Shown piece after piece: positions 1 to 64,000 of a stretch of 64,000 bases of DNA (positions are counted from its first letter, which is position 1; the number at the start of each line of letters is the position of its first letter). This DNA comes from Rufibacter latericius (GTDB taxonomy: Bacteria > Bacteroidota > Bacteroidia > Cytophagales > Hymenobacteraceae), in the NCBI RefSeq assembly GCF_003721515.1, contig NZ_RJJD01000021.1, positions 1-64,000 of the forward strand, read 5' to 3'. The notes under the pieces were generated by a model, which made no database searches, was not told where the DNA came from, and was given only the letters and a program-made list of their open reading frames with translations. Made by a program: the position numbers and the translations under genes.

Positions 1-243
1 AGGGCCTTATTGTATAATGAATCTTGTTCCTTCCTTTCTTCTCTTTTATACAAGTTAATTAGTTTTTGCAAACATAGGATTGTGTAAACACTATGCCACT
101 GCCGACGGCTTTGCACATTTTTTACACTAGCCGGTTAGGTGGTATTAATAGAAAAATTATAATGCTTTTGAATTAAAGTATTAATGTGAAATAAATGAGT
201 TTTTGGCATCCTTAGGTAGAAGCAAAAATTCATAATCAATAAT
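1..243. other. AT-rich non-coding start of window
   Basis: No convincing gene. The stretch is AT-rich like the lipoprotein gene that follows and presumably holds that gene's promoter. The only open frame runs on the minus strand into the lipoprotein gene and looks like a shadow. Confidence 0.4.
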
Positions 244-789
244 ATGAAGTATGTAATCTTAGTAATCTTAGGCGTTCCATTTTTATTATCTTGTGACAAT
301 ATAACACAGAAAGAGAAATTAACAACAATAAAGAATAAATTCTCTATTACAGAAATAGATAATTCCAATAACCTTTTAATTCATTCAGCGAATTTTACAG
401 GTGGTGTAATAATGGATAAGACTGTAGAAGGTAGATCAAATAGCTTTACACCAACAACAGAGGAAATTTTAATAGCAGAAGGTATCTTCAAAAAATGCCT
501 ATACATAGATAAAGTTGGATCAGATGGTATTACAATAGATACCACGAAAATTTTAGAACCTATGCGTTATATTAGGCAATACTTTGGTATTCTTGATTCA
601 AGTGGGCAGAAGATTATCGGGTTCAACTGTTTTTATAGGCGGGTTCCACATTTAATGCAAGGATTCGATGGGGAGGAATATGATGGTTGGAAATATAAAG
701 AGTTTATTATGAAGGATAAAGGCAATCTGTTTTTTCAAATTATAATAAACTTAGAAACAAAAGACTGTTCTAATTTCTGTGTAAATTAG
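244..789 (+). CDS. hypothetical lipoprotein
   Basis: I do not recognise the family. The 181-residue product starts with a short lipoprotein signal: a hydrophobic stretch followed by the lipobox LLSC, giving Cys17 as the likely lipidated residue, so it is probably an envelope lipoprotein. The mature part is polar with scattered aromatic residues and no enzyme motif I can identify. Base composition is far more AT-rich than the genes after ~1.4 kb, which fits recent acquisition. It stands alone, without an obvious operon partner. Confidence 0.7.
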   Translation: MKYVILVILGVPFLLSCDNITQKEKLTTIKNKFSITEIDNSNNLLIHSANFTGGVIMDKTVEGRSNSFTPTTEEILIAEGIFKKCLYIDKVGSDGITIDTTKILEPMRYIRQYFGILDSSGQKIIGFNCFYRRVPHLMQGFDGEEYDGWKYKEFIMKDKGNLFFQIIINLETKDCSNFCVN

Positions 790-791
790 AA

Positions 792-989
792 ATGTTAAAA
801 GGTGATAAAAGGTTAAATATAAAAACACAACCCTACCACACCTATAACACACTAAAGCGTACCTTAGCCAAATCCGTTAGCCGTAATTACTTTATTATCA
901 AAGTGTTCAACTTTACAGAAAAGCTCATTATAGAAGATGTTCATCTTTGGATGGACGGAGGATCGGTAACTCTGGTTATGCAAGACTAA
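792..989 (+). CDS. doubtful small ORF or gene remnant
   Basis: A 65-codon frame starting 2 bases after the lipoprotein stop, in the same AT-rich segment. The product (basic N-terminal half, then a hydrophobic and acidic end) resembles nothing I know. It may be chance or the remnant of a broken gene. The tight spacing is the only positive sign. Confidence 0.2.
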   Translation: MLKGDKRLNIKTQPYHTYNTLKRTLAKSVSRNYFIIKVFNFTEKLIIEDVHLWMDGGSVTLVMQD

Positions 990-1016
990 AATTCTCAAAC
1001 TTGCGAAATTGAGTTT

Positions 1017-1259
1017 GTGCAGAGAGCAACCTTAAAAAGATTTGACAACCTTCCCCGGCCAGGAAGCCTTCTGCTAAACAGAAAAGAAGTTGAAGTAAGG
1101 TCAGACCTTGAAAAGGAAATTTTGCTTGCAATTCAAGGAGCTGTGTTGGGAGCCGGAATTTCCCAAGATGAAAAATTCCTTCTGAAAAGGGCCATAGAAG
1201 ACTGTGTTGATTTTACTAAATCAGAACACTACATAAAATTAGCCCAAACACTTAAATAA
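1017..1259 (+). CDS. hypothetical protein, GTG start
   Basis: An 80-residue, charged, probably alpha-helical protein of unknown family, with no membrane segment or signal peptide. It must start at GTG (1017), since no ATG lies at a sensible place in the frame. GC content is intermediate between the AT-rich start of the window and the genes after 1.35 kb. It could be a truncated C-terminal piece of a longer protein, because no clear ribosome binding site is visible. Confidence 0.4.
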   Translation: MQRATLKRFDNLPRPGSLLLNRKEVEVRSDLEKEILLAIQGAVLGAGISQDEKFLLKRAIEDCVDFTKSEHYIKLAQTLK

Positions 1260-1354
1260 AAATAATTTAGAAACCAAGATTACGTAAAGCTTTTGGTTAT
1301 GGGTGTCTTGAATAAGGTTAGTTAAACATAAAAATCAAGTCACAATTTTAAATT

Positions 1355-1792
1355 ATGGCGAATATCAACCCACACATTAATTTCAACGGAAATGCAGAAG
1401 AAGCATTCAACTTTTACAGATCAGTATTTGGCGGAGAATTCGCCAGAATAATGCGTTTCAAAGATTTAGCAAGCGCTGAATTCCCAGTAGCAGATCATGA
1501 AAAGGATAAAATCATGCACATTGCTTTACCCATAGGCAAAAGTGTCTTGATGGCCAATGATGTACCTGAAGTACTGGGGCGAACAAACGAAAATGAGAAC
1601 AGAAGCAAAATTGTGATTAGTGCTGAAAGCAAAGAAGAAGCCGACAAACTATTCCATGGACTCTCAGCAGGCGGGCAAATTGAAATGCCTATTTCTGATA
1701 GCCCTTGGGGCTCTTATTTTGGTATGTTCAGAGACAAATATGGTATTGAATGGATGGTAGACTTTGACCCAAACCATAAGGGACAAATATAG
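1355..1792 (+). CDS. VOC family protein (PhnB/glyoxalase-like)
   Basis: A 145-residue member of the vicinal oxygen chelate superfamily, PhnB-like group. The N-terminal pattern NPHINFNGNAEEAFNFY followed by FGGEF, and the C-terminal segment W-GSYFGMFRDKYGIEWM, are the two halves of the betaalphabetabetabeta fold. Length is normal for the family. Such proteins are usually dimeric, and many have no known substrate, so no reaction is assigned. It begins a same-strand run of small single-domain proteins (DUF1801 27 nt downstream, then DUF2200) and probably shares their transcript. Confidence 0.85.
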   Translation: MANINPHINFNGNAEEAFNFYRSVFGGEFARIMRFKDLASAEFPVADHEKDKIMHIALPIGKSVLMANDVPEVLGRTNENENRSKIVISAESKEEADKLFHGLSAGGQIEMPISDSPWGSYFGMFRDKYGIEWMVDFDPNHKGQI

Positions 1793-1819
1793 CAGAGGAG
1801 CCACCCAAAGATAACCACC

Positions 1820-2212
1820 ATGAAAGAGGAAATACAGGCTTATCACCACAGTCAATCAGCGGCCGACCAGGAAATCTGTGACTTTCTGGCAAGGGTTATT
1901 GATGCCGAACTGACCGATGACGAAAGCAAAATCTGGCACGCCCACCCGGTATGGTTTCTGGACGGCAACCCTATTGTTGGGTACAGCAAACTGAAGGGCG
2001 GCGTCCGGCTCATGTTCTGGAGCGGCGCAGATTTCGGGGAAGAGCAGCTGAAGGCGGGCACCGGCAAGTTCAAAGATGCCTCCATCACCTATACCTCAGT
2101 TGAGAAGGTGGAGGTAGCCGCGGTAAAGAACTGGTTGAAGAAAGCAAGGGAGATTCAGTGGGACTACAAAAACCTGGTGAAAAGAAAAGGAAAACTGGAA
2201 GGATTGAAATAG
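1820..2212 (+). CDS. DUF1801 domain protein
   Basis: A 130-residue cytosolic protein matching the DUF1801 (YdhG-like) family. Recognisable features are the central WHAHPVWFLDGNPIVGYSK, the FWSG segment, and a C-terminal helix rich in Lys and Trp. The biochemical role is unknown. The fold is related to the YjbR/CyaY-like alpha-beta class. It sits 27 nt after the VOC gene and is followed by DUF2200 after a single base, so the three are probably one operon. Confidence 0.8.
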   Translation: MKEEIQAYHHSQSAADQEICDFLARVIDAELTDDESKIWHAHPVWFLDGNPIVGYSKLKGGVRLMFWSGADFGEEQLKAGTGKFKDASITYTSVEKVEVAAVKNWLKKAREIQWDYKNLVKRKGKLEGLK

Positions 2213-2213
2213 C

Positions 2214-2579
2214 ATGAAAACAACGCCCGAGCACGATGCCAGAATGGCCAGCATGACCTTTGCCTCGGTTTATCCGCACTATGTCACCAAAGTGGAGCGC
2301 AAAGGCCGCACCAAAGAAGAACTGCACCAAGCCATCCAGTGGCTCACGGGGTATGATGACCAAAAGCTGCAGGAAATGATGGACGAAAAAGTCACGTTTG
2401 AGACCTTCTTCCAGGAAGCCAACCTGAACCCCTACGCCCACCTGATTACCGGCACCATCTGCGGCTATAGAATTGAGGAAATTGAAAACCCATTGACCCA
2501 ACAAGTCCGGTACCTGGACAAACTGGTAGACGAACTAGCCAAAGGCAAAAAGCTGGAGAAGATTCTGCGAAAGGCATAA
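2214..2579 (+). CDS. DUF2200 family protein
   Basis: A 121-residue soluble protein that fits DUF2200 end to end: an N-terminal MASMTFASVYPHYVTKVERKGRT, a WLTGYD motif near residue 43, the NPYAHLITGTICGYRIEEIE core, and the helix DKLVDELAKGKKLEKILRK. Function is unknown. The ATG follows the DUF1801 stop by one base, implying translational coupling. In other bacteria this family is often next to DUF1801/VOC-type proteins, as here. Confidence 0.85.
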   Translation: MKTTPEHDARMASMTFASVYPHYVTKVERKGRTKEELHQAIQWLTGYDDQKLQEMMDEKVTFETFFQEANLNPYAHLITGTICGYRIEEIENPLTQQVRYLDKLVDELAKGKKLEKILRKA

Positions 2580-2723
2580 CCCAAGCCGTTGAAGATGAAA
2601 AACGAATCCCGGCTTCCTTAAAAACATTCGCATGCAGTTCAAGACACTGTCACTACTGCTCTGAACATCTAACGAACTTAAGACACCAATACCAACCTGT
2701 TCCCTCCTACCGCTACACAAGAC

Positions 2724-3080
2724 ATGAACATCATCCCTAAGGAAATACAAGGCGTGCCGTATGCTTTGCTGGAATCTGATGCCATCGAAATTCATACGGT
2801 GCAGGACGCGATAGACCTTATAGGTAACAGCGGCTACCAGGGAGCGCAAAAGGTAATCGTAAGAAAAGAGAACCTGCACCCCGATTTTTTTGACCTTAAA
2901 ACCAAACTGGCGGGCGAAATTCTGCAGAAGTTCTCTAACTACCAGATGCAGTTAGCCATTGTAGGAGACTTCACGCAGTACACCAGCCATAGCCTCCAGG
3001 ATTTCATGCAGGAAAGCAACAAACAGGGCCGTATCAACTTTGTGGGCACTTTAGAAGAAGCACAGGAGAAATTAGCCTAA
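2724..3080 (+). CDS. DUF4180 domain protein
   Basis: A 118-residue protein matching DUF4180. It has a short beta strand region (GVPYALLES), a helix ending in DLIGNSGYQGA, the acidic segment LHPDFFDLKTKLAGEILQKFSNY, and the C-terminal FVGTLEEAQEKL. The predicted fold resembles a STAS-like alpha/beta domain; no role is known. It lies 144 nt after DUF2200, a gap without a clear terminator, so it may be transcribed with the upstream genes or from its own promoter. Confidence 0.8.
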   Translation: MNIIPKEIQGVPYALLESDAIEIHTVQDAIDLIGNSGYQGAQKVIVRKENLHPDFFDLKTKLAGEILQKFSNYQMQLAIVGDFTQYTSHSLQDFMQESNKQGRINFVGTLEEAQEKLA

Positions 3081-3119
3081 CTAAGCGTCTAATACCTATT
3101 CCTAAAACAAGTTCTTACC

Positions 3120-3501
3120 CCAAAGGAAGCAAGAGAAAAGATCATCCGGCAGTATATTGACGCTTAAACTACGTTTGACTTTGAAAGAATACTTCTGGAC
3201 TTTGATCCGGAAATATGGTTTTAGAACCTTTTAAACGGAGAACCTAACCTTACCTTGAACGGGCCGGGCAGCCTCCATTGCACAAGCCGAAGCTGCCTAG
3301 AACTTGTTCCTGGAAAGAACGCCAACCATCAACTCCTTCACCCATCATCCAGATACCATCGAGGTAGAGATAGCCTACTAAGGCATTTTAGCGGTAGATT
3401 TTTTAAACGGGCTCCGAAAAGGCCATAGGCTACAACTTGCCGGGAAATCCATTTTCCGGTTTTCAGGAGAGAAAATTGTTCAGTAATTTGATATGTGTTG
3501 A
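3120..3501 (+). pseudogene. decayed SnoaL-like (NTF2 fold) gene
   Basis: Reading from about 3120 gives KEARE-KIIRQYIDA, stop, TTFDFERILLDFDPEIWF, stop, NLLNGEPNLTLNG. After a frame change near 3265-3280 it continues IAQAEAA, stop, NLFLERT...HHPDTIEVEIAY, stop, GILAVDFLNGLRKGHRLQLAGKSIFRF-SGEKIVQ. This order of segments is the NTF2-like/SnoaL fold (helical start, then the long beta sheet ending in FRF-x-GKI). Five in-frame stops, several one base from a sensible codon (TAA for TAC, TAA for CAA, TAG for GAG), and one frameshift show that it is dead. It follows the small-domain protein run and was probably part of it. Confidence 0.75.
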
Positions 3502-4024
3502 GGCAAACGGCGATGGCGTTTGTTTACAGCTTTTCTTGTTTGCCCACAAGGTCCTTTCAGGATGACAAAAGGAACGTTTTTTAGCCTTCCATTACCTCTG
3601 AAAACACCCTACGACGGACTCCTCCTCCCTTGAAGTACTTTTTCATGAAGTATTTCAAGTACCTCATTTAGCATTTCTGATCTTTCTGCCGGTTAATCTG
3701 CATTTGACCTCTTAGCCCATCCGCATCTGGAATTGTGTAGAGGAACTGCCTCAAGTATAATAAACTGTACTACCTGCTCTCCTGTGTACCCCCCCCTTTT
3801 TATCTCTACTAAAAGGTAAAAATCTCTACCACAGGAATGTAGTCGCCATTCCGGAGTTCACATTAAATAAATAGAATAGCCTTCCAGACCATCTCCAGAT
3901 GCTTTACTGTTATTGAACGCAGCCAGCATTTAGGCCTCTACTTCATCTAAAATTTTCTATTTTATTTATTGTATTTCAATAAATATTTATTGATTTTTAC
4001 TTTATACTTTAAAAGCAAATAAAG
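3502..4024. other. gene-free stretch after the pseudogene
   Basis: No gene recognised in about 520 bases. It has many short broken frames, a GGCAAAC...GTTTGCC inverted repeat (about 3503-3543) and a run of eight C near 3790. It looks like decayed DNA joined to the upstream region of the DUF2975 gene; the last ~70 bases are AT-rich and probably hold its promoter. Confidence 0.4.
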
Positions 4025-4564
4025 ATGAAGACAAAAACGAATCTGATTCTCTCTACCGTGAACGTATTGTTTTGGATTGTGTACATTGGTCTGTGCATCA
4101 AAACCGGAGCCATCCTGATTTCCTTTTTGGTGAGCCTTTTTGTAAGTCCCCAAGGCGCCCAGGACCTGCATTTAGGGCTGGATCTTTCTGAACTCCTGCG
4201 CTACAGCAAGCAGTATTACATTTCCATGGTATCGCTCATTATTGTGCTTTCCGCGTTGAAGGCGCACATGGCGTATTTGGTTATTCGGGTGTTTATGAAA
4301 ATAGATCCCCTGCACCCTTTCAACGCAACCGCTTCAGGCCTCATTACCACCATCAGCGAGGTGGCTTTAGGGAGTGGCATTCTGGCAATTATCTGTAATG
4401 CGTACGCCAAATGGCTGACTAAAATGCCCGTCGACCTTCAGAACCTCACGCCCTATCTGGACAATGGAGGGGAATTCCTGTTTTTGGCCGGAATTATCTT
4501 TGTTATTGCCCAGATTTTCAAAAAAGGGGTAGAAATCCAATCTGAAAATGAACTGACTATTTAA
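4025..4564 (+). CDS. DUF2975 membrane protein
   Basis: A 179-residue inner-membrane protein of the DUF2975 family with four hydrophobic segments (about residues 8-40, 66-92, 104-130 and 148-168). Conserved features are the YSKQYYISMVSLII stretch and the DPLHPFN motif before the third helix. Members are almost always coded next to a small Cro/C1-type regulator, exactly as here (3-nt gap). Role unknown; the pairing suggests a membrane protein whose expression is set by its partner. Confidence 0.85.
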   Translation: MKTKTNLILSTVNVLFWIVYIGLCIKTGAILISFLVSLFVSPQGAQDLHLGLDLSELLRYSKQYYISMVSLIIVLSALKAHMAYLVIRVFMKIDPLHPFNATASGLITTISEVALGSGILAIICNAYAKWLTKMPVDLQNLTPYLDNGGEFLFLAGIIFVIAQIFKKGVEIQSENELTI

Positions 4565-4567
4565 GCT

Positions 4568-4774
4568 ATGCCTATTATCGTAAATCTGGACGTGATGATG
4601 GCAAAGCGGAAAATGTCACTCAACGAACTCTCCGAAAAAGTGGGCTTAACGCTGGCGAACCTCTCCATCCTGAAAACGGGAAAAGCAAAAGCCATCCGGT
4701 TCAGTACCCTTGAATCCATTTGCAAAGTATTAGAATGCCAACCCGCTGATATTTTAGAATACAGAGAAGGATAA
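4568..4774 (+). CDS. small HTH (Cro/C1, YozG-like) regulator
   Basis: A 68-residue stand-alone XRE-type DNA-binding domain. The helix-turn-helix is at about residues 17-38 (MSLNELSEKVGLTLANLSILKTGKAKA), followed by the dimer helix STLESICKVLECQPADILEY. It is translated 3 nt after the DUF2975 gene and is its usual partner. It probably controls its own operon; no operator could be pinpointed. A strong hairpin terminator follows. Confidence 0.9.
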   Translation: MPIIVNLDVMMAKRKMSLNELSEKVGLTLANLSILKTGKAKAIRFSTLESICKVLECQPADILEYREG

Positions 4775-4796
4775 TCACTTCTTTTCCGAAACTACC

Positions 4797-4862
4797 AAAT
4801 CACAAAGCGTCTGGTGAAAACGAGGGCCTTGCCCCTCCTTTTCACCAGACGCTTTGTGATTT
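4797..4862. terminator. bidirectional terminator, 24-bp stem
   Basis: Perfect 24-nt inverted repeat (4797-4820 and 4839-4862) with an 18-nt loop. The arm is AT-rich outside and GC-rich inside (CAAAGCGTCTGGTG core), giving A/T tracts on both sides. It lies between the convergent HTH regulator and GH10-like genes. Confidence 0.85.
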
Positions 4863-4888
4863 TGCCCAAGGTTACTTCAGAAACTTCT

Positions 4889-6730
4889 TTAGTTGAACAC
4901 CACCTTCTGCACGCTTCTTTTATCGCCGTACTCCAGAACCAGCATGTAGGTACCGGGGGCTAATTTGCCTCTGGGGATAGACAACGTGTGTTTACCGGCT
5001 TTGTATTTCTCTTTCAGGACGCGGGTTTTCTTTTTGCGATCCATGGTGTATAGGTCTGCTTTCACGCCTGATTTCTTCTGTAGGGTGATGGCTACATAGA
5101 CATTGCCGGAGGTGGAAGTGGTGGGTACTCCCGAGGCAGAAAGGGTTTCTGTTCCTCCTTCCTGGGTTTGCTCTGTAACCTGCTCCACAGTTAAAATGGG
5201 CTTGTCCTGCTGCGCCAATACCGGAACAGCACTTCCCAAGGCCACTACATTGCTTAACTCGCTTTCCTGATTTGAGGGGCTAATCTCAGAAACACCCCAA
5301 AATGAAGTGGGTGACGGTACCTCAGAAGCAGGGATGGTCACCGTTTCAGTAGAGGTGAATGCCCGAACCGATCCGTCTGGAATGAGGGCTCCGGTGGCGG
5401 GCATGGAGGAAGTGGTATAGAGTACATACCGCTTAAACGAATGGGTATTCTGGGCGCTCCTGGCCCAGCGTACGTCATAGGTACCGGCGGCTTCGTTGAG
5501 GGTCACCGTCAAACCTGTGGGGGCAGCGGGGGCTATCCCGGTCATCCAGTTCATGGCCGGAGGGGCGGCTGGTAACCGGAAGGTTGCGGCTTTGAAAGAA
5601 GTAGAAATCAGGTTGGAGTTGTTGAGCAGGTTGGCAGCCCGGAAGATGACACTGCCCAAGGCATTCTTCTGTTGGTTAGAGCGGGAGATCTCTATCTGGT
5701 GCGGCACTTCTTCGGGGGTAAATCCGGTTTGCACCACAATGTGGCCTGGGTAGAGGTGGCGGGAGGCGTTGGCGGCTTTGTCTGACCACCAGTACAATAG
5801 TTTCCGGTAATCCTGACGGCCGCCTATGGCCCAGTAAAGCTGTGGAGTCAGGTAATCTACATAGTGGTTGTCCAGCCAGTGCAGCGCATCGGCGTAGATG
5901 GCATTGTAGGCATCCATACCCGATATTCCGGCAGGTTCCCCGTTTCTCCAGATCCCGAAAGGGCTTACCCCAAACCGTACCTGGGGCTTCAGTTCTTTGA
6001 TCTGGGCATGCACCAACCGCATGGTTTCGTTTACGTTGTGGCGGCGCCAGTCTTTAATATTGGCAAATCCGGCGCCGTACTGCTGAAAAGTTTGAGCATC
6101 TTCATTCGCGATTCCCATAAAAGTCCCCTCCGGGTACGGGTAGAAATAATCATCGAAATGGACTCCGTCAATGGCGTAATTTTGGGTCACTTCTTTGATC
6201 AGAGAGGCAATGTATTGGCGCACTTCGGGCAGACCGGGGTTCAGGATCTTCTTCCCGTTAGGGAAACTCAGGAGCCACTCGGGCCTTGACTTTGACACAT
6301 GCTGGGCACTGTACACAGCCGGGTTGTTCACCGTACTTACCCGGTAGGGGTTCAGCCAGGCGTGTAGTTCCAGTCCACGGGCGTGGGCTTCCTCAATGGC
6401 GAAGGCCAAGGGGTCATAGCCGGGGTCTTTCCCCTGGGTACCGGTCAGGAAACGGGACCACGGCTCCTGGCTGGAGCGGTAAAAGGCATCACATTCCGTC
6501 CTGATCTGGAAAAACACCACGTTCAGGTTCGCTTCCTTGATCTTATCCAACATCAGGCGGAGGGCCGCTTTCTGGCTCTCTGGGGATGCTCCCCGCACCG
6601 GCCAGTCCAGGTTAGCTACGGTGGCCACCCATACTCCCCTGAACTCGCGGTTAGGCAGCTCTTGGGCAGAAACAAAATGGAAGGAAAGGAGAAGGGCAAG
6701 CGCAAGAAGGTGACAAAGGTGCTTCAGCAT
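4889..6730 (-). CDS. secreted GH10-like glycoside hydrolase (DUF187)
   Basis: A 613-residue secreted protein. A signal peptide (residues 1-22, ending VSAQ) leads into a glycosyl hydrolase-like 10 / DUF187 domain (about 25-390; YngK-like): REFRGVWVATVANLDWP, FFQIRTECDAFY, LHAWLNPYRV, DGVHFDDYFYPYPEGTF and RFGVSPFGIWRN. Acidic residues in the DGVHFDDY block are probable catalytic or sugar-binding groups. A fibronectin-like region follows (about 405-495), then a C-terminal ~70-residue beta-domain (LYTMDRKKKTRVL...GTYMLVLEYGDK) of the T9SS sorting type. Substrate unknown, likely a cell-wall or extracellular polysaccharide. Transcribed alone. Confidence 0.85.
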   Translation of the reverse strand: MLKHLCHLLALALLLSFHFVSAQELPNREFRGVWVATVANLDWPVRGASPESQKAALRLMLDKIKEANLNVVFFQIRTECDAFYRSSQEPWSRFLTGTQGKDPGYDPLAFAIEEAHARGLELHAWLNPYRVSTVNNPAVYSAQHVSKSRPEWLLSFPNGKKILNPGLPEVRQYIASLIKEVTQNYAIDGVHFDDYFYPYPEGTFMGIANEDAQTFQQYGAGFANIKDWRRHNVNETMRLVHAQIKELKPQVRFGVSPFGIWRNGEPAGISGMDAYNAIYADALHWLDNHYVDYLTPQLYWAIGGRQDYRKLLYWWSDKAANASRHLYPGHIVVQTGFTPEEVPHQIEISRSNQQKNALGSVIFRAANLLNNSNLISTSFKAATFRLPAAPPAMNWMTGIAPAAPTGLTVTLNEAAGTYDVRWARSAQNTHSFKRYVLYTTSSMPATGALIPDGSVRAFTSTETVTIPASEVPSPTSFWGVSEISPSNQESELSNVVALGSAVPVLAQQDKPILTVEQVTEQTQEGGTETLSASGVPTTSTSGNVYVAITLQKKSGVKADLYTMDRKKKTRVLKEKYKAGKHTLSIPRGKLAPGTYMLVLEYGDKRSVQKVVFN

Positions 6731-6779
6731 AAGCGGTAAAGGAGGTTGGAGCCGGGCTTAGTTTCTGGGAAATGTTCTA

Positions 6780-6787
6780 CAAAGGTA
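6780..6787 (-). promoter_or_regulatory. -7 box TACCTTTG of GH10-like gene
   Basis: Exact match to the Bacteroidota -7 consensus TAnnTTTG, 50 nt before the start codon. No clear -33 TTTG is seen. Confidence 0.5.
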
Positions 6788-6938
6788 AAGATTAGGCAGT
6801 TAAATACAGGACTCTCCCCAAATTTTCCCGATCTCCTCCCCTTTCAGGCCCGCCCGTAAAGCGTCCTTCCTTTTATCTGAAGAAATAAGGCTTGGTTTAC
6901 GTTCAACTATGCGGCATTTTCATTTTCTTGTACCTTAT

Positions 6939-6946
6939 TACCTTTG
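6939..6946 (+). promoter_or_regulatory. -7 box TACCTTTG of K+ channel gene
   Basis: Exact TAnnTTTG match 30 nt before the channel's ATG. Confidence 0.5.
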
Positions 6947-6976
6947 TTCCTTACCTGATTCAAAAGCTTCTACTTC

Positions 6977-7804
6977 ATGGGAAATGCCGCGCTGAGGAGA
7001 AAGATCTACATAATCATCCATGGCACCGATACACCCGCCGGCCGAAGGTTTGACGTGGTCCTGCTTTGGATGATCCTCCTTTCTACCCTCACGGTTTGTC
7101 TGGAAAGTGTTCCTTCCTACCGGAATCAAGCAAGTTTCTTATTCAGGGTATTGGAATGGATTTTCACCATCACATTTTCCCTGGAATACATTTTGCGCGT
7201 GTACAGCAACCCCAGGCCGTTGAAATACATGTTCAGTTTCTTCGGGATTATTGATTTTCTCTCGGTGATTCCTACTTTCCTAGTATTCCTCCTCCCCAGC
7301 ATCCGGTACATTGTGGCCATCAGGATTCTGCGGTTACTGCGCGTTTTCCGGATTTTGAAGCTAACCAGTTACATTGAAAATGCCCAGATCATCAAGAGCG
7401 CACTGGCGGCCAGTATGCAGAAGATCACGGTTTTCATATTCACCGTCTGTAGCCTGGTGCTGGTCATCGGGACGTTGATCTACGTGATAGAAGGGGAAGA
7501 AAATGGGTTCACCAGTATTCCGCAGAGCATCTACTGGGCCATTGTCACCATTACCACCGTGGGGTACGGAGACATCACCCCGAAGACCGCTGTGGGGCAG
7601 GTGATTTCCTCCCTGGTCATGCTGATGGGCTACGCCATCATTGCGGTTCCCACGGGGATTGTCACGGTAGAATTGTCCAAGGTGAAACCTTCCGGAACGA
7701 ATGCTTCGGAGCCCGGTATTGTCTGTGGGAATTGTGCCAGAGAAGTCCGGCCAACCGATAACTATTGCTCTAATTGTGGGCACCAGTTGGTGAACCTGAA
7801 GTAA
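6977..7804 (+). CDS. voltage-gated-type K+ channel with zinc-ribbon tail
   Basis: A 275-residue six-helix ion channel of the inner membrane. S1-S3 lie at about residues 25-105. S4 (about 105-133) carries the repeated arginines of a voltage sensor (RYIVAIRILRLLRVFRILK). The pore loop has the potassium filter TTVGYGD at 193-199, and S6 follows. The C-terminal ~30 residues hold a four-cysteine zinc ribbon, CGNC at 250-253 and CSNC at 264-267. The family forms tetramers. The ribbon is an unusual cytosolic addition that could sense metal or redox state (inference). The gene is single. Confidence 0.9.
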   Translation: MGNAALRRKIYIIIHGTDTPAGRRFDVVLLWMILLSTLTVCLESVPSYRNQASFLFRVLEWIFTITFSLEYILRVYSNPRPLKYMFSFFGIIDFLSVIPTFLVFLLPSIRYIVAIRILRLLRVFRILKLTSYIENAQIIKSALAASMQKITVFIFTVCSLVLVIGTLIYVIEGEENGFTSIPQSIYWAIVTITTVGYGDITPKTAVGQVISSLVMLMGYAIIAVPTGIVTVELSKVKPSGTNASEPGIVCGNCAREVRPTDNYCSNCGHQLVNLK

Positions 7805-7886
7805 GCTGCCGCAATTTATGCTCTGTTTTTCAGAAAGTGCCCTAAAACAGGTGTATCTTCCCGTTTTAGAATCTGAACAGACGCAC

Positions 7887-8234
7887 ATGAACCTCGAAAT
7901 CCTACGCACCCTTTGCCTCTCCTTCCCCGCCGTTACCGAAGACATAAAATGGGAACACGACCTTTGCTTTTCCATTGGGGGCAAGATGTTCTGCGTAGCC
8001 AGCATGGAGCCGCCGCTTACCTTTTCCATGAAAGTTACCGATGAAGAAATTGAGGAACTGATTGCCGTTCCGGGCATCATTCCGGCTCCTTACCTGGCCA
8101 GATACAAATGGGTTTTGTTAGAGAACCCACAGGCCTTACCTCTGGATAGAATTGAAAAACTGGTTAATCAGTCTTACCAAATGATTTTAGGCAAACTTCC
8201 TAAAAAGGAGCTGAAAGCCGCTGGCCTTCTTTAA
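7887..8234 (+). CDS. MmcQ/YjbR family protein
   Basis: A 115-residue cytosolic protein of the YjbR (CyaY-like fold) family. It shows the typical start MNLEILRTLCLSFPAVTEDIKWEHDLCFSIGGKMF and the C-terminal L-x-x-SYQMILGKLPKK. The open frame extends to 7818, but the extra 23 residues match nothing and the family normally begins with this helix, so I take ATG 7887. Often called DNA-binding, but no function is firmly known. A 16-bp hairpin follows. Confidence 0.85.
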   Translation: MNLEILRTLCLSFPAVTEDIKWEHDLCFSIGGKMFCVASMEPPLTFSMKVTDEEIEELIAVPGIIPAPYLARYKWVLLENPQALPLDRIEKLVNQSYQMILGKLPKKELKAAGLL

Positions 8235-8318
8235 GGTTGGTGTAACCCTTTTTAATACTTACCAGGCCTTAAATCTTTTTACAGCACTTCTCCTCTTCTT
8301 TTCTTCCTCTATTTACTT

Positions 8319-8367
8319 AACCTCTCCTGTGAAAGCCTCTTACCACGATGTTTTCACAGGAGAGGTT
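8319..8367 (+). terminator. hairpin terminator after YjbR-like gene
   Basis: Perfect 16-bp inverted repeat (arm AACCTCTCCTGTGAAA; 8319-8334 and 8352-8367) with a 17-nt loop, followed by T-rich sequence. Confidence 0.75.
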
Positions 8368-8590
8368 TGTCTTTTACTCTTCATTGAAGCAAAAAACCAT
8401 CCTGAGGTTTTCACCTTATCATCCTTGTACTATATAAGTATCTCTTTTTCAGCTTTGAGGCCATGTTAGAGGTCAATCTTATCGGATGTTTAATTCATCC
8501 TTCTTTGGTTTTTGGCTATGATTCCTTTTTCGGGCTCAAAACAACCCATCTTCAGCGAAGATAAAATTTCCTGAATATTTCGGGAACTTA

Positions 8591-8622
8591 TTTGGAATGT
8601 TTCTAAACAGGTGCTTAGTTTG
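8591..8622 (+). promoter_or_regulatory. promoter of TonB-dependent receptor
   Basis: TTTG at 8591-8594 and TTAGTTTG at 8615-8622, 20 nt apart, match the Bacteroidota -33 (TTTG) and -7 (TAnnTTTG) elements with one mismatch. The start codon lies 39 nt downstream. Confidence 0.55.
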
Positions 8623-8628
8623 TGTCAC

Positions 8629-8645
8629 TTTAGAATCAGTCTAAA
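8629..8645 (+). promoter_or_regulatory. palindromic operator (metal-regulator type)
   Basis: Inverted repeat TTTAGA-N5-TCTAAA just downstream of the -7 box, where the transcript should start. The half-sites resemble Fur/DtxR-class operators near iron genes of this phylum. Iron repression of the receptor is inferred from site, position and gene type. Confidence 0.5.
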
Positions 8646-8660
8646 TAAAAAAAACAAAGG

Positions 8661-11087
8661 ATGACTAACATCTACCACTCTCCCAGATTCGCTTTCAGCT
8701 CTATATTCTTTGCCCTTCTACTCTGTTCTTCCCTGGCATTTGCCCAAAACGGAGGAGTACGTGGACGCATCACCACGCCGGATGGTGAACCCGCAGCATA
8801 TGTAAGCGTGGTTTTAAAAGAACTGGAAAAAACCACCATCACCTCAGAAGAAGGAGTCTTTTTCTTCCGCAACGTTCCTTTTGGAACCTACACTTTGCAG
8901 GCTACTTTCATGGGTTTCCAAGTAGAAGAGCAACAGGTTCAGATTTCCTCAGAAAGAACCCAGATTCAAGACATCACCTTGACCAGAACCAACCAACGTT
9001 TAGGTGAAGTAGTGGTAACCGGAAGACAGACCTTGAATGAAAAACCGCTGAGTGTAGGCAAGGTGCCCATTAAACCCCTGGATCTGCCCCAAAGCGTTAC
9101 CATCATTGGCGGCGAAGTGCTGGAAAGACAGCAAGCGCAGGTGCTAAGCGAGGTGCTGCAGAACGTAAACGGTGTATACTTGTCAGGAACTACCGGCGGG
9201 ACCCAGGAAGAGATCTCGGGCCGGGGCTTTTCCTTCAGCAGCAGCAATACCTTTAAAAACGGTGCCCGTTACAACAACACTATCATGCCCGAAACCTCCG
9301 GACTGGAGCGTGTGGAAGTAATGAAAGGCAGCAACGCTATCTTGTTCGGGAACGTGGCCGCAGGCGGGGTCCTGAACCTGGTGACCAAGAAGCCTCGGTT
9401 TGAAAGTGGCGGAGAGGTGAGCATGCGCGTTGGTTCCTATGATTATTACAAGCCTTCTTTGGACGTGTATGGCGCCATCAACAACAGTGACAAGGTCGCT
9501 TACCGTCTGAACACCACTTACCTGAACGCCGGAAGTTTCCGGGATGGCGTAAAGGCCGAGCGGTTCTACATCAACCCTTCCCTGCTGGTGAAAGCCGGTG
9601 CCAAAACCGACATTTTGCTGGAGGGAGATTACCTGAAAGATACCCGCACGCCCGACTTCGGGGTGGGCGCTATCAACTACGCCATTGCCCAGGTGCCAAG
9701 AAGCCGGTTTTTAGGGGTTTCGTTCGCCGAGAACAACGTGGAGCAGAAAAGCGCCATGGCTACCATCACCCATCGGTTTAACCAAAACTGGGAAATCAGA
9801 AGCACCAGCTCTTTCCAGAACTACAACGCCGCCCAAATCAGCACCACTAGACCCACGTCCTTCGTGCCATTCAAAGATCCGGTGACCGGAGTGACAAGCT
9901 TCAACGGTGATTTAGCCCGAAGCCTGCAACAAAGCGCCACCGACGAGAAATACTACCTGACCCAGTTAGACCTCACCGGCAAATTCAAAACCGGTTTCAT
10001 TGAACACTCCTTATTAGTGGGTGCCGATGCCGACAAGTATGACACCGAATCTCCGGCGTTCATCACCCAGGCCTATGACACCATAAACATCTACGACCTG
10101 AACAAATTTGAACCCGAAGCCAACATTCCTGCCTTAGGTAGAAGAACATATGACACCAAAAACCTCACCAGCCGTGTTGGGGTGTATGTACAGGATTTGC
10201 TGTCGCTCTCAGAGAAATGGAAAGTGTTGGCTGGTTTACGCTACAGTGCCATTGACGTGGAAGGCGAAGGCAACACCGTAGTAAACAGAGAGGACACCCG
10301 TACTACCACCTCCACCTATGATTACGCCTTCAGCCCTAGAGCCGGGGTAGTGTTTCAGCCCACCAGCAACATGTCTATCTTCGCCAGTTACGCCAACTCC
10401 TTTGCGCCTAACACCGGCACTGACATCTACAACCAGCCTCTGGACCCTTCCATCACCGATCAGTACGAAATAGGCATTAAGAACGAGCTCTTCAAAGGAC
10501 TTCTTTCCGCCAACTTAACCGCCTACCAGATCCGGAACAGCGCCTCGCCCCAGACCGCCCTTTTCACCGCCGACGGCAAGCCAAACAGCAACAACACCAT
10601 CAAAGAACTGGCCGGGGAAATCACCAGCAAAGGCGTGGAACTGGACCTGATGAGCAAAAGCATTAATGGTTGGTCTTTCATTGGGGGTTACAGCTACAAT
10701 GACACCCGTTACACCAAAAGCAACATCTACGCGAAGAACGACCGACTGCGCTATAACCCGGCCCATACCGCCAATGCCAGCGTGTACTACTCCTTCCAGA
10801 ACGCCAGCCTGAGCGGCCTTAACCTGGGTCTAAGTTCCTTCTACGCCGGAGATCGTTTTGCGGGCCGTAACACTCGTCTCACCATCCAGAACGATGCTTA
10901 CCGTTTGATAGATCTACCAGACTACTTCCTCTTTGATGCGCACGTTGGATACAATTTGCAGCGCTTGTCGCTGCGCCTGAAAATGACCAATCTTCTAAAC
11001 AAACTCTCCTACAACGCCCACGACGATAACAGCATCAACCCTATTGCTCCGCGGCAGTTCATGGCAACCATATCTTATAAGCTGTAA
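8661..11087 (+). CDS. TonB-dependent siderophore receptor
   Basis: An 808-residue outer-membrane receptor. A signal peptide (about 1-28, ending AFAQ) precedes a carboxypeptidase-regulatory-like beta-sandwich (about 31-112). The plug (about 125-245) contains PLDLPQSVTIIGGEVLERQ, SEVLQNVNGVYL, ISGRGFSFS and VEVMKGSNAILFGN-x-AAGGVLNLVTK. The 22-strand barrel ends in the aromatic-rich C-terminus FMATISYKL. The plug sequences put it in the FhuE/ferrichrome-type siderophore receptor group, which takes up Fe(III)-siderophores using TonB-ExbBD energy. No biosynthesis or inner-membrane transport genes adjoin it, so it may scavenge siderophores made by others. Confidence 0.92.
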   Translation: MTNIYHSPRFAFSSIFFALLLCSSLAFAQNGGVRGRITTPDGEPAAYVSVVLKELEKTTITSEEGVFFFRNVPFGTYTLQATFMGFQVEEQQVQISSERTQIQDITLTRTNQRLGEVVVTGRQTLNEKPLSVGKVPIKPLDLPQSVTIIGGEVLERQQAQVLSEVLQNVNGVYLSGTTGGTQEEISGRGFSFSSSNTFKNGARYNNTIMPETSGLERVEVMKGSNAILFGNVAAGGVLNLVTKKPRFESGGEVSMRVGSYDYYKPSLDVYGAINNSDKVAYRLNTTYLNAGSFRDGVKAERFYINPSLLVKAGAKTDILLEGDYLKDTRTPDFGVGAINYAIAQVPRSRFLGVSFAENNVEQKSAMATITHRFNQNWEIRSTSSFQNYNAAQISTTRPTSFVPFKDPVTGVTSFNGDLARSLQQSATDEKYYLTQLDLTGKFKTGFIEHSLLVGADADKYDTESPAFITQAYDTINIYDLNKFEPEANIPALGRRTYDTKNLTSRVGVYVQDLLSLSEKWKVLAGLRYSAIDVEGEGNTVVNREDTRTTTSTYDYAFSPRAGVVFQPTSNMSIFASYANSFAPNTGTDIYNQPLDPSITDQYEIGIKNELFKGLLSANLTAYQIRNSASPQTALFTADGKPNSNNTIKELAGEITSKGVELDLMSKSINGWSFIGGYSYNDTRYTKSNIYAKNDRLRYNPAHTANASVYYSFQNASLSGLNLGLSSFYAGDRFAGRNTRLTIQNDAYRLIDLPDYFLFDAHVGYNLQRLSLRLKMTNLLNKLSYNAHDDNSINPIAPRQFMATISYKL

Positions 11088-11138
11088 ACTAAAAGCAGAT
11101 CGGCGCCGCTTCCCAGTGGCGCCGATCTGCTTTTAGTT
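11087..11138 (+). terminator. strong terminator after TonB receptor
   Basis: Perfect 21-bp inverted repeat (11087-11107 and 11118-11138) with a 10-nt loop; core GCAGATCGGCGCC. It begins at the last base of the stop codon. Confidence 0.85.
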
Positions 11139-11289
11139 AAAATGGTAACCAGCACTTACTACTGTTGAGACCCACTTCTTCTCCATAGGTTTTCTATTTT
11201 GGGGCTCTTTTTTGAATACCTGCCAGAAAACTAGTTTATTCGTATTGACTTCGGCGTACCCTATTTTCGTATAACCTTTATTTAAGAGG

Positions 11290-11409
11290 ATGTCTAACTG
11301 GAAAAAAGGTCTAAAGAGACTTGGCATTGCGGGTTTTTTGTTTTTCCTGATCAAAGGCTTGATCTGGCTCTTTATTATTTTCGGCGGCGCCAAGCTTATC
11401 TTTGATTAA
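11290..11409 (+). CDS. 39-residue basic membrane peptide
   Basis: A short frame reading MSNWKKGLKRLG, then a hydrophobic stretch of about 22 residues (AGFLFFLIKGLIWLFIIFGG), ending AKLIFD. The basic N-terminus plus a single membrane span is typical of small Bacteroidota membrane proteins, and AAGAGG lies just before the ATG. No longer gene covers it on this strand. Function unknown. Confidence 0.6.
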   Translation: MSNWKKGLKRLGIAGFLFFLIKGLIWLFIIFGGAKLIFD

Positions 11410-11693
11410 CCAGGCAATTCATCTTCACTGGGTCTGACTTCAGGTATTATCTGCGCTTCGAAGGTTGAACTTTCGGGCTTTCTGTTTTAATCTCTTTTCC
11501 AAAAATCGGCTGCAAAACGCAGAACCGCTGTCTCCTTCCCTGTTTCTTTAGAGAGCAATTTCTTGCCCGAAGATTATTGCGCAAATTCCGCTGAAGGATT
11601 AAAGAACCTAATTTCTTATCTTGGCAAGCTTTCTCCTTCAAACGCTGAGGCAATACCTTCAAATTCTTAGAATAGCTTACCCCAATCACCTTT
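11410..11693. other. intergenic stretch before the KAS III gene
   Basis: No gene recognised in these 284 bases. A near-consensus -7 box (TATCTTGG, about 11617) is the only promoter-like element seen, about 70 nt before the KAS III ATG. Confidence 0.35.
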
Positions 11694-12779
11694 ATGCCAT
11701 CGCTCTCACTTTCCACTGTGATCACGGGTTCAGGAAGATTCCTTCCTACCCAGGTTGTTTCAAATGATGACTTTCTGGAGAATGTCTTTTTCGATGCTTC
11801 CGGAAAAAAACTGATCCACGACAACGACGTTATCATTCAAAAATTCAAGCAGATTACCGGCATTCAGGAACGAAGGTACGCCACCCCCGAGATGGTCACT
11901 TCAGACCTTGGTTTTCTGGCCGCCCAGGAAGCCATCCAGAATGCGGGCATTGATCCTGAGACCCTGGACTATATAATCGTAGCCCATAATTTCGGCGATG
12001 TAAAAGCCACATCCAGTCGGGTAGACATGATGCCGCCGCTTGCTTCGCGCATCAAACACAAACTGCAGATTGCCAACCCGTATACCGTCGCCTATGACCT
12101 GCCCTTCGGGTGCCCGGGCTGGTTGCAAGGCATCATTCAGGCGCATTACTTTTTGCAATCAGGCGACGCCAAAAGAATTTTGGTCATTGGGGCCGAGACC
12201 TTGTCACGCGTAACCGATGCCCATGACCGCGACAGCATGATCTATTCAGATGGGGCGGGCGCGGTGATACTGGAGGCGCGGGCCGGAGAATCTAAAAACG
12301 GACTCCTCCAACACCTCACCGTATCTGACACCCTAACCCAGACGTTCTGGCTGAACTCCTCTCCTTCCTACAACCCCGAGGTGCCCCAGGAAGATCTTTA
12401 CATCAAGATGGATGGACGCAAGATTTATGAATATGCCCTTAAAACGGTTCCGCAGTTGATCAAAGACTGCCTTGACAAAGCGAATATTCCTTTATCTGCG
12501 ATCAAAAAGGTTTTGATCCACCAAGCCAACGAAAAGATGGACGAGGCCATGCTGGAGCGCCTCTTCAAGCTGTATGGCCAGGACCACATTCCGGAAGACA
12601 TCATGCCCATGACCATTTCTACGTTAGGCAATAACTCCGTGGCCACCCTTCCAGTTTTGTATGACATTATCGCGCGGGGTGAGCTTTCGGGCCATTCCTT
12701 AGAAAGCGGCGATGCCGTGGTGTTTGCCTCAGTGGGTGCCGGTATGAACGCCAATGCAGTCATCTACCGTATTCCCTAA
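11694..12779 (+). CDS. 3-oxoacyl-ACP synthase III family protein
   Basis: A 361-residue thiolase-fold condensing enzyme of the KAS III (FabH-like) family, which joins an acyl-CoA starter to an ACP- or CoA-bound extender. The full Cys-His-Asn set is present: Cys140 in DLPFGCPGWLQG, His276 in LIHQANEKM and Asn313 in LGNNSVATLP, so it should condense rather than merely transfer acyl groups. It is longer than housekeeping FabH (~317-330) and has insertions around residues 30-45 and 105-125, which suggests a specialised starter unit. The FAD monooxygenase gene follows after 38 nt. Product unknown; a small lipid-like metabolite is an inference. Confidence 0.85.
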   Translation: MPSLSLSTVITGSGRFLPTQVVSNDDFLENVFFDASGKKLIHDNDVIIQKFKQITGIQERRYATPEMVTSDLGFLAAQEAIQNAGIDPETLDYIIVAHNFGDVKATSSRVDMMPPLASRIKHKLQIANPYTVAYDLPFGCPGWLQGIIQAHYFLQSGDAKRILVIGAETLSRVTDAHDRDSMIYSDGAGAVILEARAGESKNGLLQHLTVSDTLTQTFWLNSSPSYNPEVPQEDLYIKMDGRKIYEYALKTVPQLIKDCLDKANIPLSAIKKVLIHQANEKMDEAMLERLFKLYGQDHIPEDIMPMTISTLGNNSVATLPVLYDIIARGELSGHSLESGDAVVFASVGAGMNANAVIYRIP

Positions 12780-12817
12780 CCCGAGATACAAACTATCAGG
12801 AAGAGAATTCAGCAGGA

Positions 12818-13963
12818 ATGGGAAATAGGAAGATCGGGATTATTGGGGGCGGAATAGCGGGGCTGACCACGGCCATTGCTTTGCAGCATCTTGGCATTGA
12901 GGCCCACGTTTATGACGCCGCTCCCCGGTTTGAGCCTGTGGGTGCCGGTTTGGCCCTTGCTGCCAACGCCATCAAAGGATTCCAGCGGCTGAACATTGCC
13001 GAAGAAGTGATGGCCGAAGGCAATTGCCTGGACGGTTTCCACATCTTTGACGCCGAAGGCAAACTCATCAACCGCACCGATAGTAGAGCCATCAGTGACA
13101 AGTACGGCTTAGACAACTTCGTCATTCATCGGGCGGCACTGCACCAGGTTTTGGTGAGGCAACTGCCAGAGAATACCCTGCACGCGAACAAACGCGCCGT
13201 TCGTACCTCTTCTTCCCAAGAAGGGATCACTGTTCAATTTCAGGACGGGGACCACCTCCTCTTTGATTACCTGCTGGTGGCGGACGGAATAAATTCAAAC
13301 ATCAGGAAACAGTTGCTGCCACAGTCTCAACCAAGATACGCGGGCTACACCTGCTGGCGTGCCGTCATCGAGAACCCCGGGCTGGAAAGCATCTACGCCT
13401 CTGAGACCTGGGGTAAAGCTGGCCGGGTGGGTTGGACTCCGCTGAAGGGAAACAAAATCTACTGGTTTGCCTGCATCAATGCCCCGGAGAATGACCCCAG
13501 GATGAAGGACATGCAGGTAGAAGACCTGGTTCGCCATTTCGGGCAGTACCATGCCCCCATTCCGGATTTATTCCGTCATACCCAACCAGACCAACTGCTC
13601 TGGCACGACCTCTATGATCTGGCACCCCTGCCCCAATTCGCGTTTCCCAACATCCTCCTCCTGGGCGATGCCGGACACGCCACTACCCCTAACATGGGCC
13701 AAGGAGCTTGCCAGGCCGTGGAAGACGCCGTGGTATTCGCCGATGAGCTGAAAAAGGATTACGATTTCCCTCTGGCTGCCCAACGGTTTGAGAAACGACG
13801 TATGCCGCGCACCCAATGGATTACCCGCCAATCAAGGTTCCTGGGTGAGGTTGCCCAATCTCAAAATCCTGTTTACATGAAAGCCCGCAATTTCGCCCTG
13901 AGGCACCTGCCCACCTGGATCAATGACAAACAACTGGAGAAAATCTATTCCGTTGATTTCTGA
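12818..13963 (+). CDS. FAD-dependent monooxygenase (PHBH/TetX-like)
   Basis: A 381-residue class A flavoprotein monooxygenase, expected to hydroxylate an aromatic or enol substrate using NAD(P)H and O2. The three FAD motifs are visible: GxGxxG in IGIIGGGIAGLTTAIAL (residues 5-20), a DG motif in LLVADGINS (about 155-163), and GDAGHATTPNMGQGACQAVEDA (about 285-306). No membrane segment or signal. It lies 38 nt after the KAS III-like gene in the same direction, so the two probably act in one biosynthetic route. TetX-like resistance activity cannot be excluded from sequence. Confidence 0.85.
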   Translation: MGNRKIGIIGGGIAGLTTAIALQHLGIEAHVYDAAPRFEPVGAGLALAANAIKGFQRLNIAEEVMAEGNCLDGFHIFDAEGKLINRTDSRAISDKYGLDNFVIHRAALHQVLVRQLPENTLHANKRAVRTSSSQEGITVQFQDGDHLLFDYLLVADGINSNIRKQLLPQSQPRYAGYTCWRAVIENPGLESIYASETWGKAGRVGWTPLKGNKIYWFACINAPENDPRMKDMQVEDLVRHFGQYHAPIPDLFRHTQPDQLLWHDLYDLAPLPQFAFPNILLLGDAGHATTPNMGQGACQAVEDAVVFADELKKDYDFPLAAQRFEKRRMPRTQWITRQSRFLGEVAQSQNPVYMKARNFALRHLPTWINDKQLEKIYSVDF

Positions 13964-14237
13964 TTTTCCTTTCTACACGACTAGGTAATAAGTCCATTTT
14001 AGGGGTATTCTCAGCAAAACGGTCTCAAAGAAGAATCTCCTTGTCAAAGCATCTTTGTATCTTCAAAAGAAAAGGGTAAAGCATCCTCCCTCCAGTGTTT
14101 AGGGCAGCAACATTTTGCAATAGTTTGGCCTATCGAGGTAGTGAATGGCTTCTAATCTGCAGCAATCTGCGGGTGCTTCATGGGGAGTAGGTTTTAATTC
14201 AGTAATATTGTAGTTACGTTTCATTAAACTTCAACCC
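13964..14237. other. intergenic stretch with repeat copy
   Basis: No gene. It holds a degenerate copy of the dispersed palindrome near 13995-14030 and the upstream region of the DUF3822 gene. Confidence 0.4.
13995..14030. repeat. dispersed palindrome, degenerate copy
   Basis: Arms read ATTTTAGGGGTATT and AAAACGGTCTCAAAG around a TCTCAGC centre; 32 nt after the monooxygenase stop. Confidence 0.45.
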
Positions 14238-15125
14238 TTGACTACGTCCGTGCCGGCTTTCAGACAGACGCAACGCGTCATTGATGACGCTTTTGACCCT
14301 AGCTATAGTGCCAGCGCTCACCTATACATCAGTTTTGGGGCCCATCGGATTCGTTTGGGAGTGTTGGATGCTCAACGAAACAAGTTTGTGGCTTTGGAAG
14401 ACTACGAGGCCGAAAGGCCTTCTACCGTTGAAAACGCCATTACCTTTTTGAAATCCCTGGGTTCTACCAGCGGCCTGCTGCAGGAAAGAACATGGCAGCA
14501 AGTTCGCATCGGGATTAAGAACCAGCAGTTCACCCTTATTCCAGAGGCCTTATTTGATCTTAATGCCCGCGAAGAGTACCTGAAACTCAATGCAGTGGTA
14601 GATACTGAGCAGGAGCGCATCCACCATCATGAGCACCCCAGGTTAGAGTTGATCAATGTGTTCACCGTGCCGGCCTCCCTTCAAGCCTGGACCGAACCGC
14701 AGTTCCAAAGCAGTCCGGTGGAGTTTGTGCACCAGACCTCTGCCCTGATGGAAGGAACCCTGCACATGGCAGAGCGCAGCACCCGTCCGCACCTCTTCAT
14801 CTACGTAGACAAAAACTATGTAACGCTGGTGGTACTGCAGGGCCTCAAGCTGGAGTTCTGCAACTCTTTCTTCTTCACTTCCTCAGAAGATTTTATCTAC
14901 TACGTGTTGTTTGTTCTCCAGGAAAAGAAAATGAACCCCGACCAGGACCCGGTGACGGTTTGGGGTGAACTGCTCCTGGACTCTGAACTCCACGAAATCC
15001 TGCGGACCTATATCCGGCACGTGCAGTTCGGGAAAAAGCCCACCGGTGTAGGATTCAGCTATCGTTTTGATACCCTCTTCAATCACCAGAACTTTGACCT
15101 GTACAGTCTCCACTTCTGCGACTAA
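14238..15125 (+). CDS. DUF3822 family protein
   Basis: A 295-residue cytosolic protein of DUF3822, a family largely confined to Bacteroidota. Recognisable parts are HLYISFGAHRIRLGVLDAQRNKFVALEDYE (about 25-55), the FTLIPEALFD segment, and a second half beginning HLFIYVDKNYVTLVVLQGLKLEFCNSFFF. Its two lobes resemble actin/PilM-like ATPase folds (from memory of structural work, moderate certainty). The frame starts at TTG 14238; no better ATG precedes the conserved region. In many relatives this gene is beside coaD. Here coaD lies 48 kb away, so the usual pairing is broken. Confidence 0.8.
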   Translation: MTTSVPAFRQTQRVIDDAFDPSYSASAHLYISFGAHRIRLGVLDAQRNKFVALEDYEAERPSTVENAITFLKSLGSTSGLLQERTWQQVRIGIKNQQFTLIPEALFDLNAREEYLKLNAVVDTEQERIHHHEHPRLELINVFTVPASLQAWTEPQFQSSPVEFVHQTSALMEGTLHMAERSTRPHLFIYVDKNYVTLVVLQGLKLEFCNSFFFTSSEDFIYYVLFVLQEKKMNPDQDPVTVWGELLLDSELHEILRTYIRHVQFGKKPTGVGFSYRFDTLFNHQNFDLYSLHFCD

Positions 15126-15130
15126 ATTTA

Positions 15131-15315
15131 TTTAGAGATTGCATGATTGAGTGATTGAGAGAATGGGAGTTTTATGGAGGAGGATTGAAGGGAAGTAAAT
15201 ATCTGGAATAACCTTATAGAGTAAAAAAGGCGCGGCTCGTAAATTTAGATTTACGAGCCGCGCCTTTTTTACTCTATCCTCCAATTCTCTCAATCATTCA
15301 ATCTCTCAATCTCCC
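15131..15315. repeat. nested inverted repeat built from GATTGAGA-like units
   Basis: Outside the terminator hairpin, the left flank (15134-15169) and right flank (15282-15316) are imperfect inverted copies of each other. Each consists of several tandem units close to GATTGAGA or GATTGAGTG. Together with the central hairpin this makes a ~185-bp nested palindrome between two convergent genes. Confidence 0.55.
15216..15277. terminator. bidirectional terminator, 29-bp perfect stem
   Basis: Arms 15216-15244 and 15249-15277 are perfectly complementary with a 4-nt loop. A GC core (GGCGCGGCTCG) is flanked by A6/T6 tracts, so it can stop transcription both ways between DUF3822 and the cytochrome oxidase gene. 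Confidence 0.9.
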
Positions 15316-15319
15316 ATTT

Positions 15320-15952
15320 CTAAAGCGTAAAGAGGAAGATAAAGTAAAGGGCTACCCAAATGGCGCCTAGAAAGTGCCAGTAGCTACGGAGCATCTGTAC
15401 CTGCATGAGGCGGTAGGGGTCACGGTTAAAGATAAGCGAACGAATGGGATCAACTGAAGCCCGGTTCACTTTCACGTACAGATACGAAGCGAACGCCAGT
15501 CCGCCGGCTATGTGTAACAGGTGGAGCGCGGATAACAGGTACAGGAACGTTCCGGCCGGATGTCCGTCAAAGAATACCCGCGCCGAAGCCATTTCATACC
15601 ACGCTACAATCTGCGCCACGGCAAAAACCATCCCCAGCACCAAGGACCACATCAGTCCTTTCTTCATGCTAACCAGATCATCCTGGGCATAAGAACCGGG
15701 CACCTGCTGCATATAGAATCCGCTGAACAGGATGAGGATAGTACTCACGCTGAAAAGCTTGGGGAGGTTGAACGAAGAGGGAGACGGGGCATCACCGGTT
15801 TTGAAGAGGAACATGGCCGTCAGCATGAAGAACAACATAGCCATACCCGCCATGCTGACATACAGCAACATCTTCAAAGGGGGAACCTTCTCTATCTTCT
15901 CGAAGCTGGACATTTTCCCAGCCCCTATTTTATTTTGGTTTTCGGATTTCAT
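15320..15952 (-). CDS. cytochrome c oxidase subunit III (orphan)
   Basis: A 210-residue inner-membrane protein with five hydrophobic helices, of the heme-copper oxidase subunit III family. Family hallmarks include the GTFLYLLSALHLLHIAGGLAFASYLYVKV helix with paired His residues and the C-terminal SYWHFLGAIWVALYFIFLFTL. Length is at the short end for the family (five rather than seven helices). No catalytic subunit (I or II) is nearby, so it serves an oxidase coded elsewhere. An internal ATG (MSSFEKIEK) is an alternative start, 13 codons in. Confidence 0.85.
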   Translation of the reverse strand: MKSENQNKIGAGKMSSFEKIEKVPPLKMLLYVSMAGMAMLFFMLTAMFLFKTGDAPSPSSFNLPKLFSVSTILILFSGFYMQQVPGSYAQDDLVSMKKGLMWSLVLGMVFAVAQIVAWYEMASARVFFDGHPAGTFLYLLSALHLLHIAGGLAFASYLYVKVNRASVDPIRSLIFNRDPYRLMQVQMLRSYWHFLGAIWVALYFIFLFTL

Positions 15953-16141
15953 GATTCAGAAAAATTCATCGGCCCAACATGCTTTACCTGCCTTGTTTAA
16001 TTTACTGCTTCTCTCTTATGTACTACCTTGAAAATTAACAGAATGTTTACAGGTTTCATCACATTTGATGCACTTTTCAAAAAGAACGTTGCATCTACCT
16101 ATTTTAATATTAAATAATCCAGTTTACAGGCAAGTAAGGCG

Positions 16142-16175
16142 CATTTTAGAGGGCATTTTCAGCTTCTTTTAAACC
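16142..16175. repeat. dispersed palindrome, degenerate, overlapping a gene end
   Basis: Reads CATTTTAGAGGGCATTTT, then CAGCTTCTTTTAAACC. It supplies the stop codon and last residues of the minus-strand gene ending at 16159, an example of the repeat running into coding sequence. Confidence 0.4.
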
Positions 16176-16512
16176 AGGAGCCCACCTGCCTGAACACCGC
16201 GTTTGCCGTGATGCGGGGTGCGTTACCGGTACCAAATTCAATGTAGGTTTTATTGTTGACCCGCACATCCAGCACCAGGCCGGCGCGGCGCAGGGTTTCG
16301 TTCAGTTCTTTGGCTTTTTCCATTTTCTCCAGCAAACTGACGCTGCTCTTCCCCGAGGGAGAAGGCGGCAACAGGTTTTCCAGCACCCGCTCCAGGGCGG
16401 CATGGTCTTTTATGTTGACAATGAAATAGTTCGCCTCGGCCACAATCAAGACATGATCCTGCAGCACGGTGAGCACCAGTCGGCCAGAGATTTCAAAGGG
16501 AAACTCCTTCAT
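16159..16512 (-). CDS. hypothetical protein
   Basis: A 117-residue protein of unknown family, not obviously secreted. The N-terminal half forms beta strands (FEISGRLVLTVLQDHVLIVAEANYFIVNI). A helical middle (LEKMEKAKELNETLRRAG) is followed by two strands and an amphipathic C-terminus. It is the second gene of a tight pair, starting 2 nt after the 68-residue gene's stop, so the two small proteins are probably co-translated and may act together. Confidence 0.55.
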   Translation of the reverse strand: MKEFPFEISGRLVLTVLQDHVLIVAEANYFIVNIKDHAALERVLENLLPPSPSGKSSVSLLEKMEKAKELNETLRRAGLVLDVRVNNKTYIEFGTGNAPRITANAVFRQVGSWFKRS

Positions 16513-16514
16513 GG

Positions 16515-16721
16515 CTAGGAGGGGTTAGAACCCGATGATTTGGTTTTAAGCGAGAGTTGGCCGTTGAGTTTCCATTGACCGGGCTGCCCCTGCGGCCCGG
16601 GCCCCTGCACCGTCATGTCCTGGAAATCTAGGGTGATGTCGGTTTGGGCGGCTTTCAGTTTGTCCAGAAGAAGGGAGGCCAGGTCAGAGAGTTTGTGTAC
16701 AGGTTGGGTAGGGTTTTCCAT
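16515..16721 (-). CDS. small hypothetical protein
   Basis: A 68-residue polar protein of unknown family: an N-terminal helix (VHKLSDLASLLLDKLKAAQ), a beta segment (ITLDFQDMTVQG), a Gly/Pro/Gln-rich loop and a second strand (WKLNGQLSLKTK). First gene of a two-gene unit with the 117-residue protein (2-nt gap). The regular helix-strand pattern and coupling favour a real gene. Confidence 0.5.
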   Translation of the reverse strand: MENPTQPVHKLSDLASLLLDKLKAAQTDITLDFQDMTVQGPGPQGQPGQWKLNGQLSLKTKSSGSNPS

Positions 16722-16872
16722 AGTTATTGGGTTTGGTGCCAGTGAAAGAAATACGAACGTAAAACCCGCTCGTTTCTTTCGTTATTAAAGTTCAAAAAGT
16801 ACAATATATCCAAGTAATCTGCCGCTACGTATAAACAACAGTTTACCCTTAAAGACAAGGGAAACTTCCTCT

Positions 16873-17616
16873 ATGAAAAAAGTATACTTTAAAGTACTGG
16901 GTGTGGTGTTGCTTTGGGCTTTTGGCTTTACCCCTGACGCTGTACTGGCCCAAAACTGCCAACAGCCCCTAGGCCTGGCAAAGAACACCGAGTTTGTTTT
17001 TCAGGTAACTGACAAGGGCCGCAACAAAGGCACGCTAAACAACAAAGTGGTACAGCAGGTCACCGACGAAGACGGAGTGCTTGTCACAACCTTCAAGAGT
17101 GCCCGCAGAAATAAAGACAACCGCCCCGAAACGTCAGATGAATACCACATCCGTTGCTCCGGTGACACCATTTACCTGGATGCCATGCTGCTGTTGAGAG
17201 AACAGGTCTTGAAAGCCTTTGAAGGTAAGGATTTTGATTTCACTCCCGTTGACATTGCCTACCCCCAACAGATGAAGGTAGGCCAAAAACTGCCCGACGG
17301 AAAGCTGGGTGTAAAGGTCCGCTCCTCTACGGTAAATATAACCCAAATTTCCATGTTAGCAACAGACCGCAAGGTAGAAGCCCTGGAAAAAATCACTACC
17401 CCGGCAGGTACCTTTGACTGCTATAAAATCAGTTACAACTATGAGGTAGAACTGGATGCTATGGGCATGCCGCTGCGCGATGTCTTCAAGGTAGAGGAGT
17501 ATTTTTCCCTGGAGCACGGCCTTATCAAATGCCAGTTTTATACCAAGCGGGGCAAGAAAGCCAAAGGCATGGAGCTGATCTCCAAACGGAACACAACCCA
17601 AGCCTTGAAGAAATAG
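16873..17616 (+). CDS. secreted TapB-like / DUF3108-like protein
   Basis: A 247-residue protein with a signal peptide (about 1-26, ending VLAQN), so periplasmic or outer-membrane associated. The mature part is an all-beta fold like the DUF3108/TapB group: FVFQVTDKGRNKGTLNNKVVQQV, GDTIYLDAMLLL, KITTPAGTFDCYKISYNYEVEL and EEYFSLEHGLIKCQFY. The pattern 'I-TPAGTFDCYKI...E-Y-S...GLIK' is the family's signature. Role unknown. A lipoprotein gene follows 67 nt downstream. Confidence 0.75.
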   Translation: MKKVYFKVLGVVLLWAFGFTPDAVLAQNCQQPLGLAKNTEFVFQVTDKGRNKGTLNNKVVQQVTDEDGVLVTTFKSARRNKDNRPETSDEYHIRCSGDTIYLDAMLLLREQVLKAFEGKDFDFTPVDIAYPQQMKVGQKLPDGKLGVKVRSSTVNITQISMLATDRKVEALEKITTPAGTFDCYKISYNYEVELDAMGMPLRDVFKVEEYFSLEHGLIKCQFYTKRGKKAKGMELISKRNTTQALKK

Positions 17617-17683
17617 GCCGACCCCGTTTTTGTACTTTGGGAAAGTTCAGTAGCTTTAAACCCAGAAACGATCTGTCACTTTC

Positions 17684-18181
17684 ATGAAAAAGCTACTCTT
17701 TTCAACTGCCTTAGCTCTCTCGGTTCTGTTAGGCAATTGCACCCAAAACGGTGATTCTCCCCAAAACACCGCCAAAGCTTCCACTGCCAAGGTAAAAATC
17801 TACGGCGATAAGATCACTCCCGAGGGCGCCCTAAATGCTTCTGAGTTGCCAAAGCTCCTGGCTGACCAGGATTCAGCGAAAGCCAAAGTTGCCACCAACG
17901 TGGTGCAGGTTTGCCAGGCAAAAGGCTGTTGGATGGAAGTAGCCGTTGAAGGGCATGAACCCATGCGGGTGACCTTCAAAAACTATGGTTTCTTTATGCC
18001 AAAAGACATTGTTGGGAAAGAAGTAGTCTTTGAGGGAATAGCCTTGAAAGATACCGTAAGCGTGGCAGACCAGCGGCATTTCGCTGAGGATGCAGGTAAG
18101 AGCAAGGAGGAGATCGCCGCCATTACATCACCCAAGCCTTCTATCACGTTTGTAGCGTCAGGAGTTCAGGTAAAAGAATAA
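17684..18181 (+). CDS. DUF4920 lipoprotein
   Basis: A 165-residue envelope lipoprotein with lipobox LGNC (Cys19). The DUF4920 domain covers about residues 38-160: a beta-barrel-like core with the conserved VQVCQAKGCWMEV (two cysteines four apart plus Trp), MRVTFKNYGFFMPKDIVGKEVVFEG, and a C-terminal IAAITSPKPSITFVASGV. Function is not known; the Cys pair could bind metal or form a disulfide. It follows the TapB-like gene in the same direction. Confidence 0.8.
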   Translation: MKKLLFSTALALSVLLGNCTQNGDSPQNTAKASTAKVKIYGDKITPEGALNASELPKLLADQDSAKAKVATNVVQVCQAKGCWMEVAVEGHEPMRVTFKNYGFFMPKDIVGKEVVFEGIALKDTVSVADQRHFAEDAGKSKEEIAAITSPKPSITFVASGVQVKE

Positions 18182-18203
18182 CAATACCGTTCAAAAACAT
18201 TTC

Positions 18204-18247
18204 AGCCGCTTTGAGCCCATTTTCTGGAAAGAAGGCTTAAAGCGGCT
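18204..18247. repeat. dispersed palindrome / terminator after DUF4920 gene
   Basis: Arms AGCCGCTTTGAGCC and GGCTTAAAGCGGCT (one mismatch) around TTTTCTGGAAA, then TTTTG. Well placed to terminate the upstream gene. Confidence 0.7.
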
Positions 18248-18275
18248 TTTGTTTGTTGAAGGGAAAATGAAAAAC

Positions 18276-18701
18276 TCAGGAAGCCTCCTCAGCTATATGC
18301 CGCAACAGCCATTCCTCCGCTGTTTCTTGTAAAATAAAGCCTTTTATAGACATCCTATCTTTGACTTGCCCCTGAAACGAAGCAAAGGACCTTTGACCGA
18401 AAATACCCGGGGACAAGACATGGGCAAAATACCGCAGTCCCAGAATGCTTGCTGCGGGCACCCATTTCAAGGCCATGTACGGGACAGCTACTTCCCAGGG
18501 ACCAATCAATTCGTGGTTGCAATTAAGTAAACCCCGGCAGGGCCGTTCTCTGAGCATTGACAGAATATGGTTCCCGCCCATCACCACGGTTTCCAAGGAC
18601 TGAATGCCAATCCAGTTGGCGAAAATGTATTCGTTCTGAGGCAAACGGTAGGCCTGAAAATACACATCTCCGTTTGTTTTCCTGAGTTCCTTTATATCCA
18701 T
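18276..18701 (-). CDS. hypothetical protein, possible STAS-like fold
   Basis: A 141-residue soluble protein of unknown function. The sequence order suggests a SpoIIAA/STAS-like alpha-beta domain: a strand with an aromatic pair (YIFANWIGIQSLE), a helix (GGNHILSMLRE), a strand (RGLLNCNHELIGPW), then GLRYFAHVLSP and a final helix (AEEWLLRHIAEE). The protein coded at 49365-49805 shares this layout (W-x5-LE, LxN, EA/EE-WL near the end), so the two look like distant paralogues. It lies next to an RsbQ-like hydrolase, but whether they are linked is open. Confidence 0.55.
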   Translation of the reverse strand: MDIKELRKTNGDVYFQAYRLPQNEYIFANWIGIQSLETVVMGGNHILSMLRERPCRGLLNCNHELIGPWEVAVPYMALKWVPAASILGLRYFAHVLSPGIFGQRSFASFQGQVKDRMSIKGFILQETAEEWLLRHIAEEAS

Positions 18702-18772
18702 TAAAACCGATGCTTGACCTGCTTTCCATGTAGAAGAAACGGGCCACGGGCTCCCCTCTTCTTTTTAGAAAG

Positions 18773-19567
18773 TTATTTATTCAAGAATTCCTGAATGGCC
18801 GCAATGGTTTCTTCAGGGGCACTTAGGTTAGGGCAATGCCCTGTGGCGGACAGCAGTTTAAAGGAACTGTTAGGTAAGTTCCGATGCATGTACTCCCCTA
18901 CCTCCATGGGTGCAATCACGTCTTCGGAGCATTGCAGAATCAGGGTCTCGGTTTTCACGTTGGCCAGATCAGAACGGTTGTCTGAAAGAAAGGTGATGCG
19001 GGCGAAATCTTTAGCGATAACTTCATTGCTTTTGCAAAAGCTCTGCGCCAGTTCCTGCGCCAACTCTGGCCTTTGCGGATTGCCCATGATCACGGGCGCA
19101 ATGGCCTTGCTCCAGTTCAGGTAATCGCTGTCCAGGGAAGTAAGCAGGTCGTTGATTCCTTCCTGAGAGAAGCCTCCGGTATACTCCTCATCGTTGATGT
19201 AGCGCGGAGATGGCCCGATCAAAACCAATTTAGAGAATCGGGCTGGGTCAAGAATGGAAGCAAGCACCCCAATCATGGCGCTCACCGAATGACCTACAAA
19301 AATCACGTCTTCTAATTCAAGCTCCTCACAGATTTCTAGGATATCTACTGCATAGGACTGGAGTGAGGCATAACGCCCCAAGGTATACACAGAGGTATCT
19401 GCCTTCCCGAAGCCAACATGGTCAAAAAGAACTATTTTGTATTCGTCTTCAAACGACGGGGTCACGTAGCGCCACATGGTGTGGTCGCAGCCGTATCCGT
19501 GGGCGAACAGCATGGGCTTTTGCCCTCTGCCTCTGACCTGCACGTTGTTTCTCTCAATTGCATTCAT
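18773..19567 (-). CDS. rsbQ: RsbQ-like alpha/beta hydrolase
   Basis: A 264-residue alpha/beta hydrolase very close to RsbQ, which in Bacillus works with the PAS phosphatase RsbP in the energy-stress branch of sigma-B control. It matches along the whole length: FAHGYGCDHTMWRYV, LFDHVGFGKADTSVYTLGRYASL, the nucleophile elbow VGHSVSAMIG (Ser94), LILQCSEDVIAP (acid) and the His of ATGHCPNLSAP. I chose ATG 19567 because RsbQ proteins begin just before the ERNNV segment; a GTG at 19591 would add 8 residues. No RsbP-like gene is nearby. KAI2/D14-type hydrolases share this fold, so a small-molecule substrate is likely. Confidence 0.85.
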   Translation of the reverse strand: MNAIERNNVQVRGRGQKPMLFAHGYGCDHTMWRYVTPSFEDEYKIVLFDHVGFGKADTSVYTLGRYASLQSYAVDILEICEELELEDVIFVGHSVSAMIGVLASILDPARFSKLVLIGPSPRYINDEEYTGGFSQEGINDLLTSLDSDYLNWSKAIAPVIMGNPQRPELAQELAQSFCKSNEVIAKDFARITFLSDNRSDLANVKTETLILQCSEDVIAPMEVGEYMHRNLPNSSFKLLSATGHCPNLSAPEETIAAIQEFLNK

Positions 19568-20139
19568 ATATGGGGGAGTTATACTTTGCACAGGAAATGT
19601 ACCCTTTCGTGTAGAAACCTCAATATACGAACCTAATCTCTAGAATCCTTTTTTTAACCCGATTATCTGAAAATAGACCCAAAGAAACTTAGCCTTCTGA
19701 AACCCTCCAAAATCAATTTACGGGCTTAAAAAAAATTCGGTTATCCTGATCCTCTTCCCATCCACCTGAATAAAACCGGTCCTATTTTACTTGTTAGATG
19801 AGAAATGGATTGATGCAACTAAACCTCAACGGAATTTCACTTTTGGCGAACTTTTAAAACGGAAACCCTTTTGCTTTAGAGATACCCAGCAACTTTCATT
19901 TCAGGTATGTTTTAATAAAAACAGCCGCGAAACACCTAAGTCGCATTTAGGATATTCCACGGGTAAGATTATTTCAAAAAGACGATCCACAAAGAACCAT
20001 CCCCAGCCGAAGAAACAGAACCAGCGGGAAATTCGCTCGTTAAACTCATGGGCAAAGGCCACGCATATTGCCGAAAAAGGATTACTAAAGGTGGGTAGCG
20101 GTGGTTTTGCCTATTTTGATAAGCATTAAAGTACTTCGT
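19568..20139. other. gene-free stretch between divergent genes
   Basis: About 570 bases between the RsbQ-like and SDR genes. A 112-codon frame (19791-20129) crosses most of it but lacks family resemblance and runs close to the SDR start, so I do not call it. TTTTGCCTATTTTG near 20104-20118 may be part of the SDR promoter. Confidence 0.4.
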
Positions 20140-20856
20140 ATGGAATCTTTGAAAGGAAAAACGGCGCTCATCACTGGAGCGGGAAAAGGGATTGGCCGGG
20201 CGCTGGCAATTGCACTGGCAAAAGAAGGAGTGAACATTGGATTGCTGGCCCGCACCGAGCGCGATCTACAAAAAGTAGCCGATGAAATAAGGGGATTTGA
20301 AGTGGAAACCTCGGTAGTAACCGCCGATGTCACCAATATCCATAGCGTAAACCAGGCAGTGGAACATGTGCAGCACGAGCTAGGCTTTATTGACACCCTC
20401 ATCAACAATGCCGGGACGGCGGCCTTTGGGAAGTTTCTGGAACTGGAACCAGAGCAATGGGAGCACATCATCAAGGTAAATTTAATGGGTCCCTATTATG
20501 TAACTCGCGCGGTGTTGCCCGCCATGATCTCCAAGAAAACCGGTGACATTGTGAATATATCCTCAACTGCCGGCCAGCGGGGCTCAGCGGTGACAAGTGC
20601 CTACAGCGCCTCTAAATTCGGGCTGATGGGTTTGTCTGAGTCGCTGATGCAGGAAGTCAGGAAACACAATATCAGGGTGACCACCCTTACCCCAAGTACC
20701 ATAGCCACCGACCTAGCCGTGGATTTGAAACTCACCGACGGAAACCCTGACAAAGTGATGCAACCTGAAGACTTTGCAGAGCTGGTGGTATTGCAGTTAA
20801 AGTTGAATCGTCGGGTATTCTTGAAGGAAGCCGGCATCTGGTCAACCAATCCATAA
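20140..20856 (+). CDS. SDR oxidoreductase, FabG-like
   Basis: A 238-residue classical short-chain dehydrogenase: cofactor motif TGAGKGIG (residues 12-19), NNAG, the active-site Ser in [11 protein letters not shown] and YSASK (Tyr and Lys). It reduces or oxidises a carbonyl/alcohol with NAD(P)(H). Annotated relatives are called 3-ketoacyl-ACP reductases, but the real substrate is uncertain because this is a stand-alone gene. The frame opens at GTG 20101; ATG 20140 is preferred because SDRs begin directly with the [14 protein letters not shown] strand. The transcript ends in a 21-bp perfect hairpin shared with the convergent helicase gene. Confidence 0.85.
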
Positions 20857-20882
20857 TGTCTTAAATCAATTTCTCACAGCAT

Positions 20883-20930
20883 AAAAGCGTTTAGAGCCTG
20901 TTTACATGAAAACAGGCTCTAAACGCTTTT
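20883..20930. repeat. dispersed palindrome, perfect copy (bidirectional terminator)
   Basis: 21-bp perfect arms (20883-20903, 20910-20930), core GCGTTTAGAGCCTG, loop ACATGA, A/T tracts on both sides. The best-preserved member of the family, between the convergent SDR and helicase genes. Confidence 0.85.
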
Positions 20931-20956
20931 TCTATTTTACTCAAGTTTCAAAAAAA

Positions 20957-22102
20957 TCAGAAACCTTTCAGGTCAATATCTTTCGTTTCCTTAGTGGGTA
21001 TTACCCGCTTGGTTTGCTTTTGAATGATCTTGAAGTGGTGTGCGTCCTCTGGCGTCACCAGTGTGATGGCATCGCCGGCAGATTCTGCCCTACCCGTCCG
21101 CCCGATGCGGTGCACGTAGTCTTTGGAGGAGCGCGGCAGATCATAGTTGATCACGTAAGGCAAGTATTGCACATCAATTCCGCGGGAGGCCAGATCGGTG
21201 GCCACCAACACGGCTACCTTTCCCTTCTTAAACAAGGCGAGGGCCTCGGTTCGGGCGCCCTGGCTTTTACCGCTGTGCAGCGCAACCGCCTTGATGCCGT
21301 TATTGGCTAGTTTGGTGACCAGGTGATCGGCCCGTTGCGTAGCCGATACAAACACCAGCACCTGTTGCATCTGGTGGTGTTTAATCAAATACCGCAGAAA
21401 CGGTCCTTTGCGCTCGGTTTCCACCAGGTAGGCGATTTCGGAGATAAGGGAAGGTCCGGTGTTCTCTTCCTCTTTGATTTCAACGGTTACCGGCTCATGC
21501 AGCAGCGTTTCCTGTATGGCGTTCACCTTGTTGTCTAAGGTGGCGGAGAACAGCAGATTTTGGCGTCTTTTCGGTAAAAGGGCCAGAATCTGGCGCATCT
21601 CCTCCTCAAAGCCCAGGTTCAGCATTTTATCCGCTTCGTCCAGCACCAGGGTTTCCACCTCAGACAAGTGCACCGCCTTGGAATCTACCAGGTCCAGCAA
21701 TCGGCCCGGCGTGGCTACCAGAATGTCGGTACCCTGCAGTTTCATCATCTGCGGATTAATGGATACGCCCCCGAATACCGCCAGGGTTTTGATATGGATG
21801 GGCATGAGGGCATTGAAAGACAGAAACACCTCCCCTACCTGCAAGGCCAGTTCCCGCGTGGGAACCAGCACCAAGGCTTTGACAAATCGGTTTTTAAAGG
21901 CCCGGTTCGTTTGTATCTTGTCCAGCAGCGGCAAAGCGTAGGCCGCCGTTTTCCCCGAGCCGGTCTGCGCGATACCCAGCAAATCCTTTCCCTTCAGGAT
22001 CTCGGGGATGGCGGCTTGCTGCACGGGGGTAGGTTGCGGATACTTTTGCGCGGCAACTGCTTTTAAAACCGCCGGAGATAAGCCTAACTCTGAAAAGGAC
22101 AT
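20957..22102 (-). CDS. DEAD-box RNA helicase (RhlE-like)
   Basis: A 381-residue ATP-dependent RNA helicase core. Motifs in order: Q motif PTPVQQAAIP, Walker A AQTGSGKT, PTRELALQV, GGVSI, TPGRLLDL, DEAD (VLDEADKML), SAT (LLFSATL), the second RecA lobe with LVFVSATQRAD, VLVATDLASRGID and HRIGRTGRAES. It lacks a long basic C-terminal tail, so it is a short RhlE/CsdA-type enzyme of RNA remodelling or decay. The frame starts at TTG 22114, but ATG 22102 gives the family's normal start MSFSELGLSP. A consensus -7 box precedes it. Confidence 0.92.
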   Translation of the reverse strand: MSFSELGLSPAVLKAVAAQKYPQPTPVQQAAIPEILKGKDLLGIAQTGSGKTAAYALPLLDKIQTNRAFKNRFVKALVLVPTRELALQVGEVFLSFNALMPIHIKTLAVFGGVSINPQMMKLQGTDILVATPGRLLDLVDSKAVHLSEVETLVLDEADKMLNLGFEEEMRQILALLPKRRQNLLFSATLDNKVNAIQETLLHEPVTVEIKEEENTGPSLISEIAYLVETERKGPFLRYLIKHHQMQQVLVFVSATQRADHLVTKLANNGIKAVALHSGKSQGARTEALALFKKGKVAVLVATDLASRGIDVQYLPYVINYDLPRSSKDYVHRIGRTGRAESAGDAITLVTPEDAHHFKIIQKQTKRVIPTKETKDIDLKGF

Positions 22103-22134
22103 GACAAGGTACAATTGAAGGAACTTTGAAAACG

Positions 22135-22142
22135 CAAAGATA
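22135..22142 (-). promoter_or_regulatory. -7 box TATCTTTG of helicase gene
   Basis: Exact TAnnTTTG match 33 nt before ATG 22102. Confidence 0.5.
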
Positions 22143-22195
22143 ACCTTATTAAATGGGTTTTCTGGACCAGAGGATAATTGGGCAGGAACCCGGGG

Positions 22196-22678
22196 TTAGA
22201 AACCTTCCTGAATCTGCTGCACCAAAACCTCCGGCGAGTTTACCACATCCAGCTTCAGGGCGTTATGGGGCACCTCCAGGGTTTGCAGTTGAGAGGCAAG
22301 CAGTGCCGCAGGCATAAAATGGCCTTTTCGTTTTCCAAGTCGGCTTTGGAGTAGTTCCTGGTCGCCGTGCAGGTAGACTATTTTAAGCTCGTTTTCCAGA
22401 TTCTGCTGCAAAACCTGGCGGTACTTTTCTTTGAGGGCAGAACACGCCATCACCACTTCCTGTCTGGTTTTTTCGGCTTCCAATAGCAAGTGGTTCAGTT
22501 TGCGGAGCCACTCGGCCCGGTCTTCATCGGTGAGCGGAATTCCTTGACTCATTTTCTCGATGCTCGGGGCCAGGTGATGGTCATCGGCGTCAATGAAATG
22601 CAGCTGAAGTTTCTGGGCCAGCAGCTTGCCCACCGTGGACTTCCCACTCCCGGACACTCCCATGATGATGTAAGACAT
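22196..22678 (-). CDS. gntK: gluconokinase
   Basis: A 160-residue thermoresistant-type gluconokinase, phosphorylating D-gluconate to 6-phosphogluconate with ATP. The P-loop GVSGSGKST is at residues 7-15; then FIDADDHH (gluconate-binding region), KMSQGIPLTDEDRAEWL and the CSALKEKYR motif, all typical of the family. Length is normal. It stands alone without a gluconate transporter, so it probably feeds the pentose phosphate pathway from internally formed gluconate. Confidence 0.92.
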   Translation of the reverse strand: MSYIIMGVSGSGKSTVGKLLAQKLQLHFIDADDHHLAPSIEKMSQGIPLTDEDRAEWLRKLNHLLLEAEKTRQEVVMACSALKEKYRQVLQQNLENELKIVYLHGDQELLQSRLGKRKGHFMPAALLASQLQTLEVPHNALKLDVVNSPEVLVQQIQEGF

Positions 22679-22751
22679 GTTCTTTTGCTTGGTTGAGGAA
22701 ACGCTAAAGGTACTGGCTTCTGTGGAATGAAGCAGCGGCTGGTCAGATTAC

Positions 22752-22789
22752 TTTTCAGGGCAATTTATAAAAATCGGGCTGAAAACAGG
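22752..22789. repeat. dispersed palindrome, degenerate, between divergent genes
   Basis: CTTTTCAGGGCAATTT and AAAATCGGGCTGAAAACAGG. A rare copy lying upstream of genes on both sides (gntK and ligA), so terminator function is unlikely here. Confidence 0.45.
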
Positions 22790-22824
22790 AACGCGGGAAG
22801 AGAGAAGAGAAGCGCCCTTTTCCC

Positions 22825-22832
22825 TACCTTTG
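22825..22832 (+). promoter_or_regulatory. -7 box TACCTTTG of ligA
   Basis: Exact TAnnTTTG match 23 nt before the ligA ATG. Confidence 0.5.
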
Positions 22833-22837
22833 CTTAA

Positions 22838-24907
<2,070 letters not shown>

Positions 24908-25022
24908 GCTACTCCAATTATAACTCACCAAGCCGGTTAGGGCTTTAGGATACTCCCTTAAGTTGTTGCACCGCTAAACCCGCCTTTCCTCTTGGGAAGT
25001 GTAGGTTCAGCCAGAAAGTACC

Positions 25023-25068
25023 AAAGCGTTTAGGAGCTCTTTTTCAGAAAAGAGACCCTAAACGCTTT
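25023..25068. repeat. dispersed palindrome, good copy
   Basis: Arms AAAGCGTTTAGGAGCTCTTTT and AAAAGAGACCCTAAACGCTTT (two mismatches), loop TCAG, then TTT-rich sequence; 115 nt after ligA and a likely ligA terminator. Confidence 0.75.
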
Positions 25069-25215
25069 TTCTTTTTCAGTGGGTACATCCTTAGGAACCA
25101 AAAAGGTAGGGTGCAACAAGAGTAGAAACACTATTTCACTACCAAAAAGTACAAAAGGTGTAACGCTTCCGGCTCTTACCCGTTCGTGTAGGAGAACCGT
25201 GTAGATTGTAAAACT

Positions 25216-26223
25216 ATGTCTTTCAAGCCACTACCCCTAGAGAAGAATAACGAAGGCAAGGTGCGGACCGTGGGCTTTGAGCTGGAGTTCGCCAACGTAG
25301 GCATCAACGAGTGCGTGGAGATAGTCCAGACCCTGTACGGAGGCGAAGTACAATGGGAAAACCGATTCTCGGCTAAAGTGGCCAACACCCGCTTAGGTGA
25401 TTTCAGCGTGGAGATTGACTTGAAGTTGCTCACCGAGAAGCAGTACAAGCCTTTCTTTGAGAAACTGAACCTGGACATTGAGCACATCCGGCTGGGGCAG
25501 GAAACCCTGGAGGAAAAGATTGACGATGCCCTGGAAAGTGTCATCAAAAAGGTGATTCCATACGAGATTGGGGTTCCGCCGCTTCCCTACCACCAATTAG
25601 AGGAATTGGAGTTATTGCGCCAGACCCTGTACGAGCACCAGGCCAAAGGCACCGAAGCGTTTTTCACCAATGCCTTCGGAACCCACATCAACACCGAAAT
25701 CCCCGACACGGAGCCAGCTACCGTTCTCCGCTATCTTAGGGCGTTCCTGCTGCTGTACCCCTGGCTGCTGGAGGCCGGAGAGACCGATTTCGCCCGCAAA
25801 AACCTGACATCCTTCATCAACCCCTTTCCTCCGGAGTATAACGCTTTGGTGCTGAACCCGTCGTACAATCCCTCGCTGGAGCAACTCATCGATGATTACC
25901 ACCAGTACAACCCAGACCGCAACCGCCCCCTGGATTTGTATCCTTTGTTCTCCTTTTTGCGAAAAGAGCAGGTAAACGCCTATACGAACCTGGGTAGCGT
26001 AAAGGCCCGGAAAACCTTCCATTACCGTCTGCCCAACTCCTGCATCTCAGACCCCGACTGGACTTTGGCCCAGGAATGGAACAACTGGGTAGTGATTGAA
26101 GAACTGGCTAACCGGCCCGATAAAATCACGGAGATGAGTCTGGATTACCTGAACCTTAAGGAAAACACTCTGCTGGGGTTTGAGACTAAATGGTGTAAAA
26201 AAACCGAACAGTGGCTACACTAA
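25216..26223 (+). CDS. amidoligase (COOH-NH2 ligase, Amidoligase_2)
   Basis: A 335-residue member of the glutamine-synthetase-like amidoligase family, predicted to join a carboxylate to an amine with ATP. The metal/ATP-binding start TVGFELEFANVG (Glu22, Glu24) is the family's GFExE motif. A basic substrate-pocket region follows, with the AFGTHINTEIP block near residue 155. The substrate is unknown; comparative-genomic work on this family predicts modified peptides or unusual gamma-glutamyl-like amides. The next gene, a class I glutamine amidotransferase/peptidase, overlaps its end by 13 nt, so the two products surely work together. Confidence 0.85.
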   Translation: MSFKPLPLEKNNEGKVRTVGFELEFANVGINECVEIVQTLYGGEVQWENRFSAKVANTRLGDFSVEIDLKLLTEKQYKPFFEKLNLDIEHIRLGQETLEEKIDDALESVIKKVIPYEIGVPPLPYHQLEELELLRQTLYEHQAKGTEAFFTNAFGTHINTEIPDTEPATVLRYLRAFLLLYPWLLEAGETDFARKNLTSFINPFPPEYNALVLNPSYNPSLEQLIDDYHQYNPDRNRPLDLYPLFSFLRKEQVNAYTNLGSVKARKTFHYRLPNSCISDPDWTLAQEWNNWVVIEELANRPDKITEMSLDYLNLKENTLLGFETKWCKKTEQWLH

Positions 26224-27158
26224 CGCAGAAAGAAAATAAGATCAACCGCACCCGACCCACCATTGGCATCACCGGTCCAGACAAAGGCGGGGAGGTTGCA
26301 TGGGTTTTCACGGCCTTCGGGGTGTTGCTGGCCGGCGGAAAACCTGTCCACATCACACCCAACAACCCGCGCACTGCCGATGGTTTGCAGGGCCTCATTG
26401 TAGGCGGCGGGGCCGATGTAGACCCAAAAACCTACCAGCAGGAAGCGGTATTCCAGGAGTACTTGCAACGCACGCTTCAGAACCCCAAAAAAAACTTCTT
26501 CCAACGGATATGGCGTTTTACCCGCTGGATCTACTACCCTGCCCTGTTCTTCGTCCGGAAACTTTTCAGCCGCAAACCTCAGTGGTCGCTGGACCACGCC
26601 CGCGACCATCTGGAGTTTCAACTCATCGATCAGGCCATCAAAAAGAACCTGCCCCTGCTGGGAATCTGTAGAGGCTCGCAGCTTTTGAACGTCTACTTCC
26701 GGGGAACCCTGCACCAGGAGATTGACGATTTCTACAAAGAAGAACCAAATCCCTCCAGCATTTTTCCGGTTAAGAAGATCACCTTTGAACCCGGAAGTAA
26801 ACTGGCTCAGATCATCGGTTGCAAAAAATTGAAGGTGAATGCCCTGCATCATCAGGCCGTGAATTCCCCGGGAAAGGGATTGGAGGTGGTAGCCCGTGAA
26901 AGCAACGGTGTGGTGCAGGCAATTGAGCACGTGGAGCGGGAGTTTGTGCTAGGCGTGCAGTGGCACCCCGAGTATCTGCCCCGCCGGCAGGAACAGCGGC
27001 GCCTCTTTCAAGCCCTGGTTCAGAAGGCCCGGGAAGTGAACCTGCAGATTGAGAAACCCGATATGGAGGCTGCCCTGGCCCAACCTCGCTCCGAAAAGCT
27101 GAAATCGCTGGATCATCAGGTGCAGGAAACCCTTCTGAACAGCCCTCCCACTCCTTAA
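26211..27158 (+). CDS. class I glutamine amidotransferase-like peptidase (PuuD-like)
   Basis: A 315-residue protein of the gamma-glutamyl-gamma-aminobutyrate hydrolase (peptidase C26) family. The triad is complete: Cys153 in LGICRGSQLLN, His252 and Glu254 in VQWHPEYLP. GLIVGGGADVDP near residue 68 is the family's oxyanion region. An insertion at about residues 85-130 is rich in Arg, Trp and hydrophobic residues (RIWRFTRWIYYPALFFVRKLF) and could touch a membrane. It starts at GTG 26211 inside the amidoligase gene, implying translational coupling. Likely role: removing or transferring a gamma-linked group on the amidoligase product. Confidence 0.85.
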   Translation: MATLTQKENKINRTRPTIGITGPDKGGEVAWVFTAFGVLLAGGKPVHITPNNPRTADGLQGLIVGGGADVDPKTYQQEAVFQEYLQRTLQNPKKNFFQRIWRFTRWIYYPALFFVRKLFSRKPQWSLDHARDHLEFQLIDQAIKKNLPLLGICRGSQLLNVYFRGTLHQEIDDFYKEEPNPSSIFPVKKITFEPGSKLAQIIGCKKLKVNALHHQAVNSPGKGLEVVARESNGVVQAIEHVEREFVLGVQWHPEYLPRRQEQRRLFQALVQKAREVNLQIEKPDMEAALAQPRSEKLKSLDHQVQETLLNSPPTP

Positions 27159-27208
27159 CTAGAAGTGAGTTGTTTTCCCATTCTTATTATTGAGCCTTTC
27201 TTTACCCA

Positions 27209-27244
27209 TTTAAAGGCTCCTTTCCAGAAAATGGCTTTAAAGCA
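27209..27244. repeat. dispersed palindrome copy
   Basis: TTTAAAGGCTCCTTT and AAAATGGCTTTAAAGCA around CCAG; directly followed by a separate terminator hairpin. Confidence 0.6.
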
Positions 27245-27280
27245 GAATAGGCGACCCAAGTGATGGGATCGCCTATTCTG
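27243..27280. terminator. terminator between convergent genes
   Basis: CAGAATAGGCGA (27243) pairs with TCGCCTATTCTG (to 27280), extended by CCCA/TGGG with one bulge. Lies between the amidotransferase and porE-like genes. Confidence 0.7.
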
Positions 27281-27375
27281 TCAACTAAACTAAGCAACAA
27301 CTAACCTTAGGTTTCACGACCTACCCATAGAACCACTCTTTTAGCCGATTGTTTTGTCGAAGGCTAAATTTCTTT

Positions 27376-29358
27376 TTACAGGATCTGCAATTCAATACGG
27401 CGGTTAAGCTGCCGGTTTTCTTCTGAGGTGTTTGGCGCCGCAGGTTGGGTCTGGCCGTACCCTTTGGCCTGGAAAATGGAAGCCGGAGCGCCTTTAGACA
27501 CCAGGTATTTCACCACTGCTTTGGCCCTTGCCTCGGAGAGTTTCTGATTCGCGGCGGCTTGGCCCACGTTATCCGTGTGGCCGGCTATTTCCACCTGTAT
27601 CTTAGGATTCGCCTTTAAAAACTGGAAAAGCTTGTCTAACTCCGTCTGTGACTCTGCCCGAAGATCGGCTTTGCCGGTATCAAAAAAAAGGTTGCTCAAT
27701 ACGGCCTTGGCTCCTTTGTTTAGCGGCTGCAAGTAAAAATCCAGCGCCAGCGGAGCCGAAGTGGAGGTGGCGGAGATATGACGGCTTTCCAGTACGTGGC
27801 CCGGGGCGGTCACATACAGGGCGTAACGCTGCTTTTGGTTGACTACAATGGTATAGTCCCCTGATGTTTTATCAGAGCTTACCTGTTGCGAGATCACGCC
27901 TGCAGAATCCAGGTCATAAACCTGCACGGTGGCTTTCAAAGGCTTTTTCGTCTGGGCATCAAAGACGCGGCCTTGGGCAAAAGAAGAGATGGTTTTGCCT
28001 TTCCACAGGTCGGGCACCTCAAACTGCAGCAAAGCCACTTCCACTTTGCCGCCGCCAGCTAATTGGCCGGAGTAATAACCGGTTTTGTTGTCGGGTGAAA
28101 TGAAGATGGAGCTTTCATCACGGTGGGTGTTCAAGGGGTAGCCCATGTTCACGGGAACGCCCCAGCCGTTTTTCTCCCGATTTACCTTAAACAGGTCCAA
28201 ACCGCCCATGCCTTGGAGGCCATCGGTGGCGTAGTACAAGGTGTTTCCGCTGGCATGAAGGAAAGGAGAGTTCTCGCGGCCAGAAGTGTTTACTTTATCG
28301 CCCAGGTTCACGGGGATGCTCCAGTTACCGTCGTCCTGCAGTTTGGTCATCCAGAGGTCTTCACCGCCTTGACCGCCTTTGCGGTCCGAGGCGAAATAGA
28401 TGGTCCGTCCGTCGGCGGAGAGGCTGGGTTGGGAATCCCAGGAACTGGTGTTCACGTTCCGCCCCATGTTCTTGGGTTTGCTCCACTCGTTCCCTTCGCG
28501 GTAGCTGATGTAGAGGTCGCAGGAACCGTAGGAATCCTGGCGGTTGCAGGAGGTAAACACCAGTACGCGGCCATCGCCGGAAAAAGAAGCGGCACCTTCG
28601 TTTAGTTCGGTGTTGATGGCCTCAGAAACCGAGATGGGTGCCTGCCACTGCCCTTCCTTGCGGTAGGCCAGGTACAGGTTTTCATCGTCCTGGGAACCAC
28701 TGCCCTGCCGGGCGGTGAAGAGCAAGGCCTGTTGGTCGGTGGTGAGCACGGGGGAATACTGCAGCTTGAATTGGTTCACACTTTCGCCCAGCGGTTGCGG
28801 CTTGAAATCTACCGGCGTTTTAACGGCTTCCTGAGCAAACTGCACATTATTCAACTGACGGGTAGCATGCTGCGCCTGCCGGCTGCCCTTCTTCCCGAAC
28901 TGCAGGTAATTCTTATAATAAGTTGCGGCCTGGTCGTACTGTCCCCGCTCGAAGGCTAATTCAGCGTAGTTGAAGTAATCGGCTGACCGGCCGGGTAACA
29001 GCGGTAAATGCGCCATGCCTCGGCGGTAAAATTGATAAGCTTCCTCTTCTTTTTGCAGTACCCGGAAAAGGCCCGCAGCCTCCAGATACGCCTCCCCAAA
29101 AGTGGAATCCCGTTTCACCGCTTCCCTGAACGACTCCAAAGCCTTATCAAATTCCCGAGACTTGATGAACTTGATTCCTTCGTCAAAGGCGCTTTGGGCT
29201 TTCTTGTTCGTGGAGCCGCCCGTGGCTTTCTGGGCCACTGCGGGATTCGCGGCACTTTTCTCGCGCTTTGGAGGGTCAAGACCACGGGCCACCTGGCTAT
29301 AAGCTGAAAAGGTCACACCCAGAAAAACAAAAAGGAAAAGCAGCGGGAAACGCGACAT
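27376..29358 (-). CDS. PorE-like OmpA-family T9SS protein
   Basis: A 660-residue envelope protein with a signal peptide (about 1-21). It has TPR repeats (about 50-175), a PD40/WD40-like beta-propeller (about 195-455; repeated 'GxxLYFxSDxxxGxGGxDLW' units), a carboxypeptidase-regulatory-like fold (about 462-545) and a C-terminal OmpA peptidoglycan-binding domain (NLFFDTGKADLR ... GHTDNVG ... LSEARAKAV, about 555-660). This exact order is that of PorE, which ties the type IX secretion machine to peptidoglycan. The Cys lipobox of some family members is not evident. It is co-transcribed with queE (3-nt gap). Confidence 0.8.
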   Translation of the reverse strand: MSRFPLLFLFVFLGVTFSAYSQVARGLDPPKREKSAANPAVAQKATGGSTNKKAQSAFDEGIKFIKSREFDKALESFREAVKRDSTFGEAYLEAAGLFRVLQKEEEAYQFYRRGMAHLPLLPGRSADYFNYAELAFERGQYDQAATYYKNYLQFGKKGSRQAQHATRQLNNVQFAQEAVKTPVDFKPQPLGESVNQFKLQYSPVLTTDQQALLFTARQGSGSQDDENLYLAYRKEGQWQAPISVSEAINTELNEGAASFSGDGRVLVFTSCNRQDSYGSCDLYISYREGNEWSKPKNMGRNVNTSSWDSQPSLSADGRTIYFASDRKGGQGGEDLWMTKLQDDGNWSIPVNLGDKVNTSGRENSPFLHASGNTLYYATDGLQGMGGLDLFKVNREKNGWGVPVNMGYPLNTHRDESSIFISPDNKTGYYSGQLAGGGKVEVALLQFEVPDLWKGKTISSFAQGRVFDAQTKKPLKATVQVYDLDSAGVISQQVSSDKTSGDYTIVVNQKQRYALYVTAPGHVLESRHISATSTSAPLALDFYLQPLNKGAKAVLSNLFFDTGKADLRAESQTELDKLFQFLKANPKIQVEIAGHTDNVGQAAANQKLSEARAKAVVKYLVSKGAPASIFQAKGYGQTQPAAPNTSEENRQLNRRIELQIL

Positions 29359-29361
29359 GGG

Positions 29362-30015
29362 CTACGGGATATTCAGGAATTTATGGGTTTGCAACGAAAT
29401 CCGCCACTTGGGGTTACTTTTCACATACTCCACAATCTGCGGCATCATCTGGTCGGCTTTGCTCCACTCGGGTTGCAGGTACAGGCGGGTTTCAGGTCCT
29501 ACCATGGCGGCATGCTCCTCGGCCCAGGCAAAATCACTTTTGTTGAAGACAATCACCTTCAGCTCACCGGCGTGGGGCAACACACTGGGGTGCGGTCCCT
29601 TGAACTTCTTGGGTGACAAACAAATCCAGTCCCACTGACCACTCAAGGGGTACGCCCCCGAGGTTTCAATGAACGTCTGGATGCCGCGTTTATGCAACTC
29701 AGTTGTAAGGTAGTCCAGGTTATAAAGCAGGGGCTCGCCGCCGGTCACCACCACCGCTTTTCCAGGGTACTGCTCCGCTTGCTGCACAATCCAATCAGTA
29801 TCGGTGAGTGGGTGCAGGTTGGCATCCCAGGATTCTTTCACATCGCACCAATGGCACCCGATGTCGCAGCCACCCAACCGGATGAAATAGGCGGCTTTGC
29901 CCGTATGGTAGCCTTCCCCCTGAATGGTGTAGAAATGTTCCATCAAAGGCAGTTTGGTCCCGTCTTTAGGAACCGTGTGCACCGAGGCAATTTTAATATC
30001 TAAGCTAGCTTCCAA
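29362..30015 (-). CDS. queE: 7-carboxy-7-deazaguanine synthase
   Basis: A 217-residue radical SAM enzyme converting 6-carboxy-tetrahydropterin to 7-carboxy-7-deazaguanine on the way to queuosine in tRNA. The cluster motif is C-x3-C-x2-C in GGCDIGCHWCD, preceded by the family's YTIQGEGYHTGKAAYFIRLGGC; the SAM-binding VVVTGGEPLL follows. The short-form core (compact relative to other radical SAM enzymes) is usual for QueE. No other que genes adjoin it. The downstream porE-like gene is translated after 3 nt, an operon without an evident shared pathway. Confidence 0.95.
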   Translation of the reverse strand: MEASLDIKIASVHTVPKDGTKLPLMEHFYTIQGEGYHTGKAAYFIRLGGCDIGCHWCDVKESWDANLHPLTDTDWIVQQAEQYPGKAVVVTGGEPLLYNLDYLTTELHKRGIQTFIETSGAYPLSGQWDWICLSPKKFKGPHPSVLPHAGELKVIVFNKSDFAWAEEHAAMVGPETRLYLQPEWSKADQMMPQIVEYVKSNPKWRISLQTHKFLNIP

Positions 30016-30036
30016 AATTCTTAACGTAATACTAAT

Positions 30037-30077
30037 CCGCTTTAGGACTGGTTTTCAGAAAACAGCCTCTAAACGGG
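30037..30077. repeat. dispersed palindrome in queE 5' region
   Basis: CCGCTTTAGGACTGGTTTT and AAAACAGCCTCTAAACGGG around CAG. It lies between the queE -7 box and its start codon, so it may be in the mRNA leader. Confidence 0.65.
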
Positions 30078-30161
30078 TAAGGGTTATATAAAGCCAACAA
30101 GCGATTTCCCTGATAAGTTGCCGTTCTGGCACGCTTTGCGGGAACCCTCTTGCCGAAAACG

Positions 30162-30169
30162 CAAAGGTA
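30162..30169 (-). promoter_or_regulatory. -7 box TACCTTTG of queE-porE operon
   Basis: Exact TAnnTTTG match, 147 nt before queE, leaving a leader that contains one palindrome copy. Confidence 0.5.
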
Positions 30170-30285
30170 ACCATTCCATCCCAGATTGCGCGCCCTGCCT
30201 TTTTGGAGGATGTTGACCTAAAGAATAAAGATTTTTCATCTTTTTAGCCGATTCTTTCAAAACATTTTAGATATTGGCGACACCA

Positions 30286-30408
30286 ATGGCTAAAACTCTC
30301 AACATAGTATCTCCGGTACTTTCTTCTTTCCCAGAAGAAACGGCTACGTGTGTTTTGGCTACCTCCATTTCTACAGGTATTATCACCATTACCCCTCCGG
30401 GGGTATAG
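30286..30408 (+). CDS. threonine operon leader peptide (Thr/Ile-rich)
   Basis: A 40-codon frame (ATG 30286, TAG 30406) in the leader of the threonine operon. It contains 7 Thr and 5 Ile codons, and its end reads ATSISTGIITITPPGV. This matches the logic of the E. coli thrL leader (Thr/Ile-rich), where ribosome stalling on scarce charged tRNA prevents termination. It is followed within 100 nt by competing hairpins and then by the aspartate kinase gene. Its sequence differs from proteobacterial thrL, so it is an analogous control element. Confidence 0.75.
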   Translation: MAKTLNIVSPVLSSFPEETATCVLATSISTGIITITPPGV

Positions 30409-30429
30409 CTGCACATATCGTCCGTTTCT

Positions 30430-30467
30430 AAGGCCAAAATATATTGGCTTCTTCGGCCTTGTGGCCG
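30430..30467 (+). promoter_or_regulatory. candidate threonine attenuator stems
   Basis: Three mutually exclusive pairings are visible after the leader peptide: GCCAA/TTGGC (30433-37 with 30444-48), AAGGCC/GGCCTT (30430-35 with 30455-60) and CGGCC/GGCCG (30454-58 with 30463-67). The downstream T-run is weak, so the exact terminator stem is uncertain. Confidence 0.5.
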
Positions 30468-30509
30468 GAAATCATCGTAGAATTAACGTTTTCCTTAACG
30501 CCTGACCTC

Positions 30510-31913
30510 ATGCTGGTTATGAAATTTGGAGGCACCTCTGTGGCCAACGCCGGTGCTATCCGTCAACTGATCTCCATTGTCCGGGAGAAAAACAACCCCA
30601 GAATGCTGGTGGTGGTCTCGGCCATGTCCAAAGTCACCGATCTGCTCATCAGCCTTTACCAACAAGCCGCGGGCCATGATGCCGCTTACCTTGATCTGAT
30701 TACCCAACTGGAAGCCAAACACATGGAAGCCATTGAAGACCTGGTTCCTATGAGCCAGCAGATTGAGATCAAAGGCCGTATCAAGATGATCTTTCGGGAA
30801 CTGGAAGACGTTTGCCGCGGCATTTACCTGCTGGACGAGCTCAGCGACAACACCAAAGCCCGCGTCATGGCCTACGGCGAGCGCCTTTCCTCCGCCATCG
30901 TGTCGGTGGCGTTTCAGCACCACGGCCTTCCTAACACCCTGGTAGACAGCCGCGATTACATCATCACCGATACTACTTACCTCAACGCCAAGGTAAACCT
31001 GAAAGCCACCTACGCACAGATGCAGGACTTGCCGCAGGTTGAATTGATTGTGGCACCCGGCTTTATCTCGCGCTCCGCGGATGGCAAAACCACCGTTTTG
31101 GGCCGGGGTGGCTCCGATTACACCGCTTCTTTGTATGCGGCCGCTTTACAGGCCGAGGCCCTGGAAATCTGGTCAGACGTGGATGGCATGTACACCACCG
31201 ATCCCCGTAAAGCGGCCGCAGCCTATTCTATTGAGGAACTCAGCTACGAAGAAGCCATGGAACTGGCGTATTTCGGGGCAAAGGTATTGTACCCTCCTAC
31301 CATCGCGCCGCTCGTTTCGGCCAAGATTCCGCTGGTGCTCAAGAACACCTTCAACCCTAGCCACAAAGGAACCTTAATTACGGCCAATCCCGCTCCTAGT
31401 CAGCAGAACGTAAAAGGCATCTCCTGCATTGACCACATTGCGGTGCTCACGGTAAGCGGTAGCGGCATGGTGGGTGTGCCGGGGGTGGCCATGCGCCTGT
31501 TCAAAGCCGTGGCTTTGGAGTGCATCAACATCTACTTTATCACGCAGTCTTCCTCAGAGCAGAGCATCACCATAGGCCTGGCCGAAGCCGAAGGAGAGAA
31601 AGCGGTTCAGGCCATTTCCCAGGAATTCTCCGATGACATTTCGCAGGGATTGTTGAACCCAGTCAGCCTAGAGACACCCATGAGCATTGTGGCCCTGGTA
31701 GGCAACGGCATGATCCAGCAACCCGGTATTGCGGGCAAGGCGTTCTCTCTTTTAGGCGATCACCAGATTAACATCAGGGCTATTGCGCAGGGCGCCACGG
31801 AGCGCATCATCTCCGTCGTCTTGAATACCAACGATGCCCACCGGGCCGTAAACCTGCTCCACGATTGCTTCTTTGTCTCAACCCCAGAACCCTCGGCCGC
31901 CACTTTGGCCTAA
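30510..31913 (+). CDS. aspartate kinase
   Basis: A 467-residue monofunctional aspartate kinase, phosphorylating aspartate at the start of Thr/Lys/Met synthesis. The N-terminal KFGGTSVANAGAIRQL, the middle TVLGRGGSDYTAS and DVDGMYTTDPR are the kinase signatures. Two ACT domains follow (about 300-460; SGSGMVGVPGVAMRLF and LVGNGMIQQPGIAGKAF), the usual sites for amino-acid feedback. In many Bacteroidota the first gene of this operon is a kinase-homoserine dehydrogenase fusion; here the dehydrogenase half is absent. The frame opens at 30444, but the protein should start at ATG 30510 (MLVMKFGG), after the attenuator region. Confidence 0.92.
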   Translation: MLVMKFGGTSVANAGAIRQLISIVREKNNPRMLVVVSAMSKVTDLLISLYQQAAGHDAAYLDLITQLEAKHMEAIEDLVPMSQQIEIKGRIKMIFRELEDVCRGIYLLDELSDNTKARVMAYGERLSSAIVSVAFQHHGLPNTLVDSRDYIITDTTYLNAKVNLKATYAQMQDLPQVELIVAPGFISRSADGKTTVLGRGGSDYTASLYAAALQAEALEIWSDVDGMYTTDPRKAAAAYSIEELSYEEAMELAYFGAKVLYPPTIAPLVSAKIPLVLKNTFNPSHKGTLITANPAPSQQNVKGISCIDHIAVLTVSGSGMVGVPGVAMRLFKAVALECINIYFITQSSSEQSITIGLAEAEGEKAVQAISQEFSDDISQGLLNPVSLETPMSIVALVGNGMIQQPGIAGKAFSLLGDHQINIRAIAQGATERIISVVLNTNDAHRAVNLLHDCFFVSTPEPSAATLA

Positions 31914-31923
31914 ATCTTTTATT

Positions 31924-32889
31924 ATGGATAATTCTACTTTTGTCAAGGCCTATGCTCCCGCTACCGTAGCCAACGTGTGTTGCGGCTTTGACGTGCTGGG
32001 GTTTGCCTTAGACCAGCCCGGCGATGAAGTATGGGCCCGGAAATCAGAAACCCCCGGTATCACCATCTCTGACATTCAGGGCATAGAAAACCTGTCCTTT
32101 GACCCGAAGGAAAACGTGATTGGCGTGGTGGCCCAGAAGATGCTGGACACCTTAGGTGTTTCTACCGGAATAGAACTGCAGTTGCACAAAGGCATGCCGG
32201 TGGGCAGCGGATTGGGCAGCAGTGCCGCCAGTTCCGCCGCCGCCGCTTTCGCCGTGAATGAATTGCTGGGTTCCCCGTTCTCCACCCAGGATTTGGTGGT
32301 CTTCGCCATGGAAGGCGAACGTAAAGCCTCTGGCTCTGCCCACGCCGATAATGTGGCTCCTTCCCTCTTGGGCGGCTTTGTGCTGGTGCGCGACTATGAC
32401 CCGCTAGACGTGGTGCCCCTAGGTGTGCCTTTGGAGTTGTACTGCACCATCCTGTATCCGCAGATTGAACTCAAAACCTCGCTTTCCCGCAGTATTCTCA
32501 AGCAAGAGATTCCTTTAAATAAAGGCATCCGGCAGTGGGGCAACCTAGCGGGTTTAATGGCCGGTTTGCTGAAAAAGGACTATAATCTGATTGGCCGCAG
32601 CCTGCACGATGAAATCTTTGAACCCGAGCGTTCGGTGCTCATTCCCTTGTTTAAACAAGTAAAAGCGGCTGCAATTGAGGCTGGGGCATTAGGCGGTGGT
32701 ATTTCCGGTTCGGGACCTTCCATCTTCGCGTTGTCTGCTTCTTTGGAAAAAGCCCAAGCGGTGAAAGAAGCCATGGAAGCTATCTACGCCGGAAGCGGCA
32801 TTGAAACCAAAACGTACGTATCTCAGGTGCCAGAACAAGGTGTTCGCCTGGTGGCCCAATCAACTTTCCAACCTGTCTTGCCTCTATGA
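31924..32889 (+). CDS. thrB: homoserine kinase
   Basis: A 321-residue GHMP-family kinase converting homoserine to O-phosphohomoserine. The ATP loop MPVGSGLGSSAASSAAAA (about residues 90-107) and the C-terminal GGGISGSGPSIFAL are the GHMP motifs; the N-terminal YAPATVANVCCGFDVLGFAL is typical of ThrB. The frame extends to 31873 inside the kinase gene, but ATG 31924, 10 nt after the aspartate kinase stop, is the natural start. Its stop overlaps the thrC start by 4 nt. Confidence 0.95.
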   Translation: MDNSTFVKAYAPATVANVCCGFDVLGFALDQPGDEVWARKSETPGITISDIQGIENLSFDPKENVIGVVAQKMLDTLGVSTGIELQLHKGMPVGSGLGSSAASSAAAAFAVNELLGSPFSTQDLVVFAMEGERKASGSAHADNVAPSLLGGFVLVRDYDPLDVVPLGVPLELYCTILYPQIELKTSLSRSILKQEIPLNKGIRQWGNLAGLMAGLLKKDYNLIGRSLHDEIFEPERSVLIPLFKQVKAAAIEAGALGGGISGSGPSIFALSASLEKAQAVKEAMEAIYAGSGIETKTYVSQVPEQGVRLVAQSTFQPVLPL

Positions 32890-34205
32890 ACTACTACAGC
32901 ACCAACGACTACTCCTCAGAGATGAGTTTCAAGGAAGCGGTCATCAAAGGCCTTCCCCGAGACAAAGGACTTTTCTTTCCGCGGGAAATTCCAACGCTAG
33001 GCGAAGACTTTTTTGAGTCGCTTCCCTCTCTTTCATTGCCTGAGATAGCCTTCGAAGTTCTGCAACCGTATGTCACCCCAGATATTTCTCCGGATGACCT
33101 CAGGAAAATTTGCGCTGAGGTGTTCACCTTTCCTATTCCCCTGGTGGAGGTAGAAAAAGACATCTATTCTTTGGAACTCTTCCACGGACCCACCTGCGCC
33201 TTCAAAGACGTAGGCGCCCGGTTTATGTCGCGCTGTTTACAGGCCTTCGCCGAGCCGGACCGACCAGTAACGGTGTTGGTGGCCACATCCGGTGACACAG
33301 GCAGTGCGGTAGCCAACGGTTTCCTGGGTTTAGACAACATTGACGTGGTAGTGGTGTACCCCCAGTTTGGCGTGAGCGAAATCCAGGAAATGCAGTTCAC
33401 TACGCTGGGCCAGAACACCAGCGCGGTAGGGATTGAAGGCACGTTTGACGATTGCCAGACCCTTGTTAAACAAGCCTTTTCAGACGAGGAGTTAAACCAG
33501 AAGAGGAACCTGTCTTCGGCCAATTCCATCAACGTGGCGCGGTGGTTACCCCAGATGGTCTACTACTTCTACGCTTGGGGACAATGGAAAAAACTAAACC
33601 CAGAAGCGGAGCAAGTCACCATCTCGGTGCCCAGCGGAAACTTCGGGAATCTGGCGGCTGGCCTTTTGGCCCGACAAATGGGTCTGCCGGTCACCTATTT
33701 TGTGGCGGCCACTAACCGCAACAAGATTGTTCCCGATTATTTGGAGTCGGGTGTGTACACCCCTGCTCCCTCGGTGTGCACCATTGCCAATGCCATGGAC
33801 GTGGGTAGCCCTAATAACTTCCCACGGATCCAAGAGCTTTTCGGGCATAACCTGGAAAACCTGCAGAAAGTAGTCAAAGGTTTCTGGGCCGATGACGAGG
33901 AAATCAAAGACACCATCAAACAGGTGCATCAGGAAACAGGCTATATGTTAGACCCGCACGGGGCAGTTGGGTACTTAAGCCTACGGCAGTTGCTTCCTGA
34001 ACTGAAAACGCCCGGTATTTTCCTGGAAACCGCGCATCCGGCTAAGTTCAAGAAAAGCATGGAAGAAGTTTTGGGGCAGGAAATTGAGTTACCGGAGCAG
34101 TTAAAGGTTTTCCAGGGAAGGCAGAAACAGGTAACTGATATGCCAAATGACTTTGACGGGTTTAAACTGCTCTTAATGCAGAAACACAAAGAAGGAACAT
34201 TGTAG
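32886..34205 (+). CDS. thrC: threonine synthase
   Basis: A 439-residue PLP enzyme making threonine from O-phosphohomoserine. The PLP lysine lies in HGPTCAFKDVGARFM, the phosphate loop is VATSGDTGSAVANGF, and substrate-binding NSINVARWLPQMVYYF and SVPSGNFGNLAAGLL follow. It fits the ~430-residue bacterial/fungal-type ThrC. ATGA overlap with thrB couples translation. The operon ends in a palindrome copy plus a hairpin terminator. Confidence 0.95.
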   Translation: MNYYSTNDYSSEMSFKEAVIKGLPRDKGLFFPREIPTLGEDFFESLPSLSLPEIAFEVLQPYVTPDISPDDLRKICAEVFTFPIPLVEVEKDIYSLELFHGPTCAFKDVGARFMSRCLQAFAEPDRPVTVLVATSGDTGSAVANGFLGLDNIDVVVVYPQFGVSEIQEMQFTTLGQNTSAVGIEGTFDDCQTLVKQAFSDEELNQKRNLSSANSINVARWLPQMVYYFYAWGQWKKLNPEAEQVTISVPSGNFGNLAAGLLARQMGLPVTYFVAATNRNKIVPDYLESGVYTPAPSVCTIANAMDVGSPNNFPRIQELFGHNLENLQKVVKGFWADDEEIKDTIKQVHQETGYMLDPHGAVGYLSLRQLLPELKTPGIFLETAHPAKFKKSMEEVLGQEIELPEQLKVFQGRQKQVTDMPNDFDGFKLLLMQKHKEGTL

Positions 34206-34243
34206 CCTTTTAGGGCCGTTTTTCCAGAAACAGCCTGAAAGCA
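34206..34243. repeat. dispersed palindrome directly after thrC stop
   Basis: CCTTTTAGGGCCGTTTTT and AGAAACAGCCTGAAAGC; begins at the base after the thrC stop codon, and a separate terminator follows immediately. Confidence 0.65.
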
Positions 34244-34244
34244 G

Positions 34245-34280
34245 AAAAGCCCCATCTACTTATATATAGTTGGGGCTTTT
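34245..34280 (+). terminator. terminator of the threonine operon
   Basis: AAAAGCCCCA (34245-34254) pairs with TGGGGCTTTT (34271-34280); a TTTCTTTT tract follows. It may also serve folD on the other strand. Confidence 0.75.
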
Positions 34281-34297
34281 TCTTTTAGTGAGTAGAA

Positions 34298-35179
34298 TTA
34301 AGAATACACTTCTTTTTTAGCAGCGCGCAAGGTGTTCTTCAACAACATGGAGATGGTTAGGGGGCCAACGCCACCGGGTACCGGGGTGATGTAACTGCAC
34401 TTGGGAGCCACGTTATCAAAATCAACGTCGCCGCGCAGGCGCCAGCCTCTTTCGCGGGTGGCATCGTTGACGCGGGTGGTGCCTACGTCAATTACTACAG
34501 CGCCTTCTTTCACCATGTCTTCGGTGATGAGGCCGGGCTTGCCGACGGCTACAATCAGAATATCCGCCTGGCGGGTATGGGAAGCTAAGTCAACGGTATT
34601 GCGGTGGCAGATGGTGACGGTGGCTTCGCCGGGAATGGTGCATTTGCTCATCAAGATGCTGATGGGCGTGCCTACAATATTGCTTCGGCCTACCACCACG
34701 CAGTGTTTGCCTTTGGTGTCAATGTTGTAGCGTTCCAGCAACTGCATGATGCCGTACGGGGTGGCGGGTAGATAGGCGGGCAAACCGGCGACCATGCGGC
34801 CCACGTTCACGGGATGGAAACCGTCTACGTCTTTTTTGTAGTCCATTACTTCAAGCACTTTGTCTGGACTGATGTGCTTGGGAAGCGGCAACTGGACAAT
34901 CAATCCGTCAATTTCTGCGTCTTCGTTGATTTCCTTGATCTTGGTCAGGAGTTCTTCTTCGGTGATGTCAGTTTCATAGTGCAGCAAGGTAGAGGCAAAA
35001 CCTACGCGCTCACAGGCAATCACTTTGTTGTTGACATACGTCATTGAACCTCCGTCCTGGCCCACTAGAATAGCGGCTAAGTGAGGTACCTTTCCACCTT
35101 GTGCTTTGATTTCGGCCACTTCTGCGGCAATCTCCTGTTGGATTGCTTCAGAGGTTTTCTTTCCGTCTAAAAGGGTCAT
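34298..35179 (-). CDS. folD: methylenetetrahydrofolate dehydrogenase/cyclohydrolase
   Basis: A 293-residue bifunctional FolD interconverting 5,10-methylene-, methenyl- and 10-formyl-tetrahydrofolate with NADP+. Visible motifs are [16 protein letters not shown] (Tyr and Lys of the active site), [26 protein letters not shown], the Rossmann loop [13 protein letters not shown] and the C-terminal [16 protein letters not shown]. Start set at ATG 35179 ([13 protein letters not shown]), the family's normal N-terminus; the open frame to 35281 adds an unrelated 34 residues and overlaps the promoter. Confidence 0.96.
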
Positions 35180-35210
35180 GGGTACGAGAAATGAGAGATG
35201 ATACAAGGCG

Positions 35211-35218
35211 CAAAAGTA
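35211..35218 (-). promoter_or_regulatory. -7 box TACTTTTG of folD
   Basis: Exact TAnnTTTG match 31 nt before ATG 35179, supporting that start choice. Confidence 0.55.
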
Positions 35219-35240
35219 CAAGCCATTAGGGAAAGTGCCT

Positions 35241-35279
35241 CGGGTTTTTGGAGTTATTTCCCAGAAACTACTATGAAAC
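35241..35279. repeat. dispersed palindrome, very degenerate copy
   Basis: CGGGTTTTTGGAGTTATTT and AGAAACTACTATGAAAC; recognisable only by spacing, the centre CCCAGAAA and the outer AAAC. Confidence 0.35.
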
Positions 35280-35343
35280 AAACTTCCTCTTCTTTTCCTC
35301 CTACGCTGGCGTTAAAACCTGCTATTGCCTTCGCCTGAAAGCA

Positions 35344-35377
35344 TTTAGGGCCTGGTTTTAAGAAACCAGGCCCTAAA
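35344..35377. repeat. dispersed palindrome, perfect copy
   Basis: TTTAGGGCCTGGTTT and AAACCAGGCCCTAAA, 15-bp perfect stem, TAAG loop. It is downstream of emrB (minus strand) and can act as its terminator. Confidence 0.8.
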
Positions 35378-35405
35378 CAGGATATGCAATGAATTGGAAG
35401 TTCGG

Positions 35406-36953
35406 TTAATGCACCTCTACCGGCACGTTGGTGTTCTTTTTGAACTTCTGCAGGTACAGCAGTGGAATGGAGCACAGCATAATCATGCCCGAAACCCAAA
35501 ACGCATCGGTGTAAGACAGCAGGGCCGTCTGTTTCATGACCATTCCTTCCACCGCTTTGTAGGCGGCTTTCTGGGCATCCATGAACGTGTAGCCTTTGCT
35601 GATGAAGTTCTGCATGAGGCCTTGCAACCTTTGGGAGAAAACCGGGTTGTACTCGTTGATGTTCACCAGCAGGTTATTGCGGTGGAAGCCCTGGCGCACG
35701 TGAATGAGCGTGGTCAACGCCGCAATCCCGAATGAACCGCCCAACTGGCGCATCATGTTGTTCAAGCCGGTTCCCTGTCCAATCTCAGAGCCTTTCAGAT
35801 CCTGGATAGCCAAGGTTGTCAACGGTACGAACAGCAAGGCCATCCCGATACCCCTGATCGCCAGTGGCCAGAAGAAGTCACCAGTGCCCGAGAGCAAGGT
35901 AGAGTGGTTCATCATCATCGCGAAGACGAAGAATAAAAGCATACCGCCCGTAGCCATAAATTGGGCCGGAACGCCTTTCTGCAGCATCTTGCCAATGAAC
36001 GGCATCATCATGATGGTAAACACCCCGCCTGGCAGCAACAGCTTACCCGATTGCTGCGCCGTGAAGCCCAGCAAGCCCTGCGTGAACACCGGGAACACGA
36101 ACATGGAACTGTACAACCCGAAACCCAACACGAAGGACGTAAACATCCCCACCGAGAAGCTCCGGTGCCGCATGATCCTGAAGTTCACAATAGGGTACTC
36201 AAACGTGAGCTCGCGCCAGATGAAGAGCAGCGTCCCGATGACCGCCGTAGCTGACAGCACAATGATGTAGGTGGCCGCAAACCAATCCTCGGTCTCCCCT
36301 TTCTCCAGCACAATTTGCAGACTACCTACGGCAATGGCCAACAGCGCAATGCCCCACCAGTCCACCGGCTTACCGCCTAGCTCGCGCGGGGTCTTCTTGA
36401 TAAATAGGTACGTGGCAATGGCCGCCATAATTCCCACCGGAATGTTCACGTAGAAAATCCAGGGCCAGGAGTAGTTATCGGTGATGTAGCCCCCGATGGT
36501 GGGTCCCAAGGTAGGTCCTACCACGGCACCCAGACCGAACAATGCGGTAGCGGTTCCTACCTGCTCCTTCGGCCAGGCTTCCAGCAGAATGGATTGGGAG
36601 GTGGACAACAAGCCGCCCCCGGCCAAACCCTGCAGAATCCTGAAGATCACCAGTTCCTCCAAACTCGTAGCGTTTCCGCAGAGGAAAGACACCAAGGTGA
36701 AGACGATGATGGAGAACAGGAAGTAGTTCTTGCGGCCAAACCTACTGCCCAACCACCCTGACATAGGCAGGATAATCACGTTGGCCACGGCGTAACCCGT
36801 CACAATCATGGCTACGTCTTCCAGCGTGGCACCCAGGTTTCCCTGAATCTGGGGCATGGCGACGTTCACGATGGTGGTGTCAATGAGCTCCAACAGTGCC
36901 GCCGAGATCACCGTGATGGTGATAGCCCATTTTTTTAATCCGGTTTCTGCCAT
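35406..36953 (-). CDS. DHA2-family MFS drug exporter (EmrB-like)
   Basis: A 515-residue proton-driven multidrug exporter of the inner membrane with 14 predicted helices. Family marks are ELIDTTIVNVAMPQIQGNLGA in helix 1 (with the D-x3-VNVALP-type motif), GWLGSRFGRKNYF after helix 2, RILQGLAGGGLLSTSQ in helix 4 and LGAVVGPTLGPTIGGYI in helix 5. With the periplasmic adaptor (2 nt upstream) and the TolC-like channel it should form a tripartite EmrAB-TolC pump. Substrates unknown. It is the last gene of the tetR operon. Confidence 0.93.
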   Translation of the reverse strand: MAETGLKKWAITITVISAALLELIDTTIVNVAMPQIQGNLGATLEDVAMIVTGYAVANVIILPMSGWLGSRFGRKNYFLFSIIVFTLVSFLCGNATSLEELVIFRILQGLAGGGLLSTSQSILLEAWPKEQVGTATALFGLGAVVGPTLGPTIGGYITDNYSWPWIFYVNIPVGIMAAIATYLFIKKTPRELGGKPVDWWGIALLAIAVGSLQIVLEKGETEDWFAATYIIVLSATAVIGTLLFIWRELTFEYPIVNFRIMRHRSFSVGMFTSFVLGFGLYSSMFVFPVFTQGLLGFTAQQSGKLLLPGGVFTIMMMPFIGKMLQKGVPAQFMATGGMLLFFVFAMMMNHSTLLSGTGDFFWPLAIRGIGMALLFVPLTTLAIQDLKGSEIGQGTGLNNMMRQLGGSFGIAALTTLIHVRQGFHRNNLLVNINEYNPVFSQRLQGLMQNFISKGYTFMDAQKAAYKAVEGMVMKQTALLSYTDAFWVSGMIMLCSIPLLYLQKFKKNTNVPVEVH

Positions 36954-36955
36954 CT

Positions 36956-37996
36956 TTATTCTTGAATCAGAACTGATGTTTTCACACTCATGCCAGGGCG
37001 AAGTCTTTTCATCAGCTCAGGAGAGGCGTTGATTTTAATTTTAACGGGTACGCGTTGCACCACTTTCACGAAGTTACCGGTGGCGTTGTCTGGCGGCAGC
37101 AAAGAGAATTTGGCACCAGTAGCGGGTGAGAAGTTGTAGATTTGCCCTTCTACCTTGGCATCTGGGAACGCATCTACCTCAATCTCCACTTTCTGCCCTT
37201 CGCGGATTTTCTCCAGTTGGGTCTCTTTGAAGTTAGCCGTCACAAAGATGCTGTTGTCATTCACAATAGAGAACAGGCTTTGCCCGGCTTGCACCAACTG
37301 GCCTTTCTGCACATTTTTCTTAGACACAATACCGCTGGCCGGTGCCGTAATGGTGGTGTAAGACATCTGCAGTTTCGCGAAGTCTACATCGGCTTGCCGC
37401 TGGTTTACGCCGGTGTTGGTCACCGTCAATTGCGAACGGGTGGTACCCACTTGCTGCAACGCGGCTTTGTACTGGTCCTGCGCGGCCTGGTAGTTAGCCT
37501 GGGCTACGTCACGATCTGCTTTGGCTTGTTCAAACTGCTGCTGGGTAATAGAACCGTCTTTGATTAGGTTGGCGAAACGGTTGTAGTCCTGGTTGGCTTT
37601 CCAGAGGCGCACGCGGGTGGCTTCAATGTTGGCTTTGGCCGTGGTGGCGTTGGCCGCGGTGGCCGTGATTTGCGCCTGGGAAACCCCAGTGTTGGCGCTG
37701 GCTCCCTGCTGGGCGGCCAAGGCTTGCTCTACCTTGATGGCGTAATCTCGGTCATCCAGTTTCACCAGCACCTGACCTTGCGTTACGTGGGTGTTTTCCT
37801 CAAATAGGATAGTATCTACGTACCCGCTCACGCGCGCCACTACCGGACTAATATCTGCGTCAATCTGGGCATCATCGGTGTCTTCGTGCTTGCTATAGTA
37901 TAAGTATTCTTTCACGCCAAAGAATCCGCCAATAATCAGGACCAAGCCTAAGATGATGGGGATGACTTTATTGGATTTCTTTTTCTCAGTTTCCAT
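36956..37996 (-). CDS. HlyD/EmrA-family membrane fusion protein
   Basis: A 346-residue periplasmic adaptor anchored by one N-terminal helix (about residues 11-30, VIPIILGLVLIIGGFFGV). The split lipoyl-like domain (DADISPVVARVSGYVDTILFEENTHVTQGQVLVKLDDRDY and its return half near 215-245) flanks a long alpha-helical coiled-coil hairpin (about 85-200, rich in Ala, Gln and Lys). A C-terminal beta-barrel follows (FPDAKVEGQIYNFSPATGAKFSLLPPDNATGNFVKVVQRVPVKI), characteristic of EmrA. It bridges the exporter and the outer-membrane channel. Confidence 0.93.
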   Translation of the reverse strand: METEKKKSNKVIPIILGLVLIIGGFFGVKEYLYYSKHEDTDDAQIDADISPVVARVSGYVDTILFEENTHVTQGQVLVKLDDRDYAIKVEQALAAQQGASANTGVSQAQITATAANATTAKANIEATRVRLWKANQDYNRFANLIKDGSITQQQFEQAKADRDVAQANYQAAQDQYKAALQQVGTTRSQLTVTNTGVNQRQADVDFAKLQMSYTTITAPASGIVSKKNVQKGQLVQAGQSLFSIVNDNSIFVTANFKETQLEKIREGQKVEIEVDAFPDAKVEGQIYNFSPATGAKFSLLPPDNATGNFVKVVQRVPVKIKINASPELMKRLRPGMSVKTSVLIQE

Positions 37997-38013
37997 TCTA
38001 GTGTGTGCTCTTA

Positions 38014-39387
38014 TTAGTCAATGATGTTACCGGTTGATTTCAATAAGGTGTAGTACGCCAGTCCCGCATCAGCGCGGGCCAATTCCAGGTTGATTAAGGC
38101 TTGGTACAGGCGGGTCTGCGCCTCAATTCTGTCTGTGGCACTGGCTACTTTGTTTGTGTAGCGGGAAGCCTCGCTACGGTCGTTTTCCTCCGCTTGCGCT
38201 ATGGAAGTCTGTAAAATGATAATCTTGTCCAGCGCCAGCAGGTACCGTTGGTAATTCTGGTTTACCTCGGTTTTCAGTTGGTCAGTTGTCAGCTCACGGC
38301 TGATGTCCAGCTGGGTTTTCTGGATCTTGGCCTCGGCAATCTTGTTTTTATTGGTCCAGAGGCGGTCAAAGTTCCAGGCGGCCGTTACCCCCAAAGTACC
38401 CACGCTCAATGCCCCGTGAGACGGTGGAATAAATGAACCGCTCGGGTTGATGTGGTAGGCATCGGCGGCGGCTACCAGGGCAGGCAACGCATCGGCTTTG
38501 ATAGACTTGATGTTGTTGTCTGCGGCGCGGCTGTTCAGGTCAAGGACATGTAGTTCCTCGCGGTTGGTAAGGGCAGAATCTACGTAGGCAGCCAGTGAAA
38601 CCGTGCGTCCGTCCGGTGCAGCGGCGTCTTCCACTACCAGGTCATTGTTCTCAGGCAGGCCTAACAACACATTTAGGTTGTAGACCACAATCTTGCGGTT
38701 CGTTTCCAGGTCGGCACCGGTCAACTCCACGTTGCTACGTTGTAGTTGGAAGCGCAGCACATCATTTTTAGTCACAATGCCTTGCTCAAAAAACCGCTGC
38801 GATTGCTTTATCTGCTTGTCAATGGCCTGTAGGTTTTGCGCTACCACTTTCTGGCTCTGCTGCAACTTATATAGGTTGTAGTAGGCACTGGTGATGGTAT
38901 AGGCGATTTCTTCCTTGTCCTTCTCGGCATCCAGACGCGCCACCTGCGCCATGAGATCGGTAGATTCTTTTGCATACTTGAGCTTGTTTCCGGCGAAGAT
39001 GACCTCCTGCACTGATAAAGTTCCTAAGAAAGCATCGGCGCGTTTCGGTAAATAGAACGGGTCTGCTTCTTTGGACATTTGTAAGACGTTGGAAGGAATC
39101 TCAGCGTGGTTGTAGGTATAGCTGGCACTGGCTTTCGGCTTGGCTTCATCTTTTACCTGATTGTAGCGAGAAATTGCCTGGTCTACTTTGGTCTGGGACA
39201 AACGTAGCACTTTGCTGTTCTGCACACCCAGCTGCACCGATTCCTGTAAGTTCAGGTGCTTCGCATCTTGTGCCGCCACAGGTTGGGAGAAAGCCATCAT
39301 CAGGCTAAGTCCCCCCATCACTGCTGCCTTTATAACTCCCCGTCCAATAACCGGATGTTCAGGAGAAGCATTGATTCTTAGTTTCAT
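38014..39387 (-). CDS. TolC-family outer-membrane channel
   Basis: A 457-residue outer-membrane efflux protein. It has a signal peptide (about 1-40, ending VAAQD) and two repeats of the OEP domain with long coiled-coil helices (LNLQESVQLGVQNSKVLRLSQTKVDQAISRY at the first, REELHVLDLNSRAADNNIKSIKADALPALVAAADAY at the second). The short length and single-operon context suit an exit duct dedicated to this EmrAB pair. Its start overlaps the tetR stop by 4 nt, and 17 nt separate it from the adaptor gene. Confidence 0.93.
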   Translation of the reverse strand: MKLRINASPEHPVIGRGVIKAAVMGGLSLMMAFSQPVAAQDAKHLNLQESVQLGVQNSKVLRLSQTKVDQAISRYNQVKDEAKPKASASYTYNHAEIPSNVLQMSKEADPFYLPKRADAFLGTLSVQEVIFAGNKLKYAKESTDLMAQVARLDAEKDKEEIAYTITSAYYNLYKLQQSQKVVAQNLQAIDKQIKQSQRFFEQGIVTKNDVLRFQLQRSNVELTGADLETNRKIVVYNLNVLLGLPENNDLVVEDAAAPDGRTVSLAAYVDSALTNREELHVLDLNSRAADNNIKSIKADALPALVAAADAYHINPSGSFIPPSHGALSVGTLGVTAAWNFDRLWTNKNKIAEAKIQKTQLDISRELTTDQLKTEVNQNYQRYLLALDKIIILQTSIAQAEENDRSEASRYTNKVASATDRIEAQTRLYQALINLELARADAGLAYYTLLKSTGNIID

Positions 39388-40016
39388 TTTATAAGTAAGT
39401 GTGTTTTTAGAGAGTCTTGTAAGTAAGCCAGCAGGCGCGGCTTCATTTCATCTTGCAGCACCTGGTCGTCCAGTAAGTCCATGTTCAGGATTTTGGAGGC
39501 CAGACGGCGCGAGTTGATGATATAGTTCACCGTCCCGAAGATGCTGACCACGGTCATTTCAATGTCAACTGGTCTGAATTCACTTTTCTGGATGCCTTCC
39601 TCCAGAATCTGGTGCACCAGCATCACATTCCGGTAAAGGTTATCTAGCACAAAATCAGTCAACTCAGAGCCGGACCGAAGCACGGAAATCTCCCGGAAGA
39701 TAATCTTGTGGAAGTATTTGCTCGTGGCCACGCGGATCACGTACAGTTGCACAATCTGGATGATTTTCTCCCAGGAGGAGGTGTCTTGCTGAGCAATCTC
39801 CTCGAAGCCTTTCTTCATGTGGCCCATCCTACGCTCCACCACCGCCATCAAAAGGCCGTCTTTGGACCCGAAGTAATAGTTGAGCATGGCCATGTTCACG
39901 CCTGCCTCTTGCGCCAGCAACCGGGTAGAAGCACCATCATAGCCCAACTCCCCGAACACGCGTTCCGCCACATTCAGGAGGTGCTCTTTCTTGTCTATTT
40001 TTTCTTTCGCAGTCAT
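39384..40016 (-). CDS. TetR/AcrR-family repressor of the efflux operon
   Basis: A 210-residue TetR-family regulator. The helix-turn-helix is at about residues 8-55 (KEHLLNVAERVFGELGYDGASTRLLAQEAGVNMAMLNYYFGSKDGLL), with a C-terminal TetR_C-like ligand domain. It is the first gene of the operon and overlaps tolC by 4 nt. A 22-bp palindrome covers its -7 box, so it very probably represses its own operon until a drug-like ligand binds. Confidence 0.92.
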   Translation of the reverse strand: MTAKEKIDKKEHLLNVAERVFGELGYDGASTRLLAQEAGVNMAMLNYYFGSKDGLLMAVVERRMGHMKKGFEEIAQQDTSSWEKIIQIVQLYVIRVATSKYFHKIIFREISVLRSGSELTDFVLDNLYRNVMLVHQILEEGIQKSEFRPVDIEMTVVSIFGTVNYIINSRRLASKILNMDLLDDQVLQDEMKPRLLAYLQDSLKTHLLIK

Positions 40017-40032
40017 TTTGTAAAAAGTCGGG

Positions 40033-40040
40033 CAAAATTA
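40033..40040 (-). promoter_or_regulatory. -7 box TAATTTTG of the efflux operon
   Basis: Exact TAnnTTTG match, 17 nt before tetR, its upstream half inside the palindromic operator. Confidence 0.6.
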
Positions 40041-40058
40041 ATCAATCGATTGATTAAT
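40037..40058. promoter_or_regulatory. 22-bp palindromic TetR operator
   Basis: Perfect palindrome with core TTAATCAATCGATTGATTAA (40038-40057) plus one more pair. It covers the region between the -33 and -7 elements of the tetR promoter, where a bound dimer would block RNA polymerase. Confidence 0.8.
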
Positions 40059-40166
40059 AAACAAGGCGGAATTTGATTTTGTTTCTTCAACTGCAACAAT
40101 TCCTTCTTGATGAGGAAGATATATTTGAATCTAGGTATTGGACTTCTCTCCCGCATAAAGGAAAAC

Positions 40167-40211
40167 CCCTGCTTGGGGGCTATTTTTGTAAAACAGCCCC
40201 CAAACGCAGGG
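40167..40211. repeat. dispersed palindrome, GC-rich variant
   Basis: CCCTGCTTGGGGGCT and AGCCCCCAAACGCAGGG around TTTTTGTAAAA. Arm sequence differs from the consensus, but both arms have changed together, so pairing is kept. Confidence 0.65.
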
Positions 40212-40233
40212 ATTGAAAAACTGCGTGTGAAAT

Positions 40234-40965
40234 CTACGTTTTAGAAAAGTTTATAAAAGAAGTAGCCACCAGCAACCCCAACAACCCGGCGGTTATAGCA
40301 GTCATGATGGTGTCATCCATGGTCATCTCGCGGTCTCTGATGGCAAACCTGAGAATGAAGGTGGGTACGGTAATGAGGATGACGATTCCCCAGAAAAGGA
40401 AAAAGGTGGATTGCAGCCCCTCTTTGGAAGAAAGTGGCAATTTAAGAGCTTCTGCTATCAGGAAGACTCCGAGCACTAAACTACTGAGGTATTGCAGGAT
40501 ATGGTAGCCGGGTACGGCGTGCCCTACCAGCTCATACCGGGTGCTTAACAAGGAAAAGTTGTTTGCGGTCCAGCCATAGTAGTGGGTAAAATCATCACAA
40601 ATCAAATGGATTACTGTTCCCAGAAAAGCAGAGATAACTACAATCAGCCAATTTTCTTTGAAGTAGGCCAGCCAGTCAAAGCCTTTGTACACCGATAACC
40701 TATTGCGTAGAAATGGTAGCGAATGGTCTATCAAAGGATTCCTAATCCAGCAATGGTAGAGAATAGCCACAACGAGAACGACCGGAATGTCAAACAGGAA
40801 AATGCCTTTTAGCGTGTGGCTGATGTCCGTTTCGGCCCGCATTCTGAAAAAGAATTCAAAATCTGGAGCCATGCTCCCCAACACCAAAGCCGTTAAAGAA
40901 ACTCGCTTATTAGATACGTATTTAAAAGGAATGATGACCGCAGGGTGCGAGAAAGTAAAAGGCAT
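40234..40965 (-). CDS. DUF4184 membrane protein
   Basis: A 243-residue inner-membrane protein of DUF4184. The start MPFTFSHPAVIIPF, the LGSMAPDFEFFFRM block, and GTVIHLICDDFTHYYGW (His and Asp/His cluster) are the conserved parts, similar to the metal-binding pattern of YdjM/hydrolase-like membrane proteins. About six hydrophobic segments are seen. Function is unknown; membrane metal-dependent hydrolase activity is a guess from the conserved His/Asp. Monocistronic, with lepA downstream on the same strand reading away. Confidence 0.8.
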   Translation of the reverse strand: MPFTFSHPAVIIPFKYVSNKRVSLTALVLGSMAPDFEFFFRMRAETDISHTLKGIFLFDIPVVLVVAILYHCWIRNPLIDHSLPFLRNRLSVYKGFDWLAYFKENWLIVVISAFLGTVIHLICDDFTHYYGWTANNFSLLSTRYELVGHAVPGYHILQYLSSLVLGVFLIAEALKLPLSSKEGLQSTFFLFWGIVILITVPTFILRFAIRDREMTMDDTIMTAITAGLLGLLVATSFINFSKT

Positions 40966-40989
40966 ACTGCATGGCTGAAATGTATGAAA

Positions 40990-41015
40990 AAACCCGATGC
41001 CTTCACATCGGGTTT
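40990..41015 (-). terminator. terminator of lepA
   Basis: AAACCCGATG pairs with CATCGGGTTT (loop of 6 nt) and a T6 run follows on the minus strand. Confidence 0.8.
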
Positions 41016-41019
41016 CAAA

Positions 41020-42807
41020 TCAATCTAGTTTAAGAACTGCCAGGAAGGCTTCCTGCGGTATTTCCACGTTGCCCACTTGGCGCATACGCTTCTTCCCTTT
41101 CTTCTGCTTTTCAAGGAGTTTCCGTTTACGGGAAATATCCCCGCCGTAGCACTTGGCCAATACGTTTTTACGAAGGGCTTTCACCGTCTCCCGGGCGATA
41201 ATCTTCTGCCCGATTGCGGCCTGAATAGCGATCTCAAACATTTGGCGTGGCAACAATTCCTGCAGTTTCTCGCAGAGGCGTTTGCCCCAGTCATAGGCTT
41301 TATCACGGTGCACGATGGCACTCAGGGCATCCACTTTCTCGCCGTTCAACATGATGTCCAACTTTACCATGTGCGATTCCCGGAACCCGATGAGTTCGTA
41401 GTCCAGGGAGGCATAACCGCGGCTGATGGTCTTCAGTTTATCAAAGAAGTCAAACACGATTTCGGCCAATGGCATCTCAAACACCAATTCCACGCGGTCG
41501 GCGGTCAGGAAGTTCTGGGCCTTCAGGATGGCGCGTTTGTCCATACAAAGGGAGATGATCGGGCCGATGTACTCCGCTTTAGAAATGATCTGCGCCTTGA
41601 TGAACGGCTCCTCAATGTGGTCAATGAAGTTAGGCTCCGGCATCTCAGACGGGGCATTCACTTTGATCTCGCCGTCTTTGGTCGTGAAAGCCTTGAACTG
41701 CACGCTTGGTACCGTGGTGATCACGGTCATGTCAAATTCGCGCTCCAGACGTTCCTGCACAATCTCCATGTGGAGCATGCCTAAGAACCCGCATCGGAAT
41801 CCGAAGCCCAAAGCAGCCGAGGTTTCTGGTTCCCACACTAACGAAGCATCATTCAACTGAAGCTTCTCCATGGAAGAACGAAGCTCTTCATATTCAGTTG
41901 TTTCCACCGGATAGATACCCGCGAATACCATCGGCTTCACCTCTTCAAACCCCTGAATCTGGATGGTGTCTGGGTTGGCAGCCTGGGTAATGGTATCCCC
42001 TACTTTTACTTCTTTTGCGTTCTTGATACCCGAGATCAAGTAACCCACATTTCCGGCGCCCATGATCTGCTTGGGTTCCTGGTTCAGCTTGAGTACGCCA
42101 ATCTCGTCCGCCTCGTATTGTTTGCCGGTGGCAATGAATTTTACCTTGTCGCCTTTGCGCAACGTGCCGTTCATGATCCGGAAGTACACCTCAATACCGC
42201 GGTACGAGTTGAACACCGAGTCAAAGATCAAAGCTTGCAACGGAGCATCGGGGTCACCTTTGGGAGCCGGAATGCGTTCGCAGATGGCAGCCAGGATTTC
42301 GGCAATGCCGATGCCCGCCTTCCCTGAGGCATGGATGATATCTTCCTTCTCGCAACCAATCAGGTCAATAATCTGGTCACTTACCTCCTCCGGCATGGCG
42401 TGCGGCAGGTCAATCTTGTTCAGAACCGGAACAATCTCCAGGTCGTTGCCAATGGCCAGGTACAGGTTAGAGATAGTCTGGGCTTCAATCCCCTGGGAGG
42501 AGTCCACAATCAGGAGAGCGCCCTCGCAGGCGGCAATGGAACGAGACACCTCGTAGCTAAAGTCCACGTGACCAGGCGTATCAATCAGGTTCAGAATATA
42601 GTCTTCCCCTTTATAGTTATAGTTCATCTGGATGGCGTGGCTCTTGATGGTGATGCCGCGTTCCCGCTCCAGATCCATGTTATCCAATAACTGGTGCTGC
42701 ATTTCCCGCTCGGTCACCGACTGGGTAAACTCCAGCAGACGGTCGGCCAGGGTACTTTTGCCGTGGTCAATATGCGCAATGATGCAAAAATTGCGGATGT
42801 TCTTCAT
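41020..42807 (-). CDS. lepA: elongation factor 4 (LepA)
   Basis: A 595-residue ribosome-associated GTPase. Start [17 protein letters not shown] (G1), [11 protein letters not shown] (G2 region), [12 protein letters not shown] (G3) and LNKIDLP (G4) define the G domain. The EF-G-like domains II, III and V and the LepA-specific C-terminal domain ([22 protein letters not shown]) follow. It is thought to back-translocate or remodel stalled ribosomes. Length is that of the family (~600). Preceded by a consensus -7 box. Confidence 0.97.
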
Positions 42808-42826
42808 AGAAATCAGTTACAATCAA

Positions 42827-42834
42827 CAAAGATA
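42827..42834 (-). promoter_or_regulatory. -7 box TATCTTTG of lepA
   Basis: Exact TAnnTTTG match 20 nt before the lepA start. Confidence 0.5.
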
Positions 42835-43039
42835 AGAAAGAAAACCGAGCCTCTGGAACGCATCTGGGAGCTTGCGTTTAATTTTTACGTTTCCTGCGGT
42901 GTTTTGGAGCTGTTTTCTTTAAATAACCCATAAAACCTGCTTCCTTTTGCCTAATTCATTTTAGCCCCTGTAAATTTCTGGTTTCTGACTCCTCTTCTTC
43001 TGCCTGATGCCGTATAACTGCACCTAAACAGTAGTAATC

Positions 43040-43600
43040 ATGGCAGAAAATAAAGATACAGGGGTGTTCAAAGGAACGGAGGGGCACATGGCCGAGATTG
43101 TGGAGCGGAACATCAAGGCGTTGCTGGCCCGCCGGAAACAGGAAGATAATTCGCGGAATCTATCTGAGCGGATTTCCGATGCCGTGACGAAGTTCACAGG
43201 GAGTATGCTGTTTGTGGTCATCCACTTACTGATGTTCGGGATTTGGGTAGTTTGGAACCTGGGTTGGCTGGGCCTTCCGCCCTTTGATGAGTCTTTTGTA
43301 GTGCTGGCCATGTTCGCGTCAGTGGAAGCCATTTTCCTGTCCACATTTGTGCTCATCAGCCAGAACCGTTCCAGCATTCAGGCAGACAAACGTGCCGATC
43401 TTGATCTACAAGTTAGTTTACTGGCCGAACATGAAATAACGCGTTTGGTAACCTTAGTCACCGCCATCGCCCAGAAAATGGATATCCAGGAAGCCCATGA
43501 CCCCGAGATCAATGAACTAGCCCATGATGTGCAGCCCGAAAAAGTGATGGACACCATGGAAAAGCACCAGGAGCACATAGAGGAAAATAAAAAGAACTAA
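43040..43600 (+). CDS. DUF1003 membrane protein
   Basis: A 186-residue inner-membrane protein of DUF1003. The family block is RISDAVTKFTGSMLFVVIHLLMFGIWVVWNLGWLGLPPFD (helix 1) then FASVEAIFLSTFVLISQNR (helix 2) and ADKRADLDLQVSLLAEHEITRL. Helices span about 54-75 and 88-106, followed by a cytosolic acidic coiled tail. Function is unknown. Monocistronic; it faces the TRIC gene with one degenerate palindrome copy between. Confidence 0.85.
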   Translation: MAENKDTGVFKGTEGHMAEIVERNIKALLARRKQEDNSRNLSERISDAVTKFTGSMLFVVIHLLMFGIWVVWNLGWLGLPPFDESFVVLAMFASVEAIFLSTFVLISQNRSSIQADKRADLDLQVSLLAEHEITRLVTLVTAIAQKMDIQEAHDPEINELAHDVQPEKVMDTMEKHQEHIEENKKN

Positions 43601-43615
43601 ACAGAAAGCCGGTCT

Positions 43616-43651
43616 GCTTTGGACCTCTTTTCCTGAAACAGCCTTAAAACC
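43616..43651. repeat. dispersed palindrome between convergent genes
   Basis: CTTTGGACCTCTTTT and GAAACAGCCTTAAAACC; pairing is partial, but it lies where a terminator for DUF1003 or TRIC would be expected. Confidence 0.5.
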
Positions 43652-43655
43652 AACC

Positions 43656-44291
43656 TTATTCTTCTGGGTTCAAGTTTGGAAAGGCCCATTTCAGCCGCAC
43701 CGCCAAAATCCTGATTAAAATAATGATGGCAATGGCAATCCAGACGGGAACGCCGGGCGGTACGGGAGCCAGACGCATGAGCAGGTAAGACGCACCTCCC
43801 ACCAGGCAGGCCGTGGCGTACACCTCCCGGCGGAAGATCAAAGGAATCTCGTTGCATAGAATATCCCGCACTACTCCCCCGAAAACGGCGGTCACCACGC
43901 CCATGACCAAGGCAATCAACGGCGGCACTCCCAACCGGAGCGCTTTTTCCATACCTAAAATAGTGAACAGCGCAATACCCACGGTATCAAACAAAAACAT
44001 GGTTCTCCTGAACCGCCCTATTTCCTTTCTGAATACCAGCGTCACCATTACGGCAATAAAAACGGTCACCAATAGCCTTTCCTCCTGAATCCAAACCGGT
44101 CTTAGGTTCAGCAGCAAGTCCCGTACCGTACCTCCGCCCAAAGCCGTGGCAAACGCGATAACAGAAGCCCCAAACGGATCCAGCTTTTTGTCAATGGCGG
44201 TTTGGGTGCCACTGATGGCGAACACAAAGGTGCCTATCACATCAATAAAAGGAATGAGCGCTAAGGGAGGAAGTTCAGGCATTGGCTTCAA
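43656..44291 (-). CDS. TRIC-type cation channel (UPF0126, YadS-like)
   Basis: A 211-residue inner-membrane protein with seven hydrophobic segments in two internal repeats, matching the bacterial TRIC (UPF0126/YadS) family. Each repeat has a Gly-rich motif: ALGGGTVRDLLLN in the first and AVFGGVVRDILCNEIPLIFR in the second. Family members are K+-selective monovalent channels. An internal ATG three codons in is an alternative start. Single gene. Confidence 0.9.
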   Translation of the reverse strand: MKPMPELPPLALIPFIDVIGTFVFAISGTQTAIDKKLDPFGASVIAFATALGGGTVRDLLLNLRPVWIQEERLLVTVFIAVMVTLVFRKEIGRFRRTMFLFDTVGIALFTILGMEKALRLGVPPLIALVMGVVTAVFGGVVRDILCNEIPLIFRREVYATACLVGGASYLLMRLAPVPPGVPVWIAIAIIILIRILAVRLKWAFPNLNPEE

Positions 44292-44349
44292 TTTTTGGTA
44301 AACTACGCAAAAGCAGCCAGCCGCGGTACCTGATTCTGAACGAAAGCCA

Positions 44350-44385
44350 TTTTGAGGCTGTTTTAAAGAAAGTACCCCTGAAACC
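44350..44385. repeat. dispersed palindrome, degenerate, upstream of icmF
   Basis: ATTTTGAGGCTGTTTT and AAGTACCCCTGAAACC. Between the divergent TRIC and icmF genes, thus not a terminator position. Confidence 0.4.
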
Positions 44386-44466
44386 CTACAAGAGAGTTTA
44401 CCCCACCTCCTCCATTCTATCTGAAAATTCGTACTTTCGCATACCGTTCACTAGCTAACCTAACAA

Positions 44467-47400
44467 ATGTCAGTTACTACTGTACAACCCTACAAACCGG
44501 TTAACCACATCCGCATTGTCACCGCCGCTTCCCTGTTTGACGGCCACGATGCGTCTATCAATATCATGCGCCGCATCATTCAGGCATCGGGCGCCGAGGT
44601 CATTCACCTGGGCCATAACCGCTCCGTGCAGGAGATCGTGGACTGTGCTATTCAGGAAGATGCACAGGCTATTGCCATCACCTCCTACCAAGGCGGCCAC
44701 CTGGAGTACTTCAAATACATGTATGACCTCCTCAACGAGCGCGGTTGCGGCCATGTGCGCATTTTCGGCGGCGGCGGCGGAGTGATACTTCCTACAGAAA
44801 TTGAGGAACTGCATGGCTACGGTATCGCCCGCATTTATTCCCCAGACGACGGACGCGCTATGGGCTTGCAGGGCATGATCAACGATATGCTGGAAAAATG
44901 CGACTTCCCCACCGGCCAGAACCTGAACGGAGAGGTAAAGCACCTGAAAGAAAAAGACATCAAATCCATCGCCCGCCTGATATCCGCTGCCGAGAACTTC
45001 CCCGAGGAATTCGCACGGGTGAAAGAGCAATTGATCTCAGGCGTTGACCAACAAGCCACAACCAACGGACAATCAACAACGCCAGTGCTGGGAATCACCG
45101 GTACCGGTGGCGCTGGTAAGTCTTCATTGGTGGATGAACTGGTGCGCCGTTTCCTGATGGATTTCCAGGACAAGACCATCGCCATCATCTCGGTAGACCC
45201 TTCAAAACGCAAAACAGGTGGTGCCTTGTTGGGTGACCGTATCCGGATGAACGCCATCAGCAACAGCCGCGTGTACATGCGCTCCCTGGCCACTCGCCAA
45301 AGCAACCTAGCCTTGAGCCGCTACGTGCAAGATGCTGTGGATGTGGTGAAGGCCGCCAACTTTGATTTGATCATCCTGGAGACCTCCGGTATTGGCCAGT
45401 CAGACACCGAAATCATTGAGCATTCAGACGCCAGCCTGTACGTGATGACGCCTGAGTACGGTGCCGCCACCCAACTGGAGAAAATAGACATGCTGGACTT
45501 CGCCGACATCATTGCGCTGAACAAGTTTGACAAGCGCGGTGCCTTGGATGCAATCCGGGATGTGAAGAAACAGTACAAGCGCAACCACCAGCTGTGGGAC
45601 GTGAGCGATGACGAGATCCCGGTATTCGGAACCATTGCCTCTCAGTTCAATGACCCAGGTATGAACCGTTTGTACAAGGCGGTGATGGCAAAGATCTCTG
45701 AGAAAACCGGGGTTAGCTTTGATTCCCAGATTCAGGCCACTGGTGAGATGTCAGAGAAAGTGTACATCATCCCTCCTGCCCGCACGCGCTACCTTTCTGA
45801 AATTGCCGAGAACAACCGCAGTTATGATAAGTGGGTGCAGGACCAGGCCAGCGTAGCTCAGAAACTGTATGGCATCCGGCAGTCTATTGAAGCCATTCAA
45901 GCCATTGAGGTAGAAGATAAAGATCGCTTGATTAAAGGGTTAGAGTACGCCTACGAAGAAACTGCTTTAAGGCTGGACGGCCAAAACAAGAAGCTGCTGG
46001 AAGGTTGGCCCGAGAAACGCCAGGCGTATAAAAATGAGTTCTACGAGTTCAAGGTACGGGATAAGGTACTGAAAATTGCCACCCACACTGAGAGCCTTTC
46101 GCACCTTCAGATTCCGAAGATCTCTACGCCGCGCTATGAGGCTTGGGGCGACTTACTGAAGTGGAACCTGCAGGAGAACGTTCCCGGTGAATTCCCTTAC
46201 ACCGCGGGCGTGTTCCCCTTCAAGCGCGAAGGCGAAGACCCCACCCGTATGTTCGCCGGAGAAGGCGGACCAGAGCGCACAAACCGGCGCTTCCACTACG
46301 TAAGTAAAGGCTTGCCCGCTAAGCGTTTATCTACTGCTTTTGACTCCGTTACTTTATATGGCGAAGACCCAGACCTTCGGCCAGATATCTACGGTAAAAT
46401 TGGGAACTCAGGGGTAAGCATCTGCTGCCTAGATGATGCCAAGAAACTGTACTCAGGCTTCAACCTGGCTCATCCGATGACTTCGGTATCCATGACCATC
46501 AACGGTCCGGCCGCTATCTTGACGGGCTTTTTCATGAACGCCGCCATTGACCAGCAATGTGAGTTGTACATCAAGGAGAACGGGTTAGAGGCCGAAGTAA
46601 ACGAGCGTATTGAGGCTATTTTCGCAGAAAAAGGTCAAAAACGTCCGGTGTACCAAGGCGAATTACCTGACGGGAACGATGGTTTGGGGCTGATGCTCTT
46701 AGGCGTGACCGGCGATCAGGTGTTACCGGCAGACATTTACGGGCAGATCAAAGAGAAAACCCTGGCCTCGGTACGCGGTACGGTTCAGGCCGATATCCTG
46801 AAGGAAGACCAGGCCCAGAACACCTGTATTTTCAGCACCGAGTTCGCGCTGCGTCTTATGGGTGACGTGCAGCAGTACTTCATTGACCACAACGTCCGGA
46901 ACTTCTACTCGGTTTCTATCAGTGGCTATCACATTGCCGAGGCGGGGGCCAACCCTATTTCGCAATTGGCCTTCACACTGGCGAACGGTTTCACCTTTGT
47001 GGAGTATTACGTGAGCCGCGGCATGGACATCAACGCGTTTGCGCCTAACCTGAGCTTCTTCTTCTCCAACGGCATTGACCCGGAATATGCGGTGATCGGT
47101 CGGGTGGCCAGAAGAATATGGGCGAAGGCCATGAAATTGAAGTATGGCGCAAACGCCCGTTCGCAGATGTTGAAGTACCACATCCAGACTTCGGGCCGCT
47201 CGCTGCACGCCCAGGAGATAGACTTCAATGACATCCGGACTACGCTTCAGGCTTTGTATGCAATTTATGACAACTGTAATTCCCTGCATACGAATGCTTA
47301 CGATGAGGCCATCACCACGCCAACCGAGGCATCGGTACGTCGCGCCATGGCCATCCAGCTCATCATTAACCGTGAGTTAGGATTAGCCAAAAATGAAAAC

Positions 47401-47874
47401 CCACTGCAAGGCTCCTTCATCATTGAAGAACTCACCGATCTGGTGGAGGAAGCGGTATTGCTGGAATTTGACCGCATCACAGAACGTGGCGGTGTGTTAG
47501 GTGCCATGGAGACCATGTACCAGCGCGGTAAGATTCAGGAGGAAAGCCTATATTACGAGACCCTGAAGCATACCGGTGAATACCCGATTATTGGCGTGAA
47601 CACCTTCCTGAGCAGCCAGGGCTCTCCTACGGTGATTCCGTCGGAAGTGATCAGAGCTACCGAGGAAGAGAAGCAGTACCAGATTTCCATGCTACAGGAG
47701 TTGCAGGCGCGGCATTCAGATAAAACCCCTGCCCGTTTAAAGCAATTACAGGAAGTAGCGGTACACAACGGCAACATCTTTGAGGCAATTATGGAAACCT
47801 CCAAATACTGCTCTTTGGGCCAAATCACTAATGCGCTGTTCGCCGTGGGTGGTCAGTACCGACGCAACATGTAG
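44467..47874 (+). CDS. icmF: fused isobutyryl-CoA mutase family protein (IcmF)
   Basis: A 1135-residue B12-dependent acyl-CoA mutase fused to its G-protein chaperone. In order: B12-binding domain (about 15-150; [14 protein letters not shown] with the cobalt-ligand His27, and the conserved GGGG loop), MeaB-type GTPase (about 205-440; Walker [10 protein letters not shown] near 216, NKFD), linker, then the mutase barrel (about 590-1100; [62 protein letters not shown]). Such fusions rearrange isobutyryl-, pivalyl- or related CoAs. It is slightly longer than typical IcmF (~1090). Single gene ending in a strong terminator. Confidence 0.93.
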
Positions 47875-47932
47875 TAGGAGGAATCTTAGGGTCTGAGTCT
47901 TAGGTCTAGAATCTTAATAGTAGAAAGAGTAT

Positions 47933-47966
47933 CAGAGAGGAGCCGATGAAAGTTGGCTCCTCTCTG
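47933..47966 (+). terminator. terminator of icmF
   Basis: CAGAGAGGAGCC pairs with GGCTCCTCTCTG across a 10-nt loop, followed by TTTT. Confidence 0.8.
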
Positions 47967-48000
47967 TTTTGGGCCCTTTATTGAAAAAGGGGTAGGAATC

Positions 48001-48030
48001 ACGTTTAGCCTCTTATAAAGTAGGTTTCAC
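48001..48030. repeat. dispersed palindrome, truncated copy
   Basis: ACGTTTAGCCTCTT and AAAGTAGGTTTCAC; short arms and mismatches. Confidence 0.35.
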
Positions 48031-48072
48031 TTTTCCGGTGCTGCTATTCAAAAACTAAGATTACAGACAAGG

Positions 48073-48104
48073 GTTTGAGGGCCTTTGTAAACAGGTTCAA
48101 AACT
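48073..48104. repeat. dispersed palindrome, second degenerate copy
   Basis: GTTTGAGGGCCTTTG and TAAACAGGTTCAAAAC, 40 nt beyond the previous copy. Confidence 0.4.
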
Positions 48105-48204
48105 ATTTTCAAGACGCTTTATGGCTTTATTATCAGAATTTTATATATTTAATACAAGGGTAATAATTAGGTTACTGATAAGTTAACCAGATTGTAGAAT
48201 ATTA

Positions 48205-48221
48205 CGTTTATACTATAAACG
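48205..48221. promoter_or_regulatory. 17-bp palindrome before small gene
   Basis: CGTTTATA, one base, TATAAACG: perfect, 16 nt before the ATG of the 42-codon gene. Position suggests an operator. Confidence 0.45.
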
Positions 48222-48237
48222 CTCTAAGGGTAACGCC

Positions 48238-48366
48238 ATGAAAACTATCGCCACTATCTCCTCCATTCTGATTATTGGTGTGCTGGGTATCTATGCCACT
48301 ACTTGGCTGTCGCCAGGAAACATTCCCCTGGATCTTTCAGAGGAAGACATTCACCTATATCTCTAA
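48238..48366 (+). CDS. 42-residue small membrane or secreted peptide
   Basis: A short frame preceded by AAGGG at a good ribosome-binding distance (unusually clear for this genome) and followed by its own hairpin terminator. The product starts MKTIATISSILIIGVLGIYATTWLS, a basic residue plus one hydrophobic span, and ends with an acidic tail (LDLSEEDIHLYL). Promoter palindrome, binding site, frame and terminator together make a complete transcription unit. Family unknown. Confidence 0.6.
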   Translation: MKTIATISSILIIGVLGIYATTWLSPGNIPLDLSEEDIHLYL

Positions 48367-48402
48367 AGCTTGTAGAAAGACCAGCTTATTCATACCCCTC
48401 CT

Positions 48403-48426
48403 AAAACCCCGCGTTGACGGGGTTTT
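48403..48426 (+). terminator. terminator of the 42-codon gene
   Basis: AAAACCCCG pairs with CGGGGTTTT across a 6-nt loop. Confidence 0.75.
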
Positions 48427-48486
48427 GTGTTCCAATACCATCCAAATTCCATAGAAACCGTACCTTTACCTTACAAAAGAAAAACT

Positions 48487-49110
48487 ATGGAATTAAAAGA
48501 CCTTTCCCAAAAAATCAGCTACATCATTGGCCGAGACATGGCAGCCAACTTTGCCAAGCAAGGCATTGAAGTAGAACCCGAAGCATTGCTTTTCGGTCTT
48601 AAAGAAGCTATCAGCGGAAATCCTTCTAAGCTTGACCAGAACGAGGTGCAGCAGGCGATGATGCAACTGCAGATGCAGATGCAGGAAAAACAACAAGCTA
48701 CGGCAGGTGCCTCCGGCGAGGAGAACAGAAAAGAAGGTGAAGCCTTTTTAGAGGCTAACAAAGAGAAAGAGGGCGTACACGCTTTGCCAAGCGGCCTGCA
48801 ATACCAGGTGCTGGAAAGCGGATCGGGCAGGACCCCAACCAGAAACTCCAACGTAACCACCCATTACCACGGCACGCTCATTAACGGCACCGTATTTGAT
48901 TCGTCTTACGAGCGGGGCGAACCTGCTACGTTCCCGGTAAACGGCGTGATTGCCGGCTGGACCGAAGCCCTCCAGCTGATGAAAGAAGGAGACAAATGGC
49001 GCTTGTTCATCCCCGGTAACCTGGCCTATGGTTCCCGTGGTGCTGGCGGAGACATTGGACCAAATGCCACCTTGATTTTTGATGTGGAATTAATCACCGT
49101 CAACAACTAA
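48487..49110 (+). CDS. FKBP-type peptidyl-prolyl isomerase (FklB/Mip-like)
   Basis: A 207-residue cis-trans proline isomerase. The N-terminal helical dimerisation domain (about 1-95: ELKDLSQKISYIIGRDMAANFAKQGIEVEPEALLFGLKEAI) is followed by a complete FKBP domain: ALPSGLQYQVLESGSG, TTHYHGTLINGTVFDSSYERGEPATFPVNGVIAGWTEALQLM and IPGNLAYGSRGAGGDIGPNATLIFDVELI. No signal peptide is seen, so it should be cytosolic like FklB. The frame opens at 48427 inside the preceding terminator; ATG 48487 is the sensible start. Confidence 0.93.
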   Translation: MELKDLSQKISYIIGRDMAANFAKQGIEVEPEALLFGLKEAISGNPSKLDQNEVQQAMMQLQMQMQEKQQATAGASGEENRKEGEAFLEANKEKEGVHALPSGLQYQVLESGSGRTPTRNSNVTTHYHGTLINGTVFDSSYERGEPATFPVNGVIAGWTEALQLMKEGDKWRLFIPGNLAYGSRGAGGDIGPNATLIFDVELITVNN

Positions 49111-49125
49111 GGTACCTTTCAAGTT

Positions 49126-49171
49126 AAAGCACAAGGGGAATTTGCCAGCCCGCAGGTTCCCCTTGTGCTTT
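49126..49171 (+). terminator. terminator of FKBP gene
   Basis: AAAGCACAAGGGGAA pairs perfectly with TTCCCCTTGTGCTTT across a 16-nt loop. Confidence 0.8.
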
Positions 49172-49269
49172 ATTACCTTCTTAGGTTTAGGTTTGATCGC
49201 CTGCCTTTTCTTCCACTTACTGCTCCAACTCTTCGCACAGGGGGGTAAACGGATACAGGTTCCTGAGGC

Positions 49270-49308
49270 ACTCTTTAGGTACCTTTTCATAAAAGGAATC
49301 TAAAAACA
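49270..49308. repeat. dispersed palindrome, first of two adjacent copies
   Basis: ACTCTTTAGGTACCTTTTC and ATAAAAGGAATCTAAAAACA; arms mostly complementary. Confidence 0.5.
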
Positions 49309-49314
49309 CCTGCT

Positions 49315-49352
49315 CCTTTTAGGGCTTTTTCGGAAAAGAAGGCTTTAAACGG
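49315..49352. repeat. dispersed palindrome, second adjacent copy
   Basis: CCTTTTAGGGCTTTTTC and GAAAAGAAGGCTTTAAACGG. Only 6 nt from the previous copy and 12 nt from the end of the gene at 49365. Confidence 0.65.
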
Positions 49353-49364
49353 AAATCAGGCGTT

Positions 49365-49805
49365 CTATAAAGAATTGGAGGGAGTGTCATGCTCCAGCCA
49401 ATCTACCGCTTCGTTTATCTGGGTGAAATAATTGATGGTGATAGGAAGGTTGAACTTACAGACCCGGTTCAAAGAGTATTCATGGATCATCTGTTTGTAT
49501 TTAGAATCAGACATCACCAGGGCAACATGAAGGCCCTCAGGCACAAACGAGGTGTCATCGCTCTGCAGCATACTTAATTCCCACTCTTCCGCTTCAGCAG
49601 ACAAGATTCCCCGGTGACAGGTATTGATCAGGCATTTATTTAGATTGTTTTCCTTGATAAGGGTAAACAATTCCTCTATCCCTTTTCTGCATTCTTCCAA
49701 CCCAACATCCTTTCTCCATTTTAACATGGCTATCCGTGTGGATGTATCCAGCCATACTTTGAAGAAATCTGTATCAGCTTGCATTATATTCTTTTTCGTA
49801 TACAA
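49365..49805 (-). CDS. hypothetical protein, possible STAS-like fold
   Basis: A 146-residue soluble protein of unknown function, in an AT-richer neighbourhood. Its pattern of a Trp-bearing first strand (RIAMLKWRKDVGLEE), helix (GIEELFTLIKENN), strand (KCLINTCHRGILS), strand (GLHVALVMSD), and end helix (NEAVDWLEHD) parallels the protein at 18276-18701. This suggests a shared SpoIIAA/STAS-like fold. An internal ATG (MQADTDFFKVW) seven codons in is an alternative start. Confidence 0.55.
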   Translation of the reverse strand: MYTKKNIMQADTDFFKVWLDTSTRIAMLKWRKDVGLEECRKGIEELFTLIKENNLNKCLINTCHRGILSAEAEEWELSMLQSDDTSFVPEGLHVALVMSDSKYKQMIHEYSLNRVCKFNLPITINYFTQINEAVDWLEHDTPSNSL

Positions 49806-50155
49806 TTTTGTATTTATTAATTTTTAAGATTGTGCTTTGCACCCCTATTTATACTAATTTGATGTAAATTATAAATTAAAAAATACCTATCCAAATGAGG
49901 AAGTAAATATGCCTCTAAACTTTTCTAGATAAAGCCTAAAATATATTGGAAAAGGTACATACCTCTTGAATAAGCCAGAAAAGTCCATTCAATCTATTGG
50001 GGTAAAATGCCTTCAGGAAACCTATTTAAATTCGTGAATAGCTATTACTTTTGCCGACTTTCTTCTCGGGAGGAGAAACTTACCCAAGGGTGGCAAAACA
50101 AACTGTTAGCCCATGGTAAGTAGCATTGACCTGAGGTTTTTACGAACTGATTACA
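49806..50155. other. AT-rich intergenic region before kup
   Basis: About 350 bases. The left part is AT-rich and presumably carries the promoter of the minus-strand gene at 49365. The right part holds the kup promoter and a ~95-nt kup leader with small hairpins (TTCTC/GAGAA at 50063-50077 and CTTACC/GGTAAG at 50079-50120). No known riboswitch core is recognised. Confidence 0.45.
50046..50053 (+). promoter_or_regulatory. -7 box TACTTTTG of kup
   Basis: Exact TAnnTTTG match 102 nt before the ATG. Part of it pairs with GGCAAAA at 50092-50098 as an inverted repeat. Confidence 0.5.
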
Positions 50156-52102
50156 ATGGATAACTCTAGTCACGCACAACGAGTATCGGGTGCGGGTTTG
50201 TTGATTGCCTTAGGTATTATTTACGGTGACATCGGGACCTCTCCGCTGTACGTGATGAAAGCCATCATCGGGTCCTCTCCCATCAATGCCACCCTGGTGT
50301 ACGGGGGTATTTCCTGCGTGGTCTGGACCCTCACTCTCCAAACGACCATCAAATATGTCATCCTTACCCTACAGGCTGACAATAATGGCGAGGGTGGCAT
50401 CTTCTCCCTGTTTGCCTTGGTACGGCGCCATGCCAAGTGGCTTACCGTACCGGCTATGCTGGGGGGTAGCGCACTCCTAGCCGATGGAGTCATCACGCCG
50501 CCTATTTCGGTTTCATCAGCGGTAGAAGGCTTGCTCCTGCTCAACCCAGATATTCCTACAGTACCCATTGTAATCGGTATTCTGGTGCTCCTTTTCTTGT
50601 TGCAGAGTTTCGGGACCCAGATTGTAGGCAAGGCTTTCGGGCCGGTGATGTTCGTATGGTTCAGTATGCTGGCCATTTTGGGTGTCCTTTCTGTGATGGA
50701 GCATCCCGAGATCCTCAAATCCCTGAACCCCTATTATGCCTATGACTTGCTGGTGAATTACCCGGGAGGTTTCTGGTTGTTGGGCGCGGTTTTCCTGTGT
50801 ACGACGGGTGCTGAGGCCCTTTACTCAGATTTAGGGCACTGCGGCAAAGGGAACATCCGGGTTAGTTGGGTCTTTGTGAAAACCTGCCTTTTGCTTAATT
50901 ATTTCGGGCAAGGGGCCTGGCTGATGCAGTATGAAGGTAAAAAGCTGGTTTCCTTGGGCACTGTCAATCCGTTTTATGGCATCATGCCGGAGTGGTTCCT
51001 GCTCTTCGGGATAATTATTGCTACCATTGCGGCGGTAATCGCGAGCCAGGCCCTTATCACGGGTTCTTTTACCCTGATTGGGGAAGCCATCCGGTTGAAC
51101 ATGTGGCCGAAGGTGCGCCTGATCTATCCTACCAACGTGAAGGGCCAGTTGTACGTGCCCAGCATCAACCTGCTGCTTTTGCTGGGGTGCGTGGCGGTGG
51201 TGCTGTATTTCGAGGAATCGGCGAACATGGAAGCCGCTTACGGGTTGGCGATTACGGTCACCATGCTGATGACGACTACCCTGCTAAGCTATTATCTTCT
51301 TACCAAACGAGTGGCGAAGGTGGGTGTCTTTATCTTTTTGGCGGTTTACCTGGCCATTGAAGGTTCTTTCCTGATTGCCAACTTAATCAAGTTTCCGCAC
51401 GGGGGTTGGGTGACGCTGCTGATCGGGTTTATCTTGATATCGGTGATGTACATCTGGCTCAAGGCTTTTTTCATCAAACGCCGGCTCACCGAGCATGTTT
51501 CCTTGCCTGAGTATGTACCCGCCCTTCGGGAACTGAGCGAAGACGAGACCATCCCGAAATACGCGACTCATCTGGTGTTCATGACCAGCGCCGATCGCTC
51601 ATCAGAGATTGAGTCCAAGATCATCTATTCCATCTTCCAGAAAAGACCCAAGCGGGCCGATATCTACTGGTTTGTGCACGTGCAGACCATGGATGAGCCG
51701 TATACCATGGAGTACAAGGTGAACGTACTGGCCGAAAAAGATGTAGTCCGAATTGATTTCCGGTTGGGGTTTAGGGTAGAGCAACGCATCAACCTGTTCT
51801 TCCGGAGAGTAGTGGAAGACTTGGTAAAAAACAAAGAGGTGGATATTACCAGCCGCTACAGCTCCCTGAACAAACAGAATCTCATTGGAGATTTCCGGTT
51901 TGTGGTGCTAGAGAAGTTCCTGAGTTACGAAAACGACCTCCCCTTCTGGGAAAACACCATCATGCAGTCGTACTTCAACATAAAGCAATTCACCACCTCA
52001 GAAGGCAAATGGTTCGGGCTTGACACCAGTTCGGTGAAAATAGAGAAAGTGCCCCTGATCATTAAACCAGCCCGCGAAGTTGAACTGATGCGCATCAAAT
52101 AA
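50156..52102 (+). CDS. kup: KUP/HAK/KT potassium uptake protein
   Basis: A 648-residue potassium:proton symporter of the inner membrane with 12 hydrophobic helices in the first ~450 residues and a long cytosolic C-terminal domain. Signature segments are GIIYGDIGTSPLYVMKAI (helix 1), NGEGGIFSLFALVRRHA, GGSALLADGVITPPISVSSAVEGL, GAVFLCTTGAEALYSDLGHCGKGNIRVSW and QALITGSFTLIGEAIRLNMWPK. Length is as usual for Kup (~620-650). It lets the cell take up K+ at low external concentration. Monocistronic, with a structured leader. Confidence 0.96.
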   Translation: MDNSSHAQRVSGAGLLIALGIIYGDIGTSPLYVMKAIIGSSPINATLVYGGISCVVWTLTLQTTIKYVILTLQADNNGEGGIFSLFALVRRHAKWLTVPAMLGGSALLADGVITPPISVSSAVEGLLLLNPDIPTVPIVIGILVLLFLLQSFGTQIVGKAFGPVMFVWFSMLAILGVLSVMEHPEILKSLNPYYAYDLLVNYPGGFWLLGAVFLCTTGAEALYSDLGHCGKGNIRVSWVFVKTCLLLNYFGQGAWLMQYEGKKLVSLGTVNPFYGIMPEWFLLFGIIIATIAAVIASQALITGSFTLIGEAIRLNMWPKVRLIYPTNVKGQLYVPSINLLLLLGCVAVVLYFEESANMEAAYGLAITVTMLMTTTLLSYYLLTKRVAKVGVFIFLAVYLAIEGSFLIANLIKFPHGGWVTLLIGFILISVMYIWLKAFFIKRRLTEHVSLPEYVPALRELSEDETIPKYATHLVFMTSADRSSEIESKIIYSIFQKRPKRADIYWFVHVQTMDEPYTMEYKVNVLAEKDVVRIDFRLGFRVEQRINLFFRRVVEDLVKNKEVDITSRYSSLNKQNLIGDFRFVVLEKFLSYENDLPFWENTIMQSYFNIKQFTTSEGKWFGLDTSSVKIEKVPLIIKPAREVELMRIK

Positions 52103-52152
52103 CGCCTTTCGCCTTGGAAAATAAAAATGGCTAAGCTTTCCTGAAGAGGTAG

Positions 52153-52186
52153 ATTTAAGTCCCTTTTCCTGAAAAAGCCCTAAAAC
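52153..52186. repeat. dispersed palindrome, inverted relative to its neighbour
   Basis: ATTTAAGTCCCTTTT and GAAAAAGCCCTAAAAC; its right arm is the start of the terminator stem. Confidence 0.55.
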
Positions 52187-52227
52187 AGAAAGGCCGCTCC
52201 AGTGAGCGGCCTTTCTGTTTTAGGGCT
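52176..52227. terminator. bidirectional terminator, 24-bp perfect stem
   Basis: 52176-52199 pairs with 52204-52227, loop CAGT. The outer 11 bases of each arm (AGCCCTAAAAC) are repeat sequence, the inner part (AGAAAGGCCGCTC) is unique: a terminator built out of a palindrome arm. It ends kup and the M61 gene. Confidence 0.85.
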
Positions 52228-52232
52228 GTTAA

Positions 52233-52267
52233 TTTTAGGCTGTTTCCTGAAAAAGAGGCTTAAAACG
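52233..52267. repeat. dispersed palindrome abutting the M61 stop codon
   Basis: TTTTAGGCTGTTTCC and TGAAAAAGAGGCTTAAAACG; ends one base before the peptidase gene. Confidence 0.6.
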
Positions 52268-54070
52268 CTATTTGGCGCTGGTCCATTTCAGGTAGCTCTT
52301 CTTCTGAACATCTGTGGGCGAGGCGGCCATATCGGCGCGGAACTTCAGGGTCTGATCTTTAAGTAAGGTTACCGGGAGAATCATCAGTTGCCCGCTTCGG
52401 TTAAGCACCAACTCCAACACGTCTCCCACGGCATAGGCCGGAATGGATTTGTTGATGTCATCTGAAACCCGGTAGCCGTTCATGCCCAAGATCTCATCGT
52501 TCACGTTTAAGCCCGCTTGCCAGGCACTACCGTTACGGGTCACCGTGGTCACCACCGGCTTGCCGCTGGCGGTGGAGATACCGGCTCCTAAAAGTGGCTT
52601 GTTCGTGCCTTTGTTTACGTCTGTGAGGGTAATTCCTACGGAGCTGAAATAGGAATTATAGTCCGGAGTCTCTACCCCGTACACGTATCTTCTGAAGAAG
52701 TCATCCATAGAACGGCCGGTGAACTTCTCTATGCCCGCCTGAAACTCTTTCTCTGAGAAGCCTCTTTTCTTTTGCTTGTAGTATTGGTCATACAGGGCTT
52801 TCATGGCATCGTCTAGGGACTTAGTGCCCTTGGTGGCTTTCAGGATCTCTAAGTCCAGCAACATGCCCAGGAGGCCTCCTTTGCTGTAGTACGAAAGGTG
52901 CGTGTTGTAAGAGTTCTCATCGGGCCGGTATTGCTTGATCCAGGCATCGAAGCTGGATTGGGCCGCCGATACTACCTTGTTCCCCGGGGTGTTCTCCACG
53001 CTGGTGATGCTGCTGGCAATGTCGTCCAGGTGCTCGCGCTCTGAGGTGAAGCCCGCCCGGCGCATGATCACGTTGGCGTAGTAAGAAGTGAATCCTTCGG
53101 AGACCCACAGCATTCTGGAGTAGTTTTCCTGGTTGTAGTCAAAAGGCCCTAATTCCATCGGGCGCAGCCGTTTCACGTTCCAGAGGTGGAAGTACTCGTG
53201 GGCAACCAGGTTCAGGAACCCCTTATAGCCTCTCTCGGTGCCATAAGCGGTACGGGTAGCGTGCAGCGTGGTAGAGTTCAGGTGCTCTAATCCGCCGCCG
53301 CCCGCGGGTAGGTTATGGACGATGAACAGGTAGTAGGTTATCGGCAACTCTCCAAAGACCTTAGCAGCCTCTTCGGTGACTTTCTTCATATCGGCGGTGA
53401 GGCGGGCAGGGTCATAGTTGGCATCACCGAACATGGCTACCTCGTGCTTTACGCCGTTGCTTTCAAAAGACAGGATCTCATGGTTCCCGATCTCAAAAGG
53501 TGAATCGGCGAGAATATCATAGTTGGCGGCTTTGTAGGTGTAGGGTTGCCCACTCACGGCCGGAAGCCCCGTAGACACTTTGGCCCATCCTTTGAACGGC
53601 ACCACAGTAACGGTGGAAGGGAGATCTTTATGGCCTTCTGGGTACATGAACACGCTGGTGCCGTTCAGGTAACCGTGGCTGGCATCAACAAAGCTGGTGC
53701 GAACGCTCAGCTCAAAGGCATACACTTTGTATTTTACTGTCACGTCTTTTCCGCCGGTGGCAATGCGCCAGGTGTTCTTATCGATTTTTCCCGCGGAAAC
53801 GGGAGAATTATTCACCACCGCCTGGAAAGCCTCCACGTTTTTTGGAAACTCTCTAATCAAGTAGGAACCCGGGGTCCAGACGGGCATGGTTACGTCCAGG
53901 TTCTTGCCTTTGAAGCCCTCCAGGCGCATTTCCACCTCAAAGTAATGGGTATGCGGCTCAGGCATGGAAAGCCGGTAAGAGATTTTAGGCGCGGCAGCTG
54001 CCGCCGTAGAGAAAGCCAAAGCCAGCAGCACCAGCACTCCCGTTGCCCAGGAATGGATTATTTTTTGCAT
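52268..54070 (-). CDS. M61-family metallopeptidase (glycyl aminopeptidase) with PDZ domain
   Basis: A 600-residue secreted zinc peptidase. After the signal peptide (about 1-27) come an N-terminal beta-sandwich (ISYRLSMPEPHTHYFEVEM, TMPVWTPGSYLIREF) and the catalytic domain with GAMEN-like GGGLEHLNST and the zinc motif VAHEYFHLWNVKRLRP, whose second glutamate lies in LWVSEGFTSYYA. A C-terminal PDZ domain covers about 475-580 (LGAGISTASGKPVVTTVTRNGSAWQAGLNVNDEILGMNGYRV). The family prefers N-terminal Gly or Ala residues. It is probably periplasmic or surface-bound. Confidence 0.93.
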   Translation of the reverse strand: MQKIIHSWATGVLVLLALAFSTAAAAAPKISYRLSMPEPHTHYFEVEMRLEGFKGKNLDVTMPVWTPGSYLIREFPKNVEAFQAVVNNSPVSAGKIDKNTWRIATGGKDVTVKYKVYAFELSVRTSFVDASHGYLNGTSVFMYPEGHKDLPSTVTVVPFKGWAKVSTGLPAVSGQPYTYKAANYDILADSPFEIGNHEILSFESNGVKHEVAMFGDANYDPARLTADMKKVTEEAAKVFGELPITYYLFIVHNLPAGGGGLEHLNSTTLHATRTAYGTERGYKGFLNLVAHEYFHLWNVKRLRPMELGPFDYNQENYSRMLWVSEGFTSYYANVIMRRAGFTSEREHLDDIASSITSVENTPGNKVVSAAQSSFDAWIKQYRPDENSYNTHLSYYSKGGLLGMLLDLEILKATKGTKSLDDAMKALYDQYYKQKKRGFSEKEFQAGIEKFTGRSMDDFFRRYVYGVETPDYNSYFSSVGITLTDVNKGTNKPLLGAGISTASGKPVVTTVTRNGSAWQAGLNVNDEILGMNGYRVSDDINKSIPAYAVGDVLELVLNRSGQLMILPVTLLKDQTLKFRADMAASPTDVQKKSYLKWTSAK

Positions 54071-54194
54071 AAAGATGTAAAGTAGTTTGGATTAAGATCG
54101 AATATTACGGCTAAAAAGCGGCTTAACCAAAGGCACGGGTATCTCAGGCAACCGCGACCCGTGGTAAATACGTATGCAACACAAAGGATTGAAT

Positions 54195-54797
54195 ATGAAA
54201 AAAATATGGATCACCTTCGGGGTCTTGCTTTCCCTGCTGGTGCTGTACAAGGTATTTTTCACCGAGGGAGACCTGAGGCGGGCTGGCATTAAACGCACCA
54301 GCCTAGACGGCCGGGACAAAGGATTTCACAACGATTCTACCTTGGCCAAACCGGTTCGGCTGGAGAAGAACTCCCCCGGATTGGGCGTGCTGGAAGGAAA
54401 ATATGTCACAAAAACCGACAGTTTGGTGGCCTTTGCCCTGCAACGGTACGGCACCGAGTACACTTACGGCGGCGTAACAGAAGAAGGCTTTGACTGCTCA
54501 GGGTTCATCACCTTCGTGTACAATCAGTTTGGGGTATCTATCCCTCACGGATCTGCGGCGCAAGCCAAACTGGGCGAAACCGTACCTGTGCAGGAAGCCA
54601 GAAAAGGCGATCTACTTATTTTCACCGGGACTAACCTGGAAGACCGCACCCCAGGCCATGTGGGCATTGTGATCACCAACCCGCCCAAGGCGGTGCAGTT
54701 CGTGCATTCTTCCTCCAATGGGGGTGTAAAAGTAAGCGAGTTAGAAGGTACCCTCTACCAGAAACGCTTCCTTGATGTTAGGCGCGTAATCCCGTAA
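54195..54797 (+). CDS. NlpC/P60 (C40) cell-wall peptidase
   Basis: A 200-residue cysteine peptidase cutting peptide bonds of peptidoglycan. The catalytic residues are Cys in EGFDCSGFITFVYNQFG, His in TPGHVGIVI and a third polar residue (His in QFVHSSSNGGVKVSE). A single N-terminal hydrophobic segment (about 3-20) is a membrane anchor or signal. The frame can start at ATG 54174, but ATG 54195 has AAAGG at the correct distance and gives a normal signal sequence (MKKIWITFG). A degenerate palindrome follows the stop codon. Confidence 0.9.
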   Translation: MKKIWITFGVLLSLLVLYKVFFTEGDLRRAGIKRTSLDGRDKGFHNDSTLAKPVRLEKNSPGLGVLEGKYVTKTDSLVAFALQRYGTEYTYGGVTEEGFDCSGFITFVYNQFGVSIPHGSAAQAKLGETVPVQEARKGDLLIFTGTNLEDRTPGHVGIVITNPPKAVQFVHSSSNGGVKVSELEGTLYQKRFLDVRRVIP

Positions 54798-54809
54798 TTT
54801 AACCCTTCC

Positions 54810-54847
54810 TGTTTCAGAGCTGTTTTTCAGAAAAGAGCCTTAAAAGA
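54810..54847. repeat. dispersed palindrome after NlpC/P60 gene
   Basis: TGTTTCAGAGCTGTTTTTC and AGAAAAGAGCCTTAAAAGA, 12 nt after the stop codon. Confidence 0.6.
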
Positions 54848-55053
54848 ATCAAAAACTGGTAAACTGCTGGTGCGGTTTAAGTCAGATGAACCTTCGGATT
54901 CTCCATCCTTGGAAGAGATTATATATTTTCAATCCCTGAACTGTATTTTAAAAGGAGCATTCCTCCTGACTTAAAGATTCGAAAATTCTTTAAGTGCAAG
55001 TTTTAAATAGTTGAGGGTCAGCACTTACCGCAATGAGCCCCGTAGTTTTCGGG
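54848..55053. other. intergenic stretch, nothing recognised
   Basis: About 200 AT-rich bases between the repeat copy and the candidate RNA's terminator. No gene or clear signal. Confidence 0.4.
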
Positions 55054-55346
55054 CAAAAAAATACCCGGCCACTGCAGTAGCCGGGTACGGAATCCTTTGA
55101 AATGGTATCAAGCGACACGAAAGAGAACTGCCTCTCAGTCGCATGGGCTACCTCATGCCGGATTCGCCAGTAGACAAAGTCTAGTTAGCAAGCTTCAACA
55201 CGGTTAACGGTTGACACATGAGCTAGGCTTAATACATTTTTACTGGGATTAGACACTTTTACCTCCTTTCTTTAAGTCCGACATAAACCCATCCGCTGCG
55301 CCAAGTAAATTATGGGTTTGCTAGAGAGGCCCGGAGCACTCGCTTC
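55054..55346 (-). ncRNA. candidate ~290-nt non-coding RNA of unknown class
   Basis: A 600-nt gap without credible coding frames contains a full minus-strand transcription unit: promoter-like elements (55354-55383), then a structured body, then a GC-rich hairpin with seven Ts (55087 to 55054). Within the body are a clear AAACCCAT...ATGGGTTT stem (about 55282-55319), a GAGAACTGCCTCTC hairpin (about 55123-55136) and CATGGGCTACCTCATG (about 55142-55157). I find no tmRNA, RNase P, SRP, 6S or T-box/TPP/cobalamin signature. It may be a new Bacteroidota RNA or an untranslated tail of the gene at 55401. Confidence 0.5.
55062..55087 (-). terminator. terminator of the candidate RNA
   Basis: TACCCGGC pairs with GCCGGGTA (outer 8 bp perfect, inner CACTG/CAGTA nearly so), then T7 on the minus strand. 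Confidence 0.75.
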
Positions 55347-55353
55347 CGTTTTA

Positions 55354-55383
55354 TAAAGTTAAAAGACGAGAAGATAGTTCAAA
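55354..55383 (-). promoter_or_regulatory. promoter-like elements of the candidate RNA
   Basis: On the minus strand TTTG (55383-55380), 18 nt, then TAACTTTA (55361-55354), one mismatch from TAnnTTTG. Predicted start about 55346. Confidence 0.45.
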
Positions 55384-55400
55384 AGGTTTGCTGAAAAAAT

Positions 55401-55778
55401 TTAAGTTTTATTTTCGTTCCCTGGCTCCCAAGTATTGAAGAAAACCCATATCCAGGCTATGGCCAGCAGAAACTCAACGATGGCATCTAACAGGTAAATA
55501 TCCAGGATTACTTCACGGGTGGCGTAGCGTACGTCAATAGCTCCCAGGCCCAAGGCACTGAAGAACCCAAGCATCATGGGGCTTCGCTCCTCTCGGGGCT
55601 GAAAGGCGGCAGTGATCAGGGCCGCGCCAATGGCCAATACCAGCATGCCCACGGTTACCACCAGCCATACCTCTTTCTTAGGACCGGTCACTGCCAGAAA
55701 ACTGGGCATGTGCACCAAAGGCCAGATTCCGGTTAAACTGAAGTAGATTCCCTGGATCAGTAAAAGCAGTTTTCGCAT
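55401..55778 (-). CDS. hypothetical four-helix membrane protein
   Basis: A 125-residue inner-membrane protein of unknown family with four hydrophobic segments (about 2-24, 38-60, 70-88 and 93-113). A Glu-Glu-Arg-Ser loop and GAIDVRYATREVI are the polar parts. The layout resembles small DoxX-like or DUF4345-type membrane proteins, but no motif fixes it. Monocistronic; the candidate RNA lies downstream on the same strand. Confidence 0.6.
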   Translation of the reverse strand: MRKLLLLIQGIYFSLTGIWPLVHMPSFLAVTGPKKEVWLVVTVGMLVLAIGAALITAAFQPREERSPMMLGFFSALGLGAIDVRYATREVILDIYLLDAIVEFLLAIAWIWVFFNTWEPGNENKT

Positions 55779-55894
55779 GGAAAATAGGTTTTAGGAGTGC
55801 TGCTCTGTATACGAAGAGAAACTTTTTCGCTCCTAAGTGTTTGGACCATAATTTGCTTATATTTAAAAAACCAAAATCCCTAACAACCACACGT

Positions 55895-56323
55895 ATGAGA
55901 AAGATCTATTTGTTAGCCCTTTTCCTTTGCTTGACTACTCTTAGCTGGGCTCAGAAAAAATCACCTATTGGTGTCTGGACAAACGAAGAGAAAGAAGCCC
56001 GTTTTGAGATTTACCAGTGTGGCGATAAGCTATGCGGTAAGATCATCTGGCTTAAAGAACCCAATAGAGACGGCAAACCAAAGGTGGATCAATTCAACCC
56101 TGATCCAAAACTGCAGAATCGGCCGGTGTTAGGATTGGTTTTCCTGAAGAACTTTGAAGCAGTGGAAAGTAACAAATGGGACGAAGGCACCATCTATGAT
56201 CCTAAATCTGGCAAAACCTATTCTTCTTACATGAAACTGTTGGGCAACGACAAACTGGAGGTGAAAGGCTACATTGGCATTTCCCTCATTGGGCGGTCGC
56301 AGACCTGGACACGGGTGCAATAA
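55895..56323 (+). CDS. DUF2147 periplasmic protein
   Basis: A 142-residue secreted protein with a signal peptide (about 1-19, ending SWAQ) and one DUF2147 domain: SPIGVWTNEEKEARFEIYQCGDKLCGKIIWLKEP, then FEAVESNKWDEGTIYDPKSGKTYSSYMKLLGNDKLEVKGYIGISLIGRSQTWTRV. The two Cys (C-x5-C) are a conserved pair, likely a disulfide. Function is unknown, though the fold is lipocalin-like. The frame opens at TTG 55841; ATG 55895 begins the signal peptide. A strong terminator follows. Confidence 0.9.
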   Translation: MRKIYLLALFLCLTTLSWAQKKSPIGVWTNEEKEARFEIYQCGDKLCGKIIWLKEPNRDGKPKVDQFNPDPKLQNRPVLGLVFLKNFEAVESNKWDEGTIYDPKSGKTYSSYMKLLGNDKLEVKGYIGISLIGRSQTWTRVQ

Positions 56324-56337
56324 TAAAAAAGTCTTAC

Positions 56338-56394
56338 AAGCCTAAAAGGAAAGCGGGAACCTTGATGAAGGTTCCCGCTTTGCTTTTAGGCCTT
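56338..56394 (+). terminator. long hairpin terminator after DUF2147 gene
   Basis: Inner stem AAAGCGGGAACCTT/AAGGTTCCCGCTTT with GATG loop, extended by outer AAGCCTAAAAG/CTTTTAGGCCTT. The outer part is palindrome-family sequence (compare CCTAAAAC and TTTTAGGCC), so again a terminator nested in a repeat copy. Confidence 0.85.
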
Positions 56395-56448
56395 TTTGTT
56401 CCGGGGGAAGGAGGTAAACCGGACCTAAAAAGAAATGGTTGGAGTGAG

Positions 56449-56952
56449 TTAGAAAAGATCTAGGATTGTGATTTTTTTGTCGCGGAAAGTGAAAGACTCC
56501 CCCTTGGTTTTTCCGGCCATGGCCTGGAATACCGGGGAAGCCGCCGAGATAGCGAAGTATTTCTCTCCGTCAATGTTTATCTCACCCAAACTCACCGAGA
56601 TAAAGTAGTTCTGGGCATCGGTGCGCACAATAGAACCCAAAGAAACATCTTCGTTCACTTTGCTCCTTACAATTCGTTTCAGGATGCTAAGTTTCCCGAT
56701 GGCTTCATCCAGTTGCTTGGCAAACATGTCGCGTTGGATGTGGCAGGCCTCTCTGAAAGACTCGAATTTATCTTCAATGGCGCCCTGACTTTCGTTGGCG
56801 CTGGATTGGGCCTCTTCCATGGCTTGCCGGGCATGGTCTACAAAATCGGTCTGCTGTCGCAAACATTCGTCCAGTAACCTATGCTTTATCTCAAGGTCAA
56901 GGGTAGTGTCAGTAGTCATAGACATAGTTTTATAAGGTGTAATAGTTGACAA
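56449..56952 (-). CDS. GreA/GreB-like C-terminal domain protein
   Basis: A 167-residue cytosolic protein. An N-terminal helical region likely to coil (about 20-95, with EIKHRLLDECLRQQTDFVDHARQAMEEAQ) is followed by a domain like the FKBP-fold C-terminus of Gre factors (VSLGSIVRTDAQNYFISVS, then ISAASPVFQAMAGKTKGESFTF). The ASPVFQAMAGKTKGE segment matches Gre's 'SPLGRALLGKKVGD'. The acidic tip of true Gre coiled coils is not obvious, so binding to RNA polymerase is likely but transcript cleavage is not assured. ATG codons at 56925 or 56919 are alternative starts. Confidence 0.8.
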   Translation of the reverse strand: MSTITPYKTMSMTTDTTLDLEIKHRLLDECLRQQTDFVDHARQAMEEAQSSANESQGAIEDKFESFREACHIQRDMFAKQLDEAIGKLSILKRIVRSKVNEDVSLGSIVRTDAQNYFISVSLGEINIDGEKYFAISAASPVFQAMAGKTKGESFTFRDKKITILDLF

Positions 56953-57010
56953 TGGCTGCTTCTGAGACCCAAAAGGAAATGATCCACTCCTCTGAGGGTA
57001 ACAAAAGCTG

Positions 57011-57046
57011 CTTTCAGGCTTCTTTTAGGAAATGTGGCGTAAAACG
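57011..57046. repeat. dispersed palindrome, degenerate copy
   Basis: CTTTCAGGCTTCTTTT and AAATGTGGCGTAAAACGG; 58 nt upstream of the Gre-like gene and 94 nt downstream of the M1 gene's end. Confidence 0.4.
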
Positions 57047-57140
57047 GTAAAGAAGCAGTTCAGATGAACTCGCAAAGCTTTAAACTGATAAACTAAACTT
57101 TTGTTGGGAAAAAACAATCAAAAAAAGAAGAATATTAGTA

Positions 57141-59132
57141 TTAAAGCTTCAAAATGCGTAGTTGTGTCTTTACATCCGGGTACAAAATCTCCAGAATATA
57201 GGCCCCAGCCCCCAAATCAGCGATGGAGAAAGTACGGCCACTTGGCGCAAAGGTCCTGATGTGCCGCCCCACCATGTCATAGATGGAAATTTGCTGCGGC
57301 ACCCCGCTCCCTCCTTTCTGGTTTACTTCACCAAACGTGGGATTTGGGTAAACTGAAACGCTAGTGTTCTCGGCAGGGATCAGGGAAGGATCGTTTGCGA
57401 TTGGGTTCACAATTGCCAAAAGCCACTCATTAGGATCTGCCTTAATCTCCAGAACCTCCCCAGGTATCCCTAATTGATAATCTTCAGTTAGGTCTTCCTG
57501 TTGCACCATTATCAGAGTGTCTTTCACCGTGGTAGTAATCAGGAATTCCACCTCGGTTTTGAAGAAAGGCGTAGCCGGGCTGGACGGCGATTGCTTACTT
57601 CTGAGGTACAGTTGGTTTCCCTTTTGAGCCCATGTGACATCAAAGATCGGGTATCCCTCACCATACACCCACTGATCAAAGAAATACTGAAAGGAACGTC
57701 CGCTCACCCGCTCCACCACCCTTTGGAAGTTCCTGGTATCAGCTACTTTATATTTAAACTCTTCACGGAAGGCTTGAAGTACCTGAAAAAGCAAAGCATC
57801 TGACTGTAAAGCGTGCCGCAGCATGTGCAGCACCAGGGCACCTTTGCGGTAGGAAAGTGTGGAACTGAAGATCCGGGGCACAAATGTGCTGTCCTTCACG
57901 AACACTGATCCTTGGGGCTGGCTAAGGGCTCCTGTATTGGCCCTGTCTAACCAGTTAGACCGCTCGGTGGGAAGAAGCTTTTCAATGGCTAGTAATTCAC
58001 CGTAAGAGGCAAAGCCCTCGTTCAGCCAGATGTGGCTCCAGTCTCTGCAGGTGACCTCATCACCCCACCATTGGTGGGCCAGTTCATGGGCCGTGAGGGT
58101 GAATTCAAAGGTGGACTGGGTAGACATGGTCTGGTGCTCCATGCCACCGCCAATGGGTGCCATACTGTGGCCATATTTCTCTTTGTGGAAAGGGTACAAA
58201 CCCCATAAATCAGAGAACAGCTGCAGGAACTGGCCGGTGCGGTCCAATTCTGTTTTAAAGGTAGAAAGTGCTGACGGGTAAAGGTAGTTCTGAACCAACA
58301 CGGGCTTAGGAGCACCGGACAAAGGTACCTGGTAAGAATATTCCTCGTAGGAAGACACGGCCACCGAGATCAGGTAATAGGCAATGGGGTAATGGGACTT
58401 CCACTCATACCGATGTTTTTGGTTGGCCAAAGGCGTCACCCGTTGCAGAATCCCGTTCGACCCCACTTTGTTGGCTACATCGGTGGTGACCCAGACCTCC
58501 ACCGAATCGGCTTTGTCTTCCAGCAACTGTTTGCAAGGAAACCACTCAGAGGCGGCAAAAGGCTCACTTAAACTCCAGGTCACCTGCTTACCCCACGGGG
58601 CAGCAATGGCCGTATTGAACCCATTGCCAATGGCGGCCCCCGCCCCAGAAGGTGCCCTGCCCACGTAAAACACCTGAACCCTGAATTTTTCCTGCTGCCC
58701 TATTACCGCCGGCAACTGAGCAATCACTTCGCTTCCATTACGGGTTACCGAGCAGGCTACCCCATTTAACAAAACCTGCTGGATGGTAAAATTAGGGTGT
58801 AGCTCGAAAGCGATCTGAGAAAGGTTGTTCTGCGTGGCCGAAGCATAAAGCTGCACGTTTCCGGCAATGTCCAGGGAATTACGCTCCAAAGCCAAATCCA
58901 GCTTGTACCAGTGAAGGTCATATTGTCGCATAAGGGAACGGTGCTCCTCAGAGGTGATGCCGTCTGCCAGCAGCAAAGAGGTTGTTGAAATACGGGAAGC
59001 GGCACACGGATGAATGTCTTTATCCTGGGCTTGAGCAGATAATGGCAATGCAACTAATAACCAAAAGCTTTTACAAAGGACAAAAAGCCTATAAAAAGAA
59101 GAATAAAAGAATGCAGGTAGAGGTGATGTCAT
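57141..59132 (-). CDS. secreted M1-family aminopeptidase with T9SS sorting domain
   Basis: A 663-residue extracellular zinc peptidase. Signal peptide (about 1-35, ending SAQAQ), N-terminal beta-saddle domain, catalytic domain with GGGMEHQTMS (substrate-binding GxMEN-like), HELAHQWWGDEVT (HExxH zinc motif) and its downstream Glu in NEGFASYGELLA. At the C-terminus (about 590-663) there is a type A T9SS sorting domain: VYPNPTFGEVNQKG, ISIYDMVGRHIRTF, LGAGAYILEI. It should leave the cell through the type IX system. The frame opens at TTG 59180, but ATG 59132 begins a proper signal peptide. Confidence 0.93.
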   Translation of the reverse strand: MTSPLPAFFYSSFYRLFVLCKSFWLLVALPLSAQAQDKDIHPCAASRISTTSLLLADGITSEEHRSLMRQYDLHWYKLDLALERNSLDIAGNVQLYASATQNNLSQIAFELHPNFTIQQVLLNGVACSVTRNGSEVIAQLPAVIGQQEKFRVQVFYVGRAPSGAGAAIGNGFNTAIAAPWGKQVTWSLSEPFAASEWFPCKQLLEDKADSVEVWVTTDVANKVGSNGILQRVTPLANQKHRYEWKSHYPIAYYLISVAVSSYEEYSYQVPLSGAPKPVLVQNYLYPSALSTFKTELDRTGQFLQLFSDLWGLYPFHKEKYGHSMAPIGGGMEHQTMSTQSTFEFTLTAHELAHQWWGDEVTCRDWSHIWLNEGFASYGELLAIEKLLPTERSNWLDRANTGALSQPQGSVFVKDSTFVPRIFSSTLSYRKGALVLHMLRHALQSDALLFQVLQAFREEFKYKVADTRNFQRVVERVSGRSFQYFFDQWVYGEGYPIFDVTWAQKGNQLYLRSKQSPSSPATPFFKTEVEFLITTTVKDTLIMVQQEDLTEDYQLGIPGEVLEIKADPNEWLLAIVNPIANDPSLIPAENTSVSVYPNPTFGEVNQKGGSGVPQQISIYDMVGRHIRTFAPSGRTFSIADLGAGAYILEILYPDVKTQLRILKL

Positions 59133-59180
59133 ACTCGTGCTATACGGTTCGGCCCTAAAATACTCAATCCGGAAACGCAA

Positions 59181-59211
59181 AAAAGGCCCGAAAATTTCTT
59201 TCAGGCCTTTT
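59181..59211 (-). terminator. terminator after T9SS cargo gene
   Basis: AAAAGGCCCGAAA pairs with TTTCAGGCCTTTT (one mismatch), then T-rich on the minus strand. Confidence 0.7.
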
Positions 59212-59233
59212 CTCCAAACCTACAGCCAAAACG

Positions 59234-60310
59234 CTACTCTACGACAACTTTCCCAGACTGAGCTGATTTCCCTAGTTGCACCTGAACCACATACAATCCT
59301 TTTCCAAATTTTGTCAGATCATATCGCTTGTACACTTGGCCCTGCACTGTACCAAGGTCATCCTGGTAAACGGTCTTGCCCTGACTGTCTACCACCCGAA
59401 CCTGTGATTTGGCCTTCTTTTGGGAAAAGAAGTTGATATTCACCTCTCCGTTTGTAGGGTTAGGGAAAAGCTGAAGTTCAATGGGAGCTGGTATCGCCTC
59501 CTTTTTCTTGCTCTTCTTAGAGGCTTTAAGCGTTTCTTTTTTCCTGATGGAAGTATTTTCCCCGGCTTCTTTCAGGAGAATGATCCGGTCCTGACCTGGG
59601 TTCCGTAACCGGATGATGTTGTAATCACCGGTTTCCAGGATCTCTTTGGGGCCGTTTTCCCCTAACTTGCGTATTTTCATCTCCCCTGAGGAGAGATCCT
59701 TCTCCACCCGAATGGTTTCGTTCAGCAATAAGGTATCAACCTTAATCTGTAATACACTGTCTATTCTAAGGAAGCGGATAGTTGGATTCAGGGAATCCAC
59801 CGTTATTGCCCGGTGCAGGATGTTGGGGTTCCCGGAGATGGTAAGGGCCTTGGCCACTATTTCATTCACGGAGTCTCTCAGCAGCAGATGATCACCGAAT
59901 ACCTTTACTGCCTTCAACCTGGTGAACACAGAATCCGCAACCCGGGCCCTGAAAACGGTAGACCTCAAGGAATCATGGCCTGCCAAGGGTAAGTACCTAA
60001 TTACATCAAAGTCCTTGTTGGTGGACATGCGTAGGGATTTCATTTCCTTTGCCCCCAGCCGCTTAAAGGAAATGGTATCGGTTTTCAGTTTCTGTACAGC
60101 CTCCAGGTAGGTAGTTCCTTCTGCAATGGTCAAAGTGGTGTCCAGAACATAATAGGTACCGCCTTCCTGCTTTACTATTTTCACTTTTGCCTTCCCTGTG
60201 GGTGCCTTCCGAGTCTTACCTTTTTCCTGTGCCTGGGCCGGTATAAATGTGCTTAAAAAGACGAGCAACAGCATCACCAGGGGCAACCATGTGTATTGTT
60301 TCTTTCTCAT
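59234..60310 (-). CDS. secreted protein with T9SS type A sorting domain
   Basis: A 358-residue secreted protein of unknown main function. Signal peptide (about 1-28, ending PAQAQ), then a Lys/Thr-rich region with a chain of repeated beta-like segments (residues 60-255; many 'DSV-x-L' and 'LRN/TIR-x-L' patterns), then the standard C-terminal sorting domain (about 280-358): LQLFPNPTNGEVNINFF, VRVVDSQGKTVYQDDL, KFGKGLYVVQVQLG. The middle part has no catalytic motif I recognise. It is divergent from the sensor kinase gene and its promoter shares the GTTAAAG array, so it is a likely target of that system. Confidence 0.8.
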   Translation of the reverse strand: MRKKQYTWLPLVMLLLVFLSTFIPAQAQEKGKTRKAPTGKAKVKIVKQEGGTYYVLDTTLTIAEGTTYLEAVQKLKTDTISFKRLGAKEMKSLRMSTNKDFDVIRYLPLAGHDSLRSTVFRARVADSVFTRLKAVKVFGDHLLLRDSVNEIVAKALTISGNPNILHRAITVDSLNPTIRFLRIDSVLQIKVDTLLLNETIRVEKDLSSGEMKIRKLGENGPKEILETGDYNIIRLRNPGQDRIILLKEAGENTSIRKKETLKASKKSKKKEAIPAPIELQLFPNPTNGEVNINFFSQKKAKSQVRVVDSQGKTVYQDDLGTVQGQVYKRYDLTKFGKGLYVVQVQLGKSAQSGKVVVE

Positions 60311-60369
60311 AACAATTGTAATTTAGGTGAGGGTATTTGTTTGATCTACACAATATTACCGGGTTACTG

Positions 60370-60419
60370 GTTAGAAAGAGGTTAAGGCCAGGTTAAAGTC
60401 TGTTAAAGAAAAGTTAAAG
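60370..60419. promoter_or_regulatory. array of five GTTARRR heptamers, probable response-regulator sites
   Basis: GTTAGAA, GTTAAGG, GTTAAAG, GTTAAAG and GTTAAAG start at 60370, 60381, 60392, 60402 and 60413, spaced 11, 11, 10, 11 bp, one helical turn apart. OmpR-family regulators bind such direct repeats. The array sits just upstream of the kinase promoter and faces the T9SS gene. Confidence 0.7.
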
Positions 60420-60444
60420 AAATGTTTGGCCTCAAATAAGCCTT

Positions 60445-60452
60445 TATCTTTG
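60445..60452 (+). promoter_or_regulatory. -7 box TATCTTTG of the kinase operon
   Basis: Exact TAnnTTTG match only 5 nt before the ATG, implying a nearly leaderless mRNA; TTTG at 60425-60428 may serve as -33. Confidence 0.5.
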
Positions 60453-60457
60453 TAGAG

Positions 60458-62608
60458 ATGAGAAAGAAAACATTGCTTTGGGTCATTGTACTGATGACGA
60501 TCTCTCTGGTAGGGCTGATCGGGTTCCAGGTCTACTGGATCCACCATGCAGTACTGATGGAAGAGGAGGTTTTTGACCGGAACGTGAACGATGCGCTGCA
60601 ACAGGTGGCCCGCCGGCTGGAAACCAAGGAAGCGGTGTACTACCTGAATGAGAAAGCGCCCCAGATCAGGGCCGCTGCCTTATCACCAGAAAACCCTACC
60701 GCTTCAGAACAAAAGCAGCCCGCCACAGCCAAACTTGTCAGAAAAGAAAAAAAGCAAATCAAGGTAACCATAGCGGAACCAGCTTCTGCCCCTGCAAAAC
60801 CTGCACAGGCCAGTCCCCATCCCGCTCCTACCCGGCTTTCTTTGGCACCGGTAAAAGTAATGGTCACCCAATCAGAGGCCCTGGCGATTTCCAAAGCACA
60901 GGAATTGCAAGGCAGAACCTACATTAGAGGAGCCCGGCCAGCTTCGCCCCAGGGAGACCACTTAGAGATCTTCGGGGAAGGTGCTACTGATTCGGTGGTC
61001 ATCTGGAAAATACTGGCTTCGCAAAAACCTCAGATAGATTCCTTCATCAAGAAAAGTAACTCCCGCCATTTCCAGCGGGCAAAAGTAGATTCTGCGTTCG
61101 TGCTAAGGATGAGCCACGATTCGGTTACCAGAAGAAAGCAACACGAGTTGCTCCGCCTGAATCCAATAAACATTAAGTCGGTGAATGTGAGGGGAAAACT
61201 AATTGATGTATTCACCGATACTTTAGTAAGCCAGAACCTTTGGCAGGCGATAACCCTTTCCTCAGATTCCACCTTAAACCGCCTTACCCGCTATTATCCC
61301 GCCATCAAAAGCTCTGGGCGTACGGCGGCCTCGGTAGTATATGGTTCTACCAAAGGGCATCCGGCTCCGCCTGCCCCAATAGCTCCGCCGCAGCCCAAAC
61401 TGGTATCTGAGGCATCGGAACAAGTCAGCCGCATAAAACCGCAGGAGAAAAACAAGCACCAGAAAGCCGAAGCTAAAGCCCAGCACCTGAACAAGGTGAT
61501 GCAGCAGATGGCGGTAGAATACGTCCGGAAAGAGATGCCCTTGGAGGAACGGCTGGAGCAACTGAATGTAAATCAACTGCTCACAGATGAGTTGGCAAAC
61601 CACCACATCTCTTCTCCTTATACGTGCACCTTGGAAAGAGCCACCAGTTCCAGTTACCCCAACATCATTTTGGCTTCGTCTAGTGACGTGCTGCTCCCTA
61701 ACAACCTGCGGGAAAATGAATACGCGGTGCGCCTTTTCCCCAATGATGTCATGACGGCTCCGGGCTTTTTAATGCTGACCTTTCCAGACCGTAACGTGTA
61801 TGTGTGGCAGAGTTTGCTCCTCCCGTCAGCTATTTCGGTGCTGTTCACGCTCATCATCATCCTGACGTTCTCCTTCACCCTCTACACCATCCTGCGGCAA
61901 AAGAAAATCTCAGAGATCAAAAACGATTTCATCAACAACATGACGCATGAGTTCAAGACGCCCATCGCTACTATTTCGTTGGCCCTGGATGCCCTGGTAA
62001 ACCCCAAAGTACGGAAAGACGAGGTTCGGGTAGATTATTACGCCCGCATCATCAAAGACGAGAACAAGCGCATGCACCAGCAGGTAGAAAAAGTGCTGCA
62101 AACGGCCCAGATGGAGCGCAAAACCCTGCAGTTGGCCTTTGAAGAAGTAGACGTGCATCAACTCATCAGGAAAGCCGCCGAGCCGTTCCAACTTCATATT
62201 GAGCAACGCCAGGGAAATCTGGACCTGAAACTGGAGGCACGTACTCCGTATGTCTGGGCTGATCCCGGCCACTTAGCCAATATGATCGGCAACCTGCTGG
62301 ACAACGCGAACAAGTACTCACCCAACGCCCCTAAGATCGTCATCCAGACCACCACCATTGCCAAAGGGCTGCACATATCGGTGGAGGATCAGGGCACGGG
62401 CATGTCGCGGGAGGCGCAGAAAAGGGTGTTTGACAAGTTCTACCGCGTACCTACCGGCAACGTGCACAACGTGAAAGGCTTCGGGCTGGGGCTGAGTTAC
62501 GTTAAAACCATGGCCGAAGCGCACGCAGGCACCATTCACCTGCGCAGTGAATTAGGCAAAGGCAGCAAGTTTACGCTTTGGCTCCCTTTTCAGAAAAACG
62601 TCAGTTAA
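60458..62608 (+). CDS. two-component sensor histidine kinase
   Basis: A 716-residue inner-membrane sensor. TM1 is at about residues 8-28. A very large periplasmic region (about 29-450) is partly Ala/Pro/Gln/Lys-rich and disordered (60-130 and 280-345). TM2 (about 453-480) leads straight to the kinase core, without a HAMP domain. H box: NNMTHEFKTPIATI with His497; N box: MIGNLLDNANKYSP; G boxes: VEDQGTGMS and GFGLGLSYV. It phosphorylates the response regulator coded 29 nt downstream. The stimulus is unknown. Confidence 0.93.
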   Translation: MRKKTLLWVIVLMTISLVGLIGFQVYWIHHAVLMEEEVFDRNVNDALQQVARRLETKEAVYYLNEKAPQIRAAALSPENPTASEQKQPATAKLVRKEKKQIKVTIAEPASAPAKPAQASPHPAPTRLSLAPVKVMVTQSEALAISKAQELQGRTYIRGARPASPQGDHLEIFGEGATDSVVIWKILASQKPQIDSFIKKSNSRHFQRAKVDSAFVLRMSHDSVTRRKQHELLRLNPINIKSVNVRGKLIDVFTDTLVSQNLWQAITLSSDSTLNRLTRYYPAIKSSGRTAASVVYGSTKGHPAPPAPIAPPQPKLVSEASEQVSRIKPQEKNKHQKAEAKAQHLNKVMQQMAVEYVRKEMPLEERLEQLNVNQLLTDELANHHISSPYTCTLERATSSSYPNIILASSSDVLLPNNLRENEYAVRLFPNDVMTAPGFLMLTFPDRNVYVWQSLLLPSAISVLFTLIIILTFSFTLYTILRQKKISEIKNDFINNMTHEFKTPIATISLALDALVNPKVRKDEVRVDYYARIIKDENKRMHQQVEKVLQTAQMERKTLQLAFEEVDVHQLIRKAAEPFQLHIEQRQGNLDLKLEARTPYVWADPGHLANMIGNLLDNANKYSPNAPKIVIQTTTIAKGLHISVEDQGTGMSREAQKRVFDKFYRVPTGNVHNVKGFGLGLSYVKTMAEAHAGTIHLRSELGKGSKFTLWLPFQKNVS

Positions 62609-62637
62609 ACGATCCTTTATTCTAACCGCATATTCCC

Positions 62638-63375
62638 ATGACTGCCACTCCTGACACCCGCCTTCTACTGGTTGAAGATGATCCCAACTTTGGGATGGTT
62701 CTGAAAGACTATCTGGAGCTGCACGATTACAACGTGACCCTCTGCACCGATGGCCTACAAGGCTTGCGCATGTTCCAGAAAGAGGCGTTTGACGGTTGCA
62801 TCCTGGATGTCATGATGCCGGTCAAGGACGGATTCTCCCTGGCCGCCGATATCAAAAAAGCAAACCCCGCCATGCCCGTGATCTTCCTGACGGCCAAAGC
62901 CATGAAAGCCGATATGCTGGAAGGATTCAGGATTGGAGCTGATGACTACATCACCAAACCCTTTGACTCTGAGATCCTGCTCTGCAAGCTTAAGGCCATT
63001 CTGCACCGTAAAGCAATCCCGGCAGCTCCTGAGAAACCTCTGGCTACTGAGTATCAACTGGGCACCTATCATTTCCATTTCAAAACCCGCCTCATCACGC
63101 GTGGACCCGAAACCCAGAAACTTTCCCCAAAAGAAGCCGAGCTGCTCCTGCTGTTATGCCAGTACCTGAATGACGTACTTCCGCGCGAGGTTGCCCTCAG
63201 TAAGATCTGGAAAGACGACAACTATTTCACCGCCCGCAGCATGGATGTCTTTGTCACTAAACTCCGCAAATACCTTAAAGCAGACCCAAGCGTAGAGATC
63301 ATCAACGTACACGGCAACGGTTTCCGGCTGGTAGCACCTGTTATGGATGCTCAGGTTTTAACCCCCTCTTTATAA
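62638..63375 (+). CDS. OmpR-family response regulator
   Basis: A 245-residue DNA-binding regulator. The receiver domain (about 8-120) has the acidic pair LVEDDPNF, the phosphate-accepting Asp in GCILDVMMPVKDG, the Thr in VIFLTAKA and the Lys of ITKPFDSE. The C-terminal winged helix (about 145-240; LSPKEAELLLLLCQYLNDVLPREVAL, SMDVFVTKLRKYLKADPSVEIINVHGNGFRL) is that of the OmpR/PhoB class. Partner of the upstream kinase. The likely operator is the heptamer array before the operon, giving autoregulation. Confidence 0.94.
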   Translation: MTATPDTRLLLVEDDPNFGMVLKDYLELHDYNVTLCTDGLQGLRMFQKEAFDGCILDVMMPVKDGFSLAADIKKANPAMPVIFLTAKAMKADMLEGFRIGADDYITKPFDSEILLCKLKAILHRKAIPAAPEKPLATEYQLGTYHFHFKTRLITRGPETQKLSPKEAELLLLLCQYLNDVLPREVALSKIWKDDNYFTARSMDVFVTKLRKYLKADPSVEIINVHGNGFRLVAPVMDAQVLTPSL

Positions 63376-63406
63376 AAACTGCCGATTTTCAGCAATTCAC
63401 CAGTCA

Positions 63407-63452
63407 AGCGTGTTTAGGGCCTATTTTGTATAAAAAAGGCCCTAAAAACGCT
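63407..63452. repeat. dispersed palindrome, good copy after response regulator
   Basis: AGCGTGTTTAGGGCCTATTTT and AAAAAAGGCCCTAAAAACGCT around a GTAT centre, then TTTTG: likely terminator of the kinase-regulator operon. Confidence 0.75.
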
Positions 63453-63624
63453 TTTGCTTTACAATAGAGTAGGTTCTACCCCTCTATTTGTGCCATTGAA
63501 GGCAAACGGGAATTGCAGGGGCAATCCCTGGTGGTTGCCCTTTGGCCTAAGGAATCGTGTTAAGGGGAACCACAAAGAATTGTCCCTACATTATGGTCCA
63601 CTTTGAGAAAAACCAACAAATTTG

Positions 63625-63662
63625 TTTTGACGGTATTTTCCCTAAAAGGGGTTTGAAACGGG
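63625..63662. repeat. dispersed palindrome, degenerate copy
   Basis: TTTTGACGGTATTTTCC and CTAAAAGGGGTTTGAAACG; ~100 nt upstream of coaD. Confidence 0.4.
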
Positions 63663-63765
63663 ATAAAAGGAAACATTTCCGCCGAGGGGCGGTAAAGGGA
63701 AAGGATATTTTCAGCATCTTCACCGCTGAAACCAAATCAGATTTCTCCACCTACACCCCTATTGC

Positions 63766-64000
63766 ATGAAGCGCATAGCCATCTTCCCTGGTTCTTTTGA
63801 TCCTTTCACCAACGGACACTATGATGTGGTACAGCGCGGATGCGAGTTATTTGACAACATCATCATTGCCATTGGAAACAACAGCAGCAAGAACCGCTAC
63901 TTTCCGGTGCTGGAGATGGTTTCTACCATTGAAGGGGTGTTCAAAGACAATCCGCAAGTGTGGGTGCAGGCTTACAAGGGCCTTACCGCCGATTTTGCGA
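63766..64000 (+). CDS. coaD: pantetheine-phosphate adenylyltransferase, 5' part
   Basis: The first 78 residues of CoaD, which adds AMP to 4'-phosphopantetheine in CoA synthesis. The start MKRIAIFPGSFDPFTNGHYDVVQRGCELFDNIIIAIGNNSSKNRYFPV is complete, with the nucleotidyl-transferase TNGH motif (residues 15-18; His18). The gene runs out of the window at 64000; the family is about 155-165 residues, so roughly half is missing. Confidence 0.93.
   Translation, partial: MKRIAIFPGSFDPFTNGHYDVVQRGCELFDNIIIAIGNNSSKNRYFPVLEMVSTIEGVFKDNPQVWVQAYKGLTADFA

Follow-up and report, generated by a model that had tools for sequence, protein, structure and literature searches.

The stretch of Rufibacter latericius DNA analysed here (64,000 nucleotides, the window) comes from a genome in which a 40-bp, dyad-symmetric site recurs about 3,300 times, as extrapolated from a 1.66-Mb sample. 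The sites sit at the boundaries of transcription units. Judged from orthologous sequences, they can come and go by point mutation while keeping their places throughout the genus Rufibacter (with Sabulibacter included), to which the system appears confined as far as it was searched for. The reading we prefer, held at about even confidence, is that the palindromes are the recognition sites of a putative DNA-binding protein specific to this genus. A bolder version, advanced only tentatively, is a chromosome-wide punctuation in which a dedicated protein would occupy about one 40-bp site per unit boundary and insulate the neighbouring units, with the protein and its thousands of sites changing specificity together in each species.

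The 40-bp site and its copies in the window

Copies were located with a two-arm model scored in bits, at a cut-off of >=16 bits and stricter cut-offs of >=20 and >=24 bits, in 1.66 Mb (29%) of the 5.67-Mb genome; other genomes were sampled in pieces. The sample holds 966 copies compared to 3 in the reversed control, and a strict pattern search of the whole genome gave 1,732 matches compared to 13 in its control. The consensus reads YGTTTT-N5-YGTTTT-C-NN-G-AAAACR-N5-AAAACR. Its conserved portion is not a stem but a set of four T/A tracts (TTT-N8-TTT-N6-AAA-N8-AAA), which are spaced 11-8-11 bp and lie nearly in phase with the helix (vector sum 3.27 of 4). Copies within the genome are highly diverse, with a median best match of 30/40 and a best of 36/40 (863 copies in the sampled 29%). 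The preliminary description of this DNA knew of no named family with such a sequence, and none was found in a literature search or in a search of the window against Rfam at gathering thresholds.

In the window, 39 sites score >=16 bits, 32 score >=20 bits and 26 score >=24 bits, compared to none in the reversed sequence; 20 first-order Markov resamples yielded 0-1 apiece. When the model is trained solely on DNA outside the window, it again finds 39 sites and none in the reversed sequence. The palindrome family is real, and far commoner than the 24 or more copies first counted. Thirteen of the 14 positions originally given fall within 4 bp of a 24-40-bit match, whereas 16142 has no match >=16 bits. 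The first 13.9 kb, previously thought free of copies, contains six sites >=16 bits. Three of these exceed 24 bits (7812-7850, 25.0 bits; 11194-11233, 26.6 bits; 11481-11520, 25.5 bits), and three are weak: 3383-3422 (17.6 bits), 4500-4539 (18.9 bits, in called gene 4025-4564) and 8181-8220 (19.4 bits, in called gene 7887-8234).

On the 3' side of gene 12818-13963 lies a site at 13994-14033 (24.5 bits), with same-region sites in 4/4 relatives compared, and the site at 18206-18245 (36.3 bits) recurs in 6/6 relatives compared. Divergent regions carry sites at 19648-19687 (24.0 bits), 19896-19935 (30.2 bits), 22749-22788 (27.6 bits, upstream of ligA) and 30037-30076 (39.3 bits); the last of these is separated by 21 nt from the start called for the minus-strand gene 29362-30015 and is found in the same place (18-20 nt) in 8/8 relatives. 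The site 3' of ligA (25026-25065, 35.1 bits) is present in 7/7 relatives compared. Between convergent genes, a fully paired site occurs at 20887-20926 (37.2 bits; site in 8/10 relatives compared) and another site at 27206-27245 (33.5 bits), with a separate hairpin after it (27243-27280). A hairpin (34245-34280) also follows the 36.6-bit site at 34205-34244, which is located at the stop of gene 32886-34205. Fully paired copies are furthermore present at 35341-35380 (36.0 bits) and 63410-63449 (31.2 bits). Additional sites are found at 35242-35281 (20.9 bits), 40169-40207 (29.2 bits), 42899-42938 (32.3 bits), 43614-43652 (32.3 bits), 44347-44386 (33.7 bits), 47964-48002 (22.2 bits), 49270-49309 (21.8 bits), 49313-49352 (29.0 bits), 52150-52188 (27.0 bits), 52229-52268 (35.2 bits), 54809-54848 (39.9 bits), 57008-57047 (31.6 bits) and 63622-63661 (33.2 bits).

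Called genes hold 10 of the 39 window sites. Orthologues were compared for those at 21554-21592 (19.4 bits, gene 20957-22102, insertion-free in 10 orthologues), 22378-22416 (19.1 bits, gene 22196-22678, 8 orthologues), 25940-25979 (18.0 bits, gene 25216-26223, 7 orthologues), 28166-28205 (24.3 bits, gene 27376-29358) and 32550-32589 (21.8 bits, gene 31924-32889, found in 2/8 relatives). At 28166 the alignment is insertion-free, with four relatives scoring 21-24 bits and four others -20 to -0.7 bits. A 30.7-bit site (46605-46644) lies in gene 44467-47874, a B12-binding/MeaB/mutase fusion according to Pfam, a weak one (40826-40865, 16.7 bits) in the doubtful called gene 40802-40978, and a 23.2-bit site (62573-62612) overlaps the end of gene 60494-62608.

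Placement at gene boundaries and pairing of the arms

With gene calls from a simple caller written for the analysis, site density is 3.96 per kb in convergent, 2.53 in tandem and 1.59 in divergent regions, compared to 0.15 per kb in genes, which bears out the intergenic preference noted earlier. Sites are densest between convergent genes and at distances of up to about 100 nt from stop codons, with a peak of 8.6 per kb at 20-40 nt past the stop. This 3'-end excess persists in long gaps, as 84 tandem gaps of >=420 nt hold 35 sites in their first 90 nt and 37 in the next 300. The number of copies per region reaches a plateau near 1 above 300 nt in tandem regions and near 1.3-1.4 above 200 nt in convergent ones, whereas in divergent regions, of which 104/201 carry a site, it keeps rising with length, up to 1.02. 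Along the genome the density is even (Fano 0.60 over 41 full bins of 40 kb). Permuting occupancy gave a gap CV equal to the null (0.815), with short gaps depleted (8 vs 21) and gaps of 2-3 kb enriched (157 vs 122); the even spacing thus arises partly because there is one site per intergenic region. Eleven site-free stretches exceed 7.5 kb, and the one that was looked at is a foreign-looking island.

Full self-complementarity is found in 53 of 863 copies, with about 6 expected, and 52 of the 53 lie at 3' ends (the other at a stretch edge), compared to none of the 280 divergent or coding copies. Inner-arm pairing in the divergent (112) and coding (168) copies is at or slightly under the arm-shuffled expectation, and no selection on the stem is seen in them. 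In a set of 88 copies, 67.5% of cells are paired compared to 64.7 +- 0.7 after shuffling (0/500 shuffles as high). Covariation of the arms is weak overall, and its small excess is real and stems mainly from the 53 fully paired copies. The earlier impression that both arms had changed together, keeping the stem, is accordingly correct for a minority and does not extend to divergent and coding copies. No RNA-strand signal is apparent, since 397 tandem sites oriented by transcription are still symmetric (smallest column p 0.034 of 20) and GU mismatches in the arms (1,527) do not outnumber AC mismatches (1,733). The one-strand compensatory changes and favoured GU pairs of a structured RNA are therefore not seen.

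Intrinsic termination as the primary function of the site would fit the excess at 3' ends, the location of the fully paired copies, and the frequency of U-tract hairpins, which accompany site-bearing 3' ends more often than site-free ones (convergent 151/234 vs 43/90, tandem 139/328 vs 58/227; 26/386 on divergent control strands). However, a paired GC-rich stem followed by a U-tract is seen in a minority and not in the sites at large. The 810 other copies are not fully paired, about half of the divergent regions carry a site, and among 290 site-bearing 3' ends with a U-tract hairpin <=200 nt from the stop the two overlap at 88 and are separate at 202. We consider hairpin termination as the main role quite improbable. 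The proposed partial recruitment as terminators fares better: some 3'-end sites appear to have become fully self-complementary hairpins as well, and this minority probably doubles as intrinsic terminators, while the unpaired majority falls outside the proposal.

Recognition of the DNA by a protein, our preferred reading, is consistent with the shape of the site. A dimer or tetramer could bind the four nearly in-phase tracts and bend or wrap the DNA. The bound site may then act as a two-way boundary between adjacent transcription units, either as a roadblock to read-through or as a supercoiling barrier, a role read from site position only. The sites bound by nucleoid proteins, IHF/HU and Noc/ParB among them, likewise combine a dyad with phased A-tracts, and the centre of the Rufibacter site, GTTT-N6-AAAC, is spaced like parS. 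However, the copy number and information of the Rufibacter site are far higher, and neither HU nor chromosomal ParB marks the genus. HU (PF00216) is present in 1-2 copies in congeners and 1-3 in relatives (all 59 genomes searched), and ParB (PF02195) exactly once in each of 16 congeners searched; both were rejected as genus-specific binders on these domain counts. Filtering 1,352 called genes (29% of the genome) for small, basic, non-membrane proteins left 32, with no evident binder among them.

Conservation in place across the genus

Orthologous intergenic regions keep the site in 91/108 cases, compared to 9/93 where R. latericius has none. The mean fraction of relatives with a site is 0.88 for 23 distinct site-bearing regions of this genome and 0.07 for 20 regions without one. 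Conserved sites are shifted by a median of 2 bp, and 86% stay within 10 bp compared to 21% under random placement. In 50 orthologous pairs the spacers have largely turned over (53% identity, 41% between unrelated sites), and the tract cores are 94-99% identical, a value partly built in because both sites must pass the model and unrelated sites of the same genome reach 88-95%. Five weak coding sites were compared; in all five, orthologues differ through substitutions, and none of the 41 orthologue alignments shows an insertion of site length.

All 16 genus genomes carry sites in a search with the sequence-only model, whose counts within the genus are at-least values (about 150 matches listed at most per genome), whereas 28 relatives outside the genus give 0-4 matches each. 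An order-wide pattern search of 211 genomes outside the genus found two clearly above control, G306 (181 vs 39) and G329 (34 vs 1), in which the matches listed look like other repeats, and smaller excesses in a few others, such as G298 (13 vs 4). A de novo count of gapped palindromes revealed nothing comparable in four further genera of the family, each sampled by one 20-kb piece, or at 21 other loci; this count is a weak one, as it also missed the motif when applied to 60 kb from the site-bearing congeners G145 and G131, and reversing the sequence offers no informative control where palindromes are counted. The sole exception in that count was a local repeat in Arcicella.

The preliminary description had likened the family to REP or MITE elements, which would need a RAYT or another transposase to move. 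REP/RAYT systems comprise GTAG and CGTC families, CGTC repeats being reported in Bacteroidetes too (PMC3733652). REP/BIME share with the Rufibacter site short intergenic palindromes at 3' ends, a high copy number and some hairpins. The site is indeed a short, imperfect palindrome with many copies and an intergenic preference, and Y1_Tnp genes occur in 15/16 genus genomes. However, position is conserved throughout the genus, the five coding copies lack any insertion, the stem is unconserved in most copies, and near-identical copies, absent from the sampled 29% of the R. latericius genome, are known from G144. No GTAG/CGTC tetranucleotide appears in base frequencies around 128 arm hits, and the arms are symmetric. 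The RAYT-like mover that had been suggested as worth seeking comes down to one Y1_Tnp match in the R. latericius genome (E 1.8e-6), which is not flanked on both sides: two sites lie about 540 and 720 bp downstream and none within 1.3 kb upstream. Y1_Tnp matches number 0 in G142, despite its uniform sites, and 1-6 in other congeners; RAYT mobilisation was rejected because these counts track neither site number nor uniformity. Mobility of this kind is thus not supported, and we regard it as very improbable. Dispersed palindromes should not be taken for REPs or terminators without first testing covariation and orthologous position.

Species dialects and surplus information

Every species has its own consensus, or dialect. 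In G144 the site has changed coherently over the sampled complement, and its copies hardly differ from one another (best match 37/40 in the median and 40 at most), most of them being palindromic. Site information amounts to 30 bits in R. latericius and 53 bits in G144, both figures being somewhat inflated since only matches >=16 bits were counted, and to 45 bits in the very uniform G142 and 27 bits in G131. Finding 3,300 sites in 5.67 Mb would by calculation take roughly 10.7 bits. This surplus is easier to reconcile with molecular drive or copying than with simple selection for binding. Another rival reading is concerted evolution in place, in which a copying process such as short-tract conversion or a hairpin-acting single-strand nuclease would overwrite old copies with a new version. 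The uniform G144 copies agree with it, but the diversity of copies in R. latericius does not, and Y1_Tnp does not track homogeneity (none in G142, 4 in the less informative G131); we deem this explanation improbable.

The main rival to protein binding is an uptake-sequence-like self tag, where a competence receptor would prefer site DNA and biased transformation would multiply and homogenise the site in place. DNA uptake sequences (DUS) carry more information than needed, and the USS of Pasteurellaceae are uptake sequences akin to them. Thousands of copies, species dialects, surplus information and evolution in place are likewise found in the Rufibacter site, as are an even density and absence from the foreign-looking island. 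In Neisseriaceae, DUS number about 940 to 5,900 copies and their dialects follow phylogeny (PMC3630211). However, DUS are 10-12-mers without a dyad, whereas the Rufibacter site is 40 bp long, symmetric and mostly intergenic, with about one copy per gene boundary, the plateau near one copy per tandem region and the 3'-end preference even in long gaps also speaking against a tag. A ComEC domain is encoded in the R. latericius genome, but ComEC is widespread (10/14 control genomes) and does not discriminate. Any role of the site in competence is hypothetical, and we judge the uptake tag rather unlikely. If it were one, no earlier case from Bacteroidota and no longer tag would be known to us. The cyanobacterial HIP1 (highly iterated palindrome) is likewise very abundant and lineage-limited, but it is 8 bp long and methyltransferase-linked (PMC4390886), whereas the Rufibacter site has 40 bp and four separated tracts.

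That sites stay in place while each species respells them suggests a genome-wide DNA-binding system, in which coherent dialect changes would follow shifts in the DNA specificity of the protein. We know of no precedent for a binding-protein site of 30-53 bits with about 3,300 copies in this genome that is, within the range searched, restricted to one genus and coherently respelled between species. If a protein does bind the sites, they would offer a natural series for the co-evolution of a regulator with thousands of sites, and possibly the first bacterial sequence-specific boundary system between transcription units. Secondary loss of the site in G144, considered in view of its mere 80 strict-pattern hits, was rejected because 200 kb of this genome hold 86 sites >=20 bits in a different dialect.

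The palindrome family and its anatomy

The dispersed palindrome family put forward in the preliminary description is borne out by a genome scan. The 40-bp dyad-symmetric site was modelled with a symmetric weight matrix of two 19-nt arms and a short centre, mostly 2 nt, trained on 1,659,600 bases (the window and 80 stretches out of five contigs). In this DNA the matrix finds 966 copies at ≥16 bits, compared to 3 when it is read backwards, and 849 compared to 0 at ≥20 bits. The window holds 39 sites (reversed, 0), and a matrix trained on DNA outside the window returns the same 39. Extrapolated by length to the 5.67-Mb genome (23 contigs, the window being positions 1–64,000 of C14; closest named LigA records are Rufibacter strains at 94–96% identity), this amounts to ~3,300 copies at an average of one in 1.7 kb, which make up 2.3% of the genome. 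Genome-wide, a strict pattern selected only once the matrix existed gives 1,732 matches against 13 for its reverse.

Four near-invariant tract cores (94–97%) define the site, in the order TTT, 11 bp, TTT, 8 bp, AAA, 11 bp, AAA; the G ahead of the T runs and the GGSCY segment between them are weaker. Each arm carries 15 bits, which the 16-bit threshold raises somewhat. For a helical repeat of 10.5 bp the four tracts come close to being in phase (vector sum 3.27 of 4), so that the site DNA is probably bent. The 397 tandem sites oriented by transcription are symmetric.

Placement at gene ends and the relation to terminators

By location, 952 of the 966 copies divide into 440 tandem, 186 convergent, 123 divergent and 203 coding, the remainder lying at stretch edges. 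Among regions of at least 45 nt, 145 of 187 convergent, 367 of 631 tandem and 104 of 201 divergent ones are occupied; in the congener genomes G144 and G138, convergent gaps of at least 150 nt carry a site in 11 of 12 and 13 of 14 cases. Site density peaks 20–40 nt past stop codons and is low up to 60 nt upstream of starts, and the 84 tandem gaps of at least 420 nt keep the 3′-end preference (35 sites fall in the initial 90 nt and 37 in the 300 nt that follow). With length, mean copies in tandem regions climb and then plateau (1.04 at 300–500 nt, 1.03 above); convergent regions above 200 nt average 1.3–1.4, and divergent regions climb to 1.02 in the longest class. The plateau near one site per tandem region and the preference for 3′ ends both argue against the spread or maintenance of the sites by an uptake-sequence-like drive. 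This is nevertheless the strongest rival explanation, because the information in the site far exceeds the ~10.7 bits needed and because DNA uptake sequences (DUS) form dialects of the same kind, as described in PMC3630211. Along the genome, density is even per 40 kb (Fano 0.60 across the 41 complete bins, leaving out two partial ones). The gap CV of 0.815 equals that of a permutation of the occupied regions, with fewer gaps below 500 bp (8 vs 21) and more of 2–3 kb (157 vs 122).

The co-change of both arms and the part recruitment as terminators suggested earlier each hold for a minority of copies. Selection on a stem should make the inner arm columns co-vary, which served as the test of the hairpin reading. 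The 168 coding and 112 divergent copies show no such covariation, their pairing matching expectation or falling slightly short of it. Across 88 copies there is a small overall excess (67.5% paired cells vs 64.7 ± 0.7% expected; covariation score 0.219 vs 0.180). Most of it stems from a distinct tail of 53 in 863 copies with 8–9 of 9 inner pairs (~6 expected), of which 32 are tandem, 20 convergent, one at a stretch edge and none divergent or coding; these look like terminators. In 15 congeners (20–107 sampled sites each), inner pairing minus expectation ranges from −0.01 (G131) to +0.10 (G136) and is slightly positive in 12. The site is not a conserved hairpin. Hairpins with a U-tract are found at 151 of 234 convergent 3′ ends with a site vs 43 of 90 without, at 139 of 328 vs 58 of 227 tandem ends, and on 26 of 386 divergent control strands. 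Since they are commoner at site-bearing ends and mostly adjoin the site (202) rather than overlap it (88), the sites go along with transcription-unit ends and do not substitute for terminators.

A perfect 29-nt inverted repeat at 15216–15277 in the window, between convergent genes and devoid of the site motif, is probably an ordinary bidirectional terminator. At 52150–52268, a near-perfect hairpin with 27-nt arms (52173–52230) lies between two dyad sites; its arms hold site-like sequence, and it looks like an inverted duplication through template switching. Opposite-facing arm pairs of a similar kind, separated by 46–50 bp, recur at other places in the genome.

Conservation of position and distribution among genomes

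REP/MITE-like mobility, as first proposed, is contradicted by the orthologous intergenic regions. Among 201 pairs formed by this genome with 15 congeners (43 distinct own regions, 23 with and 20 without a site), 91 of the 108 with a site in this genome also have one in the relative, compared to 9 of the 93 lacking it here; averaged by region, the share of relatives with a site is 0.88 vs 0.07. In 57 one-to-one pairs the distance to the gene end differs by a median of 2 bp, with 86% within 10 bp compared to 21% under random placement. Spacer columns are 53% identical in 50 of these pairs vs 41% among unrelated own sites; tract cores reach 94–99%, with unrelated sites already at 88–95% because both must pass the model. 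At five coding sites, all weak, 41 alignments with up to ten congeners each show no site-length insertion and two 3-nt indels; scores run from 18–24 bits down to strongly negative through substitutions. Judged by these comparisons, the sites do not appear to be mobile. REP families of the GTAG/CGTC type are treated in PMC3733652. This genome yielded only one Y1_Tnp (REP-transposase-like) gene (L009:1321–1758, contig C17; E 1.8e-6), which encodes 145 aa, most congener frames being longer (~180–200 aa); two dyad sites lie 540–720 bp downstream of it and none in the 1.3 kb upstream.

All 16 genomes of the genus (Rufibacter including Sabulibacter) carry 0.35–0.74 sites/kb in sampled pieces (reversed controls, 0–3 sites). 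A sequence-only model gives at least ~150 matches in each of the 16 and 0–4 in 28 others. Loci fetched by LigA agree, with 9–14 sites in each of 10 Rufibacter/Sabulibacter loci (reversed 0–1) and 0–1 in 41 others. In 188 family genomes of five other genera the pattern matches 0–34 times, about as often as its reversed control; the eight genomes of the sister genus g2 sum to 206 vs 154. The model finds 0–1 in three g2 genomes; in a further one, G001, a single match to the pattern (C1:218562–218597) resembles a true Rufibacter-type site.

The pattern search of the order beyond the genus covered 211 genomes, two of which clearly exceed the control, with repeats of other appearance. G306 (f5 g28; 72% complete) has 181 matches vs 39, on many contigs; those listed are mostly of type GTTTTGGGCAAAA...TTGCCCAAAAC and may represent a further abundant palindrome family. 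G329 (f21 g27) has 34 vs 1; those listed are near-identical GTTTTTAGGTTGTTTTGTATAAAAAGCTTGCAAAAT, dispersed on its contig C1, and look like the ends of a repeated element. The 22-kb ligA locus of Arcicella aurantiaca (L132) holds ten short palindromes ACAGACTNNAGTCTGT, some with one change, at 18766–18998, 7374, 7408 and 20608; seven are clustered at irregular spacing, separated by AAAAAGTAAC.

Within the genus, consensus and stringency vary by species (24 to 53 bits), a typical arm being TCGTTTTTGGGCTGTTTTC in G138 and CCGTTTTCGGGCTCATTTC in G144. The LigA tree (midpoint root) places G144 with G138 and G142 at moderate support (88/92). Of 26 regions orthologous between G138 and G144, 11 carry a site in both genomes, 12 in neither and 3 in only one; the eight one-to-one pairs include five offset by no more than 15 bp, one by 20 bp and two by over 70 bp. 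The sampled complement of G144 was thus re-spelled, mostly in place.

Possible reader and a site-free stretch

The sites are symmetric features of the duplex, conserved in position, limited to the genus, divided into dialects and located at transcription-unit boundaries. They would be read by a sequence-specific protein dimer or tetramer, which may bend or wrap the DNA and could keep transcription units apart. Full-text searches, which cover few subscription papers, brought up no description of the family in the papers they listed; the main text of a spaced-motif survey (PMC5217627) mentions neither Rufibacter, Hymenobacter nor Bacteroidetes.

On contig C6, 22.7 kb (20340–43016) are devoid of sites. 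This stretch includes an operon-like run (L011:2335–12766) encoding Endonuclease_NS, Trypsin_2/EAD1, GAP1-N1, DO-GTPase1, DO-GTPase2 and GASH domains, a predicted GTPase-centred conflict-type island. Sites seem to be missing from recently acquired DNA, judging by this one stretch examined out of 11 that are site-free. Most of the cluster escaped a gene caller trained with the genome's own codon usage.
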